Positions 1 through 64,000 of a stretch of DNA of 64,000 bases are shown here, piece after piece. Position 1 is the stretch's first letter; every line of letters begins with the position of its first letter. The position numbers were made by a program, and so were the translations under genes. The DNA lies in assembly GCF_000411255.1 (NCBI RefSeq), contig NZ_KE150413.1, positions 1 through 64,000 on the forward strand, in the 5' to 3' direction. This DNA is from Paenibacillus sp. HGH0039. Its GTDB lineage: Bacteria > Bacillota > Bacilli > Paenibacillales > NBRC-103111. The notes below the pieces were generated by a model that was given only the letters and a program-made list of their open reading frames with translations, had not been told where the DNA came from and made no database searches.

Positions 1-382
<382 letters not shown>

Positions 383-517
383 ACAAGGTTATTTCCGACA
401 GGAAAAAACCGCATCGAAAGCATATGCAACATATGCACCACAAGATCTTTGGATGGATCGACTGCACGTTTCGCTGCTAGTTTTCAGGGAGCAACCTGAA
501 AAGTTTGTTTACACATT

Positions 518-608
518 GGAGAGATACCCAAGTGGCTCAAGGGGACCCTCTGCTAAGGGGTTAGACTGCGTAAGTGGTGCGAGGGTTCGAATCCCTCTCT
601 CTCCGCCA
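518..608 (+). tRNA. tRNA-Ser (GCT)
   Basis: A class II tRNA with a long variable arm. The acceptor stem GGAGAGA (518-524) pairs with TCTCTCC (598-604), and the CCA end is encoded. The anticodon loop CTGCTAA gives GCT. It is the first tRNA after the 23S gene. Confidence 0.95.
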
Positions 609-615
609 GTATTAT

Positions 616-692
616 GGCGGCGTAGCTCAGCTGGCTAGAGCGTACGGTTCATACCCGTGAGGTCGGGGGTTCGAGCCCCTCCGCCGCTACCA
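616..692 (+). tRNA. tRNA-Met (CAT)
   Basis: The acceptor GGCGGCG pairs with CGCCGCT through a terminal G-U, and CCA is encoded. The loop carries CAT. The paired first base argues against initiator tRNA. A CAT tRNA modified to read Ile AUA codons cannot be excluded by eye. Confidence 0.9.
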
Positions 693-706
693 TAACAACT
701 ACATAA

Positions 707-782
707 GGACGCTTAGCTCAGCTGGGAGAGCATCTGCCTTACAAGCAGAGGGTCGGCGGTTCGATCCCGTCAGCGTCCACCA
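707..782 (+). tRNA. tRNA-Val (TAC)
   Basis: The acceptor GGACGCT/AGCGTCC closes a normal cloverleaf. The anticodon is TAC and CCA is encoded. Confidence 0.95.
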
Positions 783-797
783 TACAATCTTATGCAC

Positions 798-874
798 GGA
801 GCTGTGGTGTAGAGGCCTAACATGCCTGCCTGTCACGCAGGAGACCGCGGGTTCGAATCCCGTCAGCTCCGCCA
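798..874 (+). tRNA. tRNA-Asp (GTC)
   Basis: The acceptor GGAGCTG/CAGCTCC closes a normal cloverleaf. The anticodon loop holds GTC, the discriminator is G and CCA is encoded. Confidence 0.95.
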
Positions 875-903
875 TTTTAGTTTGTATAACAATTTCATAG
901 TAT

Positions 904-979
<76 letters not shown>

Positions 980-1021
980 CTTTTAGTCAAGTTAGTCCGT
1001 AACGGCGCTTGGCAGTAATGT

Positions 1022-1107
1022 GGAGGCTTAGCGAAGTGGCCAAACGCAGCAGACTGTAAATCTGTTCTCTGACGAGTTCGGTGGTTCGAATCCATCAGCC
1101 TCCACCA
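1022..1107 (+). tRNA. tRNA-Tyr (GTA)
   Basis: A class II tRNA with a long variable arm. The acceptor is GGAGGCT/AGCCTCC, the anticodon GTA, and CCA is encoded. Confidence 0.95.
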
Positions 1108-1117
1108 GTTTTTCCAA

Positions 1118-1190
1118 GAGCCATTAGCTCAGTTGGTAGAGCACCTGACTTTTAATCAGGGTGTCGAAGGTTCGAGTCCTTCATGGCTCA
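1118..1190 (+). tRNA. tRNA-Lys (TTT)
   Basis: The acceptor GAGCCAT/ATGGCTC closes a normal cloverleaf with anticodon TTT. Unlike the six tRNAs before it, the CCA end is not encoded (the discriminator A is followed by CAT), so it must be added after transcription. Confidence 0.95.
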
Positions 1191-1220
1191 CATGCCATGT
1201 GAACAATTCTCTTCATATAA

Positions 1221-1248
1221 AAAGAGACCTTAACGGTCTCTTTTTTTG
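1221..1248 (+). terminator. Terminator of the rRNA-tRNA unit
   Basis: A perfect 9-bp stem, AAAGAGACC/GGTCTCTTT, with loop TTAAC is followed by a T tract. It lies 30 bases after tRNA-Lys. Confidence 0.92.
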
Positions 1249-1430
1249 TTGTCTTTTTGGCTTGCGAACGGAAAAATGTCTTAAATCGCTGCATGAATCC
1301 AACTCTCGCGACCTAGCCGTGCCGGAAAGTCCCTAATATTCGCTGGTGTGAATTCGATTTTTTAGGGGACTCCCGGTGTTCAAGGTGAACGAAAAAGGTT
1401 TTCAGGGAGTAGTTGAGTATAGCTTCCGAG

Positions 1431-1739
1431 CTATTGAAGCCGCTCCAGTTTGTCGGCAACGGACTGGAGTTTTTGCTGCATGGATGCCGTTTTATCACGC
1501 CGGTCGTCTATCTTGATGGAGGTGGAGACGCGTTGAGCGCCGTTTTCAAAGGGGCTTTCGTGTAGCTTAAGGATGACTTCCATGAGTTGATCCAGTGGGC
1601 CTTCGATGATGGTACTCATTGGAGTAAGCTCATAATGGAGAGGCTGGTTGTCCAGCACCTTTTGGAGATGAGCTACATATTCACTTAAGCTTGTAGAGCT
1701 TGTACCTATAGGAACAACCGTAATTTCTGCAATAGCCAT
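1431..1739 (-). CDS. MTH1187-family thiamine-binding-type protein
   Basis: This 102-residue protein belongs to the MTH1187/YqgV family of small ferredoxin-fold proteins; relatives bind thiamine or its precursors. Family features are the opening strand AIAEITVVPIGT, the central HYELTPMSTIIEG strand and a helix ending near residue 65 (LHESPFENGAQRVS). Length matches the family. The start has a strong GAGGAGGATC ribosome site on the minus strand. It stands alone, convergent with the tRNA operon, with no thiamine gene beside it, so its ligand and role are unproven here. Confidence 0.85.
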   Translation of the reverse strand: MAIAEITVVPIGTSSTSLSEYVAHLQKVLDNQPLHYELTPMSTIIEGPLDQLMEVILKLHESPFENGAQRVSTSIKIDDRRDKTASMQQKLQSVADKLERLQ

Positions 1740-2071
1740 TTAGTAGTGATCCTCCTCTGTTAGAGATAGCTTTGTTTTTAATTGTAATGGAAACGATGCC
1801 CGGTGGCTACTTGCTGCTTGGAAAAGGCGGAAGCGCCTGGGTTACCATCAGCGCATTTGTAACAAGAAAAGGGAAGCTGAGGCAAACGCCCGATCAGAGA
1901 CTGCCGCATCGAGTACCAAGCAGGGGAGCCCTGGGTCGTTATAAGCGTTATCAGGAACTTGGCCAAGTCCAGCCGGCATATGAGTTTAGAGCTTTTTCGT
2001 AGCTCAGTATACATAAATGAACAGTTCGCATGATAAAGGCTGAATGTCTCCATATATCTTCATTTTGGTGA
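1740..2071. other. Intergenic stretch without a recognised gene
   Basis: About 330 bases lie between two minus-strand genes. Short frames are open on both strands (for example 1772-2002 plus and 1778-2053 minus), but neither has a convincing ribosome site or a recognisable product. No clear terminator or promoter was seen. Confidence 0.4.
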
Positions 2072-3631
2072 TTAAATGATTTCACTTACGATATAATCGG
2101 CTGTTCGCGCTGCTAAAGCCATTACGGTGTTAGTGGGATTCACTCCGCTGGACGTGACGAATAGGCTCGCATCGCATACGAATAAATTCGGGATATCGTG
2201 CGTTTGCCCGAATGAATTTGTGACAGATCGCGAAGGATCGCTTCCCATCCGGCAGCCTCCCATTAGGTGGGCGGTATCTGGTACCACAAATTCGGGTGTT
2301 CCTCCCGCTGCCTGAAGAATAGATTTCATGTTCGAGACCGCATGCTCGATGAGATTGGTGTCGTTTTCCCCGAAGCTGAAGGATACTTTGGCTCTGGGCA
2401 AACCGAAAGCGTCTTTCTCCCGGGATAACGTGACACAGTTATGCTCTTGAGGAAGGACTTCTCCGACCAGTGTCGCACGGCCGTAATAATTGTAGTCCAG
2501 CATAGCCTCCCGTAACGGAGCTCCCCAGATGGGAAATTCGCCTGTTTTGACAATCCCTTGGGCGAAAGCGAGAGGCCGCGTGCCATGGGCATGCAGGGAA
2601 TACCCGCGCGCAAAGCCGCGGCTCCGGTCGGATTCGTAGAATTCCTGAGTAGTAGCCAGCACAGGGGTCCCCTTGTACAGCCGCACTTCCTCCTCGAACT
2701 TGGCATACACGTCATGGCTGCTGTGCGTCATAAGTGCTTTGCCTACCCAGCCGCTGCTGTTGGCAAGTCCGTCCGGATGACGGCTGTTCGCAGAATTCAG
2801 CAGCAATCGGGGTGTTTCGACCGCATAGGCCGATACGATCACGAGTTTGGCTTTTTGACGGTATTCGACCCCGTTCTTCATAAAAAGCACACCTGAGGCT
2901 CTTCCATCAGGCCCTGTCTCGATCTGAGTGACCCTGCTATCGGTAAGCACAGTAGCACCTGCTTGTACAGCTTTCGGGATATGCTGAATAAGGGTGCTGA
3001 ATTTGGCGTTAGGCATACAGCCCTGCTGGCAGAAACCACGGTTAATACAGGGAGGCCTGCCCTCAAAAGGCGCAGACAGAATCGCCAGGGGGGCCGTAAC
3101 GGAGCGAATCCCCAAACTCTCACAGCCTCTTTGAAACAAATAGGCGTTAGGACTCAGAGGGTCCCGTTCGGGATAAGGGTAAGGCCCGCGGAAGTTTCCC
3201 CATGGAAAATGGCGGGGACCCGAAACCGCGATTTCTTTTTCAATCCGGGAGTAATACGGCTCCAAATCTTTATAGTGGATCGGCCAATCCTCGCCGACTC
3301 CGTCGATCGATCTCGTTTTGAAGTCGGATTCATGGAATCGCAAAAACACTCCGGTAAAATGCTGGGTTCCGCCGCCTACTCCCCAGCCCGAATTGTTGTG
3401 CCCCATAGCAAGAGGATGCTCTCCGTCCACAAGACGGGTATCCTGCCAGCCCAGGCACTGCATGGACAGCTCGTCGCTCGCAAAATCCCTTTGGGGATCC
3501 CGCAGCGGTCCGGCTTCCACTACCACGACCTGCAGCCCGGCTTCGCTAAGTTCCTGTGCAAGCACACCGCCTGCCGCTCCCGCGCCGATAATGACCACAT
3601 CAACGGTTTCCGATTGAGTGTTCCATTTCAT
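2072..3631 (-). CDS. GMC-family FAD-dependent oxidoreductase
   Basis: This 519-residue flavoprotein resembles the large subunit of gluconate/sorbose-type dehydrogenases. A Rossmann FAD site (VVIIGAGAAGG) lies near the N terminus. The C-terminal catalytic segment SSGVNPTNTVMALAAR is typical of GMC enzymes (the Asn/His region), preceded by HLMGGCRMGSDP. The chosen ATG overlaps the upstream stop in an ATGA arrangement; a GTG seven codons earlier is possible but the overlap favours the ATG. No signal peptide is seen. The substrate is unknown. It forms an operon with a gluconate-dehydrogenase subunit-3-like protein and a small membrane protein. Confidence 0.88.
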   Translation of the reverse strand: MKWNTQSETVDVVIIGAGAAGGVLAQELSEAGLQVVVVEAGPLRDPQRDFASDELSMQCLGWQDTRLVDGEHPLAMGHNNSGWGVGGGTQHFTGVFLRFHESDFKTRSIDGVGEDWPIHYKDLEPYYSRIEKEIAVSGPRHFPWGNFRGPYPYPERDPLSPNAYLFQRGCESLGIRSVTAPLAILSAPFEGRPPCINRGFCQQGCMPNAKFSTLIQHIPKAVQAGATVLTDSRVTQIETGPDGRASGVLFMKNGVEYRQKAKLVIVSAYAVETPRLLLNSANSRHPDGLANSSGWVGKALMTHSSHDVYAKFEEEVRLYKGTPVLATTQEFYESDRSRGFARGYSLHAHGTRPLAFAQGIVKTGEFPIWGAPLREAMLDYNYYGRATLVGEVLPQEHNCVTLSREKDAFGLPRAKVSFSFGENDTNLIEHAVSNMKSILQAAGGTPEFVVPDTAHLMGGCRMGSDPSRSVTNSFGQTHDIPNLFVCDASLFVTSSGVNPTNTVMALAARTADYIVSEII

Positions 3632-4224
3632 CGTTCCGGTTTCGCCTCCCACGGATCAAGATGCCCCCGGTCTGCCCGGATGTAACCTCTTGGATAAGCA
3701 GGACCTGCGTACCCGATTTCGGACCAAATTTGGGGATGAGAATAGTAAGCTTCCACGGTCAGCGCGAGCAGCCTGTTGAAGAAGGCTTTCTGCACGGCAT
3801 CCGGCCAATCGCCCCTCAAGGGTAGGCGAACCTCGGCTACATTCGTGAGAAGCTCCTTCTGTTCCGCCGGAGATAGCTGTTGAAAGGGCCTCGCATGAAA
3901 CCCGTGCGACATCGTCTCAAGCGCCTCCAGCCCTTTCCGGATTAAGTCGGACTGAGGAGGAGTATCGGGTCCTCTCTGGCCTTCTTCCTTTTGCCCGCAC
4001 AAAGTGTCATCTATATGCTCCAGCACGTAAGTCAAGATTTCGGACCTGTCGTCGGCGACAAGAAGAGAGCATACGCTTCTGAGCTGTTCCGCTTCTAACA
4101 GCGTTAACAGCCGATATTCACGGCGCCGCCTCATACGGGAGCTGACGATAGACCGCGTGTGGGGATCCCAGTGGTTTTGCTCCTTCATGACATCGAAAGA
4201 AGGGTATTTCGGCATTTTTCTCAT
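3628..4224 (-). CDS. Gluconate 2-dehydrogenase subunit 3-like protein
   Basis: This 198-residue protein has the small-subunit fold that accompanies GMC dehydrogenases. Visible features are an arginine-rich start (RMRRRREYRLLTLLEAEQL), a helical body and a conserved end, TVEAYYSHPQIWSEIGYAGPAYP. In the family it partners the flavin subunit and often helps export or assembly. No Tat signal with a hydrophobic stretch is visible, so this complex may stay cytoplasmic. The ATG at 4224 has an AAGGTGA ribosome site. Its stop overlaps the GMC start, indicating translational coupling. Confidence 0.8.
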   Translation of the reverse strand: MRKMPKYPSFDVMKEQNHWDPHTRSIVSSRMRRRREYRLLTLLEAEQLRSVCSLLVADDRSEILTYVLEHIDDTLCGQKEEGQRGPDTPPQSDLIRKGLEALETMSHGFHARPFQQLSPAEQKELLTNVAEVRLPLRGDWPDAVQKAFFNRLLALTVEAYYSHPQIWSEIGYAGPAYPRGYIRADRGHLDPWEAKPER

Positions 4225-4229
4225 ACAAG

Positions 4230-4622
4230 TCACCTTCCATAAACAGCGATTAACCCGAGGACACCGAGAGCCGAGTACAGCAGAGGCATCAGAACGGGAG
4301 GTCCGATAAGGAAATTGCGGAACGCATAAGACCCGACGCGTTTGCCCACTCCCCGGGTATGAAGGGACAGCCCGTATAAGCCCGTCAAAATTCCCAGCCA
4401 CATGCCCATATGAAAAAGATGGAGAAACCAGGGCCGGTTAAGGAGAACCGCGAGCAGCCCAACCAGAAAGTACAACGGGGCGGTAATAACGGGAACCAGC
4501 ATGACTTTGCGGTGAAAATTTTGCCGGTAATGGGACAAGGTCACTTGAGCCGCGATAACTAAATAAGCGAAAGCCGTAAACAAAATAACGGACCGGTCTA
4601 ACGTCCAGGTGTTCCAGATCAT
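4230..4622 (-). CDS. Four-helix membrane protein of the GMC operon
   Basis: A 130-residue integral membrane protein with four hydrophobic segments at about residues 11-31, 39-60, 65-86 and 103-128. The family is not recognised with certainty. It is the first gene of the operon and ends five bases before the subunit-3-like gene. The start is set by AAAGGAGAT ahead of the ATG. From context it may anchor the dehydrogenase or pass electrons to the quinone pool. No haem-binding CxxCH is present, so a classical cytochrome role is unlikely. Confidence 0.65.
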   Translation of the reverse strand: MIWNTWTLDRSVILFTAFAYLVIAAQVTLSHYRQNFHRKVMLVPVITAPLYFLVGLLAVLLNRPWFLHLFHMGMWLGILTGLYGLSLHTRGVGKRVGSYAFRNFLIGPPVLMPLLYSALGVLGLIAVYGR

Positions 4623-4880
4623 CGTAGGGGGATCTCCTTTGATTCGTTTTGAACATCCGCTTAAATGGTTGAATTCCTTCTTATTTTTTCCATAAAGGGA
4701 GGAGTTAACTCGCTTCTGACAAAATGTTCTCAAGGTTTTGAGCGGGTTAGTCGACCAAACCTTTACCAAACGGGGTAAGTATGGCCGGAATTCGATTGGG
4801 AGACGCTAACAGATGCGGTGAAAAAGCCATTTACCCATCGTCATCCGTAAGGGTAACGATAGGCAGGAGGAATCAAGCGT

Positions 4881-5828
4881 ATGCACTATCTAATCCCTAT
4901 GCTGACGAGCTTTATTCTGGTGGCGCTGCTGGTACCCGTTATGAAGCGGATCGCTGTAAAAGCAGGGTTTGTCGACCGGCCGTCTACCCGCAAAATTCAT
5001 GCCGCTCCTATCCCTTTGCTCGGAGGAGTGGCGATTTACATCGCTTGCGCGGCGGCTATTTTACTGTTCAGCCGTAACGGCAATCTTTCCTATGCGGTGC
5101 TGATCGGCGGAACGGTCCTTATGCTGACCGGCTTGACGGACGACTGGTTTAAAACCCGGAGCAAGGACTTTCCCGTCTGGCCCAGGCTGATCATTTATAT
5201 TGCGGTGTCCGCGGTGCCGCTTTTATTCGGCATTCAAATAATCGGAGTGTCGAATCTCCATTTCAGCGGCATGATTTTTTTCCCGGTCTGGCTTGTTTGG
5301 CTCGGCACGATGGCCTGGATTTTCGGGATCACCAATATGATCAATTTCATTGACGGGGTCGATGGTCTCGCCTCGGGGATCGTAACGATCGCTTCTTTGG
5401 CGCTGCTTGTGGCGGCCCTAGTCAAAAGGCAGGAGGATTCCGCATTGATTGCGGGCATTCTGGTCGGAGCCTGCCTGGCTTTTCTGGCGTTCAATTTTTA
5501 TCCCGCCAAAATTTTTATGGGTGACGCCGGGGCGATTTTCCTGGGGTACACAATTGCGGTCGTTGCTGTGGACGGAGCTTTCAAAAGCGCGACTTTTATC
5601 TCCCTCCTGGTTCCTGTGCTGGCGCTGGGCGTTCCTATCTTGGATACGGTCATCGTGTTTACGAGAAGGCTCCTGAAAGGCGGAGGGCTGCACCGGGCCG
5701 ATAAGCTTCATACTCATCACAGCCTTATGCAGTGGGGGCTGTCCCAAACCCAAACCGTTTCTTTCTTGTACCTGGTCGGCGCTCTGTTCTCCCTGCTTTC
5801 TATTATTGTGGTGCTCATGGGCGTATGA
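4881..5828 (+). CDS. tagO: Undecaprenyl-phosphate GlcNAc-1-phosphate transferase (TagO/WecA type)
   Basis: This 315-residue polytopic enzyme of the MraY/WecA family transfers GlcNAc-1-phosphate from UDP-GlcNAc to undecaprenyl phosphate. That is the first step of teichoic acid and other wall polymer synthesis. Seen: the acidic motif LTDDWFKTRSKD, the loop NMINFIDGVDGLA, the motif MGDAGAIFLGY and the histidine loop HTHHSLMQWG. About ten hydrophobic segments span the protein. A good site, AGGAGGAAT, precedes the ATG. The gene is single and divergent from the GMC operon. The symbol is assigned by family; the polymer supplied is not known. Confidence 0.88.
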   Translation: MHYLIPMLTSFILVALLVPVMKRIAVKAGFVDRPSTRKIHAAPIPLLGGVAIYIACAAAILLFSRNGNLSYAVLIGGTVLMLTGLTDDWFKTRSKDFPVWPRLIIYIAVSAVPLLFGIQIIGVSNLHFSGMIFFPVWLVWLGTMAWIFGITNMINFIDGVDGLASGIVTIASLALLVAALVKRQEDSALIAGILVGACLAFLAFNFYPAKIFMGDAGAIFLGYTIAVVAVDGAFKSATFISLLVPVLALGVPILDTVIVFTRRLLKGGGLHRADKLHTHHSLMQWGLSQTQTVSFLYLVGALFSLLSIIVVLMGV

Positions 5829-5950
5829 ACCGCATCCCGCTCCCGAGGCTTATTAAAGCCACCTTTAAGTGAAACGCTTACCTTAGCTGTGTTACAATAA
5901 TAGGAAGCACCATGGCAGCCTCGATATTACACAGATAGGGAGCTATGCGG

Positions 5951-7066
5951 ATGGATTGGGAAAGGCTGAAAGAACAATTGGAATCGATCGGCAAAGGGCC
6001 GGTCCGACTGATTGCAAAGACGCCGGAAGAGTGGGAAACCCTTACAAGAAACGCGGGGAAAAATAACGGGGACAGGCAGGCCCTGAATAAAAGCAGCATG
6101 CTGATCGGCAAAGATGTTTATTTCCTGCTGGGCAGGGAAGGGAATCAAGTCCATGCTTTGTCTATACCTGCGGGGAACATGGCCGGAGACGAACGTCATC
6201 TGGTCGAGTGGCTCATTGAATCCGCACAGCCGGAGAAAAGGCAAAGCGGCACTCTTCTGCTCGAAGAAGAGAAAAAGCTTTCCGCGCTCAGGGAATGGCT
6301 GCTGCAGCATGCCGAAACCGACTCCCAAGCGGAGGTTCCCGACACGATTTCTTCCCAGGCCGGGCTTTATTCGACCAAGATACCTTTTCTCCTGTATGGA
6401 GATTATTCTTCCAACGTACGGGCGTCTTACCGGGAGCTGAAAAGGCTGCTGGAGACGTTTTTTGACGCGGAAATTATATTGATTCCATTGCTGGATAAAG
6501 AATGGCTGATTCTCGCGCCGGATTATCTGCTCACAGTAGGGCAGGAAGACAAGACGGACGCCCAGGAAGAGAGCACCGAGCAGATGCTCGACGCCCTGGC
6601 GTCAGGACTTCATGATATGCTGGCTACCGAATGGGTAGGAGAAAGCCACCTGGGGGTTCACTACCCTATCCAGCCTGCCCAGACGCTTCTGGCGTCCATG
6701 CTTTCTCTACGTTCGACGATTATGCTCGGCCGGTTATACAATGTGACGAACAACATTCACACGCCTTGGCATTTGCAAATGGAAAAGCTGCTCCATCCGA
6801 TCCCCGATTCCGAGAAACATCAGTTTCTGGAGCACGTGCTGAAGGACTATTCCATGGATGCCGAGACGCAGTCCACGCTGGAAAGTTTTTTTGCGCTGGA
6901 CTGCAACGTGAGCGAGACGGCTAAAAAGCTGTATATTCATCGCAACACGCTTTTATACCGGCTGGACAAGTTCAAAAACGAGACGGGGCTGGACGTAAGA
7001 ACTTTCCACGACGCCGTTCTGGTAAAGCTGGCGCTCGTATTGTACAAAGTAACAAAAAGAAAGTGA
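5951..7066 (+). CDS. PucR/CdaR-type helix-turn-helix regulator
   Basis: A 371-residue transcriptional regulator. The C-terminal 60 residues hold the PucR-family helix-turn-helix (CNVSETAKKLYIHRNTLLYR, then a GLDVRTFHDAV helix). The N-terminal part has no recognised sensor domain. Two in-frame ATGs lie at 5945 and 5951; the second is eight bases from GGGAG and is preferred. A -10-like TACAAT is at 5893, but the -35 is poor. The next gene, a sugar-transport ATPase on the same strand, is a plausible but unproven target. Confidence 0.75.
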   Translation: MDWERLKEQLESIGKGPVRLIAKTPEEWETLTRNAGKNNGDRQALNKSSMLIGKDVYFLLGREGNQVHALSIPAGNMAGDERHLVEWLIESAQPEKRQSGTLLLEEEKKLSALREWLLQHAETDSQAEVPDTISSQAGLYSTKIPFLLYGDYSSNVRASYRELKRLLETFFDAEIILIPLLDKEWLILAPDYLLTVGQEDKTDAQEESTEQMLDALASGLHDMLATEWVGESHLGVHYPIQPAQTLLASMLSLRSTIMLGRLYNVTNNIHTPWHLQMEKLLHPIPDSEKHQFLEHVLKDYSMDAETQSTLESFFALDCNVSETAKKLYIHRNTLLYRLDKFKNETGLDVRTFHDAVLVKLALVLYKVTKRK

Positions 7067-7168
7067 GTTTTTTGTGAAGATTGTGCATAGTCAGTCTTCG
7101 GGCATTTAAGCTAAGATAAATGTACAGATTCCAAATTAAGAACATTCAAGAACCAGGGGGAATGAACT

Positions 7169-8293
7169 ATGGCAGGCGTTCGTCTTAACCATATCGTAAA
7201 GAGGTACCCAGGCAACCAAGAAGCAACCGTTAAGGATTTCCATCTCGATATTCAAGATAAAGAGTTTCTCGTATTGGTAGGAGCATCCGGTTGCGGTAAA
7301 TCCACAACTCTGCGGATGATTGCCGGTCTTGAAGAAATTTCCGAAGGCGAACTGTACATCGGCGACCGTCTCGTGAACGACGTGGCTCCTAAAGACCGCG
7401 ACATCGCGATGGTATTCCAGTCCTACGCCCTGTACCCGCACATGAACGTGTACCAGAACATGGCGTTCGGCCTTAAACTCCGTAAATTCAAAAAAGCCGA
7501 TATCGACGCACGCGTGCGTGAAGCGGCTAAAATTCTCGATATTGAACACCTTCTGGACCGCAAGCCGAAAGCACTTTCCGGTGGTCAGCGTCAGCGTGTC
7601 GCCCTGGGCCGCGCAATCGTCCGTGAACCGCAAGTCTTCTTGATGGACGAACCGCTTTCCAACTTGGACGCTAAACTTCGTGTACAAATGCGTGCCGAAA
7701 TTTCCAAACTTCACAAACGTCTCGGCGTAACGATCATCTACGTAACGCATGACCAAACCGAAGCTATGACAATGGGTAGCCGGATTGTCGTTATGGACAA
7801 AGGCATCATCCAACAAGCGGCTTCTCCGGAAGAGATCTACAACTTCCCGGTCAACATGTTCGTAGCGGGCTTCATCGGATCTCCTTCCATGAACTTCGTA
7901 AACGGCTCGCTGAGTGACCAAGGCGGAGAGCTTCATTTCAAAGCCAAAGGCGTAGACGTTGTTATTCCGCAAGGCAAAGCTCAAGTTCTTCGCGATAAAG
8001 GCTACGCCAGCAAAGAAGTTATTCTGGGCATTCGTCCTGAAGATATCCACGATGAGCCTGTGTTCCTCGAAGCTTCCGCTAAGACAGTGGTTAACGCTCT
8101 GATCGAAGTGTCCGAGAACCTGGGTCACGAAATGCAAGTTCACCTTGCCGGTATCGGCGAAGGTACAGTCGTGGCGCGTGTTGACGGCCGCTCCGGTCTG
8201 AAAGACGGCGCTAACGTGAAGCTTGCTCTGGACATGAACAAAGTTCACTTCTTCGATAAAGAAACAACGAACTCCATTCTTCTGAACTCGTAA
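7169..8293 (+). CDS. Multi-sugar ABC transporter ATP-binding protein (UgpC/MsmX family)
   Basis: This 374-residue ATPase powers carbohydrate ABC importers; in B. subtilis the homologue MsmX serves several different permeases. Walker A GASGCGKST is at residues 38-46, the signature LSGGQRQRVALGRA near 135, and Walker B VFLMDEP follows. The C-terminal MalK-like regulatory domain covers about residues 240-374. No permease or binding protein sits beside it, which fits a shared energising subunit. A GGGGGAATG ribosome site precedes the ATG, and its own terminator follows. Confidence 0.93.
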   Translation: MAGVRLNHIVKRYPGNQEATVKDFHLDIQDKEFLVLVGASGCGKSTTLRMIAGLEEISEGELYIGDRLVNDVAPKDRDIAMVFQSYALYPHMNVYQNMAFGLKLRKFKKADIDARVREAAKILDIEHLLDRKPKALSGGQRQRVALGRAIVREPQVFLMDEPLSNLDAKLRVQMRAEISKLHKRLGVTIIYVTHDQTEAMTMGSRIVVMDKGIIQQAASPEEIYNFPVNMFVAGFIGSPSMNFVNGSLSDQGGELHFKAKGVDVVIPQGKAQVLRDKGYASKEVILGIRPEDIHDEPVFLEASAKTVVNALIEVSENLGHEMQVHLAGIGEGTVVARVDGRSGLKDGANVKLALDMNKVHFFDKETTNSILLNS

Positions 8294-8306
8294 GAATCAT
8301 TAATTT

Positions 8307-8336
8307 AAAGCCAGTCCATCGTGACTGGCTTTTTTG
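8307..8336 (+). terminator. Terminator of the UgpC/MsmX gene
   Basis: A 10-bp perfect stem, AAAGCCAGTC/GACTGGCTTT, has loop CATCGT and a T run. Confidence 0.93.
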
Positions 8337-8366
8337 ACGTATTAGGGAATGATGAGGCGGCCTGTG

Positions 8367-8402
8367 GGTATGCTGCAGAAGTTACACCTCTGCAGGGATA
8401 CC
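8367..8402 (+). other. Hairpin in the hprK leader
   Basis: GGTAT and CTGCAGA (8367-8379) pair with TCTGCAG and ATACC (8389-8402), leaving single-base bulges. No T tract follows. It lies 80 bases ahead of hprK and could be a leader structure; its role is unknown. Confidence 0.45.
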
Positions 8403-8482
8403 GGTTGGCCTGGCGGCAGGTTGATTTTCACCCGGCAGTTGAATTACGATGGAACTATTGGGAAAACAAAGGGGAATGAACG

Positions 8483-9424
8483 ATGGGCAAAAAAGTGAGA
8501 GTGTCTGAGCTGGTTGAGCATTACAACCTGGAAGTCATTTGCGGCGAAGACGGGTTAAAGCGGACTGTAACGGTTGCCGATCTTTACCGGCCCGGTCTGG
8601 AAATGGCGGGCTACTTCAATTATCATCCGCAGGAACGCGTTCAACTGCTGGGACGCACCGAGATGTCTTTCTTCGAAACGCTGGATGAAACGGTCCGGCT
8701 GCATCGTGCCGAGCAGCTTTGTGCAAGCGAAGAGACGCCCTGCATTATCGTCACCCGCGGATTGGATATTCCGGCGGAATTGGTGGAGGAAGCGAAGAAG
8801 CACCAACTTCCGGTTCTCCGCAGCCAGGTGGCGACCACCATTCTGGCCAGCCGGCTGACCAACTTCCTCGAAAACAAGCTTGCTCCCTCCACTACCATTC
8901 ATGGTGTACTGGTGGATGTGTACGGCGTCGGAATGCTTATTACGGGCGGCAGCGGAATCGGGAAAAGCGAGACGGCGCTCGAACTGGTCAAGCGCGGCCA
9001 CCGTTTGGTAGCGGACGATGCCGTTGAAATCCGTCAGACAGCCGATTATATGCTGTACGGGAACGCTCCCGACCTGATCCGCCATTTGCTCGAAATCCGC
9101 GGCGTCGGCATTATTAACGTAATGACGCTGTTCGGTGCGGGAGCGGTGCGGAACGTCAAGAAAATATCCGTCGTTGCCCGGTTGGAAACTTGGCAGCAGG
9201 ATAAGCAGTACGACCGCCTCGGACTGGACGAAGAAACGACCCGGATTATTGAAACGGATGTGCCGCTGATCACCATCCCGGTTCGTCCCGGACGGAACTT
9301 GGCGGTCATCGTCGAAGTTGCGGCGATGAACTACAGGCTCAAGCGGATGGGCTTCAACGCGGCCCTGCAGTTCACCAACAAGCTGACGGAAACGCTGGCC
9401 GAAGATTTGGACGACATGGACTGA
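8483..9424 (+). CDS. hprK: HPr kinase/phosphorylase
   Basis: This 313-residue bifunctional enzyme phosphorylates and dephosphorylates Ser46 of HPr (and Crh) and so controls carbon catabolite repression. The P-loop GGSGIGKS is at residues 155-162. The family signature around [10 protein letters not shown] and the C-terminal [20 protein letters not shown] are intact. Length is normal (about 310). It heads an hprK-lgt-ppaX-yvoF unit as in B. subtilis. Its likely substrate, an HPr-like protein with NAKSIMG, is encoded at 27422. Confidence 0.97.
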
Positions 9425-9474
9425 GAGCCGGTTCATACCCAGACAGGTAAGGAATAGGAGGATATCGACCGTTT

Positions 9475-10407
9475 ATGCTAAATCCAGTCGCTTTTAAGCT
9501 AGGCCCGATTTCCGTGCATTGGTACGGCATCATATTAGGAATGGCGGCCCTGATCGGGCTGCTGCTTGTCATTCGGGAGGGCAAGCGCTTCAAGCTGCAG
9601 CCCGAATTTTTCATGGATCTGCTGCTGATCGGAGTACCGTCTGCCATTGTGGCCGCTCGTATTTATTACGTGGCCTTCCAATGGGAAAACTACAAAAACA
9701 ATCTGGGCGAAATTATCGCCATCTGGAAAGGGGGGATCGCCATTTACGGCGCCCTGATCGGGGCCATTATCGCAGCGCTCATCTATGTCCGCCGCAAAGG
9801 ATATTCGTTCTGGCGGATCGCGGACATTTGCGCTCCGGGACTCATTATCGGCCAAATGATCGGCCGCTGGGGCAATTTCGTGAACCAGGAGGCCCACGGC
9901 GGCCCGGTCAGCGAATCTTTCCTGCGAAACACGCTTCATCTGCCGGATTGGATCGTGAACCAGATGAACATCGAAGGCATTTTCTATCATCCCACTTTCC
10001 TGTATGAATCGGTATGGAATTTCGTCGGTCTGCTGCTGCTCTTCTGGCTGCGCCGCCGTCCGTTCCTTCGTGCGGGCGAGTTATTTATGAGCTATTTTAT
10101 CTGGTATTCGCTGGGCCGCTTCTTCATCGAAGGCTTGCGTACGGACAGCCTCGATTTCACGGGACCGGCCTGGCTGGCTTCCCTGCTGAACGGGCTGTGG
10201 TCGCCGATGTCCCTGCTGTTCGGTGAAGCGGGTACGATGACTTATGGCGGCAACATCCGCATTTCCCAGCTTCTTGCCGTGCTTATCATCATCGCGGCTA
10301 TCATCATCATCGTCCTGCGCCGCCGTATGGGCTATGCGAAAACCAAGTACAGCGATCCGATCGAGAAAATCGGCGGGACACCGGCTTCGGCCAACACAAG
10401 CCATTGA
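9475..10407 (+). CDS. lgt: Prolipoprotein diacylglyceryl transferase
   Basis: This membrane enzyme adds diacylglycerol from phosphatidylglycerol to the lipobox cysteine of prolipoproteins. It is 310 residues with seven hydrophobic segments. The Lgt signature runs from [14 protein letters not shown], with the essential Arg and the invariant Asn and Glu. Also present are HWYGIILG near the N terminus (the catalytic His region) and YESVWN. AGGAGG lies 12 bases before the ATG. It sits 50 bases after hprK. Confidence 0.97.
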
Positions 10408-10442
10408 AAACAGACAGAACTCTTGATAATAAGGAGCACAGC

Positions 10443-11096
10443 ATGAAGCATACGGTATTGTTTGATTTGGACGGCACTATTCTGGACACCAACGAGCTCA
10501 TTATCCAGTCGTTCCTGCATGCGCTGGAAGGAAAGACGCCCGAGCTGTTTACAAGAGACAACATCATTCCCCACATGGGGCGCCCTCTCATCGAGCAGCT
10601 CCAGTTTTTCAGCGGCCTGGATGAAGTGACGGATCTTTTGACTCTTTACCGGTCTTATAATCTTAAACACCACGACGAGCTGGTGAGACCTTTTCCTTAT
10701 GTAAAAGAGGTATTGGCCAAGCTGCATGCCTACGGAGTCAAAATCGGCGTCGTAACCAGCAAAATCAGGCTGACAACCATGCTGGGCCTGGAGCTTTGCG
10801 AACTGCTGCCGTATATCCAAAGTATTGTGACCGTCGATGATGTTACGAACGCGAAGCCGGACCCGGAAGGAATCAGGAAGGCTCTCCATGAACTGGGCTC
10901 AACAGCGGAGGAAGCCGTCATGGTGGGGGACAGCCATTACGATATCGAAGCGGCCAAAGCCGCAGGCGTTGAAGCCGTGGCGGTCAACTGGTCTCTTAAG
11001 GGCCAGGCCTACCTGGAACAGTACCATCCGGAGCATATGATCGCGGATATGCGCGAACTGTATATGATTTTCGGGATTACGGAGGAAAGTGTTTGA
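10443..11096 (+). CDS. ppaX: Pyrophosphatase PpaX (HAD superfamily)
   Basis: A 217-residue HAD phosphatase. In B. subtilis PpaX hydrolyses the pyrophosphate released when HprK acts as a phosphorylase. Motif I is DLDGTILDTNE, motif II is VTSK, and motif IV is MVGDSHYDIEAAKAAG. Length matches B. subtilis PpaX (216). The start at 10443 follows AAGGAGCACAGC. The stop overlaps the next start. Position after hprK-lgt supports the assignment over a generic phosphoglycolate phosphatase. Confidence 0.92.
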   Translation: MKHTVLFDLDGTILDTNELIIQSFLHALEGKTPELFTRDNIIPHMGRPLIEQLQFFSGLDEVTDLLTLYRSYNLKHHDELVRPFPYVKEVLAKLHAYGVKIGVVTSKIRLTTMLGLELCELLPYIQSIVTVDDVTNAKPDPEGIRKALHELGSTAEEAVMVGDSHYDIEAAKAAGVEAVAVNWSLKGQAYLEQYHPEHMIADMRELYMIFGITEESV

Positions 11097-11677
11097 GGAA
11101 AACCGACAGATACCCGGTCGACGGACCTAACGCCTTATGGCAGATTTACCGGACAGTCAGCAAATGGAAAGCGGTCAAAAATTTCGTTTGGATACAAATC
11201 AGCCGCTACTGTCCCTCGCTTCCGGTTAAAAATTGGATCTACCGCCGCATGTTGGGCATGGAGGTGGGAGAACACACCGCTTTCGCTTTGATGGTGATGG
11301 TGGATGTATTTTTTCCGGAAAAAATAAAGATCGGCCGCAACTCGATCATCGGGTACAACACCACCATTCTGGCTCACGAGTATTTGACCAAGGAGTATCG
11401 TCTGGGTGAAGTGCGGATCGGATCGAATGTGATGGTCGGGGCGAACACGACCATTCTGCCCGGTGTAACGATAGGGGATGGCGCCGTAATCGGTGCAGGA
11501 TCTGTCGTCCACAAGGATGTGGAACCATACAGCTTCGTAGCGGGTAATCCGCTTCAGGTTATCCGGACGGGAACTCCCGATTCCGCAGAAGCCCGGACTT
11601 TCGGAGCGTCAGCGGAAATATCCGGACCGGAGTCGGCTTCCGGCAACAGCACCAATCCAAACAGTTCATCTTCTTAA
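11093..11677 (+). CDS. yvoF: Left-handed beta-helix acyltransferase (YvoF-like)
   Basis: A 194-residue hexapeptide-repeat acetyltransferase. The repeats IGRNSIIGYN, IGSNVMVGAN, LPGVTIGDGAVIGAGSVV and VEPYSFVAGNP form a left-handed beta-helix. The acceptor is unknown; wall sugars are possible. It begins with TTG in a four-base TTGA overlap with ppaX and sits in the same place as B. subtilis yvoF. A 35-residue Ser/Ala/Asn-rich tail extends beyond the usual end, and the terminator stem overlaps its stop codon. Confidence 0.82.
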   Translation: MRKTDRYPVDGPNALWQIYRTVSKWKAVKNFVWIQISRYCPSLPVKNWIYRRMLGMEVGEHTAFALMVMVDVFFPEKIKIGRNSIIGYNTTILAHEYLTKEYRLGEVRIGSNVMVGANTTILPGVTIGDGAVIGAGSVVHKDVEPYSFVAGNPLQVIRTGTPDSAEARTFGASAEISGPESASGNSTNPNSSSS

Positions 11678-11697
11678 GAAGGTGAACTGTTTTTTAT
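11660..11697 (+). terminator. Terminator of the hprK-yvoF unit
   Basis: AACAGTTCA (11660-11668) pairs with TGAACTGTT (11683-11691), with extra inner pairing. A T tract follows. It spans the yvoF stop codon. Confidence 0.9.
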
Positions 11698-11751
11698 TTG
11701 AAGCGAAGAGGACATTGGCTGCAGAGAAACGAATGGGAATGAATCTGCAAA

Positions 11752-11780
11752 TTGACGCCTCTGACATTCCGTGATAAACT
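11752..11780 (+). promoter_or_regulatory. Promoter of the his operon
   Basis: TTGACG and TAAACT are separated by exactly 17 bases, a good sigma-A promoter. It lies 87 bases before hisZ, just after the previous terminator. The leader is too short for a T-box and none was seen. Confidence 0.8.
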
Positions 11781-11867
11781 AACGGATATCCTTCAATTTG
11801 GTAGTATGGTAGCGTGCTAAAGCGTTTTGAAAATAGAGGTGTACCGGCAGGGCAAGGAGGAACATGA

Positions 11868-13091
11868 ATGTCTAAACCTAAAGTGTTTGAAAAACCTACG
11901 GGTTTTAAAGATTTGCTTCCGGAATCGGTAGCGAGAATCCGTGAGATCGAATTCAGCGTGCTGGACTGCATGGAACGGTGGGGCTACCGCCAAATCGTGA
12001 CTCCGACGCTGGAATTTTACGATACGGTAGGGATGGCCAGCTCCATCGAAGACCGGAAACAGTTCAAGCTGCTGGACCGCAACGGGAAAACGCTTGTACT
12101 TCGTTCCGACATGACGGCCCCTATCGCACGGGTGGTCTCCTCTCTTCTGCGGGATGAGCCTCTTCCGCTCCGTCTCAGCTATCACGGGAATGTTTTCCGG
12201 GCGATGGAGGAAGAAGCCGGGCGCGATTCGGAGTTCTTGCAGACCGGTGTGGAACTCGTAGGCGACCCGTCCGCGGAAGCGGATGCCGAAGTAGTGGCTT
12301 TGGCGATTGCTTCTTTACAGGCCGCAGGCGTAAAAGCGTTTAAGTTTGCCTTGGGGCATGTCGGGTTTTTACACGGCTTGTTCGGCGAAACGCTCAAAGA
12401 CCATCCAGAAGCTCAGGAAGAGCTCAAGAGCTGCTTGCTCGCCAGGGACTACGTCGGTTACCGCACGGCCATCCGGCGTATGGGTGTGGACGAAGCCCGG
12501 CGCGGCGAACTGGAGAGCATCCTCCGGCTGCGCGGAGGCAAAGACATCTGCGAACAGGCACTCAGCGTCACTTCCGACCCGACGGCCCAAGCGGCCATCG
12601 CCCATCTGTGCGAGGTATGGAACGTTCTGGAGGCTTACGGAGTCAGCGAGCATGTGCTGATTGATTTGACGATGATCGGGAATTTTTCTTACTATACGGG
12701 TCTTACATTCGAAGGGTACGCGGCGGATCTCGGGTTCCCGCTGTGCAGCGGGGGCAGATACGACAATCTGCTCGCTCAGTTCGGACGTCCCGCACCGGCA
12801 ACGGGCTTTGCCTTGAAGACGAACCGCATTCTGGAAGCGGCTGGAGATGCGGTCCGCAAGCAGCAGGAGCGGGTCCTGATCGTATACGGGGAATCCCGCC
12901 GCGGCGAAGCGCTGGGCAAAGCCCGGGAGCTGAGAACCCTTCCCGGAAAGGTCGTTGTGACACGCCACGCCGGCAATGGAACCGGGTCCTGTGCGTCGTG
13001 GGATCCGGCAGCTTTGCACGAACTGGGACAGGGCCGTTACCGGTACGAAGGGAACGTGTACTCGGAAATCCTGCTCTACCTAACGGATTAA
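11868..13091 (+). CDS. hisZ: ATP phosphoribosyltransferase regulatory subunit HisZ
   Basis: This 407-residue class II aminoacyl-tRNA-synthetase-like protein assembles with short-form HisG and makes it sensitive to histidine. It has the HisS-like start KPTGFKDLLPE, motif 2 LVLRSDMTAPIAR, and YYTGLTFEGYA in place of the HisRS histidine motifs. It is 407 residues, near the usual 390. It opens the his operon after AAGGAGG. A 221-base gap to hisG is unusual within a tight operon and contains no clear gene. Confidence 0.95.
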   Translation: MSKPKVFEKPTGFKDLLPESVARIREIEFSVLDCMERWGYRQIVTPTLEFYDTVGMASSIEDRKQFKLLDRNGKTLVLRSDMTAPIARVVSSLLRDEPLPLRLSYHGNVFRAMEEEAGRDSEFLQTGVELVGDPSAEADAEVVALAIASLQAAGVKAFKFALGHVGFLHGLFGETLKDHPEAQEELKSCLLARDYVGYRTAIRRMGVDEARRGELESILRLRGGKDICEQALSVTSDPTAQAAIAHLCEVWNVLEAYGVSEHVLIDLTMIGNFSYYTGLTFEGYAADLGFPLCSGGRYDNLLAQFGRPAPATGFALKTNRILEAAGDAVRKQQERVLIVYGESRRGEALGKARELRTLPGKVVVTRHAGNGTGSCASWDPAALHELGQGRYRYEGNVYSEILLYLTD

Positions 13092-13312
13092 TTTTCAACG
13101 TCCGAGTTGATAAATTCGCCGGCCGGTGTAGAGTTGTTAAACCAACGAATGCGGCAGCCTAAACCGGTTGACGATGCGATAAAACAAACGATTCAGGCCA
13201 TTCAAACCGGCCTTCGCGGTTATACAGCGGGCCTTGCTTGCGGCTTACGCGTCGTAACGGGGGCCCGCAATCATTTAGCTTCGACAGAAGCTGTTGACAG
13301 GAGGCTGAAGGC

Positions 13313-13948
13313 ATGCAGGAAATGCTTAAGGTAGCCATGCCCAAGGGGCGTATATATAAACAGGCATTCAAACTTTTCCGCCGAGCGGGATTGCCGATGC
13401 CTGAAGATAGCGGTGACGATTCCAGAAGACTGATCGTTACCTTTCCGGAAGCCAACATGGAATTCATTCTCGCCAAACCCGTTGATGTTCCGACTTATGT
13501 GGAATACGGGGTGGCGGATATCGGAGTGGTGGGCAAGGATGTATTGATGGAAGAAAACAGGAACGTCTACGAACTGCTTGATCTCGGTATCGCCCGCTGC
13601 CGGATGTCCGTTATCGCGCTGCCGGACTGGCAGCCCGTTCTGAATCCCCGCGTCGCGACGAAGTATCCCCGGGTGGCTTCCCAGTATTTCAGGGAAAGAG
13701 GACAGCAGGTCGAAGTCATCAAGCTGAACGGCTCGATTGAACTGGCGCCGCTGATCGGCTTGGCCGACCGTATCGTCGACATGGTCGAAACCGGTCAGAC
13801 CTTGAAGGAAAACGGCTTGGTGGAATATGAGGAGATATTTCCGATCACGAGCCGGCTTATCGCCAATCGCGTCAGTTACCGGATGAAAAACGACCGGATT
13901 CAGCAGCTTTGCGACGCTCTGCAGACAACGATTGCGTTGCCGGAGTAA
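13313..13948 (+). CDS. hisG: ATP phosphoribosyltransferase catalytic subunit (short form)
   Basis: HisG catalyses the first step of histidine synthesis, joining ATP and PRPP. At 211 residues it is the short form without the C-terminal regulatory domain, so it depends on HisZ, encoded upstream. The PRPP-binding segment lies near [24 protein letters not shown] precedes the start; an internal ATG three codons later is a possible alternative. Confidence 0.96.
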
Positions 13949-14039
13949 GAGGCTGCTATCCCTTGACGGATGACATAAAGCGTTATAAAACAAAAACGAT
14001 CAGCAGGCGAAAGCCGGCGTTACGAAAGGGTGATTGCGC

Positions 14040-15329
14040 ATGAAAATCGTGCCTGCGGAAGAGTTTAAACTCGCCCGGGAAGTGGACTACGGGACGGCGG
14101 AGCAGAACGACGCCGTAAAATCGATCATCGCCGCTGTACGCAGCGAAGGCGATGCGGCTCTCCGGCGGCTGTCCAAGGAGTTCGACGGCGTCGACCTTCA
14201 CGAACTCCGCGTAGACGAAGCCGAGATCGAGGCGGCGTACGACCGGGTGGACGCCGAGTTTCTGAAGGCGCTGCGTCAAGCCGCCGCCAACATCCGCGCG
14301 TTTCACGAAAAGCAGAAACGCGTGTCCTGGATGGATCTGCAGGACAACGGGTCCCTGCTGGGCCAGATCATCCGGCCGCTGCAGCGCGTCGGTTTGTACG
14401 TCCCCGGAGGGAAGGCGGCTTACCCCTCATCGGTGCTCATGAACGCCATCCCGGCAGTCGTCGCCGGCGTTCCCGAGATCGTGATGGTGACGCCGCCGGC
14501 TACAGCCGGGGAAGAGGGCATCAACCCGCACATCCTGGTGGCGGCAGCCGAGGCCGGCGTGCGGGAGATCTACCGCATCGGCGGCGCACAGGCCGTCGCG
14601 GCGCTCGCTTACGGCACGGATACGATTCGTGCCGTTGACAAGATCGTCGGACCCGGCAATATTTACGTCGCCCTCGCGAAACGCGCCGTATTCGGCGTCG
14701 TCGATATCGACATGATTGCCGGGCCGACCGACATCGTGGTCCTGGCCGACGAGGCGGCGGACCCCGAATACATCGCCGCGGACCTGCTGGCCCAGGCGGA
14801 GCATGACGAGCTGTCACCGGCCATTCTGGTGACACCGTCCCGCGAGCTCGCCGAGCAGGTGCGGGGAGAGGTGGAGCGGCAGCTGCAGGCGCTGCCGCGC
14901 AAAGCGATCGCCGAGGTGTCCACGGCGAACAAGGGCGCGATCGTCCTCGTCGGGGATCTGGACGAGGGCATCCGCGTCGTCAACGCGATTGCTCCGGAGC
15001 ATGCGGAGCTGCTCGTGGACGACCCGTTCGCGGTGCTGCCGCGGATCGAGAACGCCGGGGCGATCTTCCTCGGCGCGTACAGCCCGGAGCCGGTGGGCGA
15101 CTATTTCGCCGGACCGAATCACGTGCTGCCGACGAACGGTACGGCCCGCTTCTCCTCGCCGCTGAACGTCGATGATTTTATTAAAAAATCCAGTGTGATT
15201 TCTTATAGTAAGGAAGCGCTCCTTGCGAACGGAGAGCAAATTATGACGCTCGCCCGAAACGAAGGGTTCGAAGGGCATGCCAGAGCGATACAAGTTCGAT
15301 TGCAGAAAGAAGGGAACTTTCATGGCTGA
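14040..15329 (+). CDS. hisD: Histidinol dehydrogenase
   Basis: This zinc enzyme catalyses the last two oxidations from histidinol to histidine. It is 429 residues with the signature region starting IDMIAGPTDIVVLADE and the metal/substrate segments QAEHDE and IAPEHAELL. AAAGGGTGA sets the ATG at 14040. Its stop lies inside the first codons of hisB (8-base overlap). The middle of the gene is noticeably richer in G and C than its neighbours. Confidence 0.97.
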   Translation: MKIVPAEEFKLAREVDYGTAEQNDAVKSIIAAVRSEGDAALRRLSKEFDGVDLHELRVDEAEIEAAYDRVDAEFLKALRQAAANIRAFHEKQKRVSWMDLQDNGSLLGQIIRPLQRVGLYVPGGKAAYPSSVLMNAIPAVVAGVPEIVMVTPPATAGEEGINPHILVAAAEAGVREIYRIGGAQAVAALAYGTDTIRAVDKIVGPGNIYVALAKRAVFGVVDIDMIAGPTDIVVLADEAADPEYIAADLLAQAEHDELSPAILVTPSRELAEQVRGEVERQLQALPRKAIAEVSTANKGAIVLVGDLDEGIRVVNAIAPEHAELLVDDPFAVLPRIENAGAIFLGAYSPEPVGDYFAGPNHVLPTNGTARFSSPLNVDDFIKKSSVISYSKEALLANGEQIMTLARNEGFEGHARAIQVRLQKEGNFHG

Positions 15330-16038
15330 ACAAGTGGACAAGAATGCAAAACAAGCGGGACTGGAAGGCCGATACTCCGGTGGATCGGTTAACGCGGATG
15401 CGGTAGACACGGGCGCAGGTGAAGGCTTGTCCGTCACGGAACCCGTTTCGCGTGCGCGCGTATCCAGTGTAGCGCGCAAAACGAATGAAACCGACATCGA
15501 ACTTTCGTTCGGCGTGGACGGAACCGGTGTCTCGGAGCTGGAGACGGATGTTCCTTTTCTGAACCATATGCTCGATCTTTTTGCCAAGCACGGACAGTTC
15601 GATCTTAAAGTTCAAGCTCGCGGAGACGTTGACATAGACGATCACCACACGGTAGAGGACATCGGAATCTGTCTCGGTCAGACGCTTAGGGAAGCTCTTG
15701 GGGACAAGAAGGGCATCAAGCGTTACGCCAGCGTATTTATCCCGATGGATGAGGCGCTGGCGCAGGTGATTATCGATGTCAGCAACCGGCCTCATTTCGA
15801 ATACCGGGCGGAGTATCCGTCCCAGCAGGTCGGAAGTTTCACGACGGAGCTGGTTCACGAGTTCTTGTGGAAGTTTGCCCTGGAGGCCCGGATTACCCTT
15901 CATGTCATTGTTCATTACGGCCGGAACACGCATCACATGGTCGAAGCGGTGTTCAAAGCGCTAGGACGCGCTCTGGATGAAGCCACTTCCATCGATCCCC
16001 GTGTTAAGGGAGTACCTTCGACGAAGGGAGTTCTCTAA
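15322..16038 (+). CDS. hisB: Imidazoleglycerol-phosphate dehydratase with N-terminal extension
   Basis: HisB dehydrates imidazoleglycerol phosphate using two manganese ions. The metal motifs DDHHTVED and VHYGRNTHHMVEA are intact. The protein is 238 residues; family members are usually near 195-200. The extra roughly 43 residues lie before ARKTNETDIELS, where most HisB proteins begin, and are rich in Gly, Ala, Asp and Ser. No internal ATG, GTG or TTG with a ribosome site offers a later start, so the extension seems real. Confidence 0.95.
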   Translation: MAEQVDKNAKQAGLEGRYSGGSVNADAVDTGAGEGLSVTEPVSRARVSSVARKTNETDIELSFGVDGTGVSELETDVPFLNHMLDLFAKHGQFDLKVQARGDVDIDDHHTVEDIGICLGQTLREALGDKKGIKRYASVFIPMDEALAQVIIDVSNRPHFEYRAEYPSQQVGSFTTELVHEFLWKFALEARITLHVIVHYGRNTHHMVEAVFKALGRALDEATSIDPRVKGVPSTKGVL

Positions 16039-16040
16039 GC

Positions 16041-16658
16041 ATGATTGCCATCATCGATTACGGCATGGGCAACCTGCATAGTGTGAGCAAGGCCGTGGAA
16101 CGTCTCGGATGCGAGTCCACGGTTACATCCGATCCGGAGATTCTGGCCGAGGCCGACGGGCTTATTCTGCCCGGAGTAGGAGCGTTCGGCGACGCGATGG
16201 AGCAGCTCCGCTCGCTCGGTCTCGATCGGCTTTTGCGGGAACAGACCACTCAAGGGAAGCCGCTGCTCGGTATTTGCCTCGGTATGCAGCTGCTTTTCAC
16301 CTCCAGCGAAGAATACGGAGAGCATGAAGGCCTCAATCTGCTTCCCGGTCAAGTCGTGCGATTCCAAGGGGACTACAAGGTGCCTCATATGGGCTGGAAC
16401 CGGCTGGAGTTCAAGCAGGGCAGCCCCCTTCTGGAAGGGCTTGAAGAGGGCCACGTTTATTTTGTTCATTCTTATCATGTGAAGCCGGAGCGTCAGGAGG
16501 ATCTTCTGGCGGTCACGGATTATCATCAGCCGGTTACGGCTGTAGTAGGAAGAGGTTCCGTCTTCGGCATGCAGTTTCATCCGGAAAAAAGCGGTGAGCT
16601 GGGCATGCGGCTGCTTCAAAATTTCGTAGGGCTTTGTCAAAGCAAGGTAGGGGTCTAA
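16041..16658 (+). CDS. hisH: Imidazole glycerol phosphate synthase glutaminase subunit
   Basis: This class I glutamine amidotransferase feeds ammonia to HisF. It is 205 residues. The nucleophile Cys lies in LLGICLGMQLLF and the His-Glu pair in MQFHPEKSG. It starts two bases after hisB; the ribosome site is within the hisB end. Confidence 0.97.
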   Translation: MIAIIDYGMGNLHSVSKAVERLGCESTVTSDPEILAEADGLILPGVGAFGDAMEQLRSLGLDRLLREQTTQGKPLLGICLGMQLLFTSSEEYGEHEGLNLLPGQVVRFQGDYKVPHMGWNRLEFKQGSPLLEGLEEGHVYFVHSYHVKPERQEDLLAVTDYHQPVTAVVGRGSVFGMQFHPEKSGELGMRLLQNFVGLCQSKVGV

Positions 16659-16700
16659 GATTAACCGGCCCTGCGGCCTATCAGGTGGAGGTAACGAAAA

Positions 16701-17426
16701 ATGTCCTTTATTATTTATCCGGCAATCGATATCCGGGACGGCAAATGCGTCCGTCTCGTTCAAGGCGATTATAATCAGGAAACAGTCTATAACGAAAATC
16801 CTCTCGAGGTCGCGCAAGCTTGGGAAGCTCAAGGCGGACAGTGGATTCATCTGGTCGACCTGGACGGCGCGAAGGCAGGACGGCCGGTTAACGACAAGCT
16901 GATCGGCGAAATCGCACGCACGGTGAAAGTTCCGGTCCAGGTGGGGGGCGGACTCCGTACGGAAGAGGATGTGGATCGTCTGCTGTCGCTGGGCGTATCC
17001 CGTGTCATTCTCGGGACAGCCGCCATCGAGGACCGGGCTTTCGTCCAGTCTCTGCTGGCCAAACACGGGGAGAACGTCGCCATCGGCTTGGACGCGCGGG
17101 ACGGTTTCGTCGCGACCCGGGGCTGGCTCGAAACTTCCTCGGTAAAAGCGGAGGATTTGGCTGTTCAGCTTGCCGAGCATGGAGCCAAGACGTTTATTTT
17201 CACCGATATTTCACGGGACGGCATGATGGGCGGGCCGAATGTGGAGGCTATCGTACGCCTGGCTAAGGTTTCGGGCCGGACGGTTATCGCTTCCGGCGGC
17301 GTGAGCCGACCGGAAGACCTGGAGCGGCTTGCCGCCGAGGCTGCGAATGGCGTGGGCGGCGCGATTGTCGGCAAGGCGCTCTACACGGGCAGCATCCGGC
17401 TTGAGGAAGCGCTGAAGCTGGTTTAG
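16701..17426 (+). CDS. hisA: ProFAR isomerase
   Basis: A 241-residue TIM-barrel isomerase of histidine synthesis. The catalytic Asp pair lies in [12 protein letters not shown] and [11 protein letters not shown], with phosphate-binding QVGGGLR and ASGGVS loops. GGAGGT precedes the start. Confidence 0.97.
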
Positions 17427-17523
17427 GCCGGAGAGCGCTGTGAAAGAACAACGCCTTAAGAAATAATGAACGCATCAAGATGCTCCGATATAAAGTGGTA
17501 CAGAGTTGAAGGGGGAAGTCAGA

Positions 17524-18282
17524 ATGCTGGCTAAACGGATTATTCCCTGTCTGGACGTGAAGGACGGCCGGGTCGTCAAGGGTGTAAATTTCGTGAATTT
17601 GAGAGATGCGGGCGATCCGGTCGAGCTTGCTTCCATTTATGACCGCGAAGGTGCCGACGAGCTCGTTTTCCTGGACATATCGGCTTCGGTTGAAGGACGG
17701 GCGACGATGGTGGAGGTCGTGAAGAAAACGGCAGGCGAAATCACGATTCCGTTCACGGTCGGCGGAGGAATTTCGACTACCGATGATATGAAGCATCTGC
17801 TCCGTGCCGGTGCGGATAAAATCGGCATCAACACGGCGGCGGTCAAGAATCCGCAGCTTGTATCGGACGGAGCCCGCAAATTCGGGTCCCAGTGCATCGT
17901 CGTCGCCATTGACGCCAAGTTCAACCCGGCCTGGGGCGAGTGGGAAGTCTATACGCACGGGGGCCGGACGGCATCCGGTATCCGGGCTGTCGAGTGGGCG
18001 AAGCGGATGGAGACGGCGGGCGCCGGGGAATTGCTTCTTACCAGCATGGATGCGGACGGGACGAAGGACGGGTTCGATCTGGCTTTGACCAAGGCGGTAT
18101 CGGGATTTGTCGGAATCCCCGTTATCGCGTCCGGAGGTGCCGGAAATGAAGAACACTTCTACGAGGTGTTCACCGAAGGCCGTGCCGATGCGGGTCTGGC
18201 CGCGACGATCTTTCATTATAAAGAACTGACGGTGCAGGGCGTTAAAGAGAGCTTGAAGAATAAAGGAGTGGAGATTCGATGA
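17524..18282 (+). CDS. hisF: Imidazole glycerol phosphate synthase cyclase subunit
   Basis: A 252-residue TIM barrel that works with HisH to form IGP and AICAR. The catalytic Asp residues lie in [12 protein letters not shown] and [11 protein letters not shown], with phosphate loops FTVGGGI and ASGGAG. The start at 17524 follows GGGGGAAG. Its stop overlaps hisI by four bases (ATGA). Confidence 0.97.
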
Positions 18283-18956
18283 CAGGCATACAACTGGACA
18301 GCATCCGCTACGACTCGCAGGGTCTCGTTCCCGCTATTGTACAGGATGCCATCAGCAAAGACGTTCTGATGCTGGCTTATATGAATAAAGAATCGCTTGA
18401 AAAAACGGTGGCCACCGGCACGACCTGGTTCTGGAGCCGCTCGCGGCAGGAGCTTTGGAACAAGGGGGCGACTTCGGGGCACACGCAGCGCGTGGTTTCA
18501 CTCCGCTATGACTGCGATGCGGACACGCTTCTGGTGCTGGCGGAGCAGACCGGACCCGCTTGCCACACCGGATCCTACACCTGCTTCGGCAGTGAAATCC
18601 CGGTGGCCGGCGCAGATTCCGCTGAAACCGGAGAACCTGCAGCCGTGACAGCTTCCGCCGACCGGTTCGGCATCTTGTCGAGGCTGGAATCCGTCATTGC
18701 TTCCCGCGAAGCGGAAAGACCCGAAGGCGCCTACACGACCTACTTGTTCGAGAAAGGAATCGACAAAATTCTCAAAAAAGTAGGCGAGGAAACGGCAGAG
18801 GTAATCATCGCGGCCAAAAACCGGGACCACGACGAGCTCCGGTACGAAACGAGCGATCTGATTTTTCACTTGATGGTTCTTCTTCGCGAGTCCAAGCTTC
18901 CGCTTGACGATGTAATGGCGGAGTTGGAGCGGCGCCACATGAGCAAATCCAAATAA
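18279..18956 (+). CDS. hisI: Bifunctional PR-AMP cyclohydrolase/PR-ATP pyrophosphatase
   Basis: A 225-residue HisIE fusion for the second and third steps of histidine synthesis. The N-terminal cyclohydrolase part has the zinc ligands in [10 protein letters not shown] and the C-x6-C pair [12 protein letters not shown]. The C-terminal MazG-like pyrophosphatase has [17 protein letters not shown] linker of about 25 residues rich in Ala, Glu and Thr joins them. It closes the his operon. No hisC or hisJ is in the cluster, so those steps are encoded elsewhere. Confidence 0.96.
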
Positions 18957-18961
18957 AGGGA

Positions 18962-19020
18962 CCGGCATCCGACTCTATAGGCAAATATGCCATCTAGAGG
19001 AACGGGTGCCGATTTTTGTT
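18962..19020 (+). terminator. Terminator of the his operon
   Basis: CGGCATCCG (18963-18971) pairs with CGGGTGCCG (19003-19011), enclosing CTCTA/TAGAG inside. A T-rich tail follows. Confidence 0.85.
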
Positions 19021-19096
19021 TTCGAAGTTCATAAACTAGCCACAATTACCTCGATTTGGCGTCCCTCTGTGCTTTTTCATTTCGACAAGTTTCATG

Positions 19097-19102
19097 TATA
19101 AT
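19097..19102 (+). promoter_or_regulatory. -10 element ahead of the PRPP synthetase gene
   Basis: A perfect TATAAT lies about 174 bases before the gene. No good -35 is visible at the usual distance. Confidence 0.45.
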
Positions 19103-19176
19103 GGTGGGGTAGGAGAATGTCCCTGGTACTAGATACTAGACAGAGGGGGCATCTTTTTTCTCGCTTACATGCTAAA

Positions 19177-19209
19177 AAGCGCTTTCGTATGAAAACGTAT
19201 GCGAAGCGT
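19177..19209 (+). other. Leader hairpin ahead of the PRPP synthetase gene
   Basis: GCTTTCGTATG and CGTATGCGAAGC around AAAA fold into a hairpin using G-U pairs and one bulge. It sits in a leader of about 170 bases between the TATAAT and the start codon. A regulatory role is possible but unproven. Confidence 0.5.
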
Positions 19210-19275
19210 TCTATACAGAAGTTTGACCCGTCTGCAGTCCCAATAATCAAAAACATTTCGGAGGTAACCATAACC

Positions 19276-20226
19276 ATGGATCTCAACAACATTAAAATTT
19301 TCTCCGGCTCTTCCAACCCGAAGCTGGCACAGAGCATTTGCGACGACCTGGGCGTTCCGCTCGGTAAAATCAAGCTGTCTCGCTTCAAAAGCGGGGAAAT
19401 TTATTGTTTGTATGAAGAAGGTGTCCGTAACTGCGATGTATTTTTAGTACAAACGTTCTCCCATCCGATCAATGAACACCTTATGGAACTATTGGTTATG
19501 ATGGATGCTGCCAAGCGTGCATCCGCCCGCACGATCAACTTGATCCTGCCTTACTATGGTTACTCCCGTCAAGAGAGAAAAGCCGCGCCGCGCGAACCGA
19601 TTTCCGCGAAACTTGTCGCCGATCTGGTCAGTGCCGCAGGAGCGAACCGTGTTATTACCATCGACCTTCATGCACCGGCGATCCAAGGCTTCTTCGACAT
19701 TCCGGTGGATCACCTGACCGCTCTTGATCTTATCAGCGATTACATCACGAAGAAAAATATCGTCGATCCGGTCATCGTATCTCCGGATGCCGGCCGAGCT
19801 ACAACGGCTGAGCGTCTTGCCAACATTCTCGATGCTCCGTTCGCTATGATGTTCAAGAAACGTCCCGCTCACAACGAAGCGGTCGTGACTCACGTAATTG
19901 GGGACGTTAAAGGCCGTACGCCGATCATCATCGAGGATCTGATCGACACAGGCACAACGATCGTGAACGTTGTGGAAGGACTGAAGGAACGCGGAGCCAA
20001 CGATATCTACGTTTGCGCCACTCACGCGGTATTCTCGGGCCCGGCTCTCCAGCGTCTGGATCACCCGAACATTCGTGAAGTCGTAATCACCGATTCCCTG
20101 GCGATTCCGGACGATCACGCGGAACGTTTCAAGGTGCTCTCCGTTGCTCCGCTGCTCTCGCATGCGGTACGTATCGTCAGCGACGGCGGCTCTCTCTCTT
20201 CGCTGTTTAAATACGGCGGCGTTTAA
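19276..20226 (+). CDS. Ribose-phosphate pyrophosphokinase paralogue
   Basis: A 316-residue PRPP synthetase-family protein, making PRPP from ribose 5-phosphate and ATP. It has the family core (FSGSSNP, RFKSGEIY, PYYGYSRQERK, TIDLHAPAIQGFF). It departs from classical bacterial Prs in key loops: PDAGRATTAER instead of a PD-x-GG-x-x-R-A-type loop, KRPAHNEAVV in the flexible region, and IIEDLIDTGTT rather than the usual VDDMIDTAGT. GGAGGT sets the start at 19276. It directly follows the his operon, whose first enzyme uses PRPP. A divergent or specialised copy is more likely than the main prs. Confidence 0.85.
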   Translation: MDLNNIKIFSGSSNPKLAQSICDDLGVPLGKIKLSRFKSGEIYCLYEEGVRNCDVFLVQTFSHPINEHLMELLVMMDAAKRASARTINLILPYYGYSRQERKAAPREPISAKLVADLVSAAGANRVITIDLHAPAIQGFFDIPVDHLTALDLISDYITKKNIVDPVIVSPDAGRATTAERLANILDAPFAMMFKKRPAHNEAVVTHVIGDVKGRTPIIIEDLIDTGTTIVNVVEGLKERGANDIYVCATHAVFSGPALQRLDHPNIREVVITDSLAIPDDHAERFKVLSVAPLLSHAVRIVSDGGSLSSLFKYGGV

Positions 20227-20235
20227 ATCGTGTTT

Positions 20236-20262
20236 TTGAAACCTCGGGGACTGTGCTATACT
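20236..20262 (+). promoter_or_regulatory. Possible promoter of the TPR gene
   Basis: TTGAAA and TATACT lie 15 bases apart, slightly short for sigma-A. The position, 37 bases before the start, is right. Confidence 0.45.
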
Positions 20263-20298
20263 TGATCATAGATCTCAAAGTACCGGAGGTGCCTAGTC

Positions 20299-22050
20299 AT
20301 GGAAAAGAAAAAGCGTGTCTCCGTAAAGCCGGAACCGAAAATTATTCCCATCAGCATGGATGCCACGTTCTTTTTTGAAAGAGCGGTTCAGTCGCTCGAT
20401 CGTTTCCATTACGATAAGGCGTTGAAATATTTCCGGCGAGCGGTAGAATACGAATACGATAACCCGGTGAACCACTGCAACCTTGCAGGGGTTCTCTCCG
20501 AATTGGGCAAGTACGAGGAATCCAACGACATCTTAAAAGATGTTCTCGACCGGATCGATCCCTCGATGACCGAATGCTACTTCTATATGGCGAACAATTA
20601 CGCCAACATGGACCAGTACGAACAGGCGGAGGGCGCTCTTGTCCGTTATCTGGAGAACGATACAAACGGACATTACCTGGAAGAAGCCGAGGAAATGCTT
20701 GATTTTCTCAGCTACGAGTTGGAGCGTCCCGCCAAACTCAAGACCATCAAATCCCGCGAGGGCTTATATGAGCACGACCAGGCGCGTCTGCTTTTGGAAG
20801 AAGGCAAGTTCGCGGAAGCGGTGCGTGTTCTGGAAGAACTCGTCGAAGAGCATGGCGATTTTCTGGCGGCCCGTAATAACCTGGCGCTGGCTTATTATTA
20901 CACCGGTCATTTTCAGAAATCGCTGGATGCTATTGTCGAGGTGCTGAACATAGATCCCGGGAACCTTCACGCGCTGTGCAATATGGCGATCTTCTACCAG
21001 CATCTCGGACGCAAGGAAGAACTTGCCGAACTGATGGGAACTTTGCGCAAAACGTATCCTTTCCAGCAGGAGCATGTCTTCAAGCTTGCGACCACCATGG
21101 GGATTCTGGGCGATCATGAGAAAGCCTATCAGCTTTTCAGGAGGGTTTCCCGTTCCAACGACAGCGGTCTGGATCCGTGCGTTTACCATTATGCGGCCGT
21201 GGCCGCTTGCAATATCGGCAGATTTCAGGAAGCTCGGGTTCTCTGGAATCAGGTGGATAAGCTGGAGAACGGGTCGGAAATCGCCCGCTTTTATTTGGAG
21301 CAGCTGAACCGCCGTTCCGATGACCGCCCGCTGTCCTTGAGTTACCACTATAACCTTCCGTTCGAGGAACAGTTCCGCCAATTGGAGCAGTCTCCTGAAT
21401 CGATCCCAGATCAGATTGCGAAGGACCCGCTTGTCCGCAGCTCCTTCTTCTGGGCGCTGCGCCACGGAGATGTGGAAACGAAGCTGCAGGTGCTTCAGAC
21501 GTTCGTGTATATCGGCGACAATGAAGTGAAAGAAGCCCTCATCGAGTTTATCGGTGACCCTAAAGAGGACGACTACCTCAAAAAGGTAGCTATCTTCGTT
21601 TTGCGGACCATCGGAGTCGAAGAGCCTTTGAAAGCTCATTTGGACGGTGCCGTAAAAACCGTGGAAAACTCCGTGCATACGACCGATCTTCCGAAATGGG
21701 AGCCCAAATGGCAGACCGTCATGGAGACCGCTCACCGGCATATGCACCAGCGGTACGACATGATCCAGCAGCATGACCTTCAGACTCTATGGGTAGAATA
21801 TTTGAGCAGAGTGTATCCGAGCGTGCCGAGGATTACGAAAGTGGAGGGCTGGTCCGCCGCTCTCGAATACCTGGTCGCCAAAATGCACCGCAGGTCGATT
21901 TCCTATCACGAGGTAGCCAGCCGCTACCATACGACCGTTTCGACCGTAAGCAAGAATGTGAAGCTGATTGACGAAGCTTGCGGGCTTAAGGAGAAGATGG
22001 ATGCGATTCTGCCGAAGCTCTGGAACGTGGAAAAGAAGGGCCGGGATTAA
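20299..22050 (+). CDS. TPR-repeat protein (YvcD-like)
   Basis: A 583-residue cytoplasmic protein with several tetratricopeptide repeats between residues 25 and 320, for example FFERAVQSLDRFHYDKALKYF and YEQAEGALVRYLEN. The C-terminal part has other helices, ending in a helix-turn-helix-like stretch (SISYHEVASRYHTTVSTVSKNV, near residue 540). TPR arrays bind partner proteins, but the partner is unknown. B. subtilis yvcD, also a TPR protein, lies next to trxB in the same way. Confidence 0.75.
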   Translation: MEKKKRVSVKPEPKIIPISMDATFFFERAVQSLDRFHYDKALKYFRRAVEYEYDNPVNHCNLAGVLSELGKYEESNDILKDVLDRIDPSMTECYFYMANNYANMDQYEQAEGALVRYLENDTNGHYLEEAEEMLDFLSYELERPAKLKTIKSREGLYEHDQARLLLEEGKFAEAVRVLEELVEEHGDFLAARNNLALAYYYTGHFQKSLDAIVEVLNIDPGNLHALCNMAIFYQHLGRKEELAELMGTLRKTYPFQQEHVFKLATTMGILGDHEKAYQLFRRVSRSNDSGLDPCVYHYAAVAACNIGRFQEARVLWNQVDKLENGSEIARFYLEQLNRRSDDRPLSLSYHYNLPFEEQFRQLEQSPESIPDQIAKDPLVRSSFFWALRHGDVETKLQVLQTFVYIGDNEVKEALIEFIGDPKEDDYLKKVAIFVLRTIGVEEPLKAHLDGAVKTVENSVHTTDLPKWEPKWQTVMETAHRHMHQRYDMIQQHDLQTLWVEYLSRVYPSVPRITKVEGWSAALEYLVAKMHRRSISYHEVASRYHTTVSTVSKNVKLIDEACGLKEKMDAILPKLWNVEKKGRD

Positions 22051-22056
22051 TCACAC

Positions 22057-22093
22057 TTGCAAATTAGAATAATTTTAATTAGAATTATTTTAA
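22057..22093 (+). promoter_or_regulatory. trxB promoter with two tandem PerR/Fur-like boxes
   Basis: A promoter TTGCAA-17-TAGAAT (22057-22062, 22080-22085) is overlaid by two adjacent 15-bp boxes, TTAGAATAATTTTAA (22064-22078) and TTAGAATTATTTTAA (22079-22093). Each has the 7-1-7 dyad layout of Fur-family operators. Each matches 13 of 15 positions of the B. subtilis PerR box TTATAATNATTATAA. One fills the spacer and the other covers the -10, so a bound regulator would block transcription. Confidence 0.65.
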
Positions 22094-22182
22094 ATAGAGA
22101 ATGATTGTAGGCAGTGATGACTCAACACTCAGCCCGCGATCATACGAATTCTGATTTGTTCCCAAGGAGGAGAGATCGATCC

Positions 22183-23130
22183 ATGTATAAAACAATTGTG
22201 GTAGGAACCGGACCATCCGGATTAACAGCAGCCATCTATCTGGCACGCGCCAATCTCAACCCTTTGGTTATTGAAGGTCCGGAACCGGGCGGACAGTTGA
22301 CGACAACGACCGAGGTCGAAAACTTCCCTGGCTTCCCGGAAGGAATCATGGGGCCGGAACTTATGGCTAACATGCGCAAGCAGGCTGAGCGTTTCGGCGC
22401 CGAGTTCAAAACCGGCTGGGTTAACAGCGTAGAGCTTACGGAGCGTCCGTTCAAGCTCAATGTGGAAGGTCTTGGGGAGATCGAGACTGAATCTCTGATC
22501 ATCTCCACCGGCGCTTCCGCTAAGCTGCTCGGCATCACGAACGAGCGCGAGAATATCGGCCGCGGTGTGAGCACTTGCGCCACTTGCGACGGATTCTTCT
22601 TCCGCGGCAAGAAAATCATCGTCGTCGGCGGCGGCGACTCTGCAATGGAAGAGGCGAACTTCCTGACACGTTTCGCTTCCGAAGTTCGACTGGTTCACCG
22701 CAGAAGCGAACTCCGCGCTTCCAAGATTATGCAGGATCGTGCGCGTGAGAACGAGAAAATCACGTGGAGCTTGAACTCCACTCCGCTTGAAGTCGTTGCG
22801 GGAGACAAAGGCGTAACCGGCCTTAAGGTTCTTAACAACGAAACCGGTGCGGAAGAGGTTCTTGAAACCGACGGTATTTTCGTGGCTATCGGCCATACTC
22901 CGAACACGAAGTTCCTCGGCGGACAGATCACGACCGACGAAACGGGGTATATCCTCGTTAAACCGGGAACGACGGAAACCAACATCCCTGGCGTGTTCGC
23001 TTGCGGAGACGTTCAGGATTTGAAATACCGTCAAGCCATTACGGCGGCGGGAAGCGGCTGTATGGCGGCTCTGGACTGCGAAAAATTCCTCGAGGGCCAC
23101 ATGGTTCACGATTGGAGCCAGTCCCTGTAA
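22183..23130 (+). CDS. trxB: Thioredoxin reductase
   Basis: A 315-residue FAD/NADPH enzyme that reduces thioredoxin. The FAD loop is VVGTGPSGLTAAIYLARANL, the redox pair CATC lies in STCATCDGFFF, the NADPH loop is VVGGGDSAMEEANFL, and GVFACGDVQD closes the FAD site. AAGGAGG upstream supports the start at 22183. The promoter carries PerR-like boxes, which would fit peroxide control. Confidence 0.97.
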   Translation: MYKTIVVGTGPSGLTAAIYLARANLNPLVIEGPEPGGQLTTTTEVENFPGFPEGIMGPELMANMRKQAERFGAEFKTGWVNSVELTERPFKLNVEGLGEIETESLIISTGASAKLLGITNERENIGRGVSTCATCDGFFFRGKKIIVVGGGDSAMEEANFLTRFASEVRLVHRRSELRASKIMQDRARENEKITWSLNSTPLEVVAGDKGVTGLKVLNNETGAEEVLETDGIFVAIGHTPNTKFLGGQITTDETGYILVKPGTTETNIPGVFACGDVQDLKYRQAITAAGSGCMAALDCEKFLEGHMVHDWSQSL

Positions 23131-23157
23131 AACGGATTATTAGACTCATACGCAAAG

Positions 23158-23190
23158 ACGTGGAACGGCCTACACCCTTCCACGTTTTTT
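23158..23190 (+). terminator. trxB terminator
   Basis: ACGTGGAA (23158-23165) pairs with TTCCACGT (23178-23185), then a T run. Confidence 0.92.
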
Positions 23191-23203
23191 CAATTTGCCG
23201 TCC

Positions 23204-23232
23204 TTGACCTTCCTATAGGGTTCGCTTATAGT
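23204..23232 (+). promoter_or_regulatory. Glucokinase promoter
   Basis: TTGACC-17-TATAGT is a near-consensus sigma-A promoter 71 bases before the start of the glucokinase gene. Confidence 0.85.
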
Positions 23233-23302
23233 GGGTACAGGAGCAACACCCATCGCGAAAGATTTGGAAATAACTTAACTCTTCACTGAGGTGACATTTA
23301 GC

Positions 23303-24250
23303 ATGACACAACGGATTTATGTCGGAGTGGACTTAGGGGGCACCAGCATCAAGGTAGGCCTCTGCGACGAAGAAGGAAAATTGATTCAGACTTATGAAGG
23401 TCCTACCGGAGCCGAGCACGGTCCCGATTTTGTGCTTGACCGTATTGTTGAGTACGTCCACAGGATCGTAGACGAATCGCCATACGAATGGGAACAAGTA
23501 GCGGGGATCGGGGCCGGAATCGCTGGCTTTATGGACATTCCGACAGGCTTTGTGGAATTGTCGCCTAATCTGGGCTGGCGCAATGTCGCAGTCAAGAAGA
23601 CCCTTGAGGAGAAGCTTGGCAAAACCGTAAAAATCGACAATGACGCCAATGTCGCGGCGCTTGGTGAGGCGTGGGGCGGAGCCGGACGGGGAATCCCGAA
23701 CCTGGTCTGCTATACGCTTGGAACCGGCGTGGGCGGAGGCATTATTATAAACGGAAAAATTTACCAAGGTTTCAATGGGATGGCAGGCGAGCTCGGACAT
23801 ATGTCCGTTGTTCCGGATATTGAAGCGATTGCCTGCAACTGCGGACAATCCGGATGTCTGGAAACGGTCTCTTCCGCCACGGGTATCGTCAGAATGGCCA
23901 ACGATGCCAAAGAGCGCGGCGACCGTACGAGTCTGGCGCTGATCGAGAAGATTACGGCGAAAGACGTATTCGATGCGGCGAAGTCGGGAGACGAGGTCGC
24001 CGTGCGCATCGTTAACCGTGCCGCCTATTATATCGGCAAGTCCATGGCGGCCGTAGCGGTAACCGTTAATCCGCAGCGGTTCATTATCGGCGGCGGCGTA
24101 TCGAAAGCGGGAGAAATCCTGTTCAATCCGATCCGCGAGACATTCCGCAAGCTGACTCCGGAACGCGCTTATACAGGCGTTGAAATCGTGCCGGCCACAC
24201 TGGGCAACAATGCGGGCATCGTAGGAGCGGCGGGTTTAAACCTGCATTAG
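23303..24250 (+). CDS. glcK: Glucokinase, ROK family
   Basis: A 315-residue ROK-family kinase that phosphorylates glucose. The ATP loop [13 protein letters not shown] opens the protein. The ROK zinc motif [11 protein letters not shown] is intact and GELGHM carries the substrate-binding Glu-His. The start at 23303 follows GAGGTG; an in-frame ATG at 23291 overlaps the ribosome site and is unlikely. It leads into the rapZ-yvcK-whiA group. Confidence 0.93.
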
Positions 24251-24317
24251 CAACCAAAGCTTACAATGCGGCTTCCACCCGGAAGGGTACCCTATAACGG
24301 ATGAGGAAGGTGAACTC

Positions 24318-25205
24318 ATGGAAGAAAGCAAAGCGGCGGCCAAGCTTGTCATTATTACCGGCATGTCCGGTGCAGGGAAAACAATTGCCGTACAAAGTCT
24401 CGAGGATCTCGGATTTTTCTGTGTGGACAACTTGCCGCCTGTTCTGATTCCGAAATTTGCGGAATTAATCGAGCAGTCCCACGGCAAAATCGGCAAGGTG
24501 GCGCTGGTTATCGACCTCCGCGGCCGGGAATTTTTCACGGCGCTGCAGGAATCGCTGCGTTCCATTAAGGAAGATTACACATTGACGTACGAGATTTTGT
24601 TTCTCGACGCAACGGATTCCACTCTGGTTCAGCGTTACAAAGAAAGCAGGCGCCGCCACCCGCTTGCTCCCAATGATGCGCCGCTAGAGGGCATTCTGCT
24701 GGAGCGCAAGCTCCTGGAAGAATTAAAGGGTCACGCTTCGCAGGTAATCGACACTAGTGCGCTGAAACCGGCGCAGCTCAAACAAAAAATCGCCTCCCGC
24801 TTCACCAATATGGGTAGCGGCGGCATATCTATAAATGTCATCTCTTTCGGCTTTAAATATGGCATCCCGATTGATGCCGATCTGATTTTTGACGTACGTT
24901 TCCTGCCGAATCCGCATTATGTGGAGACGCTTCGCCCGAATACGGGGCAGGATGCGGATGTATACGACTACGTGATGAAGTGGAACGAGACGCAGGAGTT
25001 TCTGACGAAACTGCTCGATATGCTTCACTTTCTTGTTCCCCAGTACAAAAAAGAAGGCAAAAGCCAGGTTGTCGTAGGCATCGGTTGTACGGGCGGCAAG
25101 CATCGGTCTGTGGCTATTGCCGAGTATTTGGGCAAGGTTATGGGAAACAGCGAGACGGAGATCGTCAGAGTCAATCATCGAGATGCGGAACGCGACCGAC
25201 CATAA
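24318..25205 (+). CDS. rapZ: RNase adapter RapZ / YvcJ nucleotide-binding protein
   Basis: A 295-residue P-loop protein; B. subtilis YvcJ hydrolyses GTP, and in E. coli RapZ steers RNase E to small RNAs. Walker A GMSGAGKT is at residues 15-22. The C-terminal motif [12 protein letters not shown] is diagnostic. The order rapZ-yvcK-whiA is conserved across Firmicutes. It ends 12 bases before yvcK. Confidence 0.95.
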
Positions 25206-25217
25206 GAGGGTGAAACC

Positions 25218-26204
25218 ATGTCTAAAGTTTACCGCCCTGCCGATATCCCCCGGATAGTCGTCATAGGGGGCGGAACAGGATTGTCCGTCATGCTTCGGGG
25301 GTTGAAGCAGAAACCGCTGGATATCACGGCTATCGTTACGGTAGCCGACGACGGAGGCAGCTCCGGCATTCTGCGTTCGGAGCTGCAAATTCCGCCGCCG
25401 GGCGATATCCGCAATGTACTTACGGCGCTCGCGGATGTGGAGCCGTTGCTTTCCGAGATGCTGCAGTACCGTTTTCCGGCCGGAACCGGGCTCGCGGGGC
25501 ATAGTCTCGGGAACCTGATTCTCGCGGCGATGAAGGACATCACCGGTGACTTCGTCACCGGAATTCGCGAGATGAGCCGCGTGTTCGCGGTTCGCGGCCG
25601 GGTGCTTCCTGCCTCGAGGCAGGAGCTCTATTTGCGGGCGTTAATGGAGGACGGCACGATCGTGGAAGGGGAGTCGAAGATTCCACTGGCCGGAGGGCGC
25701 ATCAAGCGGGTTATGCTGGAGCCGGCGGATATCGAACCGCTGGAGGAAGCGATCGAGGCTATCCGTGAGGCGGATGCCATCCTGTGCGGTCCCGGCAGCT
25801 TGTACACGAGTATTCTTCCTAACCTGCTCGTGCCCGGAATAGCGGAGGAGATCCTTAAATCCGATGCGGTCAAAATGTTCATTTGTAACGTGATGACCCA
25901 ACCGGGCGAGACGGACGATTACTCCGTCGGGGATCATCTGACGGCCATTCATAACCATATAGGCCATCATCTGTTTGATTATGTCATTGTAAATAACGGG
26001 GAGATCCCTCCTCAGGTACAGAATAAATATGCCGAGAAGGGCGCCAAAGCCGTCCATCTGGATCTGGACGAGGTGACGAAGCGGGGATACCGCGTCATCG
26101 CCGACAAGCTGGTGCTTTTCCGGACCTATCTGCGCCACGATGCGGATAAATTAAGCGAGCATATCTATCAGATCGTGGAGAGCTGGATGCTCAGGAAGAG
26201 GTGA
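25218..26204 (+). CDS. yvcK: YvcK-family protein (gluconeogenesis factor)
   Basis: A 328-residue CofD-like protein. In B. subtilis YvcK is needed for growth on gluconeogenic carbon sources, for cell shape, and binds UDP-sugars. The nucleotide fold shows VVIGGGTGLSVMLRGLK, TVADDGGSSG and CGPGSLYTSILPNLL. AGAGGGTGA precedes the ATG. Confidence 0.94.
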   Translation: MSKVYRPADIPRIVVIGGGTGLSVMLRGLKQKPLDITAIVTVADDGGSSGILRSELQIPPPGDIRNVLTALADVEPLLSEMLQYRFPAGTGLAGHSLGNLILAAMKDITGDFVTGIREMSRVFAVRGRVLPASRQELYLRALMEDGTIVEGESKIPLAGGRIKRVMLEPADIEPLEEAIEAIREADAILCGPGSLYTSILPNLLVPGIAEEILKSDAVKMFICNVMTQPGETDDYSVGDHLTAIHNHIGHHLFDYVIVNNGEIPPQVQNKYAEKGAKAVHLDLDEVTKRGYRVIADKLVLFRTYLRHDADKLSEHIYQIVESWMLRKR

Positions 26205-26210
26205 GTCCCC

Positions 26211-27152
26211 ATGTCTTTTGCGGCGCAAACGAAGAAGGAATTGACCCTAATCGAAGCGGAGGATTGCTGCGAGAAAGCCGAATTGTCGGCTCTTATCCGC
26301 ATGAACGGTTCCGTACAGCTGACGAATCAGCGCGTCATTCTTGATATTTCAACGGAAAACGCCGCTATTGCCAGGAGGATTTACTCTTTGCTTAAAAAGC
26401 GGTATAAGCTTCACACCGAGCTGCTCGTCCGTAAGAAAATGCGTCTTAAGAAGAATAATGTCTATATCGTCCGCGTGCCGAACCAGGTGCAGGAATTGCT
26501 TTCCGACCTTTATATCGTGTCGGAAGGCTTCCAGTTTACTCCGGGCATAGACAAAAGCATTGTAAAAACAAACTGCTGCCGGCGGGCCTACCTTCGGGGG
26601 GCTTTTCTTGCGGGAGGCTCCGTCAACAATCCGGAGGGTTCTTCGTATCATCTCGAAATTGCTTCCATGTATGAAGAACACTGTCAGGCGCTGTGCCAGC
26701 TTGCTAACCGTTTCGATTTGAACGCTAGATGCATCGAGCGCAAGAAGGGGTTCGTTTTCTACATCAAGGAAGGCGAACGGATTATTGAGTTTCTCAGCAT
26801 TATTGGCGCACACCAGGCCCTGTTGCGTTTCGAAGATGTCCGGATCATGAAGGATATGCGAAATTCGGTGAACCGAATCGTAAACTGCGAAACGGCGAAT
26901 CTTAATAAAACCATCGGTGCGGCTGTCCGGCAGATCGATAACATCCGTCTCATCGAACGGGAAGTCGGCCTGGAGAGCCTGCCGGAGAAACTCCGCGAAG
27001 TCGCGGAAATCCGTGTGAAGCATCCCGACTTGAATCTTAAAGAGGTCGGGGACATGCTGAAGGGCAGCGTCAGCAAGTCGGGCGTCAATCATCGTTTGCG
27101 TAAAATAGACGAACTGGCTGACAAAATTCGCAACGGCGCTGCCATCCGTTAG
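26211..27152 (+). CDS. whiA: WhiA sporulation/cell-division regulator
   Basis: A 313-residue DNA-binding protein: an N-terminal LAGLIDADG-like fold ([20 protein letters not shown]) and a C-terminal helix-turn-helix ([20 protein letters not shown]). WhiA acts in cell division and chromosome segregation in B. subtilis. It starts six bases after yvcK; AGAGGTGAG overlaps that gene's stop. Confidence 0.95.
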
Positions 27153-27184
27153 ACCTATACGGGAACTTTTTCCTAGAGTATTTC

Positions 27185-27228
27185 GCCGTAAAATGGTATA
27201 ATATGAAGCAGATTACGCATTTTACGGC
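27185..27228 (+). promoter_or_regulatory. Extended -10 promoter inside a perfect inverted repeat
   Basis: GCCGTAAAATG (27185-27195) and CATTTTACGGC (27218-27228) are perfect 11-bp inverted arms. TATAAT (27197-27202), preceded by TG-G (extended -10), lies between them. The arrangement suggests an operator clamping the promoter of the HPr/Crh-like gene about 195 bases downstream, or a hairpin in a through-transcript. Confidence 0.55.
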
Positions 27229-27421
27229 ACTCGAGGTTCTTGAACGGACAAGCGCAGCCCGGTGCCAGGTCCCCGTTCGATGAACATCCAACATGAATTG
27301 GATAGAAATCATCATGCCTGATGCTTAACCGACATAAGTTACACGTAAGGGGAACCTCCGAGCGATATTGCCGGGGATGCATTATAGACTGCAAATTAAG
27401 AACGTAGGGGGAATCCAATCC

Positions 27422-27691
27422 ATGTCGAGACGCCCAGTAGTGGTGAAATTGAAAACCGGCCTTCACGCCAGACCCGCTGCTTTATTTGTCCAGGAAGCGA
27501 ATAAATTTTCGTCTGAAATTTTTGTAGAGAAGGACGAGAAGAAAGTAAACGCCAAGAGCATTATGGGAATTATGAGCCTTGCGATCAGCACGGGAACCGA
27601 AATTTACATAAGTGCAGAAGGTTCGGACGCTGAACAGGCTGTAAACGCTTTAGTCACACTGGTCAGCAAAGAAGAACTTGAAAATCAGTAA
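27422..27691 (+). CDS. HPr-family phosphocarrier at the crh locus
   Basis: An 89-residue HPr fold. The Ser-46 site region VNAKSIMGIMSLA is intact, so HprK could phosphorylate it. The active-site motif reads GLHARPAALFVQEAN: the catalytic His is present, whereas B. subtilis Crh, encoded at the same place after whiA, has Gln there. The rest (PAALFVQEANKF, STGTEI) is strikingly Crh-like. It might work in PTS transfer as well as in catabolite repression. GGGGGAATCC precedes the ATG. Confidence 0.88.
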   Translation: MSRRPVVVKLKTGLHARPAALFVQEANKFSSEIFVEKDEKKVNAKSIMGIMSLAISTGTEIYISAEGSDAEQAVNALVTLVSKEELENQ

Positions 27692-27697
27692 GAGCGG

Positions 27698-27733
27698 AAG
27701 GCTTCCTGCCAAGGGAGCTTTTTTATTTTTGTC
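27698..27733 (+). terminator. Terminator of the HPr/Crh-like gene
   Basis: AAGGCTTCC pairs with GGGAGCTTT (two G-U pairs) around TGCCAA, followed by T residues. Confidence 0.85.
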
Positions 27734-27842
27734 AAACAGAAACCTTTTCCAGCAGAAAACGTCTAAAGATTGGGCGATTTTTCGGGAGAAGGCTTTTTTG
27801 TCATGTCGTTTTTTAGAAAAAGGAAGGAAAAGGAGTAGGAGC

Positions 27843-29600
27843 ATGATTCAATGGAAGAAAGAGGTTTCGCTTCTGATGGCGCTGGTGCTGTTCGCAGCTT
27901 TCCTGATGCCGATTCAGGCGCGTGCAATCTCGTCCTCATCGTCGTTAATTGTTTTGTACCTGGATAACAAGCAGGCGTTCGTCAATGAAGATCAGGTGGA
28001 GCTGGAGTCGCCGGCCACCATCATCAAGGACAAAACGTTCGTTCCGGCTAAATTTATCGGTGACAGTCTGGGGTTCCCCGTTACTTGGGACAATGCGGCC
28101 AGAACGATCACAATGCAGCCTCCGGGCTATAACATCGTCTTGAGCAGCGATCTGAAAAAAGCCTATATCAATGGCGAGGAAGTGCCGTTCGATTCGGTTG
28201 CGGCCATCGTAAAAGGCAAGCTGCTCGTCAAATTGACCTGGGTAGCCGATTATATGGGCGCCAAGTATACGTACTACCACGAATCGCGCAAAGTGGAAAT
28301 CGTCTACGTTCCGAAGCCGGAAGGCATTTACGACAATGGAGCGAATAATTCGAATCCCGTTGCCAAATTTACGACCCACAAAGAGAAATACCGTCTCGGC
28401 GAGACCGTCAAGTACATTGACCTCTGCTACGATCCGGATGCGGAAGGGATCGCCAAGTACGAATGGACGGGCAAACAAGACGCATTCTTCAAGCCGGGCT
28501 CCTATCCGGTTAGTCTTAAGGTTTACGACAGGCATGGACACGTGAGCAAGGTGTTCACCAAAAATGTCATTGTCGAAGATATACCGCTTGTGTCGGAAGC
28601 CGAATATCCGGTATATCACAACGAGATCGGCAGCTTCTACAAACTGAGCTGGGATACGCTGACTTCCCACTTCTATAACTTGCCAATGCTTCCCAAAGAA
28701 GCGACCAACGTACCGGGCCGCAAGCTGCTCGTCAGCGACAGCCCCGAAGAATTTACGGAGCCGGGCATCCTGTATCAGGACATGATCAACGGCAAAGGCC
28801 GTCTGTATGCGGACCACATCAACGGAACGAAGAACAAAGTGACGTTCGCCATTATGGCAACGAATACGACGGATAAGCCCGTTACGGTCAAAACGACCAA
28901 CAAAGGCGAGGTATGGCCTTCCGTATATGCGAACCTGATCGGCAGCGAGGCTTCCGTAGACTTCCTGCTGGGCAATACATATAACGAGAAACTGACCATT
29001 CCGCCGCATGATACGCTCGTTTACCGCCAGCTTCCGGATTTCTATCCGGGCCAAGGTGTGAATCTGTTCTATGATCTTGAAACTTCCGGAGAAGTTCAGT
29101 TCTCCTTCCTGGCGGCTGACGAGCTGACGAACACGACGCTGTCCGAAAGCAAGCTGCTCGGCTTCACAGGGCACGTAAGGGGCTCATTCGATGTTTCCGA
29201 GGTGAACTGGAATATTGATGCTTCTTCCTTCACGAAAGCCTCCAAGCTGGTCATTGGGGACGGGAAAACCGATCCTTTCGTGGACGGTTATGACGTGATG
29301 CGTAAGGAAAACGTGAAGAATGGGGGCAACTACGGCGTTGTCTACAAGATTCACGCGGACAAACCGCGCAAAATGGCGATTATGCTGCTGGCCCGCGGCG
29401 GTGTCTTCAAAGGGCCGATCAAGATCAACGGAGAAATCCAGTCGATTCCGTATTCCGGCGTGATTACCGCTTTTGACGGCATGCAAATTCTCCACCGCAC
29501 CACAGGAACGGAGAAATCGCTCGATATCGAGTTTACGCCTCCGGCCGGTTCGGCTTTCCCGATCGATCTGATTTTCTATCCGCTTGCGGATCTGGACTAA
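27843..29600 (+). CDS. Secreted protein with copper-amine-oxidase N-terminal-like (stalk) domain
   Basis: A 585-residue exported protein. The signal peptide has a charged start, a hydrophobic core and a likely cleavage after ARA (residue 28). Residues about 38-160 contain two stalk-domain repeats (VPAKFIGDSLGFPVTWDNAARTI and LVKLTWVADYMGAKYTY), as found in many Paenibacillus surface proteins. A PKD-like segment follows (YDPDAEGIAKYEWTGK). The rest is unassigned beta-rich sequence. The function is unknown. The start is set by AAGGAGTAGGAGC. Confidence 0.8.
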   Translation: MIQWKKEVSLLMALVLFAAFLMPIQARAISSSSSLIVLYLDNKQAFVNEDQVELESPATIIKDKTFVPAKFIGDSLGFPVTWDNAARTITMQPPGYNIVLSSDLKKAYINGEEVPFDSVAAIVKGKLLVKLTWVADYMGAKYTYYHESRKVEIVYVPKPEGIYDNGANNSNPVAKFTTHKEKYRLGETVKYIDLCYDPDAEGIAKYEWTGKQDAFFKPGSYPVSLKVYDRHGHVSKVFTKNVIVEDIPLVSEAEYPVYHNEIGSFYKLSWDTLTSHFYNLPMLPKEATNVPGRKLLVSDSPEEFTEPGILYQDMINGKGRLYADHINGTKNKVTFAIMATNTTDKPVTVKTTNKGEVWPSVYANLIGSEASVDFLLGNTYNEKLTIPPHDTLVYRQLPDFYPGQGVNLFYDLETSGEVQFSFLAADELTNTTLSESKLLGFTGHVRGSFDVSEVNWNIDASSFTKASKLVIGDGKTDPFVDGYDVMRKENVKNGGNYGVVYKIHADKPRKMAIMLLARGGVFKGPIKINGEIQSIPYSGVITAFDGMQILHRTTGTEKSLDIEFTPPAGSAFPIDLIFYPLADLD

Positions 29601-29628
29601 TTTGTTTTCATTTCGCCCGCATTAAAAA

Positions 29629-29673
29629 AGAAACCCCGGATTACCGACGTAAGTCGATGATCCGGGGTTTTTC
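29629..29673. terminator. Bidirectional terminator between convergent genes
   Basis: AAACCCCGGAT pairs with ATCCGGGGTTT, with an A tract on one side and a T tract on the other. It serves both the stalk-domain gene and clpP. Confidence 0.93.
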
Positions 29674-29683
29674 TTTGGGCTGC

Positions 29684-30286
29684 TTAAGCTTCTTTGCCGC
29701 CTTCGGTCGTCTTCTCGATCACTTTATCGATAAGACCGTAGGCGCTGGCTTCAGCCGCGCTCATAAAGTAGTCGCGGTCGGTATCTTTATCGATACGCTC
29801 CAGCGGCTGGCCTGTACGTTCCGCGAGAATTTTGTTCAGGTTCTCGCGCATTTTGAGAATGCGTCTCGCGCGAATCTCGATGTCCGTCGCCTGACCTTCC
29901 GCGCCGCCGAGCGGCTGGTGAATCATGACTTCGGAGTTTGGCAGGGCGTAACGCTTGCCTTTGGCGCCTGCCGCAAGCAGGAAAGCGCCCATGGAAGCCG
30001 CCATCCCTACGCAGATCGTGGAAACGTCGGATTTGATAAATTGCATGGTGTCGTAAATCGCCATTCCAGCTGTGATGGAACCGCCGGGGCTGTTAATGTA
30101 CAAATGAATATCCTTGTCGGGGTCCTGCGCATCTAGGAACAGCAGTTGGGCGATAATCGCGTTGGCGACCTGATCATTCACCGGGGTACCCAGAAAAATA
30201 ATACGGTCTTTAAGAAGACGGGAGTAGATATCGTAAGCGCGTTCTCCTCTTGCATCAGGCTCGACAACCATTGGAATAAAACTCAT
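29684..30286 (-). CDS. clpP: ATP-dependent Clp protease proteolytic subunit
   Basis: This 200-residue serine peptidase forms the tetradecameric Clp chamber. The catalytic Ser is in [11 protein letters not shown], the His in VMIHQPLGG, and the Asp in the DRDYFMSA region. GGAGGTAAC precedes the start. The promoter on the minus strand carries a CtsR operator. Confidence 0.97.
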
Positions 30287-30347
30287 TAATGTTACCTCCT
30301 TCGATAATACGCCGCTATAACTGCGTTAATTTTCAGTATCTACAAAT

Positions 30348-30387
30348 ATGATACCGAAAAAACGTCAAAAGGTCAAGAAAGGTCAAA
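30348..30387 (-). promoter_or_regulatory. clpP promoter with CtsR operator
   Basis: On the minus strand TTGACC (30376-30371) and TATCAT (30353-30348) are 17 bases apart. The direct repeat GGTCAAG-AAA-GGTCAAA (30371-30387, plus strand) fits the CtsR heptad consensus with one mismatch and covers the -35. A third, weaker CGTCAAA heptad adjoins at 30363. Confidence 0.85.
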
Positions 30388-30641
30388 CTTATTTGGAAAA
30401 ACCTCTCTCGTTCTTTCCCCTCAAGCGGAATTAGTGAAACATCTCATGCACCCGCAAAGTCCCCTGTATGTCAAAGTGGTGAAAAAATCCACAGGCTATA
30501 CCCATAAATTAACAGAGGGTCTGGTTCCTGCCACGACCAAAGTCCAGTTTCCAAACTAAACCGGGGACCATTATGAAACTCCTCCTTAAAAGGTATACTG
30601 GCTAACAAAGACAGGAAATTAAGTGGAATAAGGAGCGGACT
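30388..30641 (+). promoter_or_regulatory. Upstream region of the DedA gene
   Basis: This divergent spacer holds no gene. TATACT at 30594-30599, with a weak TTATGA 17 bases before it, may be the promoter. Confidence 0.4.
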
Positions 30642-31292
30642 ATGGAGTGGATTAGTGATCTTTTCGCACAATACGGGTATCTGGTGCTCTTCCTGGGCCT
30701 CTTCGCAGAATCGGTGGCCCTGCCTTTTCCCGGGGAACTGGCTATGATGATTTCGGGACATATGGTGCACGTGAACACGTTTAATATGGCTGGCGTTATG
30801 GGCGTTTCATTTGCGGGAGCTTTTGCGGGAACTATCTTTACGTATGTGCTTGGACGGAAGTTGGGGACGCCTTTTTTTGATAAGTACGGCAGGTATGTGC
30901 TTCTTAACCCGGATAGACTACTCAAAATTAAGAAATGGTTTGATAAATACGGGGACAAAATTATTCTGGTCAGTTACTTTGTGCCGGGACTGAGGCATTT
31001 TACCGGGTATGTGTCGGGGATTTTGAAAATCCGCCTGAAGACTTTTCTGATTTTTAACGGACTGAGCGGCGTTCTGTGGGTATTCACGTACGTGATGGTA
31101 GGTTTCTTGTTCGGCACGAAAATTCAGCAGCTGCTGCATGTGATTGCCCAATACTCAACGATTGCGATTATTATTGCCGCTATCGCTTTGACGGGATTCC
31201 TGGTTGTAAAAAGAAACAAAGAAGCGGTTTTGGGATGGCTTCGCGCCCGGTATGCCGGTATTCAGAAGATGTTCATGGGATCGGCGGAATAA
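30642..31292 (+). CDS. DedA-family membrane protein
   Basis: A 216-residue member of the DedA/VTT family (some members flip polyprenyl phosphates or phospholipids). It has the family start LGLFAESVALPFPGELAMM, the re-entrant motif GRKLGTPFFDKYGRYV and the arginine motif FVPGLRHFTGYVSGI. About five hydrophobic segments are present. It is a single gene. Which lipid it moves is unknown. Confidence 0.9.
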   Translation: MEWISDLFAQYGYLVLFLGLFAESVALPFPGELAMMISGHMVHVNTFNMAGVMGVSFAGAFAGTIFTYVLGRKLGTPFFDKYGRYVLLNPDRLLKIKKWFDKYGDKIILVSYFVPGLRHFTGYVSGILKIRLKTFLIFNGLSGVLWVFTYVMVGFLFGTKIQQLLHVIAQYSTIAIIIAAIALTGFLVVKRNKEAVLGWLRARYAGIQKMFMGSAE

Positions 31293-31309
31293 GCGGCCCA
31301 ACCTTAAGG

Positions 31310-31352
31310 GGAAAATAAAAAAGCTCCGGTCCGAAGACGGGAGCTTTCTCTT
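31310..31352. terminator. Bidirectional terminator (DedA gene/tRNA-Arg)
   Basis: AAAGCTCC and GGAGCTTT form a stem with a GGTCCGAAGAC loop, flanked by A-rich and T-rich tracts. Confidence 0.8.
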
Positions 31353-31365
31353 GTTTAACATTATA

Positions 31366-31437
31366 CGCGCCCGCGAGGAATCGAACCTCGATCTCAGGCT
31401 CCGGAGGCCTACGTCATATCCATTGGACCACGGGCGC
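31366..31437 (-). tRNA. tRNA-Arg (CCG)
   Basis: On the minus strand GCGCCCG pairs with CGGGCGC, and the anticodon loop CTCCGGA gives CCG. The CCA end is not encoded. Confidence 0.93.
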
Positions 31438-31551
31438 ATGTTTCATTAAGTAACAGCAAAGGTTATTATATGATAGAGGTATGAAAAAAGCAAGTCCTGT
31501 GGCTTAGATTTTTTTTCGACGCCCATTTACAAAAATCAAACTTTGCACACA

Positions 31552-31581
31552 TTGATTCTTTTATAGGAACTGGGGTATAAT
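31552..31581 (+). promoter_or_regulatory. Promoter of the cggR-gapA operon
   Basis: TTGATT and TATAAT are 18 bases apart. The CggR operator lies just downstream. Confidence 0.75.
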
Positions 31582-31615
31582 GGGGTTGTGCAAGGGAAGT
31601 TTTTTTTGATCCAGG

Positions 31616-31651
31616 TGGGACTTAAAATGCACTCGCGGGACATATTGAGTC
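31616..31651 (+). promoter_or_regulatory. CggR operator
   Basis: TGGGAC-N6-TGCA-N4-CGGGAC-N6-AGTC has exactly the spacing of the B. subtilis CggR operator CGGGAC-N6-TGTC-N4-CGGGAC-N6-TGTC. The second half is near perfect. It lies between the promoter and cggR, so bound CggR would block elongation. Confidence 0.8.
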
Positions 31652-31678
31652 CCAACACGATCAATAGGAGTGTATGGC

Positions 31679-32707
31679 ATGAGAGATATTCTCGACGTCC
31701 AGAAACAGCTCCTGCCGGACTTGCTGGAGGTTCTGAACAAGCGTTACACCGTTCTGCAGCATATTTTTCTGCTGGGAAGCGTGGGACGCAGAACCCTGGC
31801 CGGCGCTCTCGATATGACGGAGCGGGTTTTGCGCAGCGAAGTGGAGTTTCTGAAAGGCCAAGGCCTGATTGAAACGGAAACATCGGGCATGCGCATCAGC
31901 GAATCGGGCAGGGAACTGCTGGAGAAGCTTCAGCCGCTTATCAAGGAGATGCTCGGGCTTAACGAGCTGGAGAAGCGGATCCGCGACCACTTCCGCCTGG
32001 AGCAGGTCGTAGTCGTTCCCGGCGATTCGGATTCTTCGCTGTTTGCGAAGAAGGAGCTGGGCCGGGCGGCCGCACTGATGCTGCGCAAGCACGTCACGAA
32101 GCATGACGTGATCGCGGTTACCGGCGGCTCCACAATGGCCGAAGTGGCGGAGCACCTGTCCACGACGAGCGCCCTCAAGGGCAGCCTGTTCGTCCCGGCC
32201 CGCGGAGGGCTCGGCGAAAGCGTGGAGCTGCAGGCGAACATGATCGCCTCCAAGATGGCGAAGAAGACCGGCGGACAGTACCGCCTGCTGCATGTTCCGG
32301 ATCATCTCCGCGAGGAGGCCTATCAGTCTTTGATCCAGGAACCGAACATCCAGGAGATGATGGACGTGGTCCGCAGCAGCCGCATCGTCATTCACGGCAT
32401 TGGAGATGCTATCGTCATGGCGCAGAGGCGCAAGGTAGACTCCGAGACGATAGACAGCCTGCGAGGCGAAGGGGCGCTCGCCGAAGCGTTCGGCTACTAT
32501 TTTAACCCCGAGGGCAAGGTTGTCCATAAGATGCCGACCGTAGGACTCCGGCTGGAAGATATCCAGCACTGCGAAGTCGTGATCGGCGTAGCCGGCGGCA
32601 AAAGCAAGGGTGCGGCTGTAGCTTCGGTTTTAAAATACGGCCAGGAGGACATCCTGGTGACGGATGAGGCTGCAGCCGTGGAGATGTTAAATTACACGTT
32701 ATCTTGA
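31679..32707 (+). CDS. cggR: Central glycolytic genes regulator
   Basis: A 342-residue SorC-family repressor. The N-terminal winged helix (VGRRTLAGALDMTERVLRSEVEFL) is joined to a sugar-phosphate-binding domain that in B. subtilis senses fructose 1,6-bisphosphate (VTGGSTMAEVAEHL, PARGGLGE). AGGAGT places the start at the ATG at 31679; a GTG three codons earlier overlaps the ribosome site. It heads the glycolytic operon and has its own operator upstream. Confidence 0.95.
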   Translation: MRDILDVQKQLLPDLLEVLNKRYTVLQHIFLLGSVGRRTLAGALDMTERVLRSEVEFLKGQGLIETETSGMRISESGRELLEKLQPLIKEMLGLNELEKRIRDHFRLEQVVVVPGDSDSSLFAKKELGRAAALMLRKHVTKHDVIAVTGGSTMAEVAEHLSTTSALKGSLFVPARGGLGESVELQANMIASKMAKKTGGQYRLLHVPDHLREEAYQSLIQEPNIQEMMDVVRSSRIVIHGIGDAIVMAQRRKVDSETIDSLRGEGALAEAFGYYFNPEGKVVHKMPTVGLRLEDIQHCEVVIGVAGGKSKGAAVASVLKYGQEDILVTDEAAAVEMLNYTLS

Positions 32708-32728
32708 CGGGCCTTAGGCGCGTCTTGA

Positions 32729-33763
<1,035 letters not shown>

Positions 33764-33780
33764 TCCTTAAATAAGCCATG

Positions 33781-33818
33781 CAAGAAGAGGAGAAGAAATT
33801 CTCCTCTTCCCATTGCTT
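33781..33818 (+). other. Hairpin after gapA without a T tract
   Basis: AAGAGGAGAA/TTCTCCTCTT around GAAA is a perfect 10-bp stem, but CCCATT rather than a T run follows. It may stabilise or separate the gapA part of the transcript instead of ending it. Confidence 0.6.
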
Positions 33819-33857
33819 ATCGGGGCATGAATTTTACATAAGTCCCCGGAATGTACG

Positions 33858-34091
33858 AAGCTTTCCTCAGGAAAGCCTGGCCCCAAAGGTCTTGCGAAGA
33901 AGGTTTTCCTGAACGAAAGCTTTTCCGTTTCGATCGTCGGCCCTTCCCGTGAAAGGGAGAGGCTCGGCCTAAGTTTACGACGACAGCTTTAGACAGCTTT
34001 ACTGGGAGTTCAGTTAATGCTTACGACGCCAGCTTTCTTAACGAAAGCTCGGCTAATGCTTACGACGACAGCTTTCCTTCGGAAAGCTCAG
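33858..34091 (+). repeat. Repeated hairpins in the gapA-pgk spacer
   Basis: TTACGACGMCAGCTTT occurs three times (33975, 34021, 34060). The last two are parts of a 39-base tandem repeat (34015-34052 and 34054-34091), each carrying an AGCTTTC...GAAAGCT stem-loop. Related stems occur at 33858-33878 and 33914-33932. The array runs up to the pgk ribosome site. Confidence 0.75.
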
Positions 34092-34104
34092 AGGAGGATA
34101 TTTC

Positions 34105-35286
34105 ATGAACAAGAAAAGTGTTCGCGATGTAGAAGTTAACGGTAAACGCGTGTTTGTACGCGTCGATTTCAACGTGCCGCTCGAAAACGGTCAAATTACG
34201 GACGATACACGTATTCGTGAAACGCTGCCGACGATCAAGTTCCTGATCGACAAAGGCGCTAAAGTTATCCTTGCGAGCCATCTGGGCCGCCCGAAAGGCC
34301 AAGTCAACGAAGACCTTCGTCTGACTCCGGTAGCAGCCCGCCTGTCCGAGCTTCTCGGCAAGCCGGTAGCGAAAGCGGACGAAGCTGTCGGCGAAGCGGT
34401 TCAAGCGAAAGTAAACGAGCTGAAAGACGGCGACGTGCTGCTTCTTGAGAACGTCCGCTTCTACCCGGGCGAAGAGAAGAACGATCCGGAGCTGGCGAAA
34501 CAGTTCGCGGCGCTGGCCGACCTGTACGTGAACGATGCTTTCGGAGCGGCTCACCGTGCGCATGCTTCCACGGAAGGCATCGCTCATCAGCTTCCGGCGG
34601 TTTCCGGTCTCTTGATGGAGAAAGAACTGGACGTGCTGGGCAAAGCGCTTAACAATCCGGAGCGCCCTTTCACCGCGATTGTCGGCGGTTCCAAAGTTAA
34701 AGACAAAATCGACGTCATCAATAAAATGCTCGAAATCGCCGACAACATCCTTATCGGCGGCGGCCTTTCCTATACTTTCTTTAAGGCGCAAGGCCATGAA
34801 ATCGGACAATCTCTCGTGGACAACGAGAAGCTTGATCTGGCGCTCGGCTTCATCGAAAAGGCGAAGAAACTCGGCAAGAACTTCCTTCTGCCTGTAGATA
34901 TCGTCATCTCCGATGACTTCAGTGCCAATGCCAACACCAACATCGTCGGAATCGATTCCATTCCGGCCGATTGGGAAGGCATCGACATCGGTCCGAAAAC
35001 GCGTGAACTTTACGCGGACGTTATCAAGAACTCCAAGCTTGTCGTCTGGAACGGGCCTATGGGCGTGTTCGAAATCGAGCCTTTCTCCCACGGTACGCGT
35101 GCGGTGGCCCAAGCTTGCGCCGACACATCCGCTTACACCGTCATCGGCGGCGGCGACTCCGCGGCTGCAGCCGAGAAGTTCCACCTCGCCGACAAGATGG
35201 ACCACATCTCCACAGGCGGCGGAGCTTCCCTGGAGTTCATGGAAGGCAAAGTTCTGCCTGGCGTAGTCGCTCTTAACGATAAGTAA
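34105..35286 (+). CDS. pgk: Phosphoglycerate kinase
   Basis: This 393-residue enzyme makes ATP from 1,3-bisphosphoglycerate. The substrate motif [17 protein letters not shown] and the ATP-site segment [12 protein letters not shown] are intact. GAGGAGG precedes the ATG. Its leader holds the repeated hairpins. Confidence 0.97.
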
Positions 35287-36066
<780 letters not shown>

Positions 36067-36067
36067 G

Positions 36068-37609
36068 ATGGCGACTAAACCGGTAGCGCTGATTATTCTG
36101 GACGGCTTCGGACTTCGGGGCGAGGTTCACGGCAATGCCGTGGCTCAAGCCAAGAAACCGAACTACGACCGCTATTGGAACCAGTTCCCTCATACGACGC
36201 TGACTGCCTGCGGCGAAGCCGTAGGTTTGCCGGAAGGCCAAATGGGTAATTCTGAAGTGGGGCACCTCAACATCGGTGCCGGCCGTGTGGTTTACCAGGA
36301 CCTGACTCGTATTTCCAAGTCGATCCGGGACGGTGAGTTTTTCGACAACAACACGCTGATCGGCGCCGTACGTCATGCGAAGCAGAACAACAAGAAGCTG
36401 CATCTGTACGGGCTGCTTTCCGATGGGGGCGTACACAGCCACATCGCGCACTTGTTCGCGCTGCTTGAGCTGGCGAAGAAAGAAGATCTGCAAGATGTTT
36501 ATATCCATGCTTTCCTGGACGGACGCGATGTCGCGCCCGATTCGGCGAAGAACTACATGGAGCAGCTCCAGGCCAAAATCGCCGAAATCGGCGTCGGCAA
36601 AGTGGCGACGGTACAAGGCCGCTACTATGCGATGGACCGGGACAAGCGCTGGGAGCGGACCGAGAAATCTTACCGTGCCATGGTGTACGGGGACGGCCCG
36701 CACTACACGGACCCGGTCAAAGCGATCACCGAATCGTATGAGAAATCCGTATTCGACGAATTTGTGATGCCGGCTGTCATCACGGATGAGAACGACAAGC
36801 CGGTGGGACTCGTTGAATCCGGCGATGCGGTTATTTTCTTCAACTTCCGTCCGGACCGTGCGATTCAATTGTCGCAGGTATTTACGAATAAAGATTTCCG
36901 CGGTTTTGACCGCGGCGAGCTTTTTCCGAAAGATCTGTACTACGTCTGCCTGACGCTGTTCAGTGAAACGGTCGAAGGATACGTCGCGTATAAACCGAAA
37001 GATCTCGATAACACGCTTGGCGAGGTTCTGGCCCAGAATAACAAGAGACAGCTTCGTATCGCCGAGACCGAGAAGTACCCGCACGTTACCTTCTTCTTCA
37101 GCGGCGGCCGTGACGTGGAACTGCCGGGCGAAACGCGTATCCTCATTCCATCGCCGAAAGTCGCGACTTACGACTTGAAGCCGGAAATGAGCGCGTACGA
37201 AGTTGCCGCGGCAGCGGTGAAGGAAGTCAATGAGGACAAGCAGGACGTCATCATTCTGAACTTCGCCAACCCGGATATGGTAGGCCACTCCGGCATGCTG
37301 GAGCCGACTATCAAAGCCGTTGAAGCCACGGACGAGTGCCTGGGCCAAGTCGTTGAAGCCATTCTCGCAAAGGGCGGAGTTGTCTGCATTACAGCCGACC
37401 ACGGCAATGCGGACCTCGTCCTGGACGATGCCGAACGTCCGTTCACGGCTCATACGACGAATCCGGTGCCGTTCATCGTTACATCGAACGACGTCACTCT
37501 GCGCGAAGGCGGCGTTCTGGCCGACATCGCCCCGACACTGCTGCATCTGCTGAAGCTGCCGCAGCCGCCGGAAATGACAGGACTGTCGATCATTGAAGAG
37601 AAGAAATAG
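36068..37609 (+). CDS. gpmI: Cofactor-independent phosphoglycerate mutase
   Basis: A 513-residue manganese enzyme interconverting 3- and 2-phosphoglycerate. The catalytic Ser is in [14 protein letters not shown], with metal sites in LDGFGLR and [10 protein letters not shown]. The start lies one base after the tpiA stop, with GAGGGGGCG as ribosome site inside tpiA. Confidence 0.97.
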
Positions 37610-37642
37610 TAACCCGCTCGTTTCTTGATTAAGACAGCAAGT

Positions 37643-39061
<1,419 letters not shown>

Positions 39062-39113
39062 GAAAACCTTTCACAAAGTGAATGATTTAGCCTTTTAAAC
39101 GTCGGGGAGGGTT

Positions 39114-39845
39114 ATGAATATGAGTGCTTGGGTAAAAACGATTTTGTTGTTAATCGGTTCGGCCTTGTTAACTCAGTTCATCCCTTTCTCGGCCTATTTC
39201 CGCAACCTGGACACCATGGTCCATGAGTTCGGGCACGCAGCCGTGACGATGATCCTGTCGGGAAAAGTCATGGCTATCGTGCTCAATGCCGATCACAGCG
39301 GGGTTACTTACTCGTCGGTCAGCGGCTCGTGGAAACTCCTGCCGATTTCAATCGCAGGCTATGTGACGGCGTCCTTGTTTGCGGTTTTTCTTTTCTGGGC
39401 GTATGCCCGGGGGAAGCAAAGACTAGGACTCCAGATAACGACGGTGATCGCCGTGCTGTCTTTGGTGTTGTTCGTACGCAATGAATTCGGCGTGGGCTGG
39501 TTGATCGGCTTCATCGCGCTGAACATCATTGTGCTCGCTTTTACGAGCGGGTTTATCCGCAACGCCTATTATCTGCTCGTCGCCTTCCTTTGTCTGGAGG
39601 AGTCGGTCTACGGGCCGCTGACGCTAGCCCTGCTGGCAGCAGGTAATCCGAACAAAGCGGGAGACGCAACGAATCTGGCTTCCATTACGCCTGTACCCGC
39701 TCTGATCTGGGGCGTTGTTTTCCTGATTTTCTCTCTCTGGTGCGCCAAAGCGGCCATTCAGTATTTTCTGGGCGGAGATGCAAACAGGCGAAGGAAAGCC
39801 CGAAGGTCCGAAAGAGCCTACCCGATGGGGCCGGGTGAACGGTAA
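39114..39845 (+). CDS. M50-like membrane metallopeptidase
   Basis: A 243-residue polytopic protein with HEFGHAA (HExxH zinc motif, residues 37-41) after the first hydrophobic segment, as in the peptidase M50B-like family. About six membrane segments follow. The C-terminal 20 residues are rich in Arg. The substrate is unknown. GGGGAGGG is very close to the ATG at 39114; the ATG at 39120 is equally possible. Confidence 0.75.
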   Translation: MNMSAWVKTILLLIGSALLTQFIPFSAYFRNLDTMVHEFGHAAVTMILSGKVMAIVLNADHSGVTYSSVSGSWKLLPISIAGYVTASLFAVFLFWAYARGKQRLGLQITTVIAVLSLVLFVRNEFGVGWLIGFIALNIIVLAFTSGFIRNAYYLLVAFLCLEESVYGPLTLALLAAGNPNKAGDATNLASITPVPALIWGVVFLIFSLWCAKAAIQYFLGGDANRRRKARRSERAYPMGPGER

Positions 39846-40028
39846 CCCTGTCGTTAAATCGCAATAAACGACCCGCTGGATGGAAGCTCTGTTCCGTCGG
39901 CGGGTTTTCTTTTATAAAGCGGGGAAAATAAGTGAGGTTGTCCAACCAGAATCTTGCAGAAAAAGGCCTTTTATGATAGACTTTTTATGCACATTCTAAA
40001 AATAAGAACATGCTAATGAGGTGTCGAA

Positions 40029-40265
40029 TTGGTTATCCTGTTAAAAGTTTTGTTGGTTATCGCCTCGCTGGGCTTAATTGTAACGGTATTACTACAAAAG
40101 GGTAAAAGTGCGGGACTTTCCGGTGCGATCAGCGGCGGTGCCGAGCATCTGTTCGGCAAAACGAAAGCTAGAGGCATGGACCTGGTTCTGGCCCGGATTA
40201 CCGTGGTTTTGGCGGCTATTTTTATTGTATTGACGGTCATCGTGGCCTACGTAGTGAAGTATTAA
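40029..40265 (+). CDS. secG: Preprotein translocase subunit SecG
   Basis: A 78-residue protein with two membrane helices and the SecG loop [24 protein letters not shown]. It assists SecYEG export. The start is TTG after GAGGTG. The neighbouring order secG-rnr-smpB-ssrA is widely conserved. Confidence 0.95.
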
Positions 40266-40294
40266 CAACTGAACAGACGGTGCACATAAATTGC

Positions 40295-40328
40295 AAACAG
40301 CAGGGGGAAGCTACTCCTGCTGTTTTTT
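40295..40328 (+). terminator. secG terminator
   Basis: AACAGCAGG and CCTGCTGTT form a 9-bp stem followed by T residues. Confidence 0.92.
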
Positions 40329-40780
40329 CATGGCGTTTTGCCGATTGTGGATGCATCGAGGGACGCAGCGGTGAAAAGAATTGATTTGTTTATGTTTTTG
40401 TCTTTTCAGGATATACTGGTTAGTAACTTGCACCTGCTTGTCAACCGGTTAAATGTGGGTCTCGCCGGGAACCGTGAGGAATGATAAGGCAGAAGCTTAA
40501 ACGAATCAACGACCGGAAAGCTGCAAGAAGACCCAACGAAGGCACACCCGTTACCCGCGGTCGTACAGGCCGATAGGGACACTCGCACACAATCATACAT
40601 CCGCCAGACCGAGATGCCCCGGAGGCAGGGGGAAAAGCGGAAGAACAGGCACCTGGAAATTCCCTTGATGTCCCGGAAACGGGTAGAGGATGCGATTTGC
40701 AGCAGCGGCTAAGCCTGTTCAAAGAAATGGTTATCGGGTATGAATACGGAGAAGCTCAACCTAATAAGAAGGTGACAACT
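40329..40780 (+). promoter_or_regulatory. Long upstream region of rnr
   Basis: About 450 bases without a recognised gene. A -10-like TATACT is at 40412-40417, with no strong -35. If it is used, the leader would exceed 350 bases. A frame open from 40697 lacks a ribosome site. Small stems (for example CCCGGAAACGGG near 40673) are present, but no known riboswitch was recognised. Confidence 0.4.
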
Positions 40781-43720
40781 ATGGTGACAGAGCAGGATAT
40801 ATTAAATTTTATGCACGAGAATGCGTACAAGCCGATGACGTACCAGGAGCTTGAAAAGCATTTCGGCATTGAGAGCGCTGCGGGATTCAAAGATTTCGTC
40901 AAGCTGCTTAACGACTTGGAGCAATCCGGACACGTGCTGCGCACGCGCAACGACCGTTACGGAGTGCCGGAACGGATGAATCTCATCCGCGGCCGGCTGC
41001 AGGCCCATCCCAAAGGATTCGGATTCTTGATTCCGGACGACCGGGATCACCCCGACGTGTACATTCATGCCAATGATATGAATACGGCAATGAATAATGA
41101 CATTATTCTCGTCCGCGTTACGAGCAAAGGCGCCGCCGGAGGCAAGCTCGAGGGGGAAGTGGACCGCGTCGTCACACGCGCCAACACGAGAATCGTGGGA
41201 ACGTTCCAGAATCACGAAAGCTACGGGTTCGTCGTTCCGGATGACAAGCGTGTGCAACGGGATATTTTTATTCCGAAAAACGCTTTCCTCGGTGCGGCAG
41301 ACGGACAGAAGGTCGTCGTTAACATTGTCCAGTATCCCGAGGGCCGCGCGGCTGCCCAGGGCGAAGTGATCGAAATTCTCGGTCACAAGGACGACCCCGG
41401 TGTGGACATTTTGTCTATCATCCGCAAGTTCCAGCTTCCGGAAGCGTTCAGCGAAGAAGTGATCGGGGAAGCGGAAAGTGTGCCGGACTCCATCACGGAA
41501 GAGGAAATTGTCAGCCAGAAGCGCCGGGATCTGCGCGGTAAACGCATCGTGACCATCGACGGCGAGGATGCAAAGGATCTCGATGATGCCGTAAACGTGG
41601 AACGGCTGCCGAACGGCAACTACCTGCTGGGCGTCCACATTGCGGACGTAAGCTACTATGTAACGGAAAATTCCGCACTGGACCGCGAAGCCTACAACCG
41701 CGGCTGTTCGGTGTATCTGGTGGACCGGGTCATTCCGATGCTGCCGCACCGGCTGTCCAACGGAATCTGCTCGCTCAACCCGCAGGTAGACCGCCTGACT
41801 ATGTCCTGCGAGATGGAGTTCGATGCCGAGCTTAACGTGGTGAGGCACGACATTTTTACGAGCGTGATCAAAACAAGCGAAAGAATGACCTATAACAACG
41901 TCCGCAAGCTGCTGACCGAGGAAGAGCCCGATGCGGACCTTCTGGAGCGTTACGGCTACCTGGTGGATGATTTCAAACTGATGGAAGAGCTCGCCATGAA
42001 GCTGCGCAACCGGCGTATTCAGCGCGGCGCGATCGATTTCGATTTCCAGGAATCGAAAATCATTGTCGACAAGGACGGAACCCCGGTCGATATCGTCAAG
42101 CGTGAGCGTTCCATCGCGGAAATGATCATCGAAGAGTTTATGCTGGCGGCCAACGAAACGGTTGCCGAGCACTTCCATTGGCTGAAGGTGCCGTTCCTGT
42201 ACCGGATTCACGAAGACCCGGATGCGGAGAAGCTGGCGCATTTCATGGAGTTCATTACGAATTTCGGCTACGTCGTACGCGGACGGGGCAATACCGTGCA
42301 CCCGCGCGCGCTCCAGTCTCTTCTTGAAGAGATCAAAGGGACGAAGGAGGAGACCGTCATCAGTACGGTGATGCTCCGTTCCATGAAGCAGGCCCGTTAC
42401 GATTCCAACAGCATCGGGCATTTCGGTCTGGCGGCGGAGTTCTATTCCCACTTTACGTCTCCGATCCGGCGTTATCCGGATTTGATCATTCACCGTGTGA
42501 TCCGGGAAGTGCTGGAAAACGATGGTGCTCTGACCGATAAGCGCAGCGAATATTTGCGCGGACGGATGGACGATATCGCCGAGCAGTCCTCCCAGCGGGA
42601 GCGTGTGGCCGTTGATGCCGAGCGTGAAACCGATGCGCTGAAAAAAGCGGAGTTCATGCTGGATAAAGTCGGTGAGGAATTCGAGGGCATTATTTCGAGC
42701 GTGACGAGCTTCGGTATCTTTGTGGAGCTGGAGAACACGGTCGAGGGCCTGATCCGCCTGAGCGACATGACGGACGATTACTATCACTATCACGAGATGC
42801 AGCATGCCCTTATCGGAGAACGCACGTCGAAAATTTACCGGATCGGCGACGAAGTTAAAGTCCGTGTAGGCCGGGTCAATATGGACGAGAAAACCATCGA
42901 CTTTGAAATGGTGGATATGAAACCCCGGTCCAACAAGTTCAGTATGCTCGACCGAAGCAAGTCCGGCGGCCGCGGCGGCCAGAAGAAGCGCGTCGCAGGC
43001 GGACGTCCTGTCAAAGGAGGACGCGGTAAAGACCGCGGCCGTGTGCGGGATGTCATCGTGAAGCCCGGTACGCCGGGTGGAACAGCCGGTGCTGCCGATG
43101 CGGCAGCGGCAGGAGCATCCGAGGGCGGCGGAACCAAGCGCCGCAGGCGGAAGAAGAAAGGCGCGTCGGGTGAAGCGCCGCTCGGAATCACACCTGCAGC
43201 GGCACCGGGCGGCACGCCGTCTGAGGACGGCAGCTTGTCCCAGGAGGCTCAGGGAGCCGGCAGAGGACGTAAGCGCCGCAAGGGAGGCAATCCGGCTGCA
43301 GCGCCCGATACAGGCCGTGAGAACGGACTTGTGACCGAGTCCGGCGAGAATGGCGGCGGACGGCGCCGGAAGCGCAAGGGCGGCGGAGCCGAAGGCGAAG
43401 CGGCCGTAACGCCGGCTGCAGGCACGGAGGGCGGCGGCAAGCGCCGCAAAGGCGCCGCTCCGGCCCGCGGCGTCTCGCTGCGCGGTGAGTCCGGCGAAGG
43501 CGGCGGACAAGGCGGCCGCGGCCGGCGGGGACGCGAAGCGGGCGCCGGTGCGGCGTCGGGCCGCGAGAACGGCGGCCCGCGGACGGAGTCGACGTACTCC
43601 GGCAACTGGGCGTCGTCCGTAAACGCGCTGACGAAGACGGTCCGCGGCGACCGTCACACGCCCGACGGCCGCGATCCGTCCGAGCCGGGCGGGCGACGTG
43701 GTGGACGTCCGCGCCGGTAG
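40781..43720 (+). CDS. rnr: Ribonuclease R with long basic C-terminal tail
   Basis: A 979-residue 3'-to-5' exoribonuclease. Order: N-terminal helix-turn-helix-like region (residues 1-65), cold-shock domains (70-230), RNB catalytic domain with [14 protein letters not shown], and an S1 domain (about 640-725). The last roughly 245 residues are a low-complexity Gly/Arg/Lys/Ala tail with repeated GGKRRK-like blocks, much longer than in B. subtilis (779 residues in total). RNase R works with SmpB-tmRNA in trans-translation, matching the two genes downstream. AAGGTGAC supports the ATG at 40781. Confidence 0.94.
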
Positions 43721-43989
43721 CAAGGCGCGTGTGAGGGGCAAGCGGGGAAAGAACTGCCAACGCAGCGCAGCTGACAATCGTAAACCCGCTGTGATTTGCA
43801 ATGGGCTTATGGTCCGCGCGATGATATGTAGGAATCCGCGCCCCTGACGGTTGTGGTCTGGCATACATTCCATTGGTGGATCGTACGCAGCCGGTGAGGG
43901 GGTTACCCCTTTGCATAAACAGAGCTTACATGCCTAAAAGTTAAGCCCGTTGAATTTTTACAGCGGCAAATAAATACATGAGAATTAAG

Positions 43990-44056
43990 GAAACGGCCCG
44001 GACATGCGCATGTCTTTTTAACGGACATGCAGTGGCCCGGGCGTTTCTTGATTTTT
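43990..44056 (+). terminator. rnr terminator
   Basis: GAAACG-CCCGG (43990-44001, one bulged G) pairs with CCGGG-CGTTTC (44037-44047). A palindromic ACATGCGCATGT lies inside. T residues follow and overlap the smpB promoter. Confidence 0.75.
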
Positions 44057-44076
44057 GGCAGGGAAGTTGCTACAAT
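44048..44076 (+). promoter_or_regulatory. smpB promoter
   Basis: TTGATT-17-TACAAT. The -35 coincides with the tail of the preceding terminator. Confidence 0.75.
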
Positions 44077-44146
44077 AAAGAACACTCCGCCTTTTCAAAA
44101 AGGCACGGATGGGGTATTAATAGCATGGACGACTGGAGGGATGACC

Positions 44147-44626
44147 GTGACCAAGAAAGCGGACGGCAAGGTGCTGGCACAGAATAAGAAAGCTTCGCAT
44201 GACTACTTTATTGAAGACACTTACGAGTGCGGGCTTGTGCTGACGGGTACGGAAATCAAATCCCTGCGGAACGGCCGGGCGAATCTTTCGGATTCGTTCG
44301 CAACCATCCGCAATGCCGAAGCGTTCGTGCATAATATGCACATCAGTCCGTTTGAACAGGGAAACCGGAACAATCCGACCGATCCGACGAGAGCGAGAAA
44401 GCTGCTCCTGAAGAAAGCGGAAATCAACAAGCTGATCGGCGCTTCCAAGCAGGAAGGCTATACGCTGGTCCCGCTTAAGATTTATATCCGCAACGGCTAT
44501 GCGAAACTGCTGATCGGACTCGGTAAAGGTAAGAAACAGTACGACAAGCGCGATACTGCGGCTAAACGCGATGCTCAGCGCGATATTCAGCGGGCTCTGC
44601 GTGAGAAGCAGAAGGTCGCCAGGTAA
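44147..44626 (+). CDS. smpB: SsrA-binding protein SmpB
   Basis: This 159-residue protein carries tmRNA into stalled ribosomes. Family motifs [41 protein letters not shown] and the basic C-terminal tail are present. GGAGGG abuts an ATG at 44141 but stands seven bases from GTG at 44147, so the GTG is chosen. The tmRNA gene follows. Confidence 0.95.
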
Positions 44627-44715
44627 CAACGTTGTTTATTAGCTGCTCCTTGCGGAGCGGGTGGGAAACCGATCCTGGACTTCCATGGATCAGCACCTGC
44701 TTTTGACGGGAAATG

Positions 44716-44724
44716 TGGTATAAT
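44716..44724 (+). promoter_or_regulatory. Extended -10 promoter of ssrA
   Basis: TGGTATAAT (TG-n-TATAAT) lies 67 bases before the mature tmRNA end. TTGACG at 44703 is too near to be its -35. This implies a 5' leader removed in processing. Confidence 0.6.
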
Positions 44725-44790
44725 AAAAGAGTAAGAAGAACACAGCATCCGGCTCGATGAGCCGTTGCATCCGAGTTCCTTTTCTATTAC

Positions 44791-45153
44791 GGGGGCGTTT
44801 TTGGATTCGACGGGGGTAGTTCGAGCATGGGTAGCGGGTAGTGGGGACGCGTCCGCTTCATCAACGCTAAAGCCTATTAAACGGCAAACAACAACAAAAC
44901 TACGCTTTCGCAGCTTAATAACCTGTGAGCGTGCTCCTCTCCTGTATCGCCCATGTGCCGGATGTAGGGGCTAACCTTTAGTGGGATACGCTGTCACATC
45001 TCCGCCTGGGGTGTGCTGAAGAAGACAATCAGGCTGACCTTAGCGAGAGCCGGTTACGGGGCGCTTGCTTGGGTGACATCAAACCCGTGACTACACCCGT
45101 AGAAGCTTATGTGTCGTTATCTTCGGACAGGGGTTCGACTCCCCTCGCCTCCA
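44791..45153 (+). ncRNA. ssrA: Transfer-messenger RNA
   Basis: The tRNA-like ends pair GGGGGCG (44791-44797) with CGCCTCC (45146-45152). The T arm GGGGTTCGACTCCCC is intact and CCA is not encoded. The 5' element TTTTTGGATTCGACGGGGG is typical. The tag reading frame (44884-44916) encodes GKQQQNYAFAA, followed by two TAA codons. With the charged Ala the tag is AGKQQQNYAFAA. The 3' end is repeated several times downstream. Confidence 0.96.
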
Positions 45154-45159
45154 TACACA
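45138..45159 (+). repeat. ssrA 3'-end repeat, copy 1 (genuine tmRNA end)
   Basis: ACTCCCCTCGCCTCCATACACA is the true 3' end of ssrA plus flank and the likely original attachment site. Later copies are at 45338, 51169, 54681 and 61955, with a decayed one near 63830. Confidence 0.75.
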
Positions 45160-45160
45160 C

Positions 45161-45200
45161 AGCAGAAGGTCCCAGCCGAGAGGCTGGGGCCTTTTTGCTG
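45161..45200 (+). terminator. ssrA terminator
   Basis: AAGG-CCCAGCC/GGCTGGG-CCTT around GAGA, with one mismatch, ends in T residues. The outer AGCAG/CTGCT-like bases extend it. This terminator is copied along with the att-like repeats. Confidence 0.92.
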
Positions 45201-45576
45201 TTTGGGGAGGCGGGAGAAGAACCCCGCGGGTTCAGTCCGCGCGGACGAAGCGAAGCGGAGGAGCACGGGATTGCAATCTACTGCTAGGGTTGTCGGCGGA
45301 GGGAAGCTACGTGAGCGGGTTGGATGAGGATTGCGATACTCCCCTCGCCTTCATACACATGATGAGGCATCATGAACGATTTACGAAGCTACTGCAAGAA
45401 GAACTGGGAACAACTCCGTTAAGATCCACGGTTCGATTATTTTCCGAGCTGTACAGCGGCAATGCCGACGATGAGTCGAAGGCGTGAGCCGCTTTTTTGT
45501 TGCTCAGAATTTGTTCAGAATGATGTGATATGGTCAAACGGGCTAAAGTATGAGACTTGGGGAAGGAAGATGAAAG
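45200..45576 (+). other. Spacer after ssrA: duplicated flank and a gene remnant
   Basis: The segment up to about 45331 is repeated, with roughly four-fifths identity by eye, at 51222-51353. After copy 2 of the ssrA end, an open stretch to 45487 could encode a short peptide (RFTKLLQEELGTTPLRSTVRLFSELY) that looks protein-like, but it has no convincing start and matches nothing recognised. Confidence 0.5.
45338..45359 (+). repeat. ssrA 3'-end repeat, copy 2
   Basis: ACTCCCCTCGCCTTCATACACA differs from copy 1 at one base of 22 and lies exactly 200 bases downstream. No tRNA-like body precedes it. Confidence 0.7.
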
Positions 45577-48500
45577 TTGCTGAATAAAGGAAAAACAGCA
45601 AGGAAATTCAATACGAATTTTCCTGCTTGGAGGCAAATGGCTTTTAAGATCATTCGACTAAAATTGTCGTTTTTGTTGCTGTTTAGCACATTTATGTCGA
45701 TCAATTGGGGGATAGAAGCAAATGCAGCACCTGTAACGAGTTCCCTTGATAATTGGTACGTACGGTCTACGGGACAAAATATAAATAGCGTTGCATATGG
45801 CAATGGCACGTATGTGGCGGTGGGGCAAGCTGGAACGATCTTAACCTCCAGTGACGGAATGAGCTGGATGACACACTCGTCGGGCACTAGAGATCTTCTT
45901 AGCGTCATTTACGTTGACGGTATGTATATGGCGGTGGGGGCAGCTGGAACGATTTTGACCTCCAGTGACGGAGTGAGCTGGATGGTCCGCACGTCGGGAA
46001 CCACGAATGATCTTCGTAGAGTCACCTACGGCAACGGCACGTATGTGGCGGTGGGGCAAGTTGGAACGATCTTGACCTCCAGTGACGGAGAGAACTGGAC
46101 GAGCCGCGCGTCGGGCACCACGCAATATCTTTTTGACGTCAGCTACTCCAACGGCACGTATATGGCGGTGGGAGCAGTTGGAACGATATTGACCTCCAGC
46201 GATGGAGCGAGCTGGATGAGCCGCGCGTCGGGAACCACGAATGGCCTATATGGTGTCAACTACGTCAACGGCACGTATGTGGTGGTGGGGTTAGGTGGAA
46301 AGATCTTAACCTCCAGCGACGGAGCGAACTGGACCAGCCGCACGTCGGGAACCACGAACAATCTTATTAGCGTCGCTTACGGCAACGGCACGTATGTGGC
46401 GGTGGGGGTAAGTGGAACGGTATTGACCTCCAGTGACGGCGTAAGCTGGATGACCCGCATGTCGGGCACCACAAATCATCTTGTTGGTGTCAGCTACGTC
46501 AATGGCATGTATATGGCAACGGGGGCAGGTGGAACAATCTTGACCTCCAGTGACGGCGTGAGCTGGACGAGATCCATGTCGGGTGCTACCTTGAATCCTC
46601 TTTACGGCGTCAGCCATGGTAACGGCACGTATGTGGCGGTGGGGTTAGGTGGAGCGATAGTGACCTCCAGTGACGGAGCGAGCTGGACCAGCCGCACGTC
46701 GGGCACTACGTTTCCTTTCTATGGCGTCAGCTACGGCAACGGTACGTATGTGGCGGTGGGGTATGGTGGAAGGATAGTGAACTCCAGTGACGGAGCGGGC
46801 TGGACGAGCCGCACGTCGGGCGTCACGAATAATCTTTCTAGCGTCAGCTACGGCAATGGCACGTATGTGGCGGTGGGGGCAAGCGGAACGATATTGACCT
46901 CCAGTGACGCAGCGAATTGGACGAGCAGTACATCGGGCGTTACGAATGATCTATGGAACATTACTTACATCAACGGTACGTATTTTGCGGTGGGAGCAAG
47001 TGGAACGATCTTGACCTCTAGTGACGGAGCGAGTTGGACGAGACAAACGTCGGGCACTACGAATATTCTTTACGCCGTCAGCTACTACAACGGCACGTAT
47101 GTGGCAGTGGGAGCAGGTGGAACGATATTGACCTCCGGTGACGGAGTGAGCTGGGCGGGCCAAACGTCGAGCACCTCGAATGAACTTCGTGGCGTCGGCT
47201 ACGTCAACGGCACGTTTGTTGTGGTGGGGTTAGGCGGAACGATATTGACCTCCAGTGACGGGGTGAGCTGGACGGGGCGCGTGTCGGGTACCTCGAATGC
47301 TCTTTATGGTATCACCTACGGCAACGACACATATGTGGTGGTGGGATCAGGTGGAATGATTTTGCAATCACCAACAATAGCCGCGCTGACCAACGCGGCC
47401 ACGCCGGGCATTGCTACACAGCCGACGGGCGCAACGGTTAACGAAGGCGACAGCAGCCCGACCTTGAGCGCAGCGGCCAGCGCAAGCGACGGCGGAACGC
47501 TGACCTACCAGTGGTACAGCAATGCGGCGAACAGCACGAACGGCGGCACAGCGATCGTGGGTGCAACAAGCGCAAGCTATGCCGCGCCGACAACACCGGT
47601 CGGCACGACCTACTACTATGTTGTCGTGACGAATACGAACAACAGCGCGAGCGGCACGAAGACGGCAACGGCAACGAGCAACATCGCTGCGGTCACGGTG
47701 AACGCGCTGACCAACGCGGCCACGCCGGGCATTAACACGCAGCCGACGGGCGCCACGGTAAACGAAGGCGACAGCAGCCCGACCTTAATCGTAGCAGCCA
47801 GCGTAAGCGACGGCGGAACGCTGACCTACCAGTGGTACAGCAATGCGGCGAACAGCACGAACGGCGGCACAGCGATCGTGGGAGCAACAAGCGCAAGCTA
47901 TGCCGCGCCGACGACACAGGTCGGCACGACCTACTACTATGTTGTCGTGACGAACACGAACAACGGCGTGAGCGGCACGAAGACGGCAACGGCAACGAGC
48001 AGCATCGCTGCGGTCGCGGTGAACGCGCTGACCAACGCGGCCACGCCGGGCATTGATACGCAGCCGACGGGCGCCACGGTAAACGAAGGCGACAGCAGCC
48101 CGGCCTTGAGCGTAGCAGCCAGCGTAAGCGACGGCGGAGTGCTGTCCTACCAGTGGTACAGCAATACGGCGAACAGCACGAGCGGGGGCACAGCGATCGG
48201 CGGCGCAACAAGCGCAGCCTATGCCGCGCCGACGACACCGGCAGGCACGACCTACTACTATGTTGTCGTGACGAATACGAACAACGGCGTGAGCGGCACG
48301 AAGACGGCAACGGCAACGAGCAGCATCGCTGCGGTCGCGGTGAATGCGCTGACCAACGCGGCCACACCGGGCATTGATACGCAGCCGACGGGCGCCACGG
48401 TAAACGAAGGCGATAGCAGCCCGACCTTGAGCGCAGCAGCCAGCGTAAGCGACGGCGGAGTGCTGTCCTACCAGTGGTACAGCAATACGGCGAACAGCAC

Positions 48501-50874
48501 GAACAGCGGCACGACGATCGTGGGTGCAACAAGCGCAAGCTATGCCGCACCGACGACACCGGTCGGCACGACCTACTACTATGTTGTCGTGACGAATACG
48601 AACAACAGCGTGAGCGGCACGAAGACGGCAACGGCAACGAGCAGCATTGCTGCGGTCACGGTGAACATCGCGCCTACCTATGCGATTGCTCCTATTACTA
48701 ATCAAACGTTAACTGCACTTACTCAAGGTTACGCTCCGGGTACCCAAGAGACAAAAACCATCCATGTAACAAATACCGGTACGAGCGATATATCCAATCT
48801 GTCGGCAACGGTTAGCGGCAATCATGCTAGCGATTTTGTGATTACGCAACCAAGTGCGACTTTAATAAACGGAGCGGCTCCGACAAGCTTTACGGTTAAA
48901 GCGAAAGACGGCTTGCCAGCCGGCACCTATACCGCAACGTTAACGTTATCGGCAACTCATATGACGGGTGTGACGTTTACAGTGACACAAACTGTGAACT
49001 TGCCGAACGCTCTCGCGAATCCGCAAAATCTTGTGGCTACCGGAGGAGACCGTGAGGTTACACTAAATTGGGATACGGTAACGGGAGCGACGTATTACAA
49101 CATTTATATAGCGACTGATTCAAGTCAGTTTAGTAACGCTTCAGTTGTTACCGTCACTTCCTCTACCTACCATGTACAAAACTTGCTAAACGGCACGACC
49201 TATTTCTTTACGGTGAAAGCAGGTAATTCAGGAGGCATGAGTGGGGAATCGAATCAGGCAAACGCAACTCCAGCAACTGTTCCGGCAGCACCAACGAATG
49301 TTTCGGCAGTAGCTGGAAACGGAGAAGCCACCGTTACCTTTACGGCTCCAACCGATAACGGAGGAAGTGCGATTACGGGGTATGAAGTAACAGCTTCATC
49401 AGGGAATGTAGTCGTAACAGGAGCAGCAAGCCCGATTGTTATTACAGGTTTGAGGAATGGAACAAGCTATACGTTTACGGTGAAAGCGATCAATGGTGTA
49501 GGAAAAAGTGTACCTTCCGCTAATACGAATGCGGTCATTCCGCAAACGCCATCCAGTGGCAGCACGGGCTCTAACGATACGCCATCCGCGCCTAGTACTC
49601 CAACAACACCGGAGAAAACGAATGCTGATGTGGATATACTTGTCAACGGTAAAGTGGAGAATGCGGGGACCGTAACGAGAACCCAACGAAACGGTCAAAC
49701 CCTAACAACCGTGTTTGTTGATCAGAAAAAGCTGGAGGACAAGCTCGCGGCGGAAGGTCAAAATGCTGTGGTTGCGATTCTAGTAAACCATAAATCCGAT
49801 GTGGTCGTTGGCTCACTGAACGGTCAGATGGTGAAAAACATGGAGGACAAGCAAGCTGTTCTTGAGATCAAAACCGATCGTGCGACCTATACGATTCCGG
49901 CGCAACAAATCAATATTAACACCCTATCCGAACAAGTCGGCAAGTCGGTAGCCTTGCAAGACATTCAGGTTCAAATCGAAATCGCAGCACCAACAACAGA
50001 TACGGTGAAAGTTATTGAGAACGCGGCAGCCAAGGGAACGTTCACGCTTGTCGCACCGCCGCTAAACTTTACGGTGAAAGGCACCTACGGAGATAAGACT
50101 ATCGAAGTATCGAAGTTCAATGCCTATGTAAAACGAACTATTGCGATTCCAGATGGTGTTGATCCCGGCAAGATTACCACAGGGATTGTTGTTGAAACGG
50201 ACGGAACCGTTCGTCATGTACCGACCAAGATTGTCGTGATTGGCGGCAAATATTACGCCCAAATCAACAGCTTGACGAATAGCACGTATTCTCTCGTCTG
50301 GCATCCGCTCGAATTTAGAGATGTGGCGAATCATTGGGCAAAACAAGCAGTGGACGACATGGGATCGCGGATGGTCATCGATGGTACGGGCAACGGTATG
50401 TTCAGCCCTGACCGCGATATTACCCGCGCTGAGTTTGCAGCCGTCATTGTTCGCGGATTGGGACTCAAGCCGGAGAATGGAGCAACACCATTCTCGGATG
50501 TAAAATCGACAGATTGGTATAGCAGTGTTGTCAATACTGCTTATGCGTATGACTTGATCAGCGGTTTTGAAGATGGCACTTTCCGTCCGATGGACAGGAT
50601 TACGCGGGAACAGGCGATGGTTGTCCTCTCCAAAGCGATGACGATCACTAGACTGAAAGCCGAGCGTTCTGTTCAATCGACAGACGTAATACTTCGTCCT
50701 TATGGAGATACGGCAGCAGTATCTGCATGGGCGCTGAGCAGCGTCGCGGACAATGTACAGGCTGGCATTGTATCAGGAAGAAGCGGCAATGAGCTTGCGC
50801 CAAAGGATTACATTACTAGGGCTGAGGTTTCCAAAATTATTCAGGGACTTTTGCAAAAATCCGGCCTGATTTAA
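45577..50874 (+). CDS. Large repeat-built S-layer-homology surface protein
   Basis: A 1765-residue exported protein anchored by three SLH domains. Order: signal peptide (cleavage near ANA, about residue 50); 13-14 tandem 39-residue repeats (about 69-598; consensus GTYVAVG..GTILTSSDG.SW) that probably form beta-propeller blades; four 107-residue Ig-like repeats (about 604-1031; YQWYSN, TTYYYVVVTNTNN); a further beta domain; two fibronectin type III domains (about 1147-1323); a Ser/Thr/Pro linker; an unassigned region; and SLH domains (about 1579-1765). SLH domains bind pyruvylated wall polymers. The TTG start follows GGGGAAGGAAG; an ATG at 45640 is an alternative. The ligand is unknown. Confidence 0.85.
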   Translation: MLNKGKTARKFNTNFPAWRQMAFKIIRLKLSFLLLFSTFMSINWGIEANAAPVTSSLDNWYVRSTGQNINSVAYGNGTYVAVGQAGTILTSSDGMSWMTHSSGTRDLLSVIYVDGMYMAVGAAGTILTSSDGVSWMVRTSGTTNDLRRVTYGNGTYVAVGQVGTILTSSDGENWTSRASGTTQYLFDVSYSNGTYMAVGAVGTILTSSDGASWMSRASGTTNGLYGVNYVNGTYVVVGLGGKILTSSDGANWTSRTSGTTNNLISVAYGNGTYVAVGVSGTVLTSSDGVSWMTRMSGTTNHLVGVSYVNGMYMATGAGGTILTSSDGVSWTRSMSGATLNPLYGVSHGNGTYVAVGLGGAIVTSSDGASWTSRTSGTTFPFYGVSYGNGTYVAVGYGGRIVNSSDGAGWTSRTSGVTNNLSSVSYGNGTYVAVGASGTILTSSDAANWTSSTSGVTNDLWNITYINGTYFAVGASGTILTSSDGASWTRQTSGTTNILYAVSYYNGTYVAVGAGGTILTSGDGVSWAGQTSSTSNELRGVGYVNGTFVVVGLGGTILTSSDGVSWTGRVSGTSNALYGITYGNDTYVVVGSGGMILQSPTIAALTNAATPGIATQPTGATVNEGDSSPTLSAAASASDGGTLTYQWYSNAANSTNGGTAIVGATSASYAAPTTPVGTTYYYVVVTNTNNSASGTKTATATSNIAAVTVNALTNAATPGINTQPTGATVNEGDSSPTLIVAASVSDGGTLTYQWYSNAANSTNGGTAIVGATSASYAAPTTQVGTTYYYVVVTNTNNGVSGTKTATATSSIAAVAVNALTNAATPGIDTQPTGATVNEGDSSPALSVAASVSDGGVLSYQWYSNTANSTSGGTAIGGATSAAYAAPTTPAGTTYYYVVVTNTNNGVSGTKTATATSSIAAVAVNALTNAATPGIDTQPTGATVNEGDSSPTLSAAASVSDGGVLSYQWYSNTANSTNSGTTIVGATSASYAAPTTPVGTTYYYVVVTNTNNSVSGTKTATATSSIAAVTVNIAPTYAIAPITNQTLTALTQGYAPGTQETKTIHVTNTGTSDISNLSATVSGNHASDFVITQPSATLINGAAPTSFTVKAKDGLPAGTYTATLTLSATHMTGVTFTVTQTVNLPNALANPQNLVATGGDREVTLNWDTVTGATYYNIYIATDSSQFSNASVVTVTSSTYHVQNLLNGTTYFFTVKAGNSGGMSGESNQANATPATVPAAPTNVSAVAGNGEATVTFTAPTDNGGSAITGYEVTASSGNVVVTGAASPIVITGLRNGTSYTFTVKAINGVGKSVPSANTNAVIPQTPSSGSTGSNDTPSAPSTPTTPEKTNADVDILVNGKVENAGTVTRTQRNGQTLTTVFVDQKKLEDKLAAEGQNAVVAILVNHKSDVVVGSLNGQMVKNMEDKQAVLEIKTDRATYTIPAQQININTLSEQVGKSVALQDIQVQIEIAAPTTDTVKVIENAAAKGTFTLVAPPLNFTVKGTYGDKTIEVSKFNAYVKRTIAIPDGVDPGKITTGIVVETDGTVRHVPTKIVVIGGKYYAQINSLTNSTYSLVWHPLEFRDVANHWAKQAVDDMGSRMVIDGTGNGMFSPDRDITRAEFAAVIVRGLGLKPENGATPFSDVKSTDWYSSVVNTAYAYDLISGFEDGTFRPMDRITREQAMVVLSKAMTITRLKAERSVQSTDVILRPYGDTAAVSAWALSSVADNVQAGIVSGRSGNELAPKDYITRAEVSKIIQGLLQKSGLI
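45784..47370 (+). repeat. 117-bp tandem repeats encoding 39-residue blades
   Basis: Thirteen full copies and one partial copy of a 117-bp unit lie inside the SLH protein gene. The segment ACCTCCAGTGACGGAG is nearly unchanged in most copies. Confidence 0.85.
47383..48666 (+). repeat. Four 321-bp direct repeats
   Basis: Units start at 47383, 47704, 48025 and 48346, exactly 321 bp apart and very similar at the DNA level. They encode four Ig-like domains. Such uniformity suggests recent duplication or ongoing exchange. Confidence 0.9.
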
Positions 50875-51106
50875 GCCAGGGAACGACAGCAGACGCTTAT
50901 GGAACGACTCCGGTTGCTACGTTTAGCAGTGTAACTTACTGCGTAACGGGGCTGGCAAACGGTAAAACCCTATTATTGCAGTCAAAGCGAACTACGCGGG
51001 AGCCAGCAATGGCTGTTGCAACGAAGCAAGCGCAACGTCCGGATCCAGCAATACGAATCTGAGCAGTCTGACATTAGTGAGTGGTACTTTAGGAGATTTA
51101 GGTTAA
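50875..51106 (+). pseudogene. Fragment of a surface-protein gene
   Basis: Out-of-frame pieces resemble the end of repeat-rich surface proteins: VTGLANGKT (Fn3-like) around 50940, and SSNTNLSSLTLVSGTLGDLG (51044-51103, then a stop), like the first strands of cadherin-like beta-sandwich domains. No single frame joins them. Confidence 0.5.
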
Positions 51107-51168
51107 GCTGCCTCCCCAAACATCCTGAGCATCACGCGGCGACGAATTGTGGATTTATCAAGCTATGG

Positions 51169-51222
51169 CTCGCCTCCATACACACAGCAGAAAGGCCCTA
51201 ACCGAGAGACCGGGGCCTTTTT
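51169..51222 (+). repeat. ssrA 3'-end repeat, copy 3, with terminator
   Basis: CTCGCCTCCATACACACAGCAG matches the tmRNA end and flank exactly over 22 bases. A terminator follows, AAAGGCCC/GGGCCTTT with T residues (51191-51222). The motif GCGACGAATTGTGGATTTATC precedes it at 51139. Confidence 0.8.
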
Positions 51223-51515
51223 GCTGTTCCGCGTAGAGGAGGAGAAGCCCGCGGGTCCAGTCCGCGCGGACGGAGCGAAGCGAAGGAGCACGGGATTGCA
51301 ATCAACCGCTGGAATTGTCCGCGTAGGGGTACTGCGTGAGCAGGTTGGATAGAGTTCTTCGTAGACGATCACCTTTTCCACATGGCTGCCGATGAACTTC
51401 TAGATTTCAGGAACCTGACCTACAGATGTGTAATTCTCTCCCCTCACCTGCAATGCGGAATAGCTACAACTGGCGATCCTATTGCTGCTGAGGAGGGACC
51501 TTTACGACAAACGCC

Positions 51516-51563
51516 AAAAAGCATCGTTCAAGGATCTCCTTTTTGGATTCTTAAACGATGCTT
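51516..51563 (-). terminator. Terminator of the immunity-like gene
   Basis: AAGCATCGTTCAAGGATC and GGATTCTTAAACGATGCTT form a long stem. On the minus strand it ends in TTTTT. Confidence 0.8.
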
Positions 51564-51587
51564 CTTGTTAAATAGAGCTCGACCGAT

Positions 51588-52106
51588 TTAAATTAAATCA
51601 TTTTTGTGCAAAACGTTTAAATAAAATTCATATGCGGGATTCCCTATGTAACCTTCTTCTGGTGGAATACCCTTAAGTATGATCAATTCATCTAACATTT
51701 TTTCGCTTAAACCTTGTATAGTAAACGAAGAAATATACTCCCTATCTGTACTTTCGAGTACTAGTTGGAGGAACTTTCCTTCTTGAATATCTCTCCAGAG
51801 TAACTCAGATTCCGTAATCTCAGAATTTGATATTGGCTCATTAGCATTACACTGCCGAATCTCAGCGTGCATACTCCGTTCATTATCATTAAAGAGAGCA
51901 GAAAGAATTTTACTATCATTTACCCTGTAACACTTCATGATGTTATCATAGTTAACAAGGGGATCTTTCTTCAAATCGTCAACTATTTCTTTATCGATCT
52001 CGATTGTGTTATATTTGTCTCTAAGTATTTTCTCCGCATCTTTCAATGAATACCTGAATGGCAATTTGGATTTCTTTAAAAGCTTATCAAGTTCTTCTAT
52101 TCGCAT
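51588..52106 (-). CDS. Putative immunity protein for the adjacent toxin tail
   Basis: A 172-residue acidic, probably helical cytoplasmic protein of unrecognised family (start MRIEELDKLLKKS). It lies directly behind, and overlaps by 20 bases, a toxin-like C-terminal module. That is the usual arrangement for polymorphic toxin immunity genes. The start at 52106 is six bases from GGGG; ATG at 52118 is an alternative. The function is inferred from position only. Confidence 0.5.
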   Translation of the reverse strand: MRIEELDKLLKKSKLPFRYSLKDAEKILRDKYNTIEIDKEIVDDLKKDPLVNYDNIMKCYRVNDSKILSALFNDNERSMHAEIRQCNANEPISNSEITESELLWRDIQEGKFLQLVLESTDREYISSFTIQGLSEKMLDELIILKGIPPEEGYIGNPAYEFYLNVLHKNDLI

Positions 52107-52518
52107 AAGATTCCCCATTAAAAGAAAGATGTCCACCCACTCTGTTCCATGTATGATAGTGAGTGTAGTAAAAATTACCAGGTATTTGATTGAATGTTAA
52201 CTCAGGGCCAACAGGAATTCTATTCCCACCAGCAACTTTCGCTACTTCTGCTGCTAATGTGGAATTGCTAGACCAAACGTCCTCTCCCCCACTTACAAAC
52301 ATAGGATTAACAAGTCTTCCGACAGCCTGTGGTAAAGTTAGTGAATTTCCAATCCAAAGATTTCCTTGCATAATATTAGCCATATAATGGTCATATCGAT
52401 TATCGTTTCTTAAAGTCGTTGCAATTTCTGAGACTACCACATATGCTACACCACCAATAGTAACTGCTAATGCTGCTAGCAATTGCGAAAGCAACCATTC
52501 ACCTATAATTACGCACAT
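52087..52518 (-). pseudogene. Orphan C-terminal module of a polymorphic-toxin-like protein
   Basis: A 143-residue open stretch with a hydrophobic start (LLSQLLAALAVTIGGVAYVVV) and an end reading NFYYTHYHTWNRVGGHLSFNG. The HYH...GGH pattern resembles toxin tails in RHS and other secreted Bacillales proteins. No delivery domain precedes it: upstream the frame closes after 13 codons, and a different, plus-strand remnant starts 65 bases away. It is probably the tail left from a larger gene. Confidence 0.5.
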
Positions 52519-52582
52519 TAGGGATAAACCAAACCAGAGGTTTAATACTTTATCACCGGATTATAAATCATCAGCTACAAAA

Positions 52583-53399
52583 TTGTTCGGACGTATTAAC
52601 CAAATGACTGCAGAATCAAGCGAAGATAGAGGTACACTTTCTAGCCATGCGGTTTTAGCATTCGAAAGTCTAAGGTACCGTGATAATCTTGATGCTTTAG
52701 ATAAAATCTCAGTGGAAAACTTACAGGCTTTGAGTGAAGTATTTGGTAGATTGGATGATTTAGAAGCCTTTCTTTACTATCAGATTATTAAGGAACGTAT
52801 AGAGGTAATTAGAGTACTTCAAGATAAAGTAGATGCTAACGATCTAGAAAAGGTTATTCAAGAACATTTTTTCAACCACCTTTGGTTATTAGATCCTTCA
52901 TGGGAAAGGGCTACAGATTCCGATTACATGGAAGAACGCATAGACTAAGTTTTTGGTGCTCTTGATGCTGACTTAAGTGACGAAGAAAGACGAGCGAGGC
53001 TAGATATTAGGTATAAAAATGTATCGTGGACTATTAGGAATTAGGTAAGCAAATAGATAAGTATAGGTCCGCTATGCAAAGAATTCTTGATGAAACAGGA
53101 GCCAAGGAATCACTTGAATTCATCTGCGTATTGGGAAAACCTATGCGAGGGTGGGAAGATTCCCGTAAAAGAGTAGAGGACGTTGCTAAACTCAAGAGTC
53201 AAGACGCACGTGTAGTACTTTATTCTGAATTAATTCGGAATGCGATGCAAGCACATATCAAAGTTATCTAAGCAGAAGCAGGGATGCAGGGCAGGTATAT
53301 GATTTGATGAGAGATATTCAATCAGGGGCAAAGGTAATCGACTCAGAGCATACTATAGTAACGGATGAAGTTGCTGCTTCTTCTGAAAAATCATTGTAA
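52583..53399 (+). pseudogene. Broken gene: C-terminal region of an ATPase/nuclease-type protein
   Basis: Three blocks read as one protein interrupted by lesions. Block one (to 52948) contains FFNHLWLLDPSWERATDSDYMEERID, then a TAA in place of a codon, and continues VFGALDADLSDEERRARLDIRY. Block two (53041-53271) reads GKQIDKYRSAMQRILDETG and FICVLGKPMRGWED. Block three, in another frame, reads DAGQVYDLMRDIQ and ends at 53399. The order recalls the C-terminal PD-(D/E)xK-like part of large HATPase proteins, with the catalytic core apparently deleted at about 53020-53045. Family recall is from memory. Confidence 0.5.
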
Positions 53400-53480
53400 C
53401 CCAATTAATATGCGGAAGTTTTTATATTCTAAGCATACTAGATAATTTTTAACTCACTTAAAATTCAAGCCATCATACTC

Positions 53481-53552
53481 CGGCGAATTATGGTTTTGCA
53501 CAGCAAAGTACCCGACTTACGTCAATGCGACGTTGAGTAGGTACTTTTTTAT
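53481..53552 (+). terminator. End motif followed by a terminator
   Basis: CGGCGAATTATGGTTTTGCACAGC (53481-53504) is a copy of the motif found before the ssrA-end repeats. Here a different terminator follows: AAAGTACC/GGTACTTT with inner ACGTC/GACGT and T residues. Confidence 0.7.
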
Positions 53553-53684
53553 TTGTAAGTGGAGGGATTTGGAAGATGGAGTCGAATATTGATGTAGTAT
53601 TATTTGAGATAATAATCAGCGGGAAAGGACTGGCTTTTCCCCACTGGAATTTACTATCTCACATATAACAGTGAGGGGGAGACC

Positions 53685-54641
53685 ATGCCTTTTCCTATAG
53701 AAGATAAGTTTGTAGTAGCTGTCGCCTCAAGTGCCCTTTTTAACTTGGAGGAGTCCGACAAGGTATTTAAGGAAAAGGGAGAGGAAGAATATCGCCAATA
53801 TCAACATGATCATGAACAGGATGTGCTAGAACCGGGAGTTGCTTTCCCTTTGATCAAACGTCTACTCATGATCAACGGTGATGATCCAGCCGGCCAACCG
53901 GTTGAGGTCGTGCTATTGTCGAGGAATGATCCCGATACGGGTCTTCGTGTTTTCAAATCTATTCAACATTATGGACTTTCGATATCTCGTGCTGCATTCG
54001 TTGCAGGATCGAATCCATTCATTTACATGAATGCATTTAACGCTTCATTATTTCTTTCGGCAGATCCTAACGATGTGCGATCTGCCATCGAAATGGGTTT
54101 GCCAGCCGCCCAGGTGTTTCCTACTGGATTTATTGATGATGAGAAAGAGTTGGAACTTCGGATTGCGTTTGACTTTGATGGTATCATTGCAGACGATTCA
54201 GCGGAAGGGATCTATCAGGCTCTTGGAATGGAAGGCTTTCATGAGAATGAGAGGCAAAAGGCAAGCGAAGCTCTGCCACCCGGACCGCTTTTTAAATTTT
54301 TTGGTGAAATAGCCACTCTTCAGCGCCGTGAGTGGAAAAAAAAGCAGAAGGATAATGCTTATTCCCCGCGTGTCCGGATAGCTATAGTAACTGCTAGAAA
54401 TGCACCTGCACATGAACGCGTAGTAACGACACTAAGAACTCTTGGTATACTAGTTGATGAAGCTTTCTTCCTTGGTGGAATAGAGAAGGGGAGAGTATTA
54501 AAGGTATTTCGTCCTCATATCTTTTTCGACGATCAGGTAGGTCATATTGAGGGAGTGTCGAGTGTTTCTCCAACCGCACATGTTCCTTTTGGGGTTGCTA
54601 ATAAGATTAAATCGCTGACGCCACCTCCCCAAACATCCTAA
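53685..54641 (+). CDS. Cytosolic 5'-nucleotidase-family protein
   Basis: A 318-residue protein of the HAD-type 5'-nucleotidase family related to animal cytosolic NT5C1. Signs: the substrate-side motif LLSRNDPDTGLRVF, SISRAAFVAG, the acidic motif IAFDFDGIIADDSAE (residues about 165), VTARNAPAHERVV and FFDDQVGHIE. Family members remove phosphate from AMP or IMP. Length is typical. GAGGGGGAGACC precedes the ATG. It stands alone between broken genes and an ssrA repeat. A defence or prophage role is possible, but nothing here proves it. Confidence 0.75.
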   Translation: MPFPIEDKFVVAVASSALFNLEESDKVFKEKGEEEYRQYQHDHEQDVLEPGVAFPLIKRLLMINGDDPAGQPVEVVLLSRNDPDTGLRVFKSIQHYGLSISRAAFVAGSNPFIYMNAFNASLFLSADPNDVRSAIEMGLPAAQVFPTGFIDDEKELELRIAFDFDGIIADDSAEGIYQALGMEGFHENERQKASEALPPGPLFKFFGEIATLQRREWKKKQKDNAYSPRVRIAIVTARNAPAHERVVTTLRTLGILVDEAFFLGGIEKGRVLKVFRPHIFFDDQVGHIEGVSSVSPTAHVPFGVANKIKSLTPPPQTS

Positions 54642-54650
54642 CTAATACAC

Positions 54651-54716
54651 TGCGGCGAATTGTGGTTTGCATAGCCATGGCTCGCCTCCATCAAACAGCA
54701 AAAGGTGCTAGCCGAG
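54651..54716 (+). repeat. ssrA 3'-end repeat, copy 4, with end motif
   Basis: The end motif TGCGGCGAATTGTGGTTTGC (54651-54670) is followed by CTCGCCTCCAT (54681-54691) and a decayed terminator (AGCCGAGAGGCT). The core is shorter than in copies 1-3. Confidence 0.65.
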
Positions 54717-54790
54717 AGGCTGTGTGGCTTGAAACATAATTTTGCCACTGCGGCAAGGAGATGCTTCCAATCACTCGCGGCTTAGAGTAA

Positions 54791-54836
54791 GAAAAAACCT
54801 CCATGATCGTTTATAACGATTTTTGGAGGTTTTTTA
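54791..54836. terminator. Bidirectional terminator
   Basis: AAAAAACCTCCATGATCG and CGATTTTTGGAGGTTTTTT form a stem with A and T tracts on the two sides. It serves the DUF3888-type gene on the minus strand. Confidence 0.88.
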
Positions 54837-54846
54837 TTTATTGTAC

Positions 54847-55236
54847 TTAATTGCATATTGGCCAATCTTTTCTTTTATCTTTATGCTCAAATTTTATTAC
54901 ATGTATTTTCCCTCCCGAAATATCCAATGTAAGAATGTCGTCTCCATATGGAGGGTTGTGGGCTCCTTCAAAGGTAGTCACTGCAACTTTACAAATGAAG
55001 TCGAACCCACCTTGTGTTTTTCTTTCCAGACTTACGACTTTTGCATCGTAAAGTTCGAACTGTTTAAGTTTGCCATAATAACCAGTCAGAGCATTGCCAA
55101 TTGCAGGTGCAATAGTTGCTAAAAATGCATCGGTAATATTATGTTCTGAAGCCTTTAGCGGCTCCGCAGAAACCGGTGAAGGCAAAAACATAATGCTGAG
55201 AACGCACATCAATAGAAGCTTGGGTATTTTTTTCAC
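54847..55236 (-). CDS. Secreted DUF3888-type protein
   Basis: A 129-residue exported protein. Signal peptide: two Lys, a hydrophobic core LLLMCVLSIMFLP and likely cleavage after VSA (residue 24). The mature part (ITDAFLATIAPAIGNALTGYYG, then FICKVAVTTFEGAHNPPYGDDILTL) matches the DUF3888 family as recalled. The function is unknown. It starts with GTG behind a weak GGGAATGA. It points away from the peptide cluster and need not belong to it. Confidence 0.65.
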   Translation of the reverse strand: MKKIPKLLLMCVLSIMFLPSPVSAEPLKASEHNITDAFLATIAPAIGNALTGYYGKLKQFELYDAKVVSLERKTQGGFDFICKVAVTTFEGAHNPPYGDDILTLDISGGKIHVIKFEHKDKRKDWPICN

Positions 55237-55771
55237 GCTCTAATCATTCCCAATATAAGATCTCCGCTATAATATAATTCCCAGTTTATTAACTTCTATA
55301 GGATTTCACGCAAAATAATTTGTTGCTTCACCGATAGTCATTAAACAACCCCTTTCAATCTTTGAATTCGCATGGGCTCGCGGCAACGATATGGTTCCAG
55401 TCAAAGGAGCCTTGTCACTGTAATGGTGGCAGGCTCCTTTTTGTATTTCCCTGCATGACTCCGTTCAGCCGGAAAGCTTTTTTTATTATTCCTGTCTCAG
55501 CTAACACGGAGAAGCGATTTTCAATGGACGAAGAAAAATAAATATACAGGCATTTAGATCAGTAACAAGAGCGGAGCTCGATTCATATGTTGTCATGAAG
55601 TATTAGAATTGGCGGATCACGTCAGGGCAATTGTTTTTCGCAAAAACACCGTCGTGCTTTGAAAAGGACAACGAAGTCGTTTCTACTTGATTGTCTTGGT
55701 TTCTGTTCTTCTTGCCAGTGCCGGTTTATGCGCCAATCAAATTGTTTATAAAAAATGGAGGTAATATTATT
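55237..55771 (+). other. Upstream region of the peptide cluster
   Basis: Over 500 bases without a supported gene. A clear terminator lies at 55403-55445. Short open pieces at 55640-55750 look like a decayed gene end but are unrecognised. No sigma-A promoter for the precursor stands out. Confidence 0.4.
55403..55445 (+). terminator. Terminator upstream of the peptide cluster
   Basis: AAAGGAGCCTTGTCAC pairs with GGTGGCAGGCTCCTTT (one mismatch, G-U pairs), then T residues. Confidence 0.85.
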
Positions 55772-56014
55772 ATGAACGATTTCAAAAATGATTTAGCGAA
55801 ATTGAATGTTTCCCAATTTACGGCGAGTGAGACGACTCCTTGGAACGCTCAAAACGAACAATCGGCTCGTTTATGCTTCTTCAACTGTTTCAATTGTTTC
55901 AGGTGTTTCAATTGTTTCAACTGTTCCAGTTGTTTCAATTGCTCCAGTTGCTTCAGGTGTTCCAATTGTCACAACTGCTCCAATTGTCACAACTGTCACC
56001 GTGGAGGACAATAA
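55772..56014 (+). CDS. Heterocycloanthracin/sonorensin-type bacteriocin precursor
   Basis: An 80-residue precursor. The leader (residues 1-34; MNDFKNDLAKLNVSQF opening, W24) resembles the leader of the Bacillus heterocycloanthracin family. The core (35-80) has 14 Cys: Cys35, then one every third residue from 39 to 75. The two residues between are FN, FR, SS, SN or HN. The end is HRGGQ. Cysteines in such cores are converted to thiazoles by the enzymes encoded next. GGAGGTAAT sets the ATG. The 9-bp DNA repeat leaves two other frames open, but these lack ribosome sites. Confidence 0.88.
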   Translation: MNDFKNDLAKLNVSQFTASETTPWNAQNEQSARLCFFNCFNCFRCFNCFNCSSCFNCSSCFRCSNCHNCSNCHNCHRGGQ

Positions 56015-56122
56015 GGTATTTATTGCCGATAAGTAAATATTTGTGTCCCATATTACTTATTTCTCTTTGAAACAGCGGTTGTCTAATGAGAAGAAAAAGA
56101 CCCTGAATCACTTTGATGTGCG

Positions 56123-56182
56123 CCCCTAAAATAGATGTTAGAAAAACCCTTGGGTTAATCTAATCTACTTTAGGGGTGTTTT
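56123..56182 (+). terminator. Long hairpin between precursor and maturation genes
   Basis: CCCCTAAAATAGAT (56123-56136) pairs with ATCTACTTTAGGGG (56163-56176). Inner arms TTAGA/TCTAA and AACCC/GGGTT lead to a two-base loop, giving about 25 bp in all. TGTTTTG follows. It probably ends most precursor transcripts while letting some read into the enzyme genes; an insertion-sequence end is the alternative. Confidence 0.75.
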
Positions 56183-56301
56183 GCGCTGGCGACGAAAAGA
56201 CAGAAGCTCAACGTTACAGTCATGAGGGACAAATAGCTGTACATAAGATTATTTGTGAAGTGCTGGAGCAGATTGCGAACAGCCTACGGAGGAGGAGTAG
56301 A

Positions 56302-58260
56302 ATGACAAATTTGAACCCTTCGATGCGTCTAAAGGTTAAAAGGGATACATTTTTTCTTCCAGATTTGAGCGGTGTGTATTTTCGAAATAATGTAAGCTCG
56401 TTCCGCATGGAAGGTGAGGGGATTGATCAGTGGATTGAAACACTGATACCGATATTCAATGGGGAGCATAGATTGGAGGATTTGACTGACGGATTGCCGG
56501 ACCAACACCGGAACCAGGTGTATGAAATTGCAGAAGTTTTGTATCGTAACGGTTTTGCTCGGGATGTGAGCCAGGATACTCCACATCAATTGCCGGAAGA
56601 GGTTCTCACAAAGTATGCTTCTCAAATTGAATTTTTGGATCATTTCGGTGATTCGGGCGCGTACCGGTTTCAGTCTTATCGTCAGGCCAAAGTATTGCTG
56701 GTCGGCTCGGGTCCATTTTTGATCTCGGCGATTTCTGCGCTGCTTGAATCCGGATTGCCCAAGTTTTATGTACTGCTCTCGGGTACGGATTCGACTGATC
56801 GGCAGCGGATGGCAGAGCTGGTGGCACATGCCCGTATAACGGACTCCGAGGTGGGAGTAGAGGAGGTTACCTTGCAAAAGGAGGGGGAGAGTTGCTGGCG
56901 GGAGGCTGTGAGGCCGTTTGATTCGATTCTGTTTGTATCACGGGAGAACGATGCCCGGGAACTTAGAGTTCTTCATGCAGCTTGCCGGGAGGAGCAGAAG
57001 TTGTTTCTTTCTGCTGTATGCCTGCAACAGGTGGGTATGGTGGGACCGTTGGTTCATCCGGATTTTGAGGGATGTTGGGAGTCAGCGTGGCGTCGCCTGC
57101 ACCAATCCGCAATTTCTAAAGACCCGGAACTGCATACCTTTTCTTCAACAGCGGGAGCGATGTTGGCCAATGTGAGCGTGTTTGAGCTGTTTAAAAAGAT
57201 GACGGGAGCGGACGATTCGGAACAGAACAATCGATTTTTTCTGCTTAATCTGGAGACTTTGGAAGGAAAATGGCATTCTTTCCTGCCCCATCCGCTTGTG
57301 ACCGGACTTAGCGCACCTGAATGGATTCAAGATTTCGATCTTCAGCTCAAACGGAGATCAAACAAGAGTGAGCATGGATTGATTCCTTATTTCAGCCGAT
57401 TGACTTCGGCGGAATCAGGGATTTTTCATGTTTGGGAGGAGGGGGATTTAACGCAGCTTCCGCTCTCTCAGTGTCGCGTTCAGGCCATCGATCCGTTATC
57501 GGAAGGACCCGCTGGGCTGCTGCCGGATATGATTTGTACCGATCTGACGCATGAGGAGGCGCGACGGGAAGCGGGGCTGGCCGGGATTGAAGCCTATGTG
57601 TCGCGAATGGCCGGTTTGCTCGTTTCAATGCTTCCTTCCCATCAGGGAGAAGAGGCCGGCAGGATAGAACCGCAGGAATTTATCGGTATCGGAGCGGGAG
57701 AGGTGGTTGCGGAAGGCATTTGCCGAGGGTTGCAAAGGTGTTTGGAGGAAGTGCTGGGCAAGCAACAGGCGTCTCAGCTGCCTTTGGTTTCTCGGGTACA
57801 GTTGCGTACGGTAGAAGATAAACACTGTCTTTTTTATTTGGAAGCATTGACGACGATGAAGGGAGCGCCGGTGATCGCCTTGGGAGAGGAAGTGTCTGGG
57901 TTTCCTGTGGTGTGGGTCCGTACGAGTGATTGCTGGTATCGCAGTGTAGGCTTAAATGTGACCCTGGCGCTGCGGAAAGCATTGCAGCAGGCTCTGCTGG
58001 GGGCGCAAAACCAACCGGATGGCTTCAAATCGCAAGCATTGGAGTTTTCGCCCGTGCGTTTAAAAGAACAGGCACCGCTAAATCTTGAGATCCCTGCATG
58101 TGAAGCAACGTCACAACCAGAGGTTCTACAGTCCGCCTTACAAGTTTTGAATCGAAACCGTAAGAGGCTCCTGGTCTTCGATCTGGCGGCAGAACCGTTC
58201 TTGAAAGAGGAAGTGGCCGGGGTGTTTGGTGTAGTGCTGCGAGAGGAGGGATCCCGGTGA
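56302..58260 (+). CDS. Thiazole-containing bacteriocin maturation protein (ThiF-like)
   Basis: A 652-residue protein of the family linked to heterocycloanthracin-type peptides. Residues about 15-95 look like a winged-helix peptide-recognition element (FNGEHRLEDLTDGL...VYEIAEVLYRNGFARD). A ThiF/E1-like Rossmann segment follows (QAKVLLVGSGPFLISAISALL, residues 129-149). No CxxC zinc pair is seen. The C-terminal half is poorly characterised. It probably binds the leader and assists cyclodehydration. GGAGGAG places the start at 56302. It ends in a GTGA overlap with the next gene. Confidence 0.82.
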   Translation: MTNLNPSMRLKVKRDTFFLPDLSGVYFRNNVSSFRMEGEGIDQWIETLIPIFNGEHRLEDLTDGLPDQHRNQVYEIAEVLYRNGFARDVSQDTPHQLPEEVLTKYASQIEFLDHFGDSGAYRFQSYRQAKVLLVGSGPFLISAISALLESGLPKFYVLLSGTDSTDRQRMAELVAHARITDSEVGVEEVTLQKEGESCWREAVRPFDSILFVSRENDARELRVLHAACREEQKLFLSAVCLQQVGMVGPLVHPDFEGCWESAWRRLHQSAISKDPELHTFSSTAGAMLANVSVFELFKKMTGADDSEQNNRFFLLNLETLEGKWHSFLPHPLVTGLSAPEWIQDFDLQLKRRSNKSEHGLIPYFSRLTSAESGIFHVWEEGDLTQLPLSQCRVQAIDPLSEGPAGLLPDMICTDLTHEEARREAGLAGIEAYVSRMAGLLVSMLPSHQGEEAGRIEPQEFIGIGAGEVVAEGICRGLQRCLEEVLGKQQASQLPLVSRVQLRTVEDKHCLFYLEALTTMKGAPVIALGEEVSGFPVVWVRTSDCWYRSVGLNVTLALRKALQQALLGAQNQPDGFKSQALEFSPVRLKEQAPLNLEIPACEATSQPEVLQSALQVLNRNRKRLLVFDLAAEPFLKEEVAGVFGVVLREEGSR

Positions 58261-60200
58261 GCGCTGCTGTTGTGATTGTTGGAGAAGGGGTATTGGCGGA
58301 TTGTGTGTGCGGAGAACTGTCAACCCAATTTGAGGTCGTTCGTCAGAGCGATTTCGAGGCAGGAGTACCGGAAGCGGCGGATTTGGTTCTGGTGTTGAAC
58401 GATGCCTGGAATCCTTACATTCATCAAAAGGCAGAAGAGCTGCTGCAGCCAGCCGGCATCCCTTGGCTGCGCGGTTTCGTTTCATTTGGCGAGGGCGTGA
58501 TCGGACCGCTGGTTCGTCCGGGTACACGAGGGTGCTCCCAATGTGCAGACACGCGGCGCCTCATGGCGGGACGCGAACGCAAGGAAATGCTGGGGCTGCA
58601 GCAGAGACTGATGACACGCGGGGGAGTAGAGCGTGATGCATGGGCGTCACGTACAGGACTTTTGCAGGTGGGTCACTTGCTGGCCGTGGAGGCACGGAAG
58701 GTGTTACAAGGCCAAACGGTTCACTCGGCAGAGAGGGTGTTTTTGATCAACCTGAAAACACTGGAGAGTACACTTCACCTCGTTCTCCCTGACCCGCTGT
58801 GTCCGGTTTGCAGTCAATTGCTTGATGATTCGTCGGCGGCAGCGGATATCTCGTTGCAGCCCAGTCCGAAGATCAGCGCAGACAGTTACCGCTGCCGCGG
58901 GATGGATGAGCTGAATAAAGTTCTGACCCAAGACTATCTGGATTACCGGACCGGCTTTTTGAATGGGAAAATGGTTGACCTCAAGTCGCCGTTTGCTGAT
59001 GTGAGTGTGAATCTGCCGTTGCTTGCAGAGGACGTGGGAACGGCAGGTCGGACACATTCCTATGCGGTGAGCGAGTTGACCGCTATATTGGAAGGGTTGG
59101 AGCGGTACTGCGGTCTGGCACCCCGAAGCAAACGGACGGTAATCCGTGATAGCTACCGCAATCTGAAGGATCAAGCGTTCGATCCTGTGAAAGTGGGGGA
59201 GCACACGAGAGAACAGTATGCTCAACCGGGGGCTCCGTATACACCGTTTAATCCTGACCACCCAATCGATTGGGTATGGGGGTATTCGTTTTTGCAAGAG
59301 CGTCCGATTCTAGTTCCGGAACAGCTTGCCTATTACAGTATGGGCTGCGGGCACAGCTTTGTGTTTGAAACTTCCAACGGATGCGCATTAGGCGGAAGTT
59401 TGGAGGAGGCTATTTTTTACGGCATATTGGAAGTGGTGGAGCGGGATTCGTTTCTGATGACTTGGTATGCGCAGCTGCCGCTCCCGCGCCTTGACCTTTA
59501 TTCCGCTAATGACCAAGAATTGCAGTTGATGATCGATCGTTTGCGGGCGGTGGCGGGGTTTGATGTGCATTTCTTTAACTCAACGATGGAGAATGGAATC
59601 CCAAGCGTTTGGGGAGTGGCGAAAAACAGGAAACAAACCGGAGTGAATCTCATCTGTGCGGCCGGGGCTCATCCGGATCCGGTACGGGCCGTGAAAAGCG
59701 CGGTTCATGAGTTGGCCGGCATGGTGCAGTCGCTCGACGAGAAATTGGATACGAACCGAGAGACGTATGTTCGAATGTTCCATGATTCATCCCTGGTGCA
59801 GCAGATGGAGGATCATTCACTGCTCTACGGACTGCCGCAAGCGCAGGAGCGCCTGCAATTTCTGCTGGATGACAATCGCCCGCTGCGAACGTTTGAAGAG
59901 GAATTCAAGCGAGAGGCAAGGCATGCCGATTTAACGGATGATCTGAAGGACCTTCTTAAGGCATTCCACCGACTGAATCTTGATGTGATCGTGGTGGATG
60001 TGACAGCGCCGGAAATCATGCGTAATGGACTGCATTGCGTGAAGGTGCTGATCCCCGGGATGCTGCCGATGACATTCGGACATCACTTTACCCGCTTAGC
60101 AGGGCTGGAGCGGGTGCTCCGGGTACCCGTGGAACTCGGGTATGCGGAGAAGCCGCTGAGGCTGGAAGATCTCAATCCACATCCGCATCCGTTTCCATAG
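58257..60200 (+). CDS. TOMM cyclodehydratase: E1-like/YcaO fusion protein
   Basis: A 647-residue fusion. The N-terminal E1-like partner (1-200) has the zinc pairs CSQC (about 93-96) and CPVC (about 181-184). The C-terminal YcaO domain (about 220-647) has the ATP-site segments TAILEGLERY (near 275) and GILEVVERD (near 385). The end HPHPFP fits the PxPxP tail needed by azoline-forming YcaO enzymes. It uses ATP to turn Cys of the precursor into thiazolines. GAGGAGGGATCCC precedes a GTG start overlapping the previous stop, so the two proteins are translationally coupled. Confidence 0.88.
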   Translation: MSAAVVIVGEGVLADCVCGELSTQFEVVRQSDFEAGVPEAADLVLVLNDAWNPYIHQKAEELLQPAGIPWLRGFVSFGEGVIGPLVRPGTRGCSQCADTRRLMAGRERKEMLGLQQRLMTRGGVERDAWASRTGLLQVGHLLAVEARKVLQGQTVHSAERVFLINLKTLESTLHLVLPDPLCPVCSQLLDDSSAAADISLQPSPKISADSYRCRGMDELNKVLTQDYLDYRTGFLNGKMVDLKSPFADVSVNLPLLAEDVGTAGRTHSYAVSELTAILEGLERYCGLAPRSKRTVIRDSYRNLKDQAFDPVKVGEHTREQYAQPGAPYTPFNPDHPIDWVWGYSFLQERPILVPEQLAYYSMGCGHSFVFETSNGCALGGSLEEAIFYGILEVVERDSFLMTWYAQLPLPRLDLYSANDQELQLMIDRLRAVAGFDVHFFNSTMENGIPSVWGVAKNRKQTGVNLICAAGAHPDPVRAVKSAVHELAGMVQSLDEKLDTNRETYVRMFHDSSLVQQMEDHSLLYGLPQAQERLQFLLDDNRPLRTFEEEFKREARHADLTDDLKDLLKAFHRLNLDVIVVDVTAPEIMRNGLHCVKVLIPGMLPMTFGHHFTRLAGLERVLRVPVELGYAEKPLRLEDLNPHPHPFP

Positions 60201-60253
60201 GTATAAAAACGTGGCGTGGTGAGCCACCCTCGTTCATATAAGGAGGGACAAGG

Positions 60254-61834
60254 ATGAGTCTGGAGGCGTTTCTGGACAATTTGCATTATGACATTGACAA
60301 GACCAAACCTCCGGACTTGGCGGTGGATTGGGAAGACGGGCCGCTTGCATATAAGCTCTATCGCGGTTTGCCTGTGGTTCCGTTATCTCCGGAAATCCCG
60401 CTGACGCTCGAAGGTGGTGAAGCTCCAATGAAGCCCGACCTTCGCCGGGTGGGTCATTTCCTCTGGTATGTATTCGGGCTCACTCAATTGTCCCAGTCCG
60501 TTCTTGCCTCGAATTCCATGGTACAAACGATGGGCCTACTGCAGATGTACCGACGGTTTGCTCCCTCCGGGGGAGCGTTATATCCGAATGAATTATATGT
60601 GTATCTGAAGATAGAGGAATTGCCTGCAGGGGTATATCATTATGATGTGGCACACCACCGCTTAGTGTTGCTGCGCGAAGGCAACTTCGATTCATATTTA
60701 GCCGGGGCTATGGGTAATCGCTATGACGCTTCGGCTTGCTTTGGCACTGTTTTTGTATCGACCATGTTTTGGAAAAATTTCTTTAAATACAATGATTTTT
60801 CCTACCGCCTGCAAGGACTGGATGCGGGTGCGCTGATCGGGCAGCTCTTGGAGGTAGCCAAACGGTTTGGCTTTGCGTCGGGAGTGTATTTCCGGTTTCT
60901 CGATCGGGCCGTGAGTTATCTTCTCGGGATATCCGAACAAGAGGAAAGTGTTTATTCGGTAATTCCGTTGTCTGTGGAGCCAGCGATCTCTTGGTTTGCC
61001 AATGGGAATGAGGGAGAGGGGAGTGTCTCCGCTGCCGAATTATGCCGGGAGTTGCCAACGGTTCAGCATGACCATTACGTCCGGTCCCGGAGGGTTAATG
61101 AATTTCCGATGCTGATCAAAATGAACGAAGCATCCCTATTGGAATCGCTTCGATCGATACCGCGACCCGGAGAGAAGAAGATCGCTCACTGCGGGGGGCA
61201 TGTGGTGGTTCTGCCCTATGTGAAGCGATTGTCGTATGATCTGGCGTCAGTAAGCCGAAGGCGGTATTCACCGGACAGTGATTTTAGGATGAGCCAGGTA
61301 AGCCAAGAGCAACTGGCCTTACTGCTGCGGGAGGCCACGGCCTCCTTCAGATATCGGAATGATTTGGATGGAGCGCGTGAAAACCCTGTTTCCCGCGTCT
61401 CGCTATACGTATGTCTGTATAACGTTGAGGGTATTCCGGAGGGTGCTTACCATTATGACAGTGCTGCTCATGCGTTAAGATCAATACGTCAAGGGGATCA
61501 TCGGCTCCAGTTGCAGGAAGGAATGCCTTCCGATAATGTGAACCTGTTCCAAGTACCGCTATGCTTTCATATTGCAGGGGACAAGGATCATCTTGCAACA
61601 GCGATGGGGTATAGGGGATACCGCATCCAACAGATGGAAGCGGGGATGCTCCTGCAGCGTCTGTTGTTAGCAGCATCGGCTATCGGATTAGGAGGACATC
61701 CGCTCCTCGGATTTGATGCACGATTATGTGATGAGATCTACAAGATGACTTCGCAAGGATTAACGAGCCTAATCCAAATCCCGATAGGATCCTATCGTCA
61801 TAGCCCCCGCTTAACGGGGGGATTGCATGGCTAG
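60254..61834 (+). CDS. SagB-type FMN-dependent dehydrogenase, two nitroreductase-like halves
   Basis: A 526-residue enzyme expected to oxidise thiazolines to thiazoles with FMN. The first nitroreductase-like half has RFAPSGGALYPNELYVYLK (101-119). The second half (about 330-526) has EGIPEGAYHYDSAAHAL and AIGLGGHPLLGFD. Both halves repeat the GxYHYD strand (AGVYHYD and EGAYHYD), so it is a duplicated SagB. AGGAGGGACAAGG precedes the start, 53 bases after the YcaO gene. No exporter or immunity gene follows in the window. Confidence 0.87.
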   Translation: MSLEAFLDNLHYDIDKTKPPDLAVDWEDGPLAYKLYRGLPVVPLSPEIPLTLEGGEAPMKPDLRRVGHFLWYVFGLTQLSQSVLASNSMVQTMGLLQMYRRFAPSGGALYPNELYVYLKIEELPAGVYHYDVAHHRLVLLREGNFDSYLAGAMGNRYDASACFGTVFVSTMFWKNFFKYNDFSYRLQGLDAGALIGQLLEVAKRFGFASGVYFRFLDRAVSYLLGISEQEESVYSVIPLSVEPAISWFANGNEGEGSVSAAELCRELPTVQHDHYVRSRRVNEFPMLIKMNEASLLESLRSIPRPGEKKIAHCGGHVVVLPYVKRLSYDLASVSRRRYSPDSDFRMSQVSQEQLALLLREATASFRYRNDLDGARENPVSRVSLYVCLYNVEGIPEGAYHYDSAAHALRSIRQGDHRLQLQEGMPSDNVNLFQVPLCFHIAGDKDHLATAMGYRGYRIQQMEAGMLLQRLLLAASAIGLGGHPLLGFDARLCDEIYKMTSQGLTSLIQIPIGSYRHSPRLTGGLHG

Positions 61835-61922
61835 AAGAGCATGGGCAGAGCTTCTGTGAATCTGGTAGTCTTTTAGAGACAGCAAAAGAGATGCCGTTAG
61901 AAAAACATCCGAATCAGCATAT

Positions 61923-62003
61923 TGCGGCGAATTGTGGTTTTACAAAGCTGCAGTTCGCCTCCATACACAGCAGAAGGTCCAGCCGAGAGGCTGGGTTTTT
62001 TTT
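61923..62003 (+). repeat. ssrA 3'-end repeat, copy 5, with end motif and terminator
   Basis: The end motif (61923-61943) is followed by TCGCCTCCATACACAGCAGAAGG (61955-61977) and a terminator CCAGCC-GAGA-GGCTGG with eight T residues (61979-62003). The terminator is nearly identical to that of ssrA. Confidence 0.8.
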
Positions 62004-62249
62004 GCTGTTCTGGGTGGTGGGAGGAGAAGCGAGTTTATGTATTATGAAGTCATGAACGCAGTGGGAGCTGCTCGGCACACTTGGCTGAGTTTAAGCGTGT
62101 AAGCCGACTGTATCCGAGTGAGGCGTTTTTATTTTGCCCCTTAGCAGGTCAGGAGCTCATTCATGGCAATTTTTCTGCCTCATACTACCACTCGTACGTA
62201 GACTCTCCTCCGTATTTAGAAATATTTTCATAGCGTTGATTCAATTTAG

Positions 62250-62277
62250 GGAACTTTGAGCACGCTATCTTGTCTAA
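62250..62277 (+). promoter_or_regulatory. ECF-type promoter ahead of the sigma factor gene
   Basis: GGAACTTT (62250-62257) and TGTCTAA (62271-62277) have the 16-base GAAC-to-GTC spacing of ECF sigma promoters (GGAAC...CGTC type). They lie 23 bases before the sigma gene, so autoregulation is likely. Confidence 0.65.
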
Positions 62278-62299
62278 TAGGTTGGGAGGGGGGAGATAG

Positions 62300-62839
62300 A
62301 TGGAAACGGAGTACCTAAAATATTTTCAAGAAGTCGATAATACGGAATTGTACAATCTGATGACTCAATATGGGGACGATGTGTGGAGGTATGCCTATGC
62401 ATTGACCGGTAATTACGAACAATCCAATGATATTGCGCAAGAAGTCTTTCTTAAGGTTCATTTGAAGATGTCTACCTTTAGAGGACAATCCTCTTTCAAA
62501 ACCTGGTTGTTTTCCATTACGAGAAATATTGCGATTAATGAAATGAAATCCAGTTATTTTCGAAGGATTTTGCTGTTTGGGAATGTGAAAAGCACTCGGA
62601 CAGTACAGTCAGCCGAGGTTTCCTATATGGCGAATCAGGCGGCTGCAGATCTCCGTGAAATTATTATGGGTTTATCTCGAAAACTAAGAGAGGTTCTTAT
62701 TCTAAGTTTGGAACATGAGTTGACTATTCAAGAAATAGCGGAATTACTTCACATATCTGAAGGAACGGTAAAGTCAAGAATGAGCAGAGCGCGTAAGGAA
62801 GTTGAAAAGAGATGGGGGAATCTGAACCATGAATCGTGA
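62300..62839 (+). CDS. ECF-subfamily RNA polymerase sigma factor
   Basis: A 179-residue sigma factor with region 2 (GDDVWRYAYALTGNYEQSNDIAQEVFLKVH and the -10-reading FRGQSSFKTWLFSITRNIAINEM, about 25-92) and region 4 (LSRKLREVLILSLEHELTIQEIAELLHISEGTVKSRMSRAR, about 120-165). GGGAGGGGGGAGATAG precedes the ATG. It overlaps the next gene by 11 bases. The regulon is unknown; only its own promoter-like site is visible. Confidence 0.92.
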   Translation: METEYLKYFQEVDNTELYNLMTQYGDDVWRYAYALTGNYEQSNDIAQEVFLKVHLKMSTFRGQSSFKTWLFSITRNIAINEMKSSYFRRILLFGNVKSTRTVQSAEVSYMANQAAADLREIIMGLSRKLREVLILSLEHELTIQEIAELLHISEGTVKSRMSRARKEVEKRWGNLNHES

Positions 62840-63755
62840 GAAACCGAATTGGGCAGCGTTGGTTAAGGCAAGCTCCGTCGGAAGAGACGTATTCACTGAA
62901 CAGATGAAACAAACGGTGCTTACCCGGGTTGAACAGAATCAAAGAAAGAAACTGAAAATCCCGTTTATTTATATGACTGCTCCGCTGGCAGGACTTCTGA
63001 TCTGCCTCCTGCTCTTTCCGGTCTTTGATAGTTTGCCGGCAGTCTTTCAAACAATGGAGAAGTCGATAATGGGAGCCAACGGAACTTCCAGCGAAGACAT
63101 CGCCCTGCATTATGAGCCCGCAAAGGAACTGTCTGCCATCCCTGATACAGATAAGGGAATTAGGGGATATACTTTGTCGCGGCTGCCGTTGACGTCTGTA
63201 CATGTAAAAGAGACGGTGTCTATTGAAGGAATCGGCAAGTACATGGATTACATTAAATCGGACGAGGATTCAATCTCTTATTTCGGATTTCAGATTTTCA
63301 ACCATCCTGGTTCTACCGAGGATGAGTTTTACGAGATTGGCTATGGAAAAATGAGTGAAGCGAAACTTCAAAAAAGTGATGCTTTTGGTTTGATGGATCT
63401 TCGACTGGATGGCAAATGCGGCCCCGAAAGAAGATGTGTGTATTGGATTGCCTTAAACCAAGATGAGGTTGTGGCCTACGAACAAATGGATGCATGGACC
63501 ATTTACGAACAAGACTTGGATAAGGATGGGGTAACCGAGGTTGTCGCATCGACCTATGCCAAAGAAATCTATATTTACAAAAATATAAAAGGCCAGATCC
63601 AATCGGTCGATGTTCAAGCGGCGTTGAAGGCTGGATATGGAGATGCGGTAACTTATAACCCGGATAACCAAGTTTTTCAGATCACCGGTAAGGGTGGAAC
63701 GAAAAAATATCGCTATGTCACAGGAGCGGATATGTTCCGTCAAGTGCACGAATAG
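62829..63755 (+). CDS. Membrane-bound partner of the ECF sigma factor (putative anti-sigma factor)
   Basis: A 308-residue protein with a cytoplasmic N terminus (1-42), one membrane helix (about 45-65, MTAPLAGLLICLLLFPVF) and a large external part of unrecognised family. It overlaps the sigma gene, as anti-sigma factors do. It lacks the HxxxCxxC zinc motif of ZAS anti-sigma factors. The external part contains two beta-rich blocks and the Asp-rich stretch YEQDLDKDGVTEV, which might bind calcium. The role is inferred from gene order and topology. Confidence 0.65.
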   Translation: MNREKPNWAALVKASSVGRDVFTEQMKQTVLTRVEQNQRKKLKIPFIYMTAPLAGLLICLLLFPVFDSLPAVFQTMEKSIMGANGTSSEDIALHYEPAKELSAIPDTDKGIRGYTLSRLPLTSVHVKETVSIEGIGKYMDYIKSDEDSISYFGFQIFNHPGSTEDEFYEIGYGKMSEAKLQKSDAFGLMDLRLDGKCGPERRCVYWIALNQDEVVAYEQMDAWTIYEQDLDKDGVTEVVASTYAKEIYIYKNIKGQIQSVDVQAALKAGYGDAVTYNPDNQVFQITGKGGTKKYRYVTGADMFRQVHE

Positions 63756-63785
63756 GGGAGGATGCAGTTGGACATTTGTCATGGC

Positions 63786-63870
63786 TGCGGCGAGTTTATG
63801 GATTTACCGAGCTGAGTCTCGTTTTATACCATGCAGAAGGTCTCGGCGGAACGGCGCCTTTTTGCTGTTC
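63786..63870 (+). repeat. Decayed ssrA-end repeat, copy 6
   Basis: GCGGCGAGTTTATGGATTTACCGAGC (63786-63811) is a degenerate end motif. GCAGAAGGTCTCGGC...GGCGCCTTTTTGCTGTT (63833-63869) matches the ssrA terminator with several changes. The CTCGCCTCC core is not recognisable. Confidence 0.5.
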
Positions 63871-63952
63871 CGGGAGCAGGGAGGTAAGCGCGCGGGATCA
63901 AACTCTTTTAAACTCAAAAATAGGTCGCGTTGGATATAGCTTGCGTGTAAAC

Positions 63953-63980
63953 TTGACTATAAGACTTGTTAATATATAGA
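63953..63980 (+). promoter_or_regulatory. Promoter-like site at the window end
   Basis: TTGACT-16-TATAGA, followed by GGGGGAAG at 63988. It would serve a gene beyond the window. Confidence 0.5.
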
Positions 63981-64000
63981 AATCTTCGGGGGAAGTATTT

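Follow-up and report, generated by a model that had tools for sequence, protein, structure and literature searches.

In the window, the whole stretch of 64,000 nucleotides analysed here, the array downstream of the tmRNA gene ssrA is very probably made of stacked segments that were integrated by large serine recombinases (LSRs) using the 3′ end of ssrA as attB. This reading draws on the sites themselves, their occurrence in the family, LSR genes beside ssrA in relatives, coding-type variation of a conserved arm standing before the ssrA repeats, one empty site and one segment edge at a core, all of which are observed. Successive integrations at ssrA, with the att sites left and the integrases gone, had been proposed by the first-pass annotation; this fits best, with the amendment that the enzyme would be an LSR and that a trace of it remains. 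The target gene, the repeat copies and the sites are given below.

44791..45153, + strand: ssrA (tmRNA gene), the proposed integration target (ARAGORN, Rfam RF00023; tag peptide GKQQQNYAFAA)
45144..45343, + strand: ssrA 3′ core, terminator and flank, the putative right half of the chromosomal attachment site (alignment of the ~200-nt block)
45338..45359, + strand: second core ACTCCCCTCGCCTTCATACACA, attL-like left edge of the first cargo segment (self-BLAST, block alignment)
51113..51182, + strand: attR-type site, putative recombinase arm (antisense of the LSR tail) and ssrA core (profile E 4.3e-20)
51169..51353, + strand: second copy of core, terminator and flank (84% over 183 nt to 45144-45325)
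51355..51438, − strand: LSR gene remnant, C-terminal part, residues 466-493 of a relative (tblastn)
53460..53506, + strand: putative recombinase arm without ssrA core (profile E 8e-7)
54626..54696, + strand: attR-type site, arm and core, terminator truncated (profile E 1.1e-15)
61903..61968, + strand: attR-type site, arm and core (profile E 9e-15; identity to genome G001 ends at 61963)
63784..63900, + strand: decayed arm, core and terminator (BLAST 74% over 73 nt; profile only E 1.5)

Copies of the ssrA 3′ end were recovered by self-BLAST at 45338-45359 (22 nt), 51169-51350 (84% over 183 nt), 54681-54722 (88% over 43) and 61955-62028 (86% over 77), along with the decayed copy at 63833-63900 (74% over 73 nt). 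These are all five positions at which the annotation had placed a repeat of the ssrA end with its terminator, but the terminator is missing at 45338 and truncated at 54681. The 45338 copy consists of the 22-nt ssrA end only, with no terminator and no arm before it, and is the far end of the ~200-nt block 45144-45343, which ends in this second core in an alignment of five same-genus genomes, one of them cut by a contig end. The motif reported before four copies is clear before 51169, 54681 and about 61954 and only decayed before 63833, while the extra lone motif at 53481 was confirmed as the arm at 53460..53506. The reported duplication of the flank after the ssrA terminator was also borne out, as 45213-45325 recurs at 51238-51350 with 85% identity over 113 nt. 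Beyond 64 kb a further ssrA 3′-end copy lies at 66531-66579, so the array extends past the window.

A whole-site profile built from 27 sites in 19 other regions, none of them in the own genome, was run over contig positions 1 to 84,700; the reversed sequence, used as control, gave nothing better than E 2.7. Besides the sites listed above it returned a weaker site beyond the window at 66476 (E 0.0026), the back of the 61903 palindrome (0.019), 7295-7307 (0.31) and weaker matches. The 16-nt motif taken alone is weak evidence for sites, with 4 matches at three or fewer mismatches against 0.91 expected, a number reached in 2 of 100 shuffles. Searching the whole genome at two or fewer mismatches placed 4 of 5 core matches and 4 of 6 arm matches within the ssrA locus; with the patterns run backwards as control, the core gave 0 matches and the arm 3, which puts the 2 arm matches outside the locus at chance level, and in its own genome the arm is above chance only at the ssrA locus. 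Of 104 genomes, 7 contain the composite pattern of arm and core and 0 its backwards form; the exact composite is missing in the four other same-genus genomes, where the arms have at least one change. Separately, phage origin was considered, and blastn of 61890-62060 against a phage collection gave no match.

These counts bear on the reading of the arm as a small transposable repeat, non-autonomous and interspersed, which is common near ssrA by chance. Peptide matches to the arm at E up to 1, weak ones counted, occur in 64 of 99 family genomes, in several cases in other genera on contigs without ssrA, and G018 has an arm 139 kb, and G010 one 165 kb, downstream of ssrA, so an interspersed family away from ssrA, named by the annotation as evidence against integration, has a partial counterpart in relatives but not in the own genome. 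The typed sites share the orientation of ssrA in 44 of 44 cases across 11 regions holding ssrA, the composite is absent in backwards form, and the own-genome copies rise above chance only at ssrA, all of which argues against an interspersed repeat and leaves it hardly any probability.

That the repeats spread without site-specific recombination, through tandem duplications at the end of ssrA and homologous recombination, is very improbable. The ~200-nt block is tandem in G003, with core starts near 1022, 1229, 1439 and 1649, so duplication does occur at the ssrA locus; against this reading, the segments between the sites are unrelated to each other and differ between species, the arm is not in ssrA itself and has a coding signature, and one edge and one empty site lie at a core.

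The edges were examined in same-genus genomes. The segment 64428-66532 is absent from G001 and G004 and has its right edge at the decayed core; against G004 the difference spans 64417-66526, and it could also be a deletion in the common ancestor of G001 and G004. In the bacteriocin segment the identity to G001 ends at the core, at 61963, and the left edge, at about 55400, does not coincide with the 54681 core, so some segment edges are not clean. G004 retains 48693-52172 in the same order, spanning the 51169 site. The pattern that the annotation had set against its own proposal, segments inherited as blocks with no empty sites, is therefore seen for 48693-52172 in G004 but not for 64428-66532 or the edge of the bacteriocin segment.

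The recombinase itself was found in relatives. LSR matches at E 1e-60 or better occur in 10 of 103 family genomes. In G042, G051, G059 and G048 the LSR gene is full-length, immediately follows the 3′ end of ssrA and is convergent with ssrA, which is separated from the LSR match by 21-22 nt; in G081 a full-length LSR adjoins ssrA sequence, as read from the frame. The LSRs of G051, G059, G048 and G081 have 74-83% identity to that of G042 over 500 residues, and the domains are Resolvase, Recombinase and zinc ribbon (Pfam). Paenibacillus qinlingensis is an example of a species with the full-length gene beside ssrA. An opposite-strand tmRNA gene lies within 1.5 kb 3′ at 36 of the best 80 LSR loci from the genome_contigs collection, a set that also includes relatives which would target tRNA-Ala, -Met, -Gln and -Glu genes. 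A 140-aa Resolvase-domain gene adjoins the LSR in G042, with related genes in G051 and G059 and no separate gene found in G048. The remnant at 51355-51438, found by tblastn against regions from relatives (E 3.6e-4, 61% over 28 aa), consists of 28 residues. PF07508 has no match in the own genome, so nothing here is movable by an LSR today.

It is very improbable that the accretion is due to a tyrosine integrase whose arm site is the conserved arm, even though ssrA is a common target of tyrosine integrases, the usual kind for tRNA/tmRNA islands, and a PF00589 protein lies just downstream of ssrA in G074. No PF00589 match falls within the array stretches of G000-G004, and in 13 further genomes, among the matches listed, only that of G074 falls in an array stretch. 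Serine attP sites are inverted repeats with a central core, and the site found here is of this form; the arm, moreover, varies like the coding sequence of a serine recombinase tail.

For the LSR reading, the sequence of the arm suggests that it is the 3′ end, about the last 20 codons, which the LSR gene lacks. The reverse complement of the "CGGCGAATTGTGG" arm encodes GGEPWLGKSTIRRRVMLRMFGEVA and then a stop. In G074 a natural junction connects it in frame to an LSR fragment; the LSR there is broken, with another stop upstream of the junction, and no LSR gene that is intact and ends in an arm-coded tail was found. For the codon test 74 peptide matches at E < 0.5 were collected in the regions examined, 65 sites were left after removing those with E > 0.06, short edges and double hits, and 9 more with less than 60% identity over codons 7-24 were removed to give 56. 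Mismatches in these by codon position were 159/99/275, and the synonymous fraction was 0.484, whereas re-dealing the same substitutions gave 0.276 +/- 0.019; with one site per region (n=19), the version through which alone relatedness was handled, it was 0.539 against 0.276 +/- 0.031. For the arms of G000/G001/G004b alone (n=4) the fraction was 0.400 against 0.282 +/- 0.065, a coding signal within chance, and all three window arms read in the test have a broken frame.

The tail peptide was also compared with the last 24 residues of 27 native LSRs, where its score was equalled by only 1 of 2000 shuffles, while a control antisense-ssrA tail was reached by 1508 of 2000. An earlier comparison with 24 hand-picked of 34 loci, 13 kept by tail length and 10 scored, had given 0 of 2000 (antisense control 96 of 2000); the tail-length filter favours the result, so the comparison was repeated on all 34 loci, which are those without a tRNA/tmRNA found, less 4 without a stop in the locus and 3 sisters. 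Two other readings of the arm were put aside. A chromosomal target gene ('gene X') that ends in the arm was dropped as a reading because the open frame at the arm has only 16-157 codons among the matches listed and because of the in-frame join to the LSR tail; for the arm as RNA (hairpin, tmRNA-like end), Rfam at gathering cut-offs found ssrA only.

In the proposed mechanism an LSR would recognise the 3′ end of ssrA as attB, and attP would be an inverted repeat (TTGTGGATTT ... AAATCCACAA) with GGCT|CGCCTCCA at its centre, located within the LSR gene at its 3′ end. Integration would split attP, placing the P′ half with the LSR gene beside ssrA and the P half, encoding the last ~20 LSR codons, at the far segment edge, and would thereby swap the C-terminus of the LSR. 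Each arm with core in the window would then be a far segment edge (attR), and the LSR genes would have been lost afterwards with one trace left while the cargo was retained. We infer the recombination reaction, the exact crossover, the order of insertion and the relevance of the tail for activity.

The closest system is that of the Dehalococcoides ssrA-specific islands (DsiB type), described by McMurdie et al. 2011 (PMC3146451). They stand in tandem downstream of ssrA, repeats of the ssrA 3′ end mark their limits, and a conserved motif closely precedes the repeats. A serine recombinase of ~540 aa is encoded next to ssrA on the reverse strand, its gene overlapping attL, and many of the islands lack it. 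Such islands also have a second, smaller serine recombinase (DsiA) and a module with ParB, Mom and a tRNA-Gly-like sequence. According to the same account the recombinase gene in all cases continues into attL and its stop codon is unclear, and it is suggested that the enzyme is perhaps fully functional only on the circle or beside an island supplying a 3′ gene fragment. The present array has the same tandem segments bounded by ssrA 3′-end repeats (self-BLAST, profile), the motif (arm) upstream of the repeat and not matching ssrA, and, in relatives, a ~540-aa serine recombinase gene that overlaps attL beside ssrA, on the reverse strand, of which the window has the 28-residue remnant. Likened by description, it differs in phylum, in cargo and in a core of ~16 nt against 20, and further in that the arm, whose variation is of the coding type, is the proposed 3′ end of the recombinase gene and that relatives carry series of segments ending in the arm.

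In CIMEs, according to a review (PMC5704250), the integration genes are lost, the att sites are kept and later integrations stack them at the end of the target gene. The kept att sites and the integration genes lost in the own genome agree with this; unlike CIMEs, the array is ascribed to a serine recombinase whose own gene contains attP, and no conjugation or mobilisation genes were seen in the larger genes scanned. The target of SCC is rlmH, whereas the target here is ssrA. The likeness to SCC/CcrAB, which is by description (in part from PMC3146451), is of a large serine recombinase and composite element arrays at the 3′ end of one essential gene. From an integron, which has the tyrosine integrase IntI beside an array with attC sites, the array differs in the lack of PF00589 matches in the array stretches of G000-G004 and in arms which vary like a serine-recombinase tail. 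In mycobacteriophage BPs the gene containing attP is the repressor and the integrase is a tyrosine enzyme, whereas the altered gene here would be the recombinase itself. The likeness to the integration-dependent immunity of BPs, the subject of PMC4557955, is that attP is inside a gene and integration alters the C-terminus of the product. Among open-licence literature on C-terminus swapping, ssrA accretion and serine-recombinase cassette arrays, nothing was judged closer than PMC3146451.

The arm looks like the missing 3′ end which the account in PMC3146451 leaves open. If this is true, these LSRs alter their own C-terminus upon integration, recombinase surveys using the integrated form would give wrong C-termini, past integrations at Firmicutes tRNA/tmRNA loci can be traced by fossil arms, and the series of segments found in relatives, some with defence-type cargo, would be a serine-recombinase route to gene-cassette gathering. 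A more tentative and rather doubtful extension is a serine-recombinase counterpart of the integron, in which the right end of a cassette might be a half-site also encoding the last 20 LSR codons, the last cassette might complete the LSR gene at excision, element and cassettes might be selected together, and the C-terminal swap might serve to switch between the free and the integrated form.

The cargo between the sites is as follows.

45577..50874, + strand: 1765-aa surface protein with SLH and Fn3 domains (Pfam)
51588..52518, − strand: two small genes, 51588-52136 (conserved in G001 and G004) and 52087-52518
52583..52948, + strand: fragment of a BbrUII/HgiDII-type restriction enzyme (NCBIfam NF050001)
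53685..54641, + strand: 5′-nucleotidase family protein (Pfam PF06189)
54847..61834: DUF3888 protein and thiazole/oxazole-modified bacteriocin cluster (Pfam, NCBIfam) with precursor at 55691, ThiF-like at 56176, SagD-like at 58257 and SagB-like at 60254
62300..63755, + strand: ECF-type sigma factor (62300-62839) and a second co-oriented gene (NCBIfam)

The two small genes have no match in Pfam, NCBIfam or PADLOC, the NF050001 match covers 120 of 659 positions and is far under the cut-off, and the bacteriocin precursor scores 1 bit above its cut-off. Pfam and NCBIfam scans of the larger genes gave no conjugation or mobilisation genes in the window cargo. Past the window, the stretch 65772-66449 has 83% DNA identity to G036, for which SmpB has 90% protein identity over 135 residues, and identity alone does not decide on horizontal transfer of this stretch. 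PADLOC was run on six proteins; among the four from the window only the restriction fragment was matched, one G042 protein matches Old (E 1.6e-94) and another matches Aga-type restriction models. A homologue of the 5′-nucleotidase family protein precedes a site in G103, and the related elements in other genera hold series of segments of 0.8-5.8 kb, each terminating in an arm.

The array at ssrA, the tmRNA gene and integration target of the window, belongs to a known kind and has decayed. The window opens contig C2, in a genome of 6.36 Mb from the Paenibacillus family, and these features are used below:

44791-45153, ssrA
52583-52948, probably the remains of a defence gene, matching part of a BbrUII/HgiDII-type restriction enzyme
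55691-61834, thiazole/oxazole-modified bacteriocin cluster, with a heterocycloanthracin/sonorensin-type precursor having Cys repeats and ThiF-like, SagD-like and SagB-like enzymes

The ssrA 3' end (the core, CTCGCCTCCATACACA) is repeated at 45344, 51169, 54681 (shortened), 61954 and 63833 (decayed), as the first-pass annotation had described, and again past the window at 66531. A motif, the arm (CGGCGAATTGTGG...), precedes the 51169, 54681 and 61954 copies at an almost constant spacing and stands without a core at 53481. These four arms were each recovered at E <= 1e-6 by a site profile trained on 27 sites from 19 other regions, none of them from this genome. The arm at 66476, past the window, scored E 0.0026; the best match in the reversed sequence, used as control, was E 2.7. 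The decayed copy at 63784 reached only E 1.5. In the surface (SLH) protein stretches at 45785-47374 and 47382-48644, internal repeats were seen of 117 nt (12 overlapping registers) and 321 nt (4 copies, 92-94% identical over 300 nt).

The exact pattern of arm, spacer and core was found in 7 of 104 family genomes, covering 5 of 22 genera; written backwards, it is absent from all 104. The four other genomes of the same genus have altered copies and not the exact pattern. The peptide read from the reverse complement of the arm has matches in 64 of 99 family genomes, with weak matches up to E 1 counted. All 44 typed sites in the 11 regions having ssrA in the fetched stretch are oriented as ssrA. 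Some sites lie on contigs lacking ssrA, and others far downstream of it (165 kb in G010 and 139 kb in G018, both of the family).

A large serine recombinase (LSR) lies directly 3' of ssrA on the opposite strand in four relatives (G042, G051, G059 and G048) and adjoins ssrA sequence in G081. It carries Resolvase, Recombinase and zinc-ribbon domains (Pfam), and the known structures most similar to it in sequence are those of SPbeta YokA and of the TP901-1 integrase catalytic domain. Of 103 family genomes, 10 have a match at E <= 1e-60, in several cases a partial one. Within 1.5 kb of the LSR 3' end, a tmRNA gene lies on the opposite strand in 36 of the best 80 relatives kept from a wider contig search, many of which are metagenome bins; in 10 more the gene found there is a tRNA-Ala, -Met, -Gln, -Glu or -Pro gene. 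The window's own genome has no such LSR at 1e-60 and no PF07508 match, but residues 466-493 are still recognisable at 51355-51438 (E 3.6e-4), adjoining the duplicate of the ssrA flank. In G042 a small Resolvase-domain protein (oriented 3033-3455; L068, reverse) adjoins the LSR and, by eye, lacks a serine where it aligns with the catalytic serine region; related genes are present in G051 and G059.

The arm is most likely the LSR's own 3' end, because the LSR frame enters antisense ssrA in the integrated form (...VVDLIDGGEGSRTPVRK... in G042) and finishes in the arm, as ...VVDLHYGGEPWLGKSTIRRRVMILMFWDVA and a stop, at a natural junction of arm and P' (the half with the LSR gene) in the relative G074, whose LSR copy is itself broken by a stop upstream of the last 98 codons. 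Two other comparisons point the same way. Over 56 arms, differences at codon positions 1, 2 and 3 number 159, 99 and 275, and the synonymous fraction is 0.484, where re-dealing these substitutions gives 0.276 +/- 0.019. The signal is present in inner (0.523, n=30) and terminal (0.460, n=17) sites alike; in the four usable arms of G000 (the window's genome), G001 and G004b alone, the excess is not above chance. The tail peptide was compared with the last 24 residues of LSR relatives at 27 of the 34 loci where no tRNA or tmRNA gene was found beside the LSR (four without a stop and three sisters being dropped), and only 1 of 2000 shuffles fitted as well; the antisense-ssrA tail, as control, was matched by 1508 of 2000. 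A stop lies 30-40 codons past the match end in 16 of the 30 LSR loci having one, and by our count 32 codons past it at the G074 junction. Sites were classed as attP-like if they had both inverted-repeat arms; there are 8, and in every one the arms are 30 nt apart.

For the ssrA islands of Dehalococcoides, McMurdie et al. (PMC3146451) describe a recombinase that overlaps attL and has an unclear stop codon, and suggest that its full function may require the circular form. The arm may be the missing piece of that recombinase gene. Exchange of the C-terminus may be general in this LSR family, because relatives beside tRNA genes (L120, L121, L122, L133, L142, L143, L148 and L157) also read into antisense tRNA. 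The Moorella phage MCACPph1 record (L202, OR602863) appears to hold an integrated form, because its annotated integrase C-terminus resembles antisense tmRNA (GGGGGSRTPVRR).

To the right of the LSR in G042, G059, G051 and G048 stand several segments of 0.8-5.8 kb, most with one or two genes, each ending in an arm and then a second conserved sequence with GAACCCTTGTCC or a variant. Such series occur also in G103 and G030, on contigs whose fetched part lacks ssrA, giving at least 32 inner sites over all series. Of 22 inner sites measured, 20 have their inverted repeats 41 nt apart, which exceeds the attP spacing by 11 nt. The cargo includes an Old-family protein. On the boldest reading, the series would be a serine-recombinase cassette system. 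In the open-licence literature searched, no earlier description of the tail-exchange evidence and the segment series was found.

The segment 64428-66532 is absent from G001 and G004, of the same genus, and its right edge falls within a few bases of the decayed core beside the arm. The bacteriocin segment is 93% identical in G001 and stops there at 61963, within a core, but on the left its edge, near 55400, is not at one. In G004 the stretch 48693-52172, with the 51169 site in it, is retained in unchanged order at 87%, and therefore some segments are, by this comparison, inherited as a group. In G036, of another genus, the gene pair that precedes 66476 is likewise found directly before a site (83% DNA identity), and G103 has a homologue of the 5'-nucleotidase that precedes 54653, placed in this way too (46% over 302 residues).

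In 4 of 5 same-genus genomes the order after ssrA is terminator, a flank of about 150 nt and a second core, the G004 contig ending inside this block, and the material after the second core differs among G000, G001 and G003. The second core looks like a secondary target which spares ssrA. In G003 (L016, reverse; positions counted in the direction of ssrA) the block of core, terminator and flank is tandemly repeated after ssrA near 1022, 1229, 1439 and 1649 with almost identical flank copies, and two tandem, nearly complete ssrA copies were seen at G018:C1:3874959-3875809 and at G047:C14:22757-23605.
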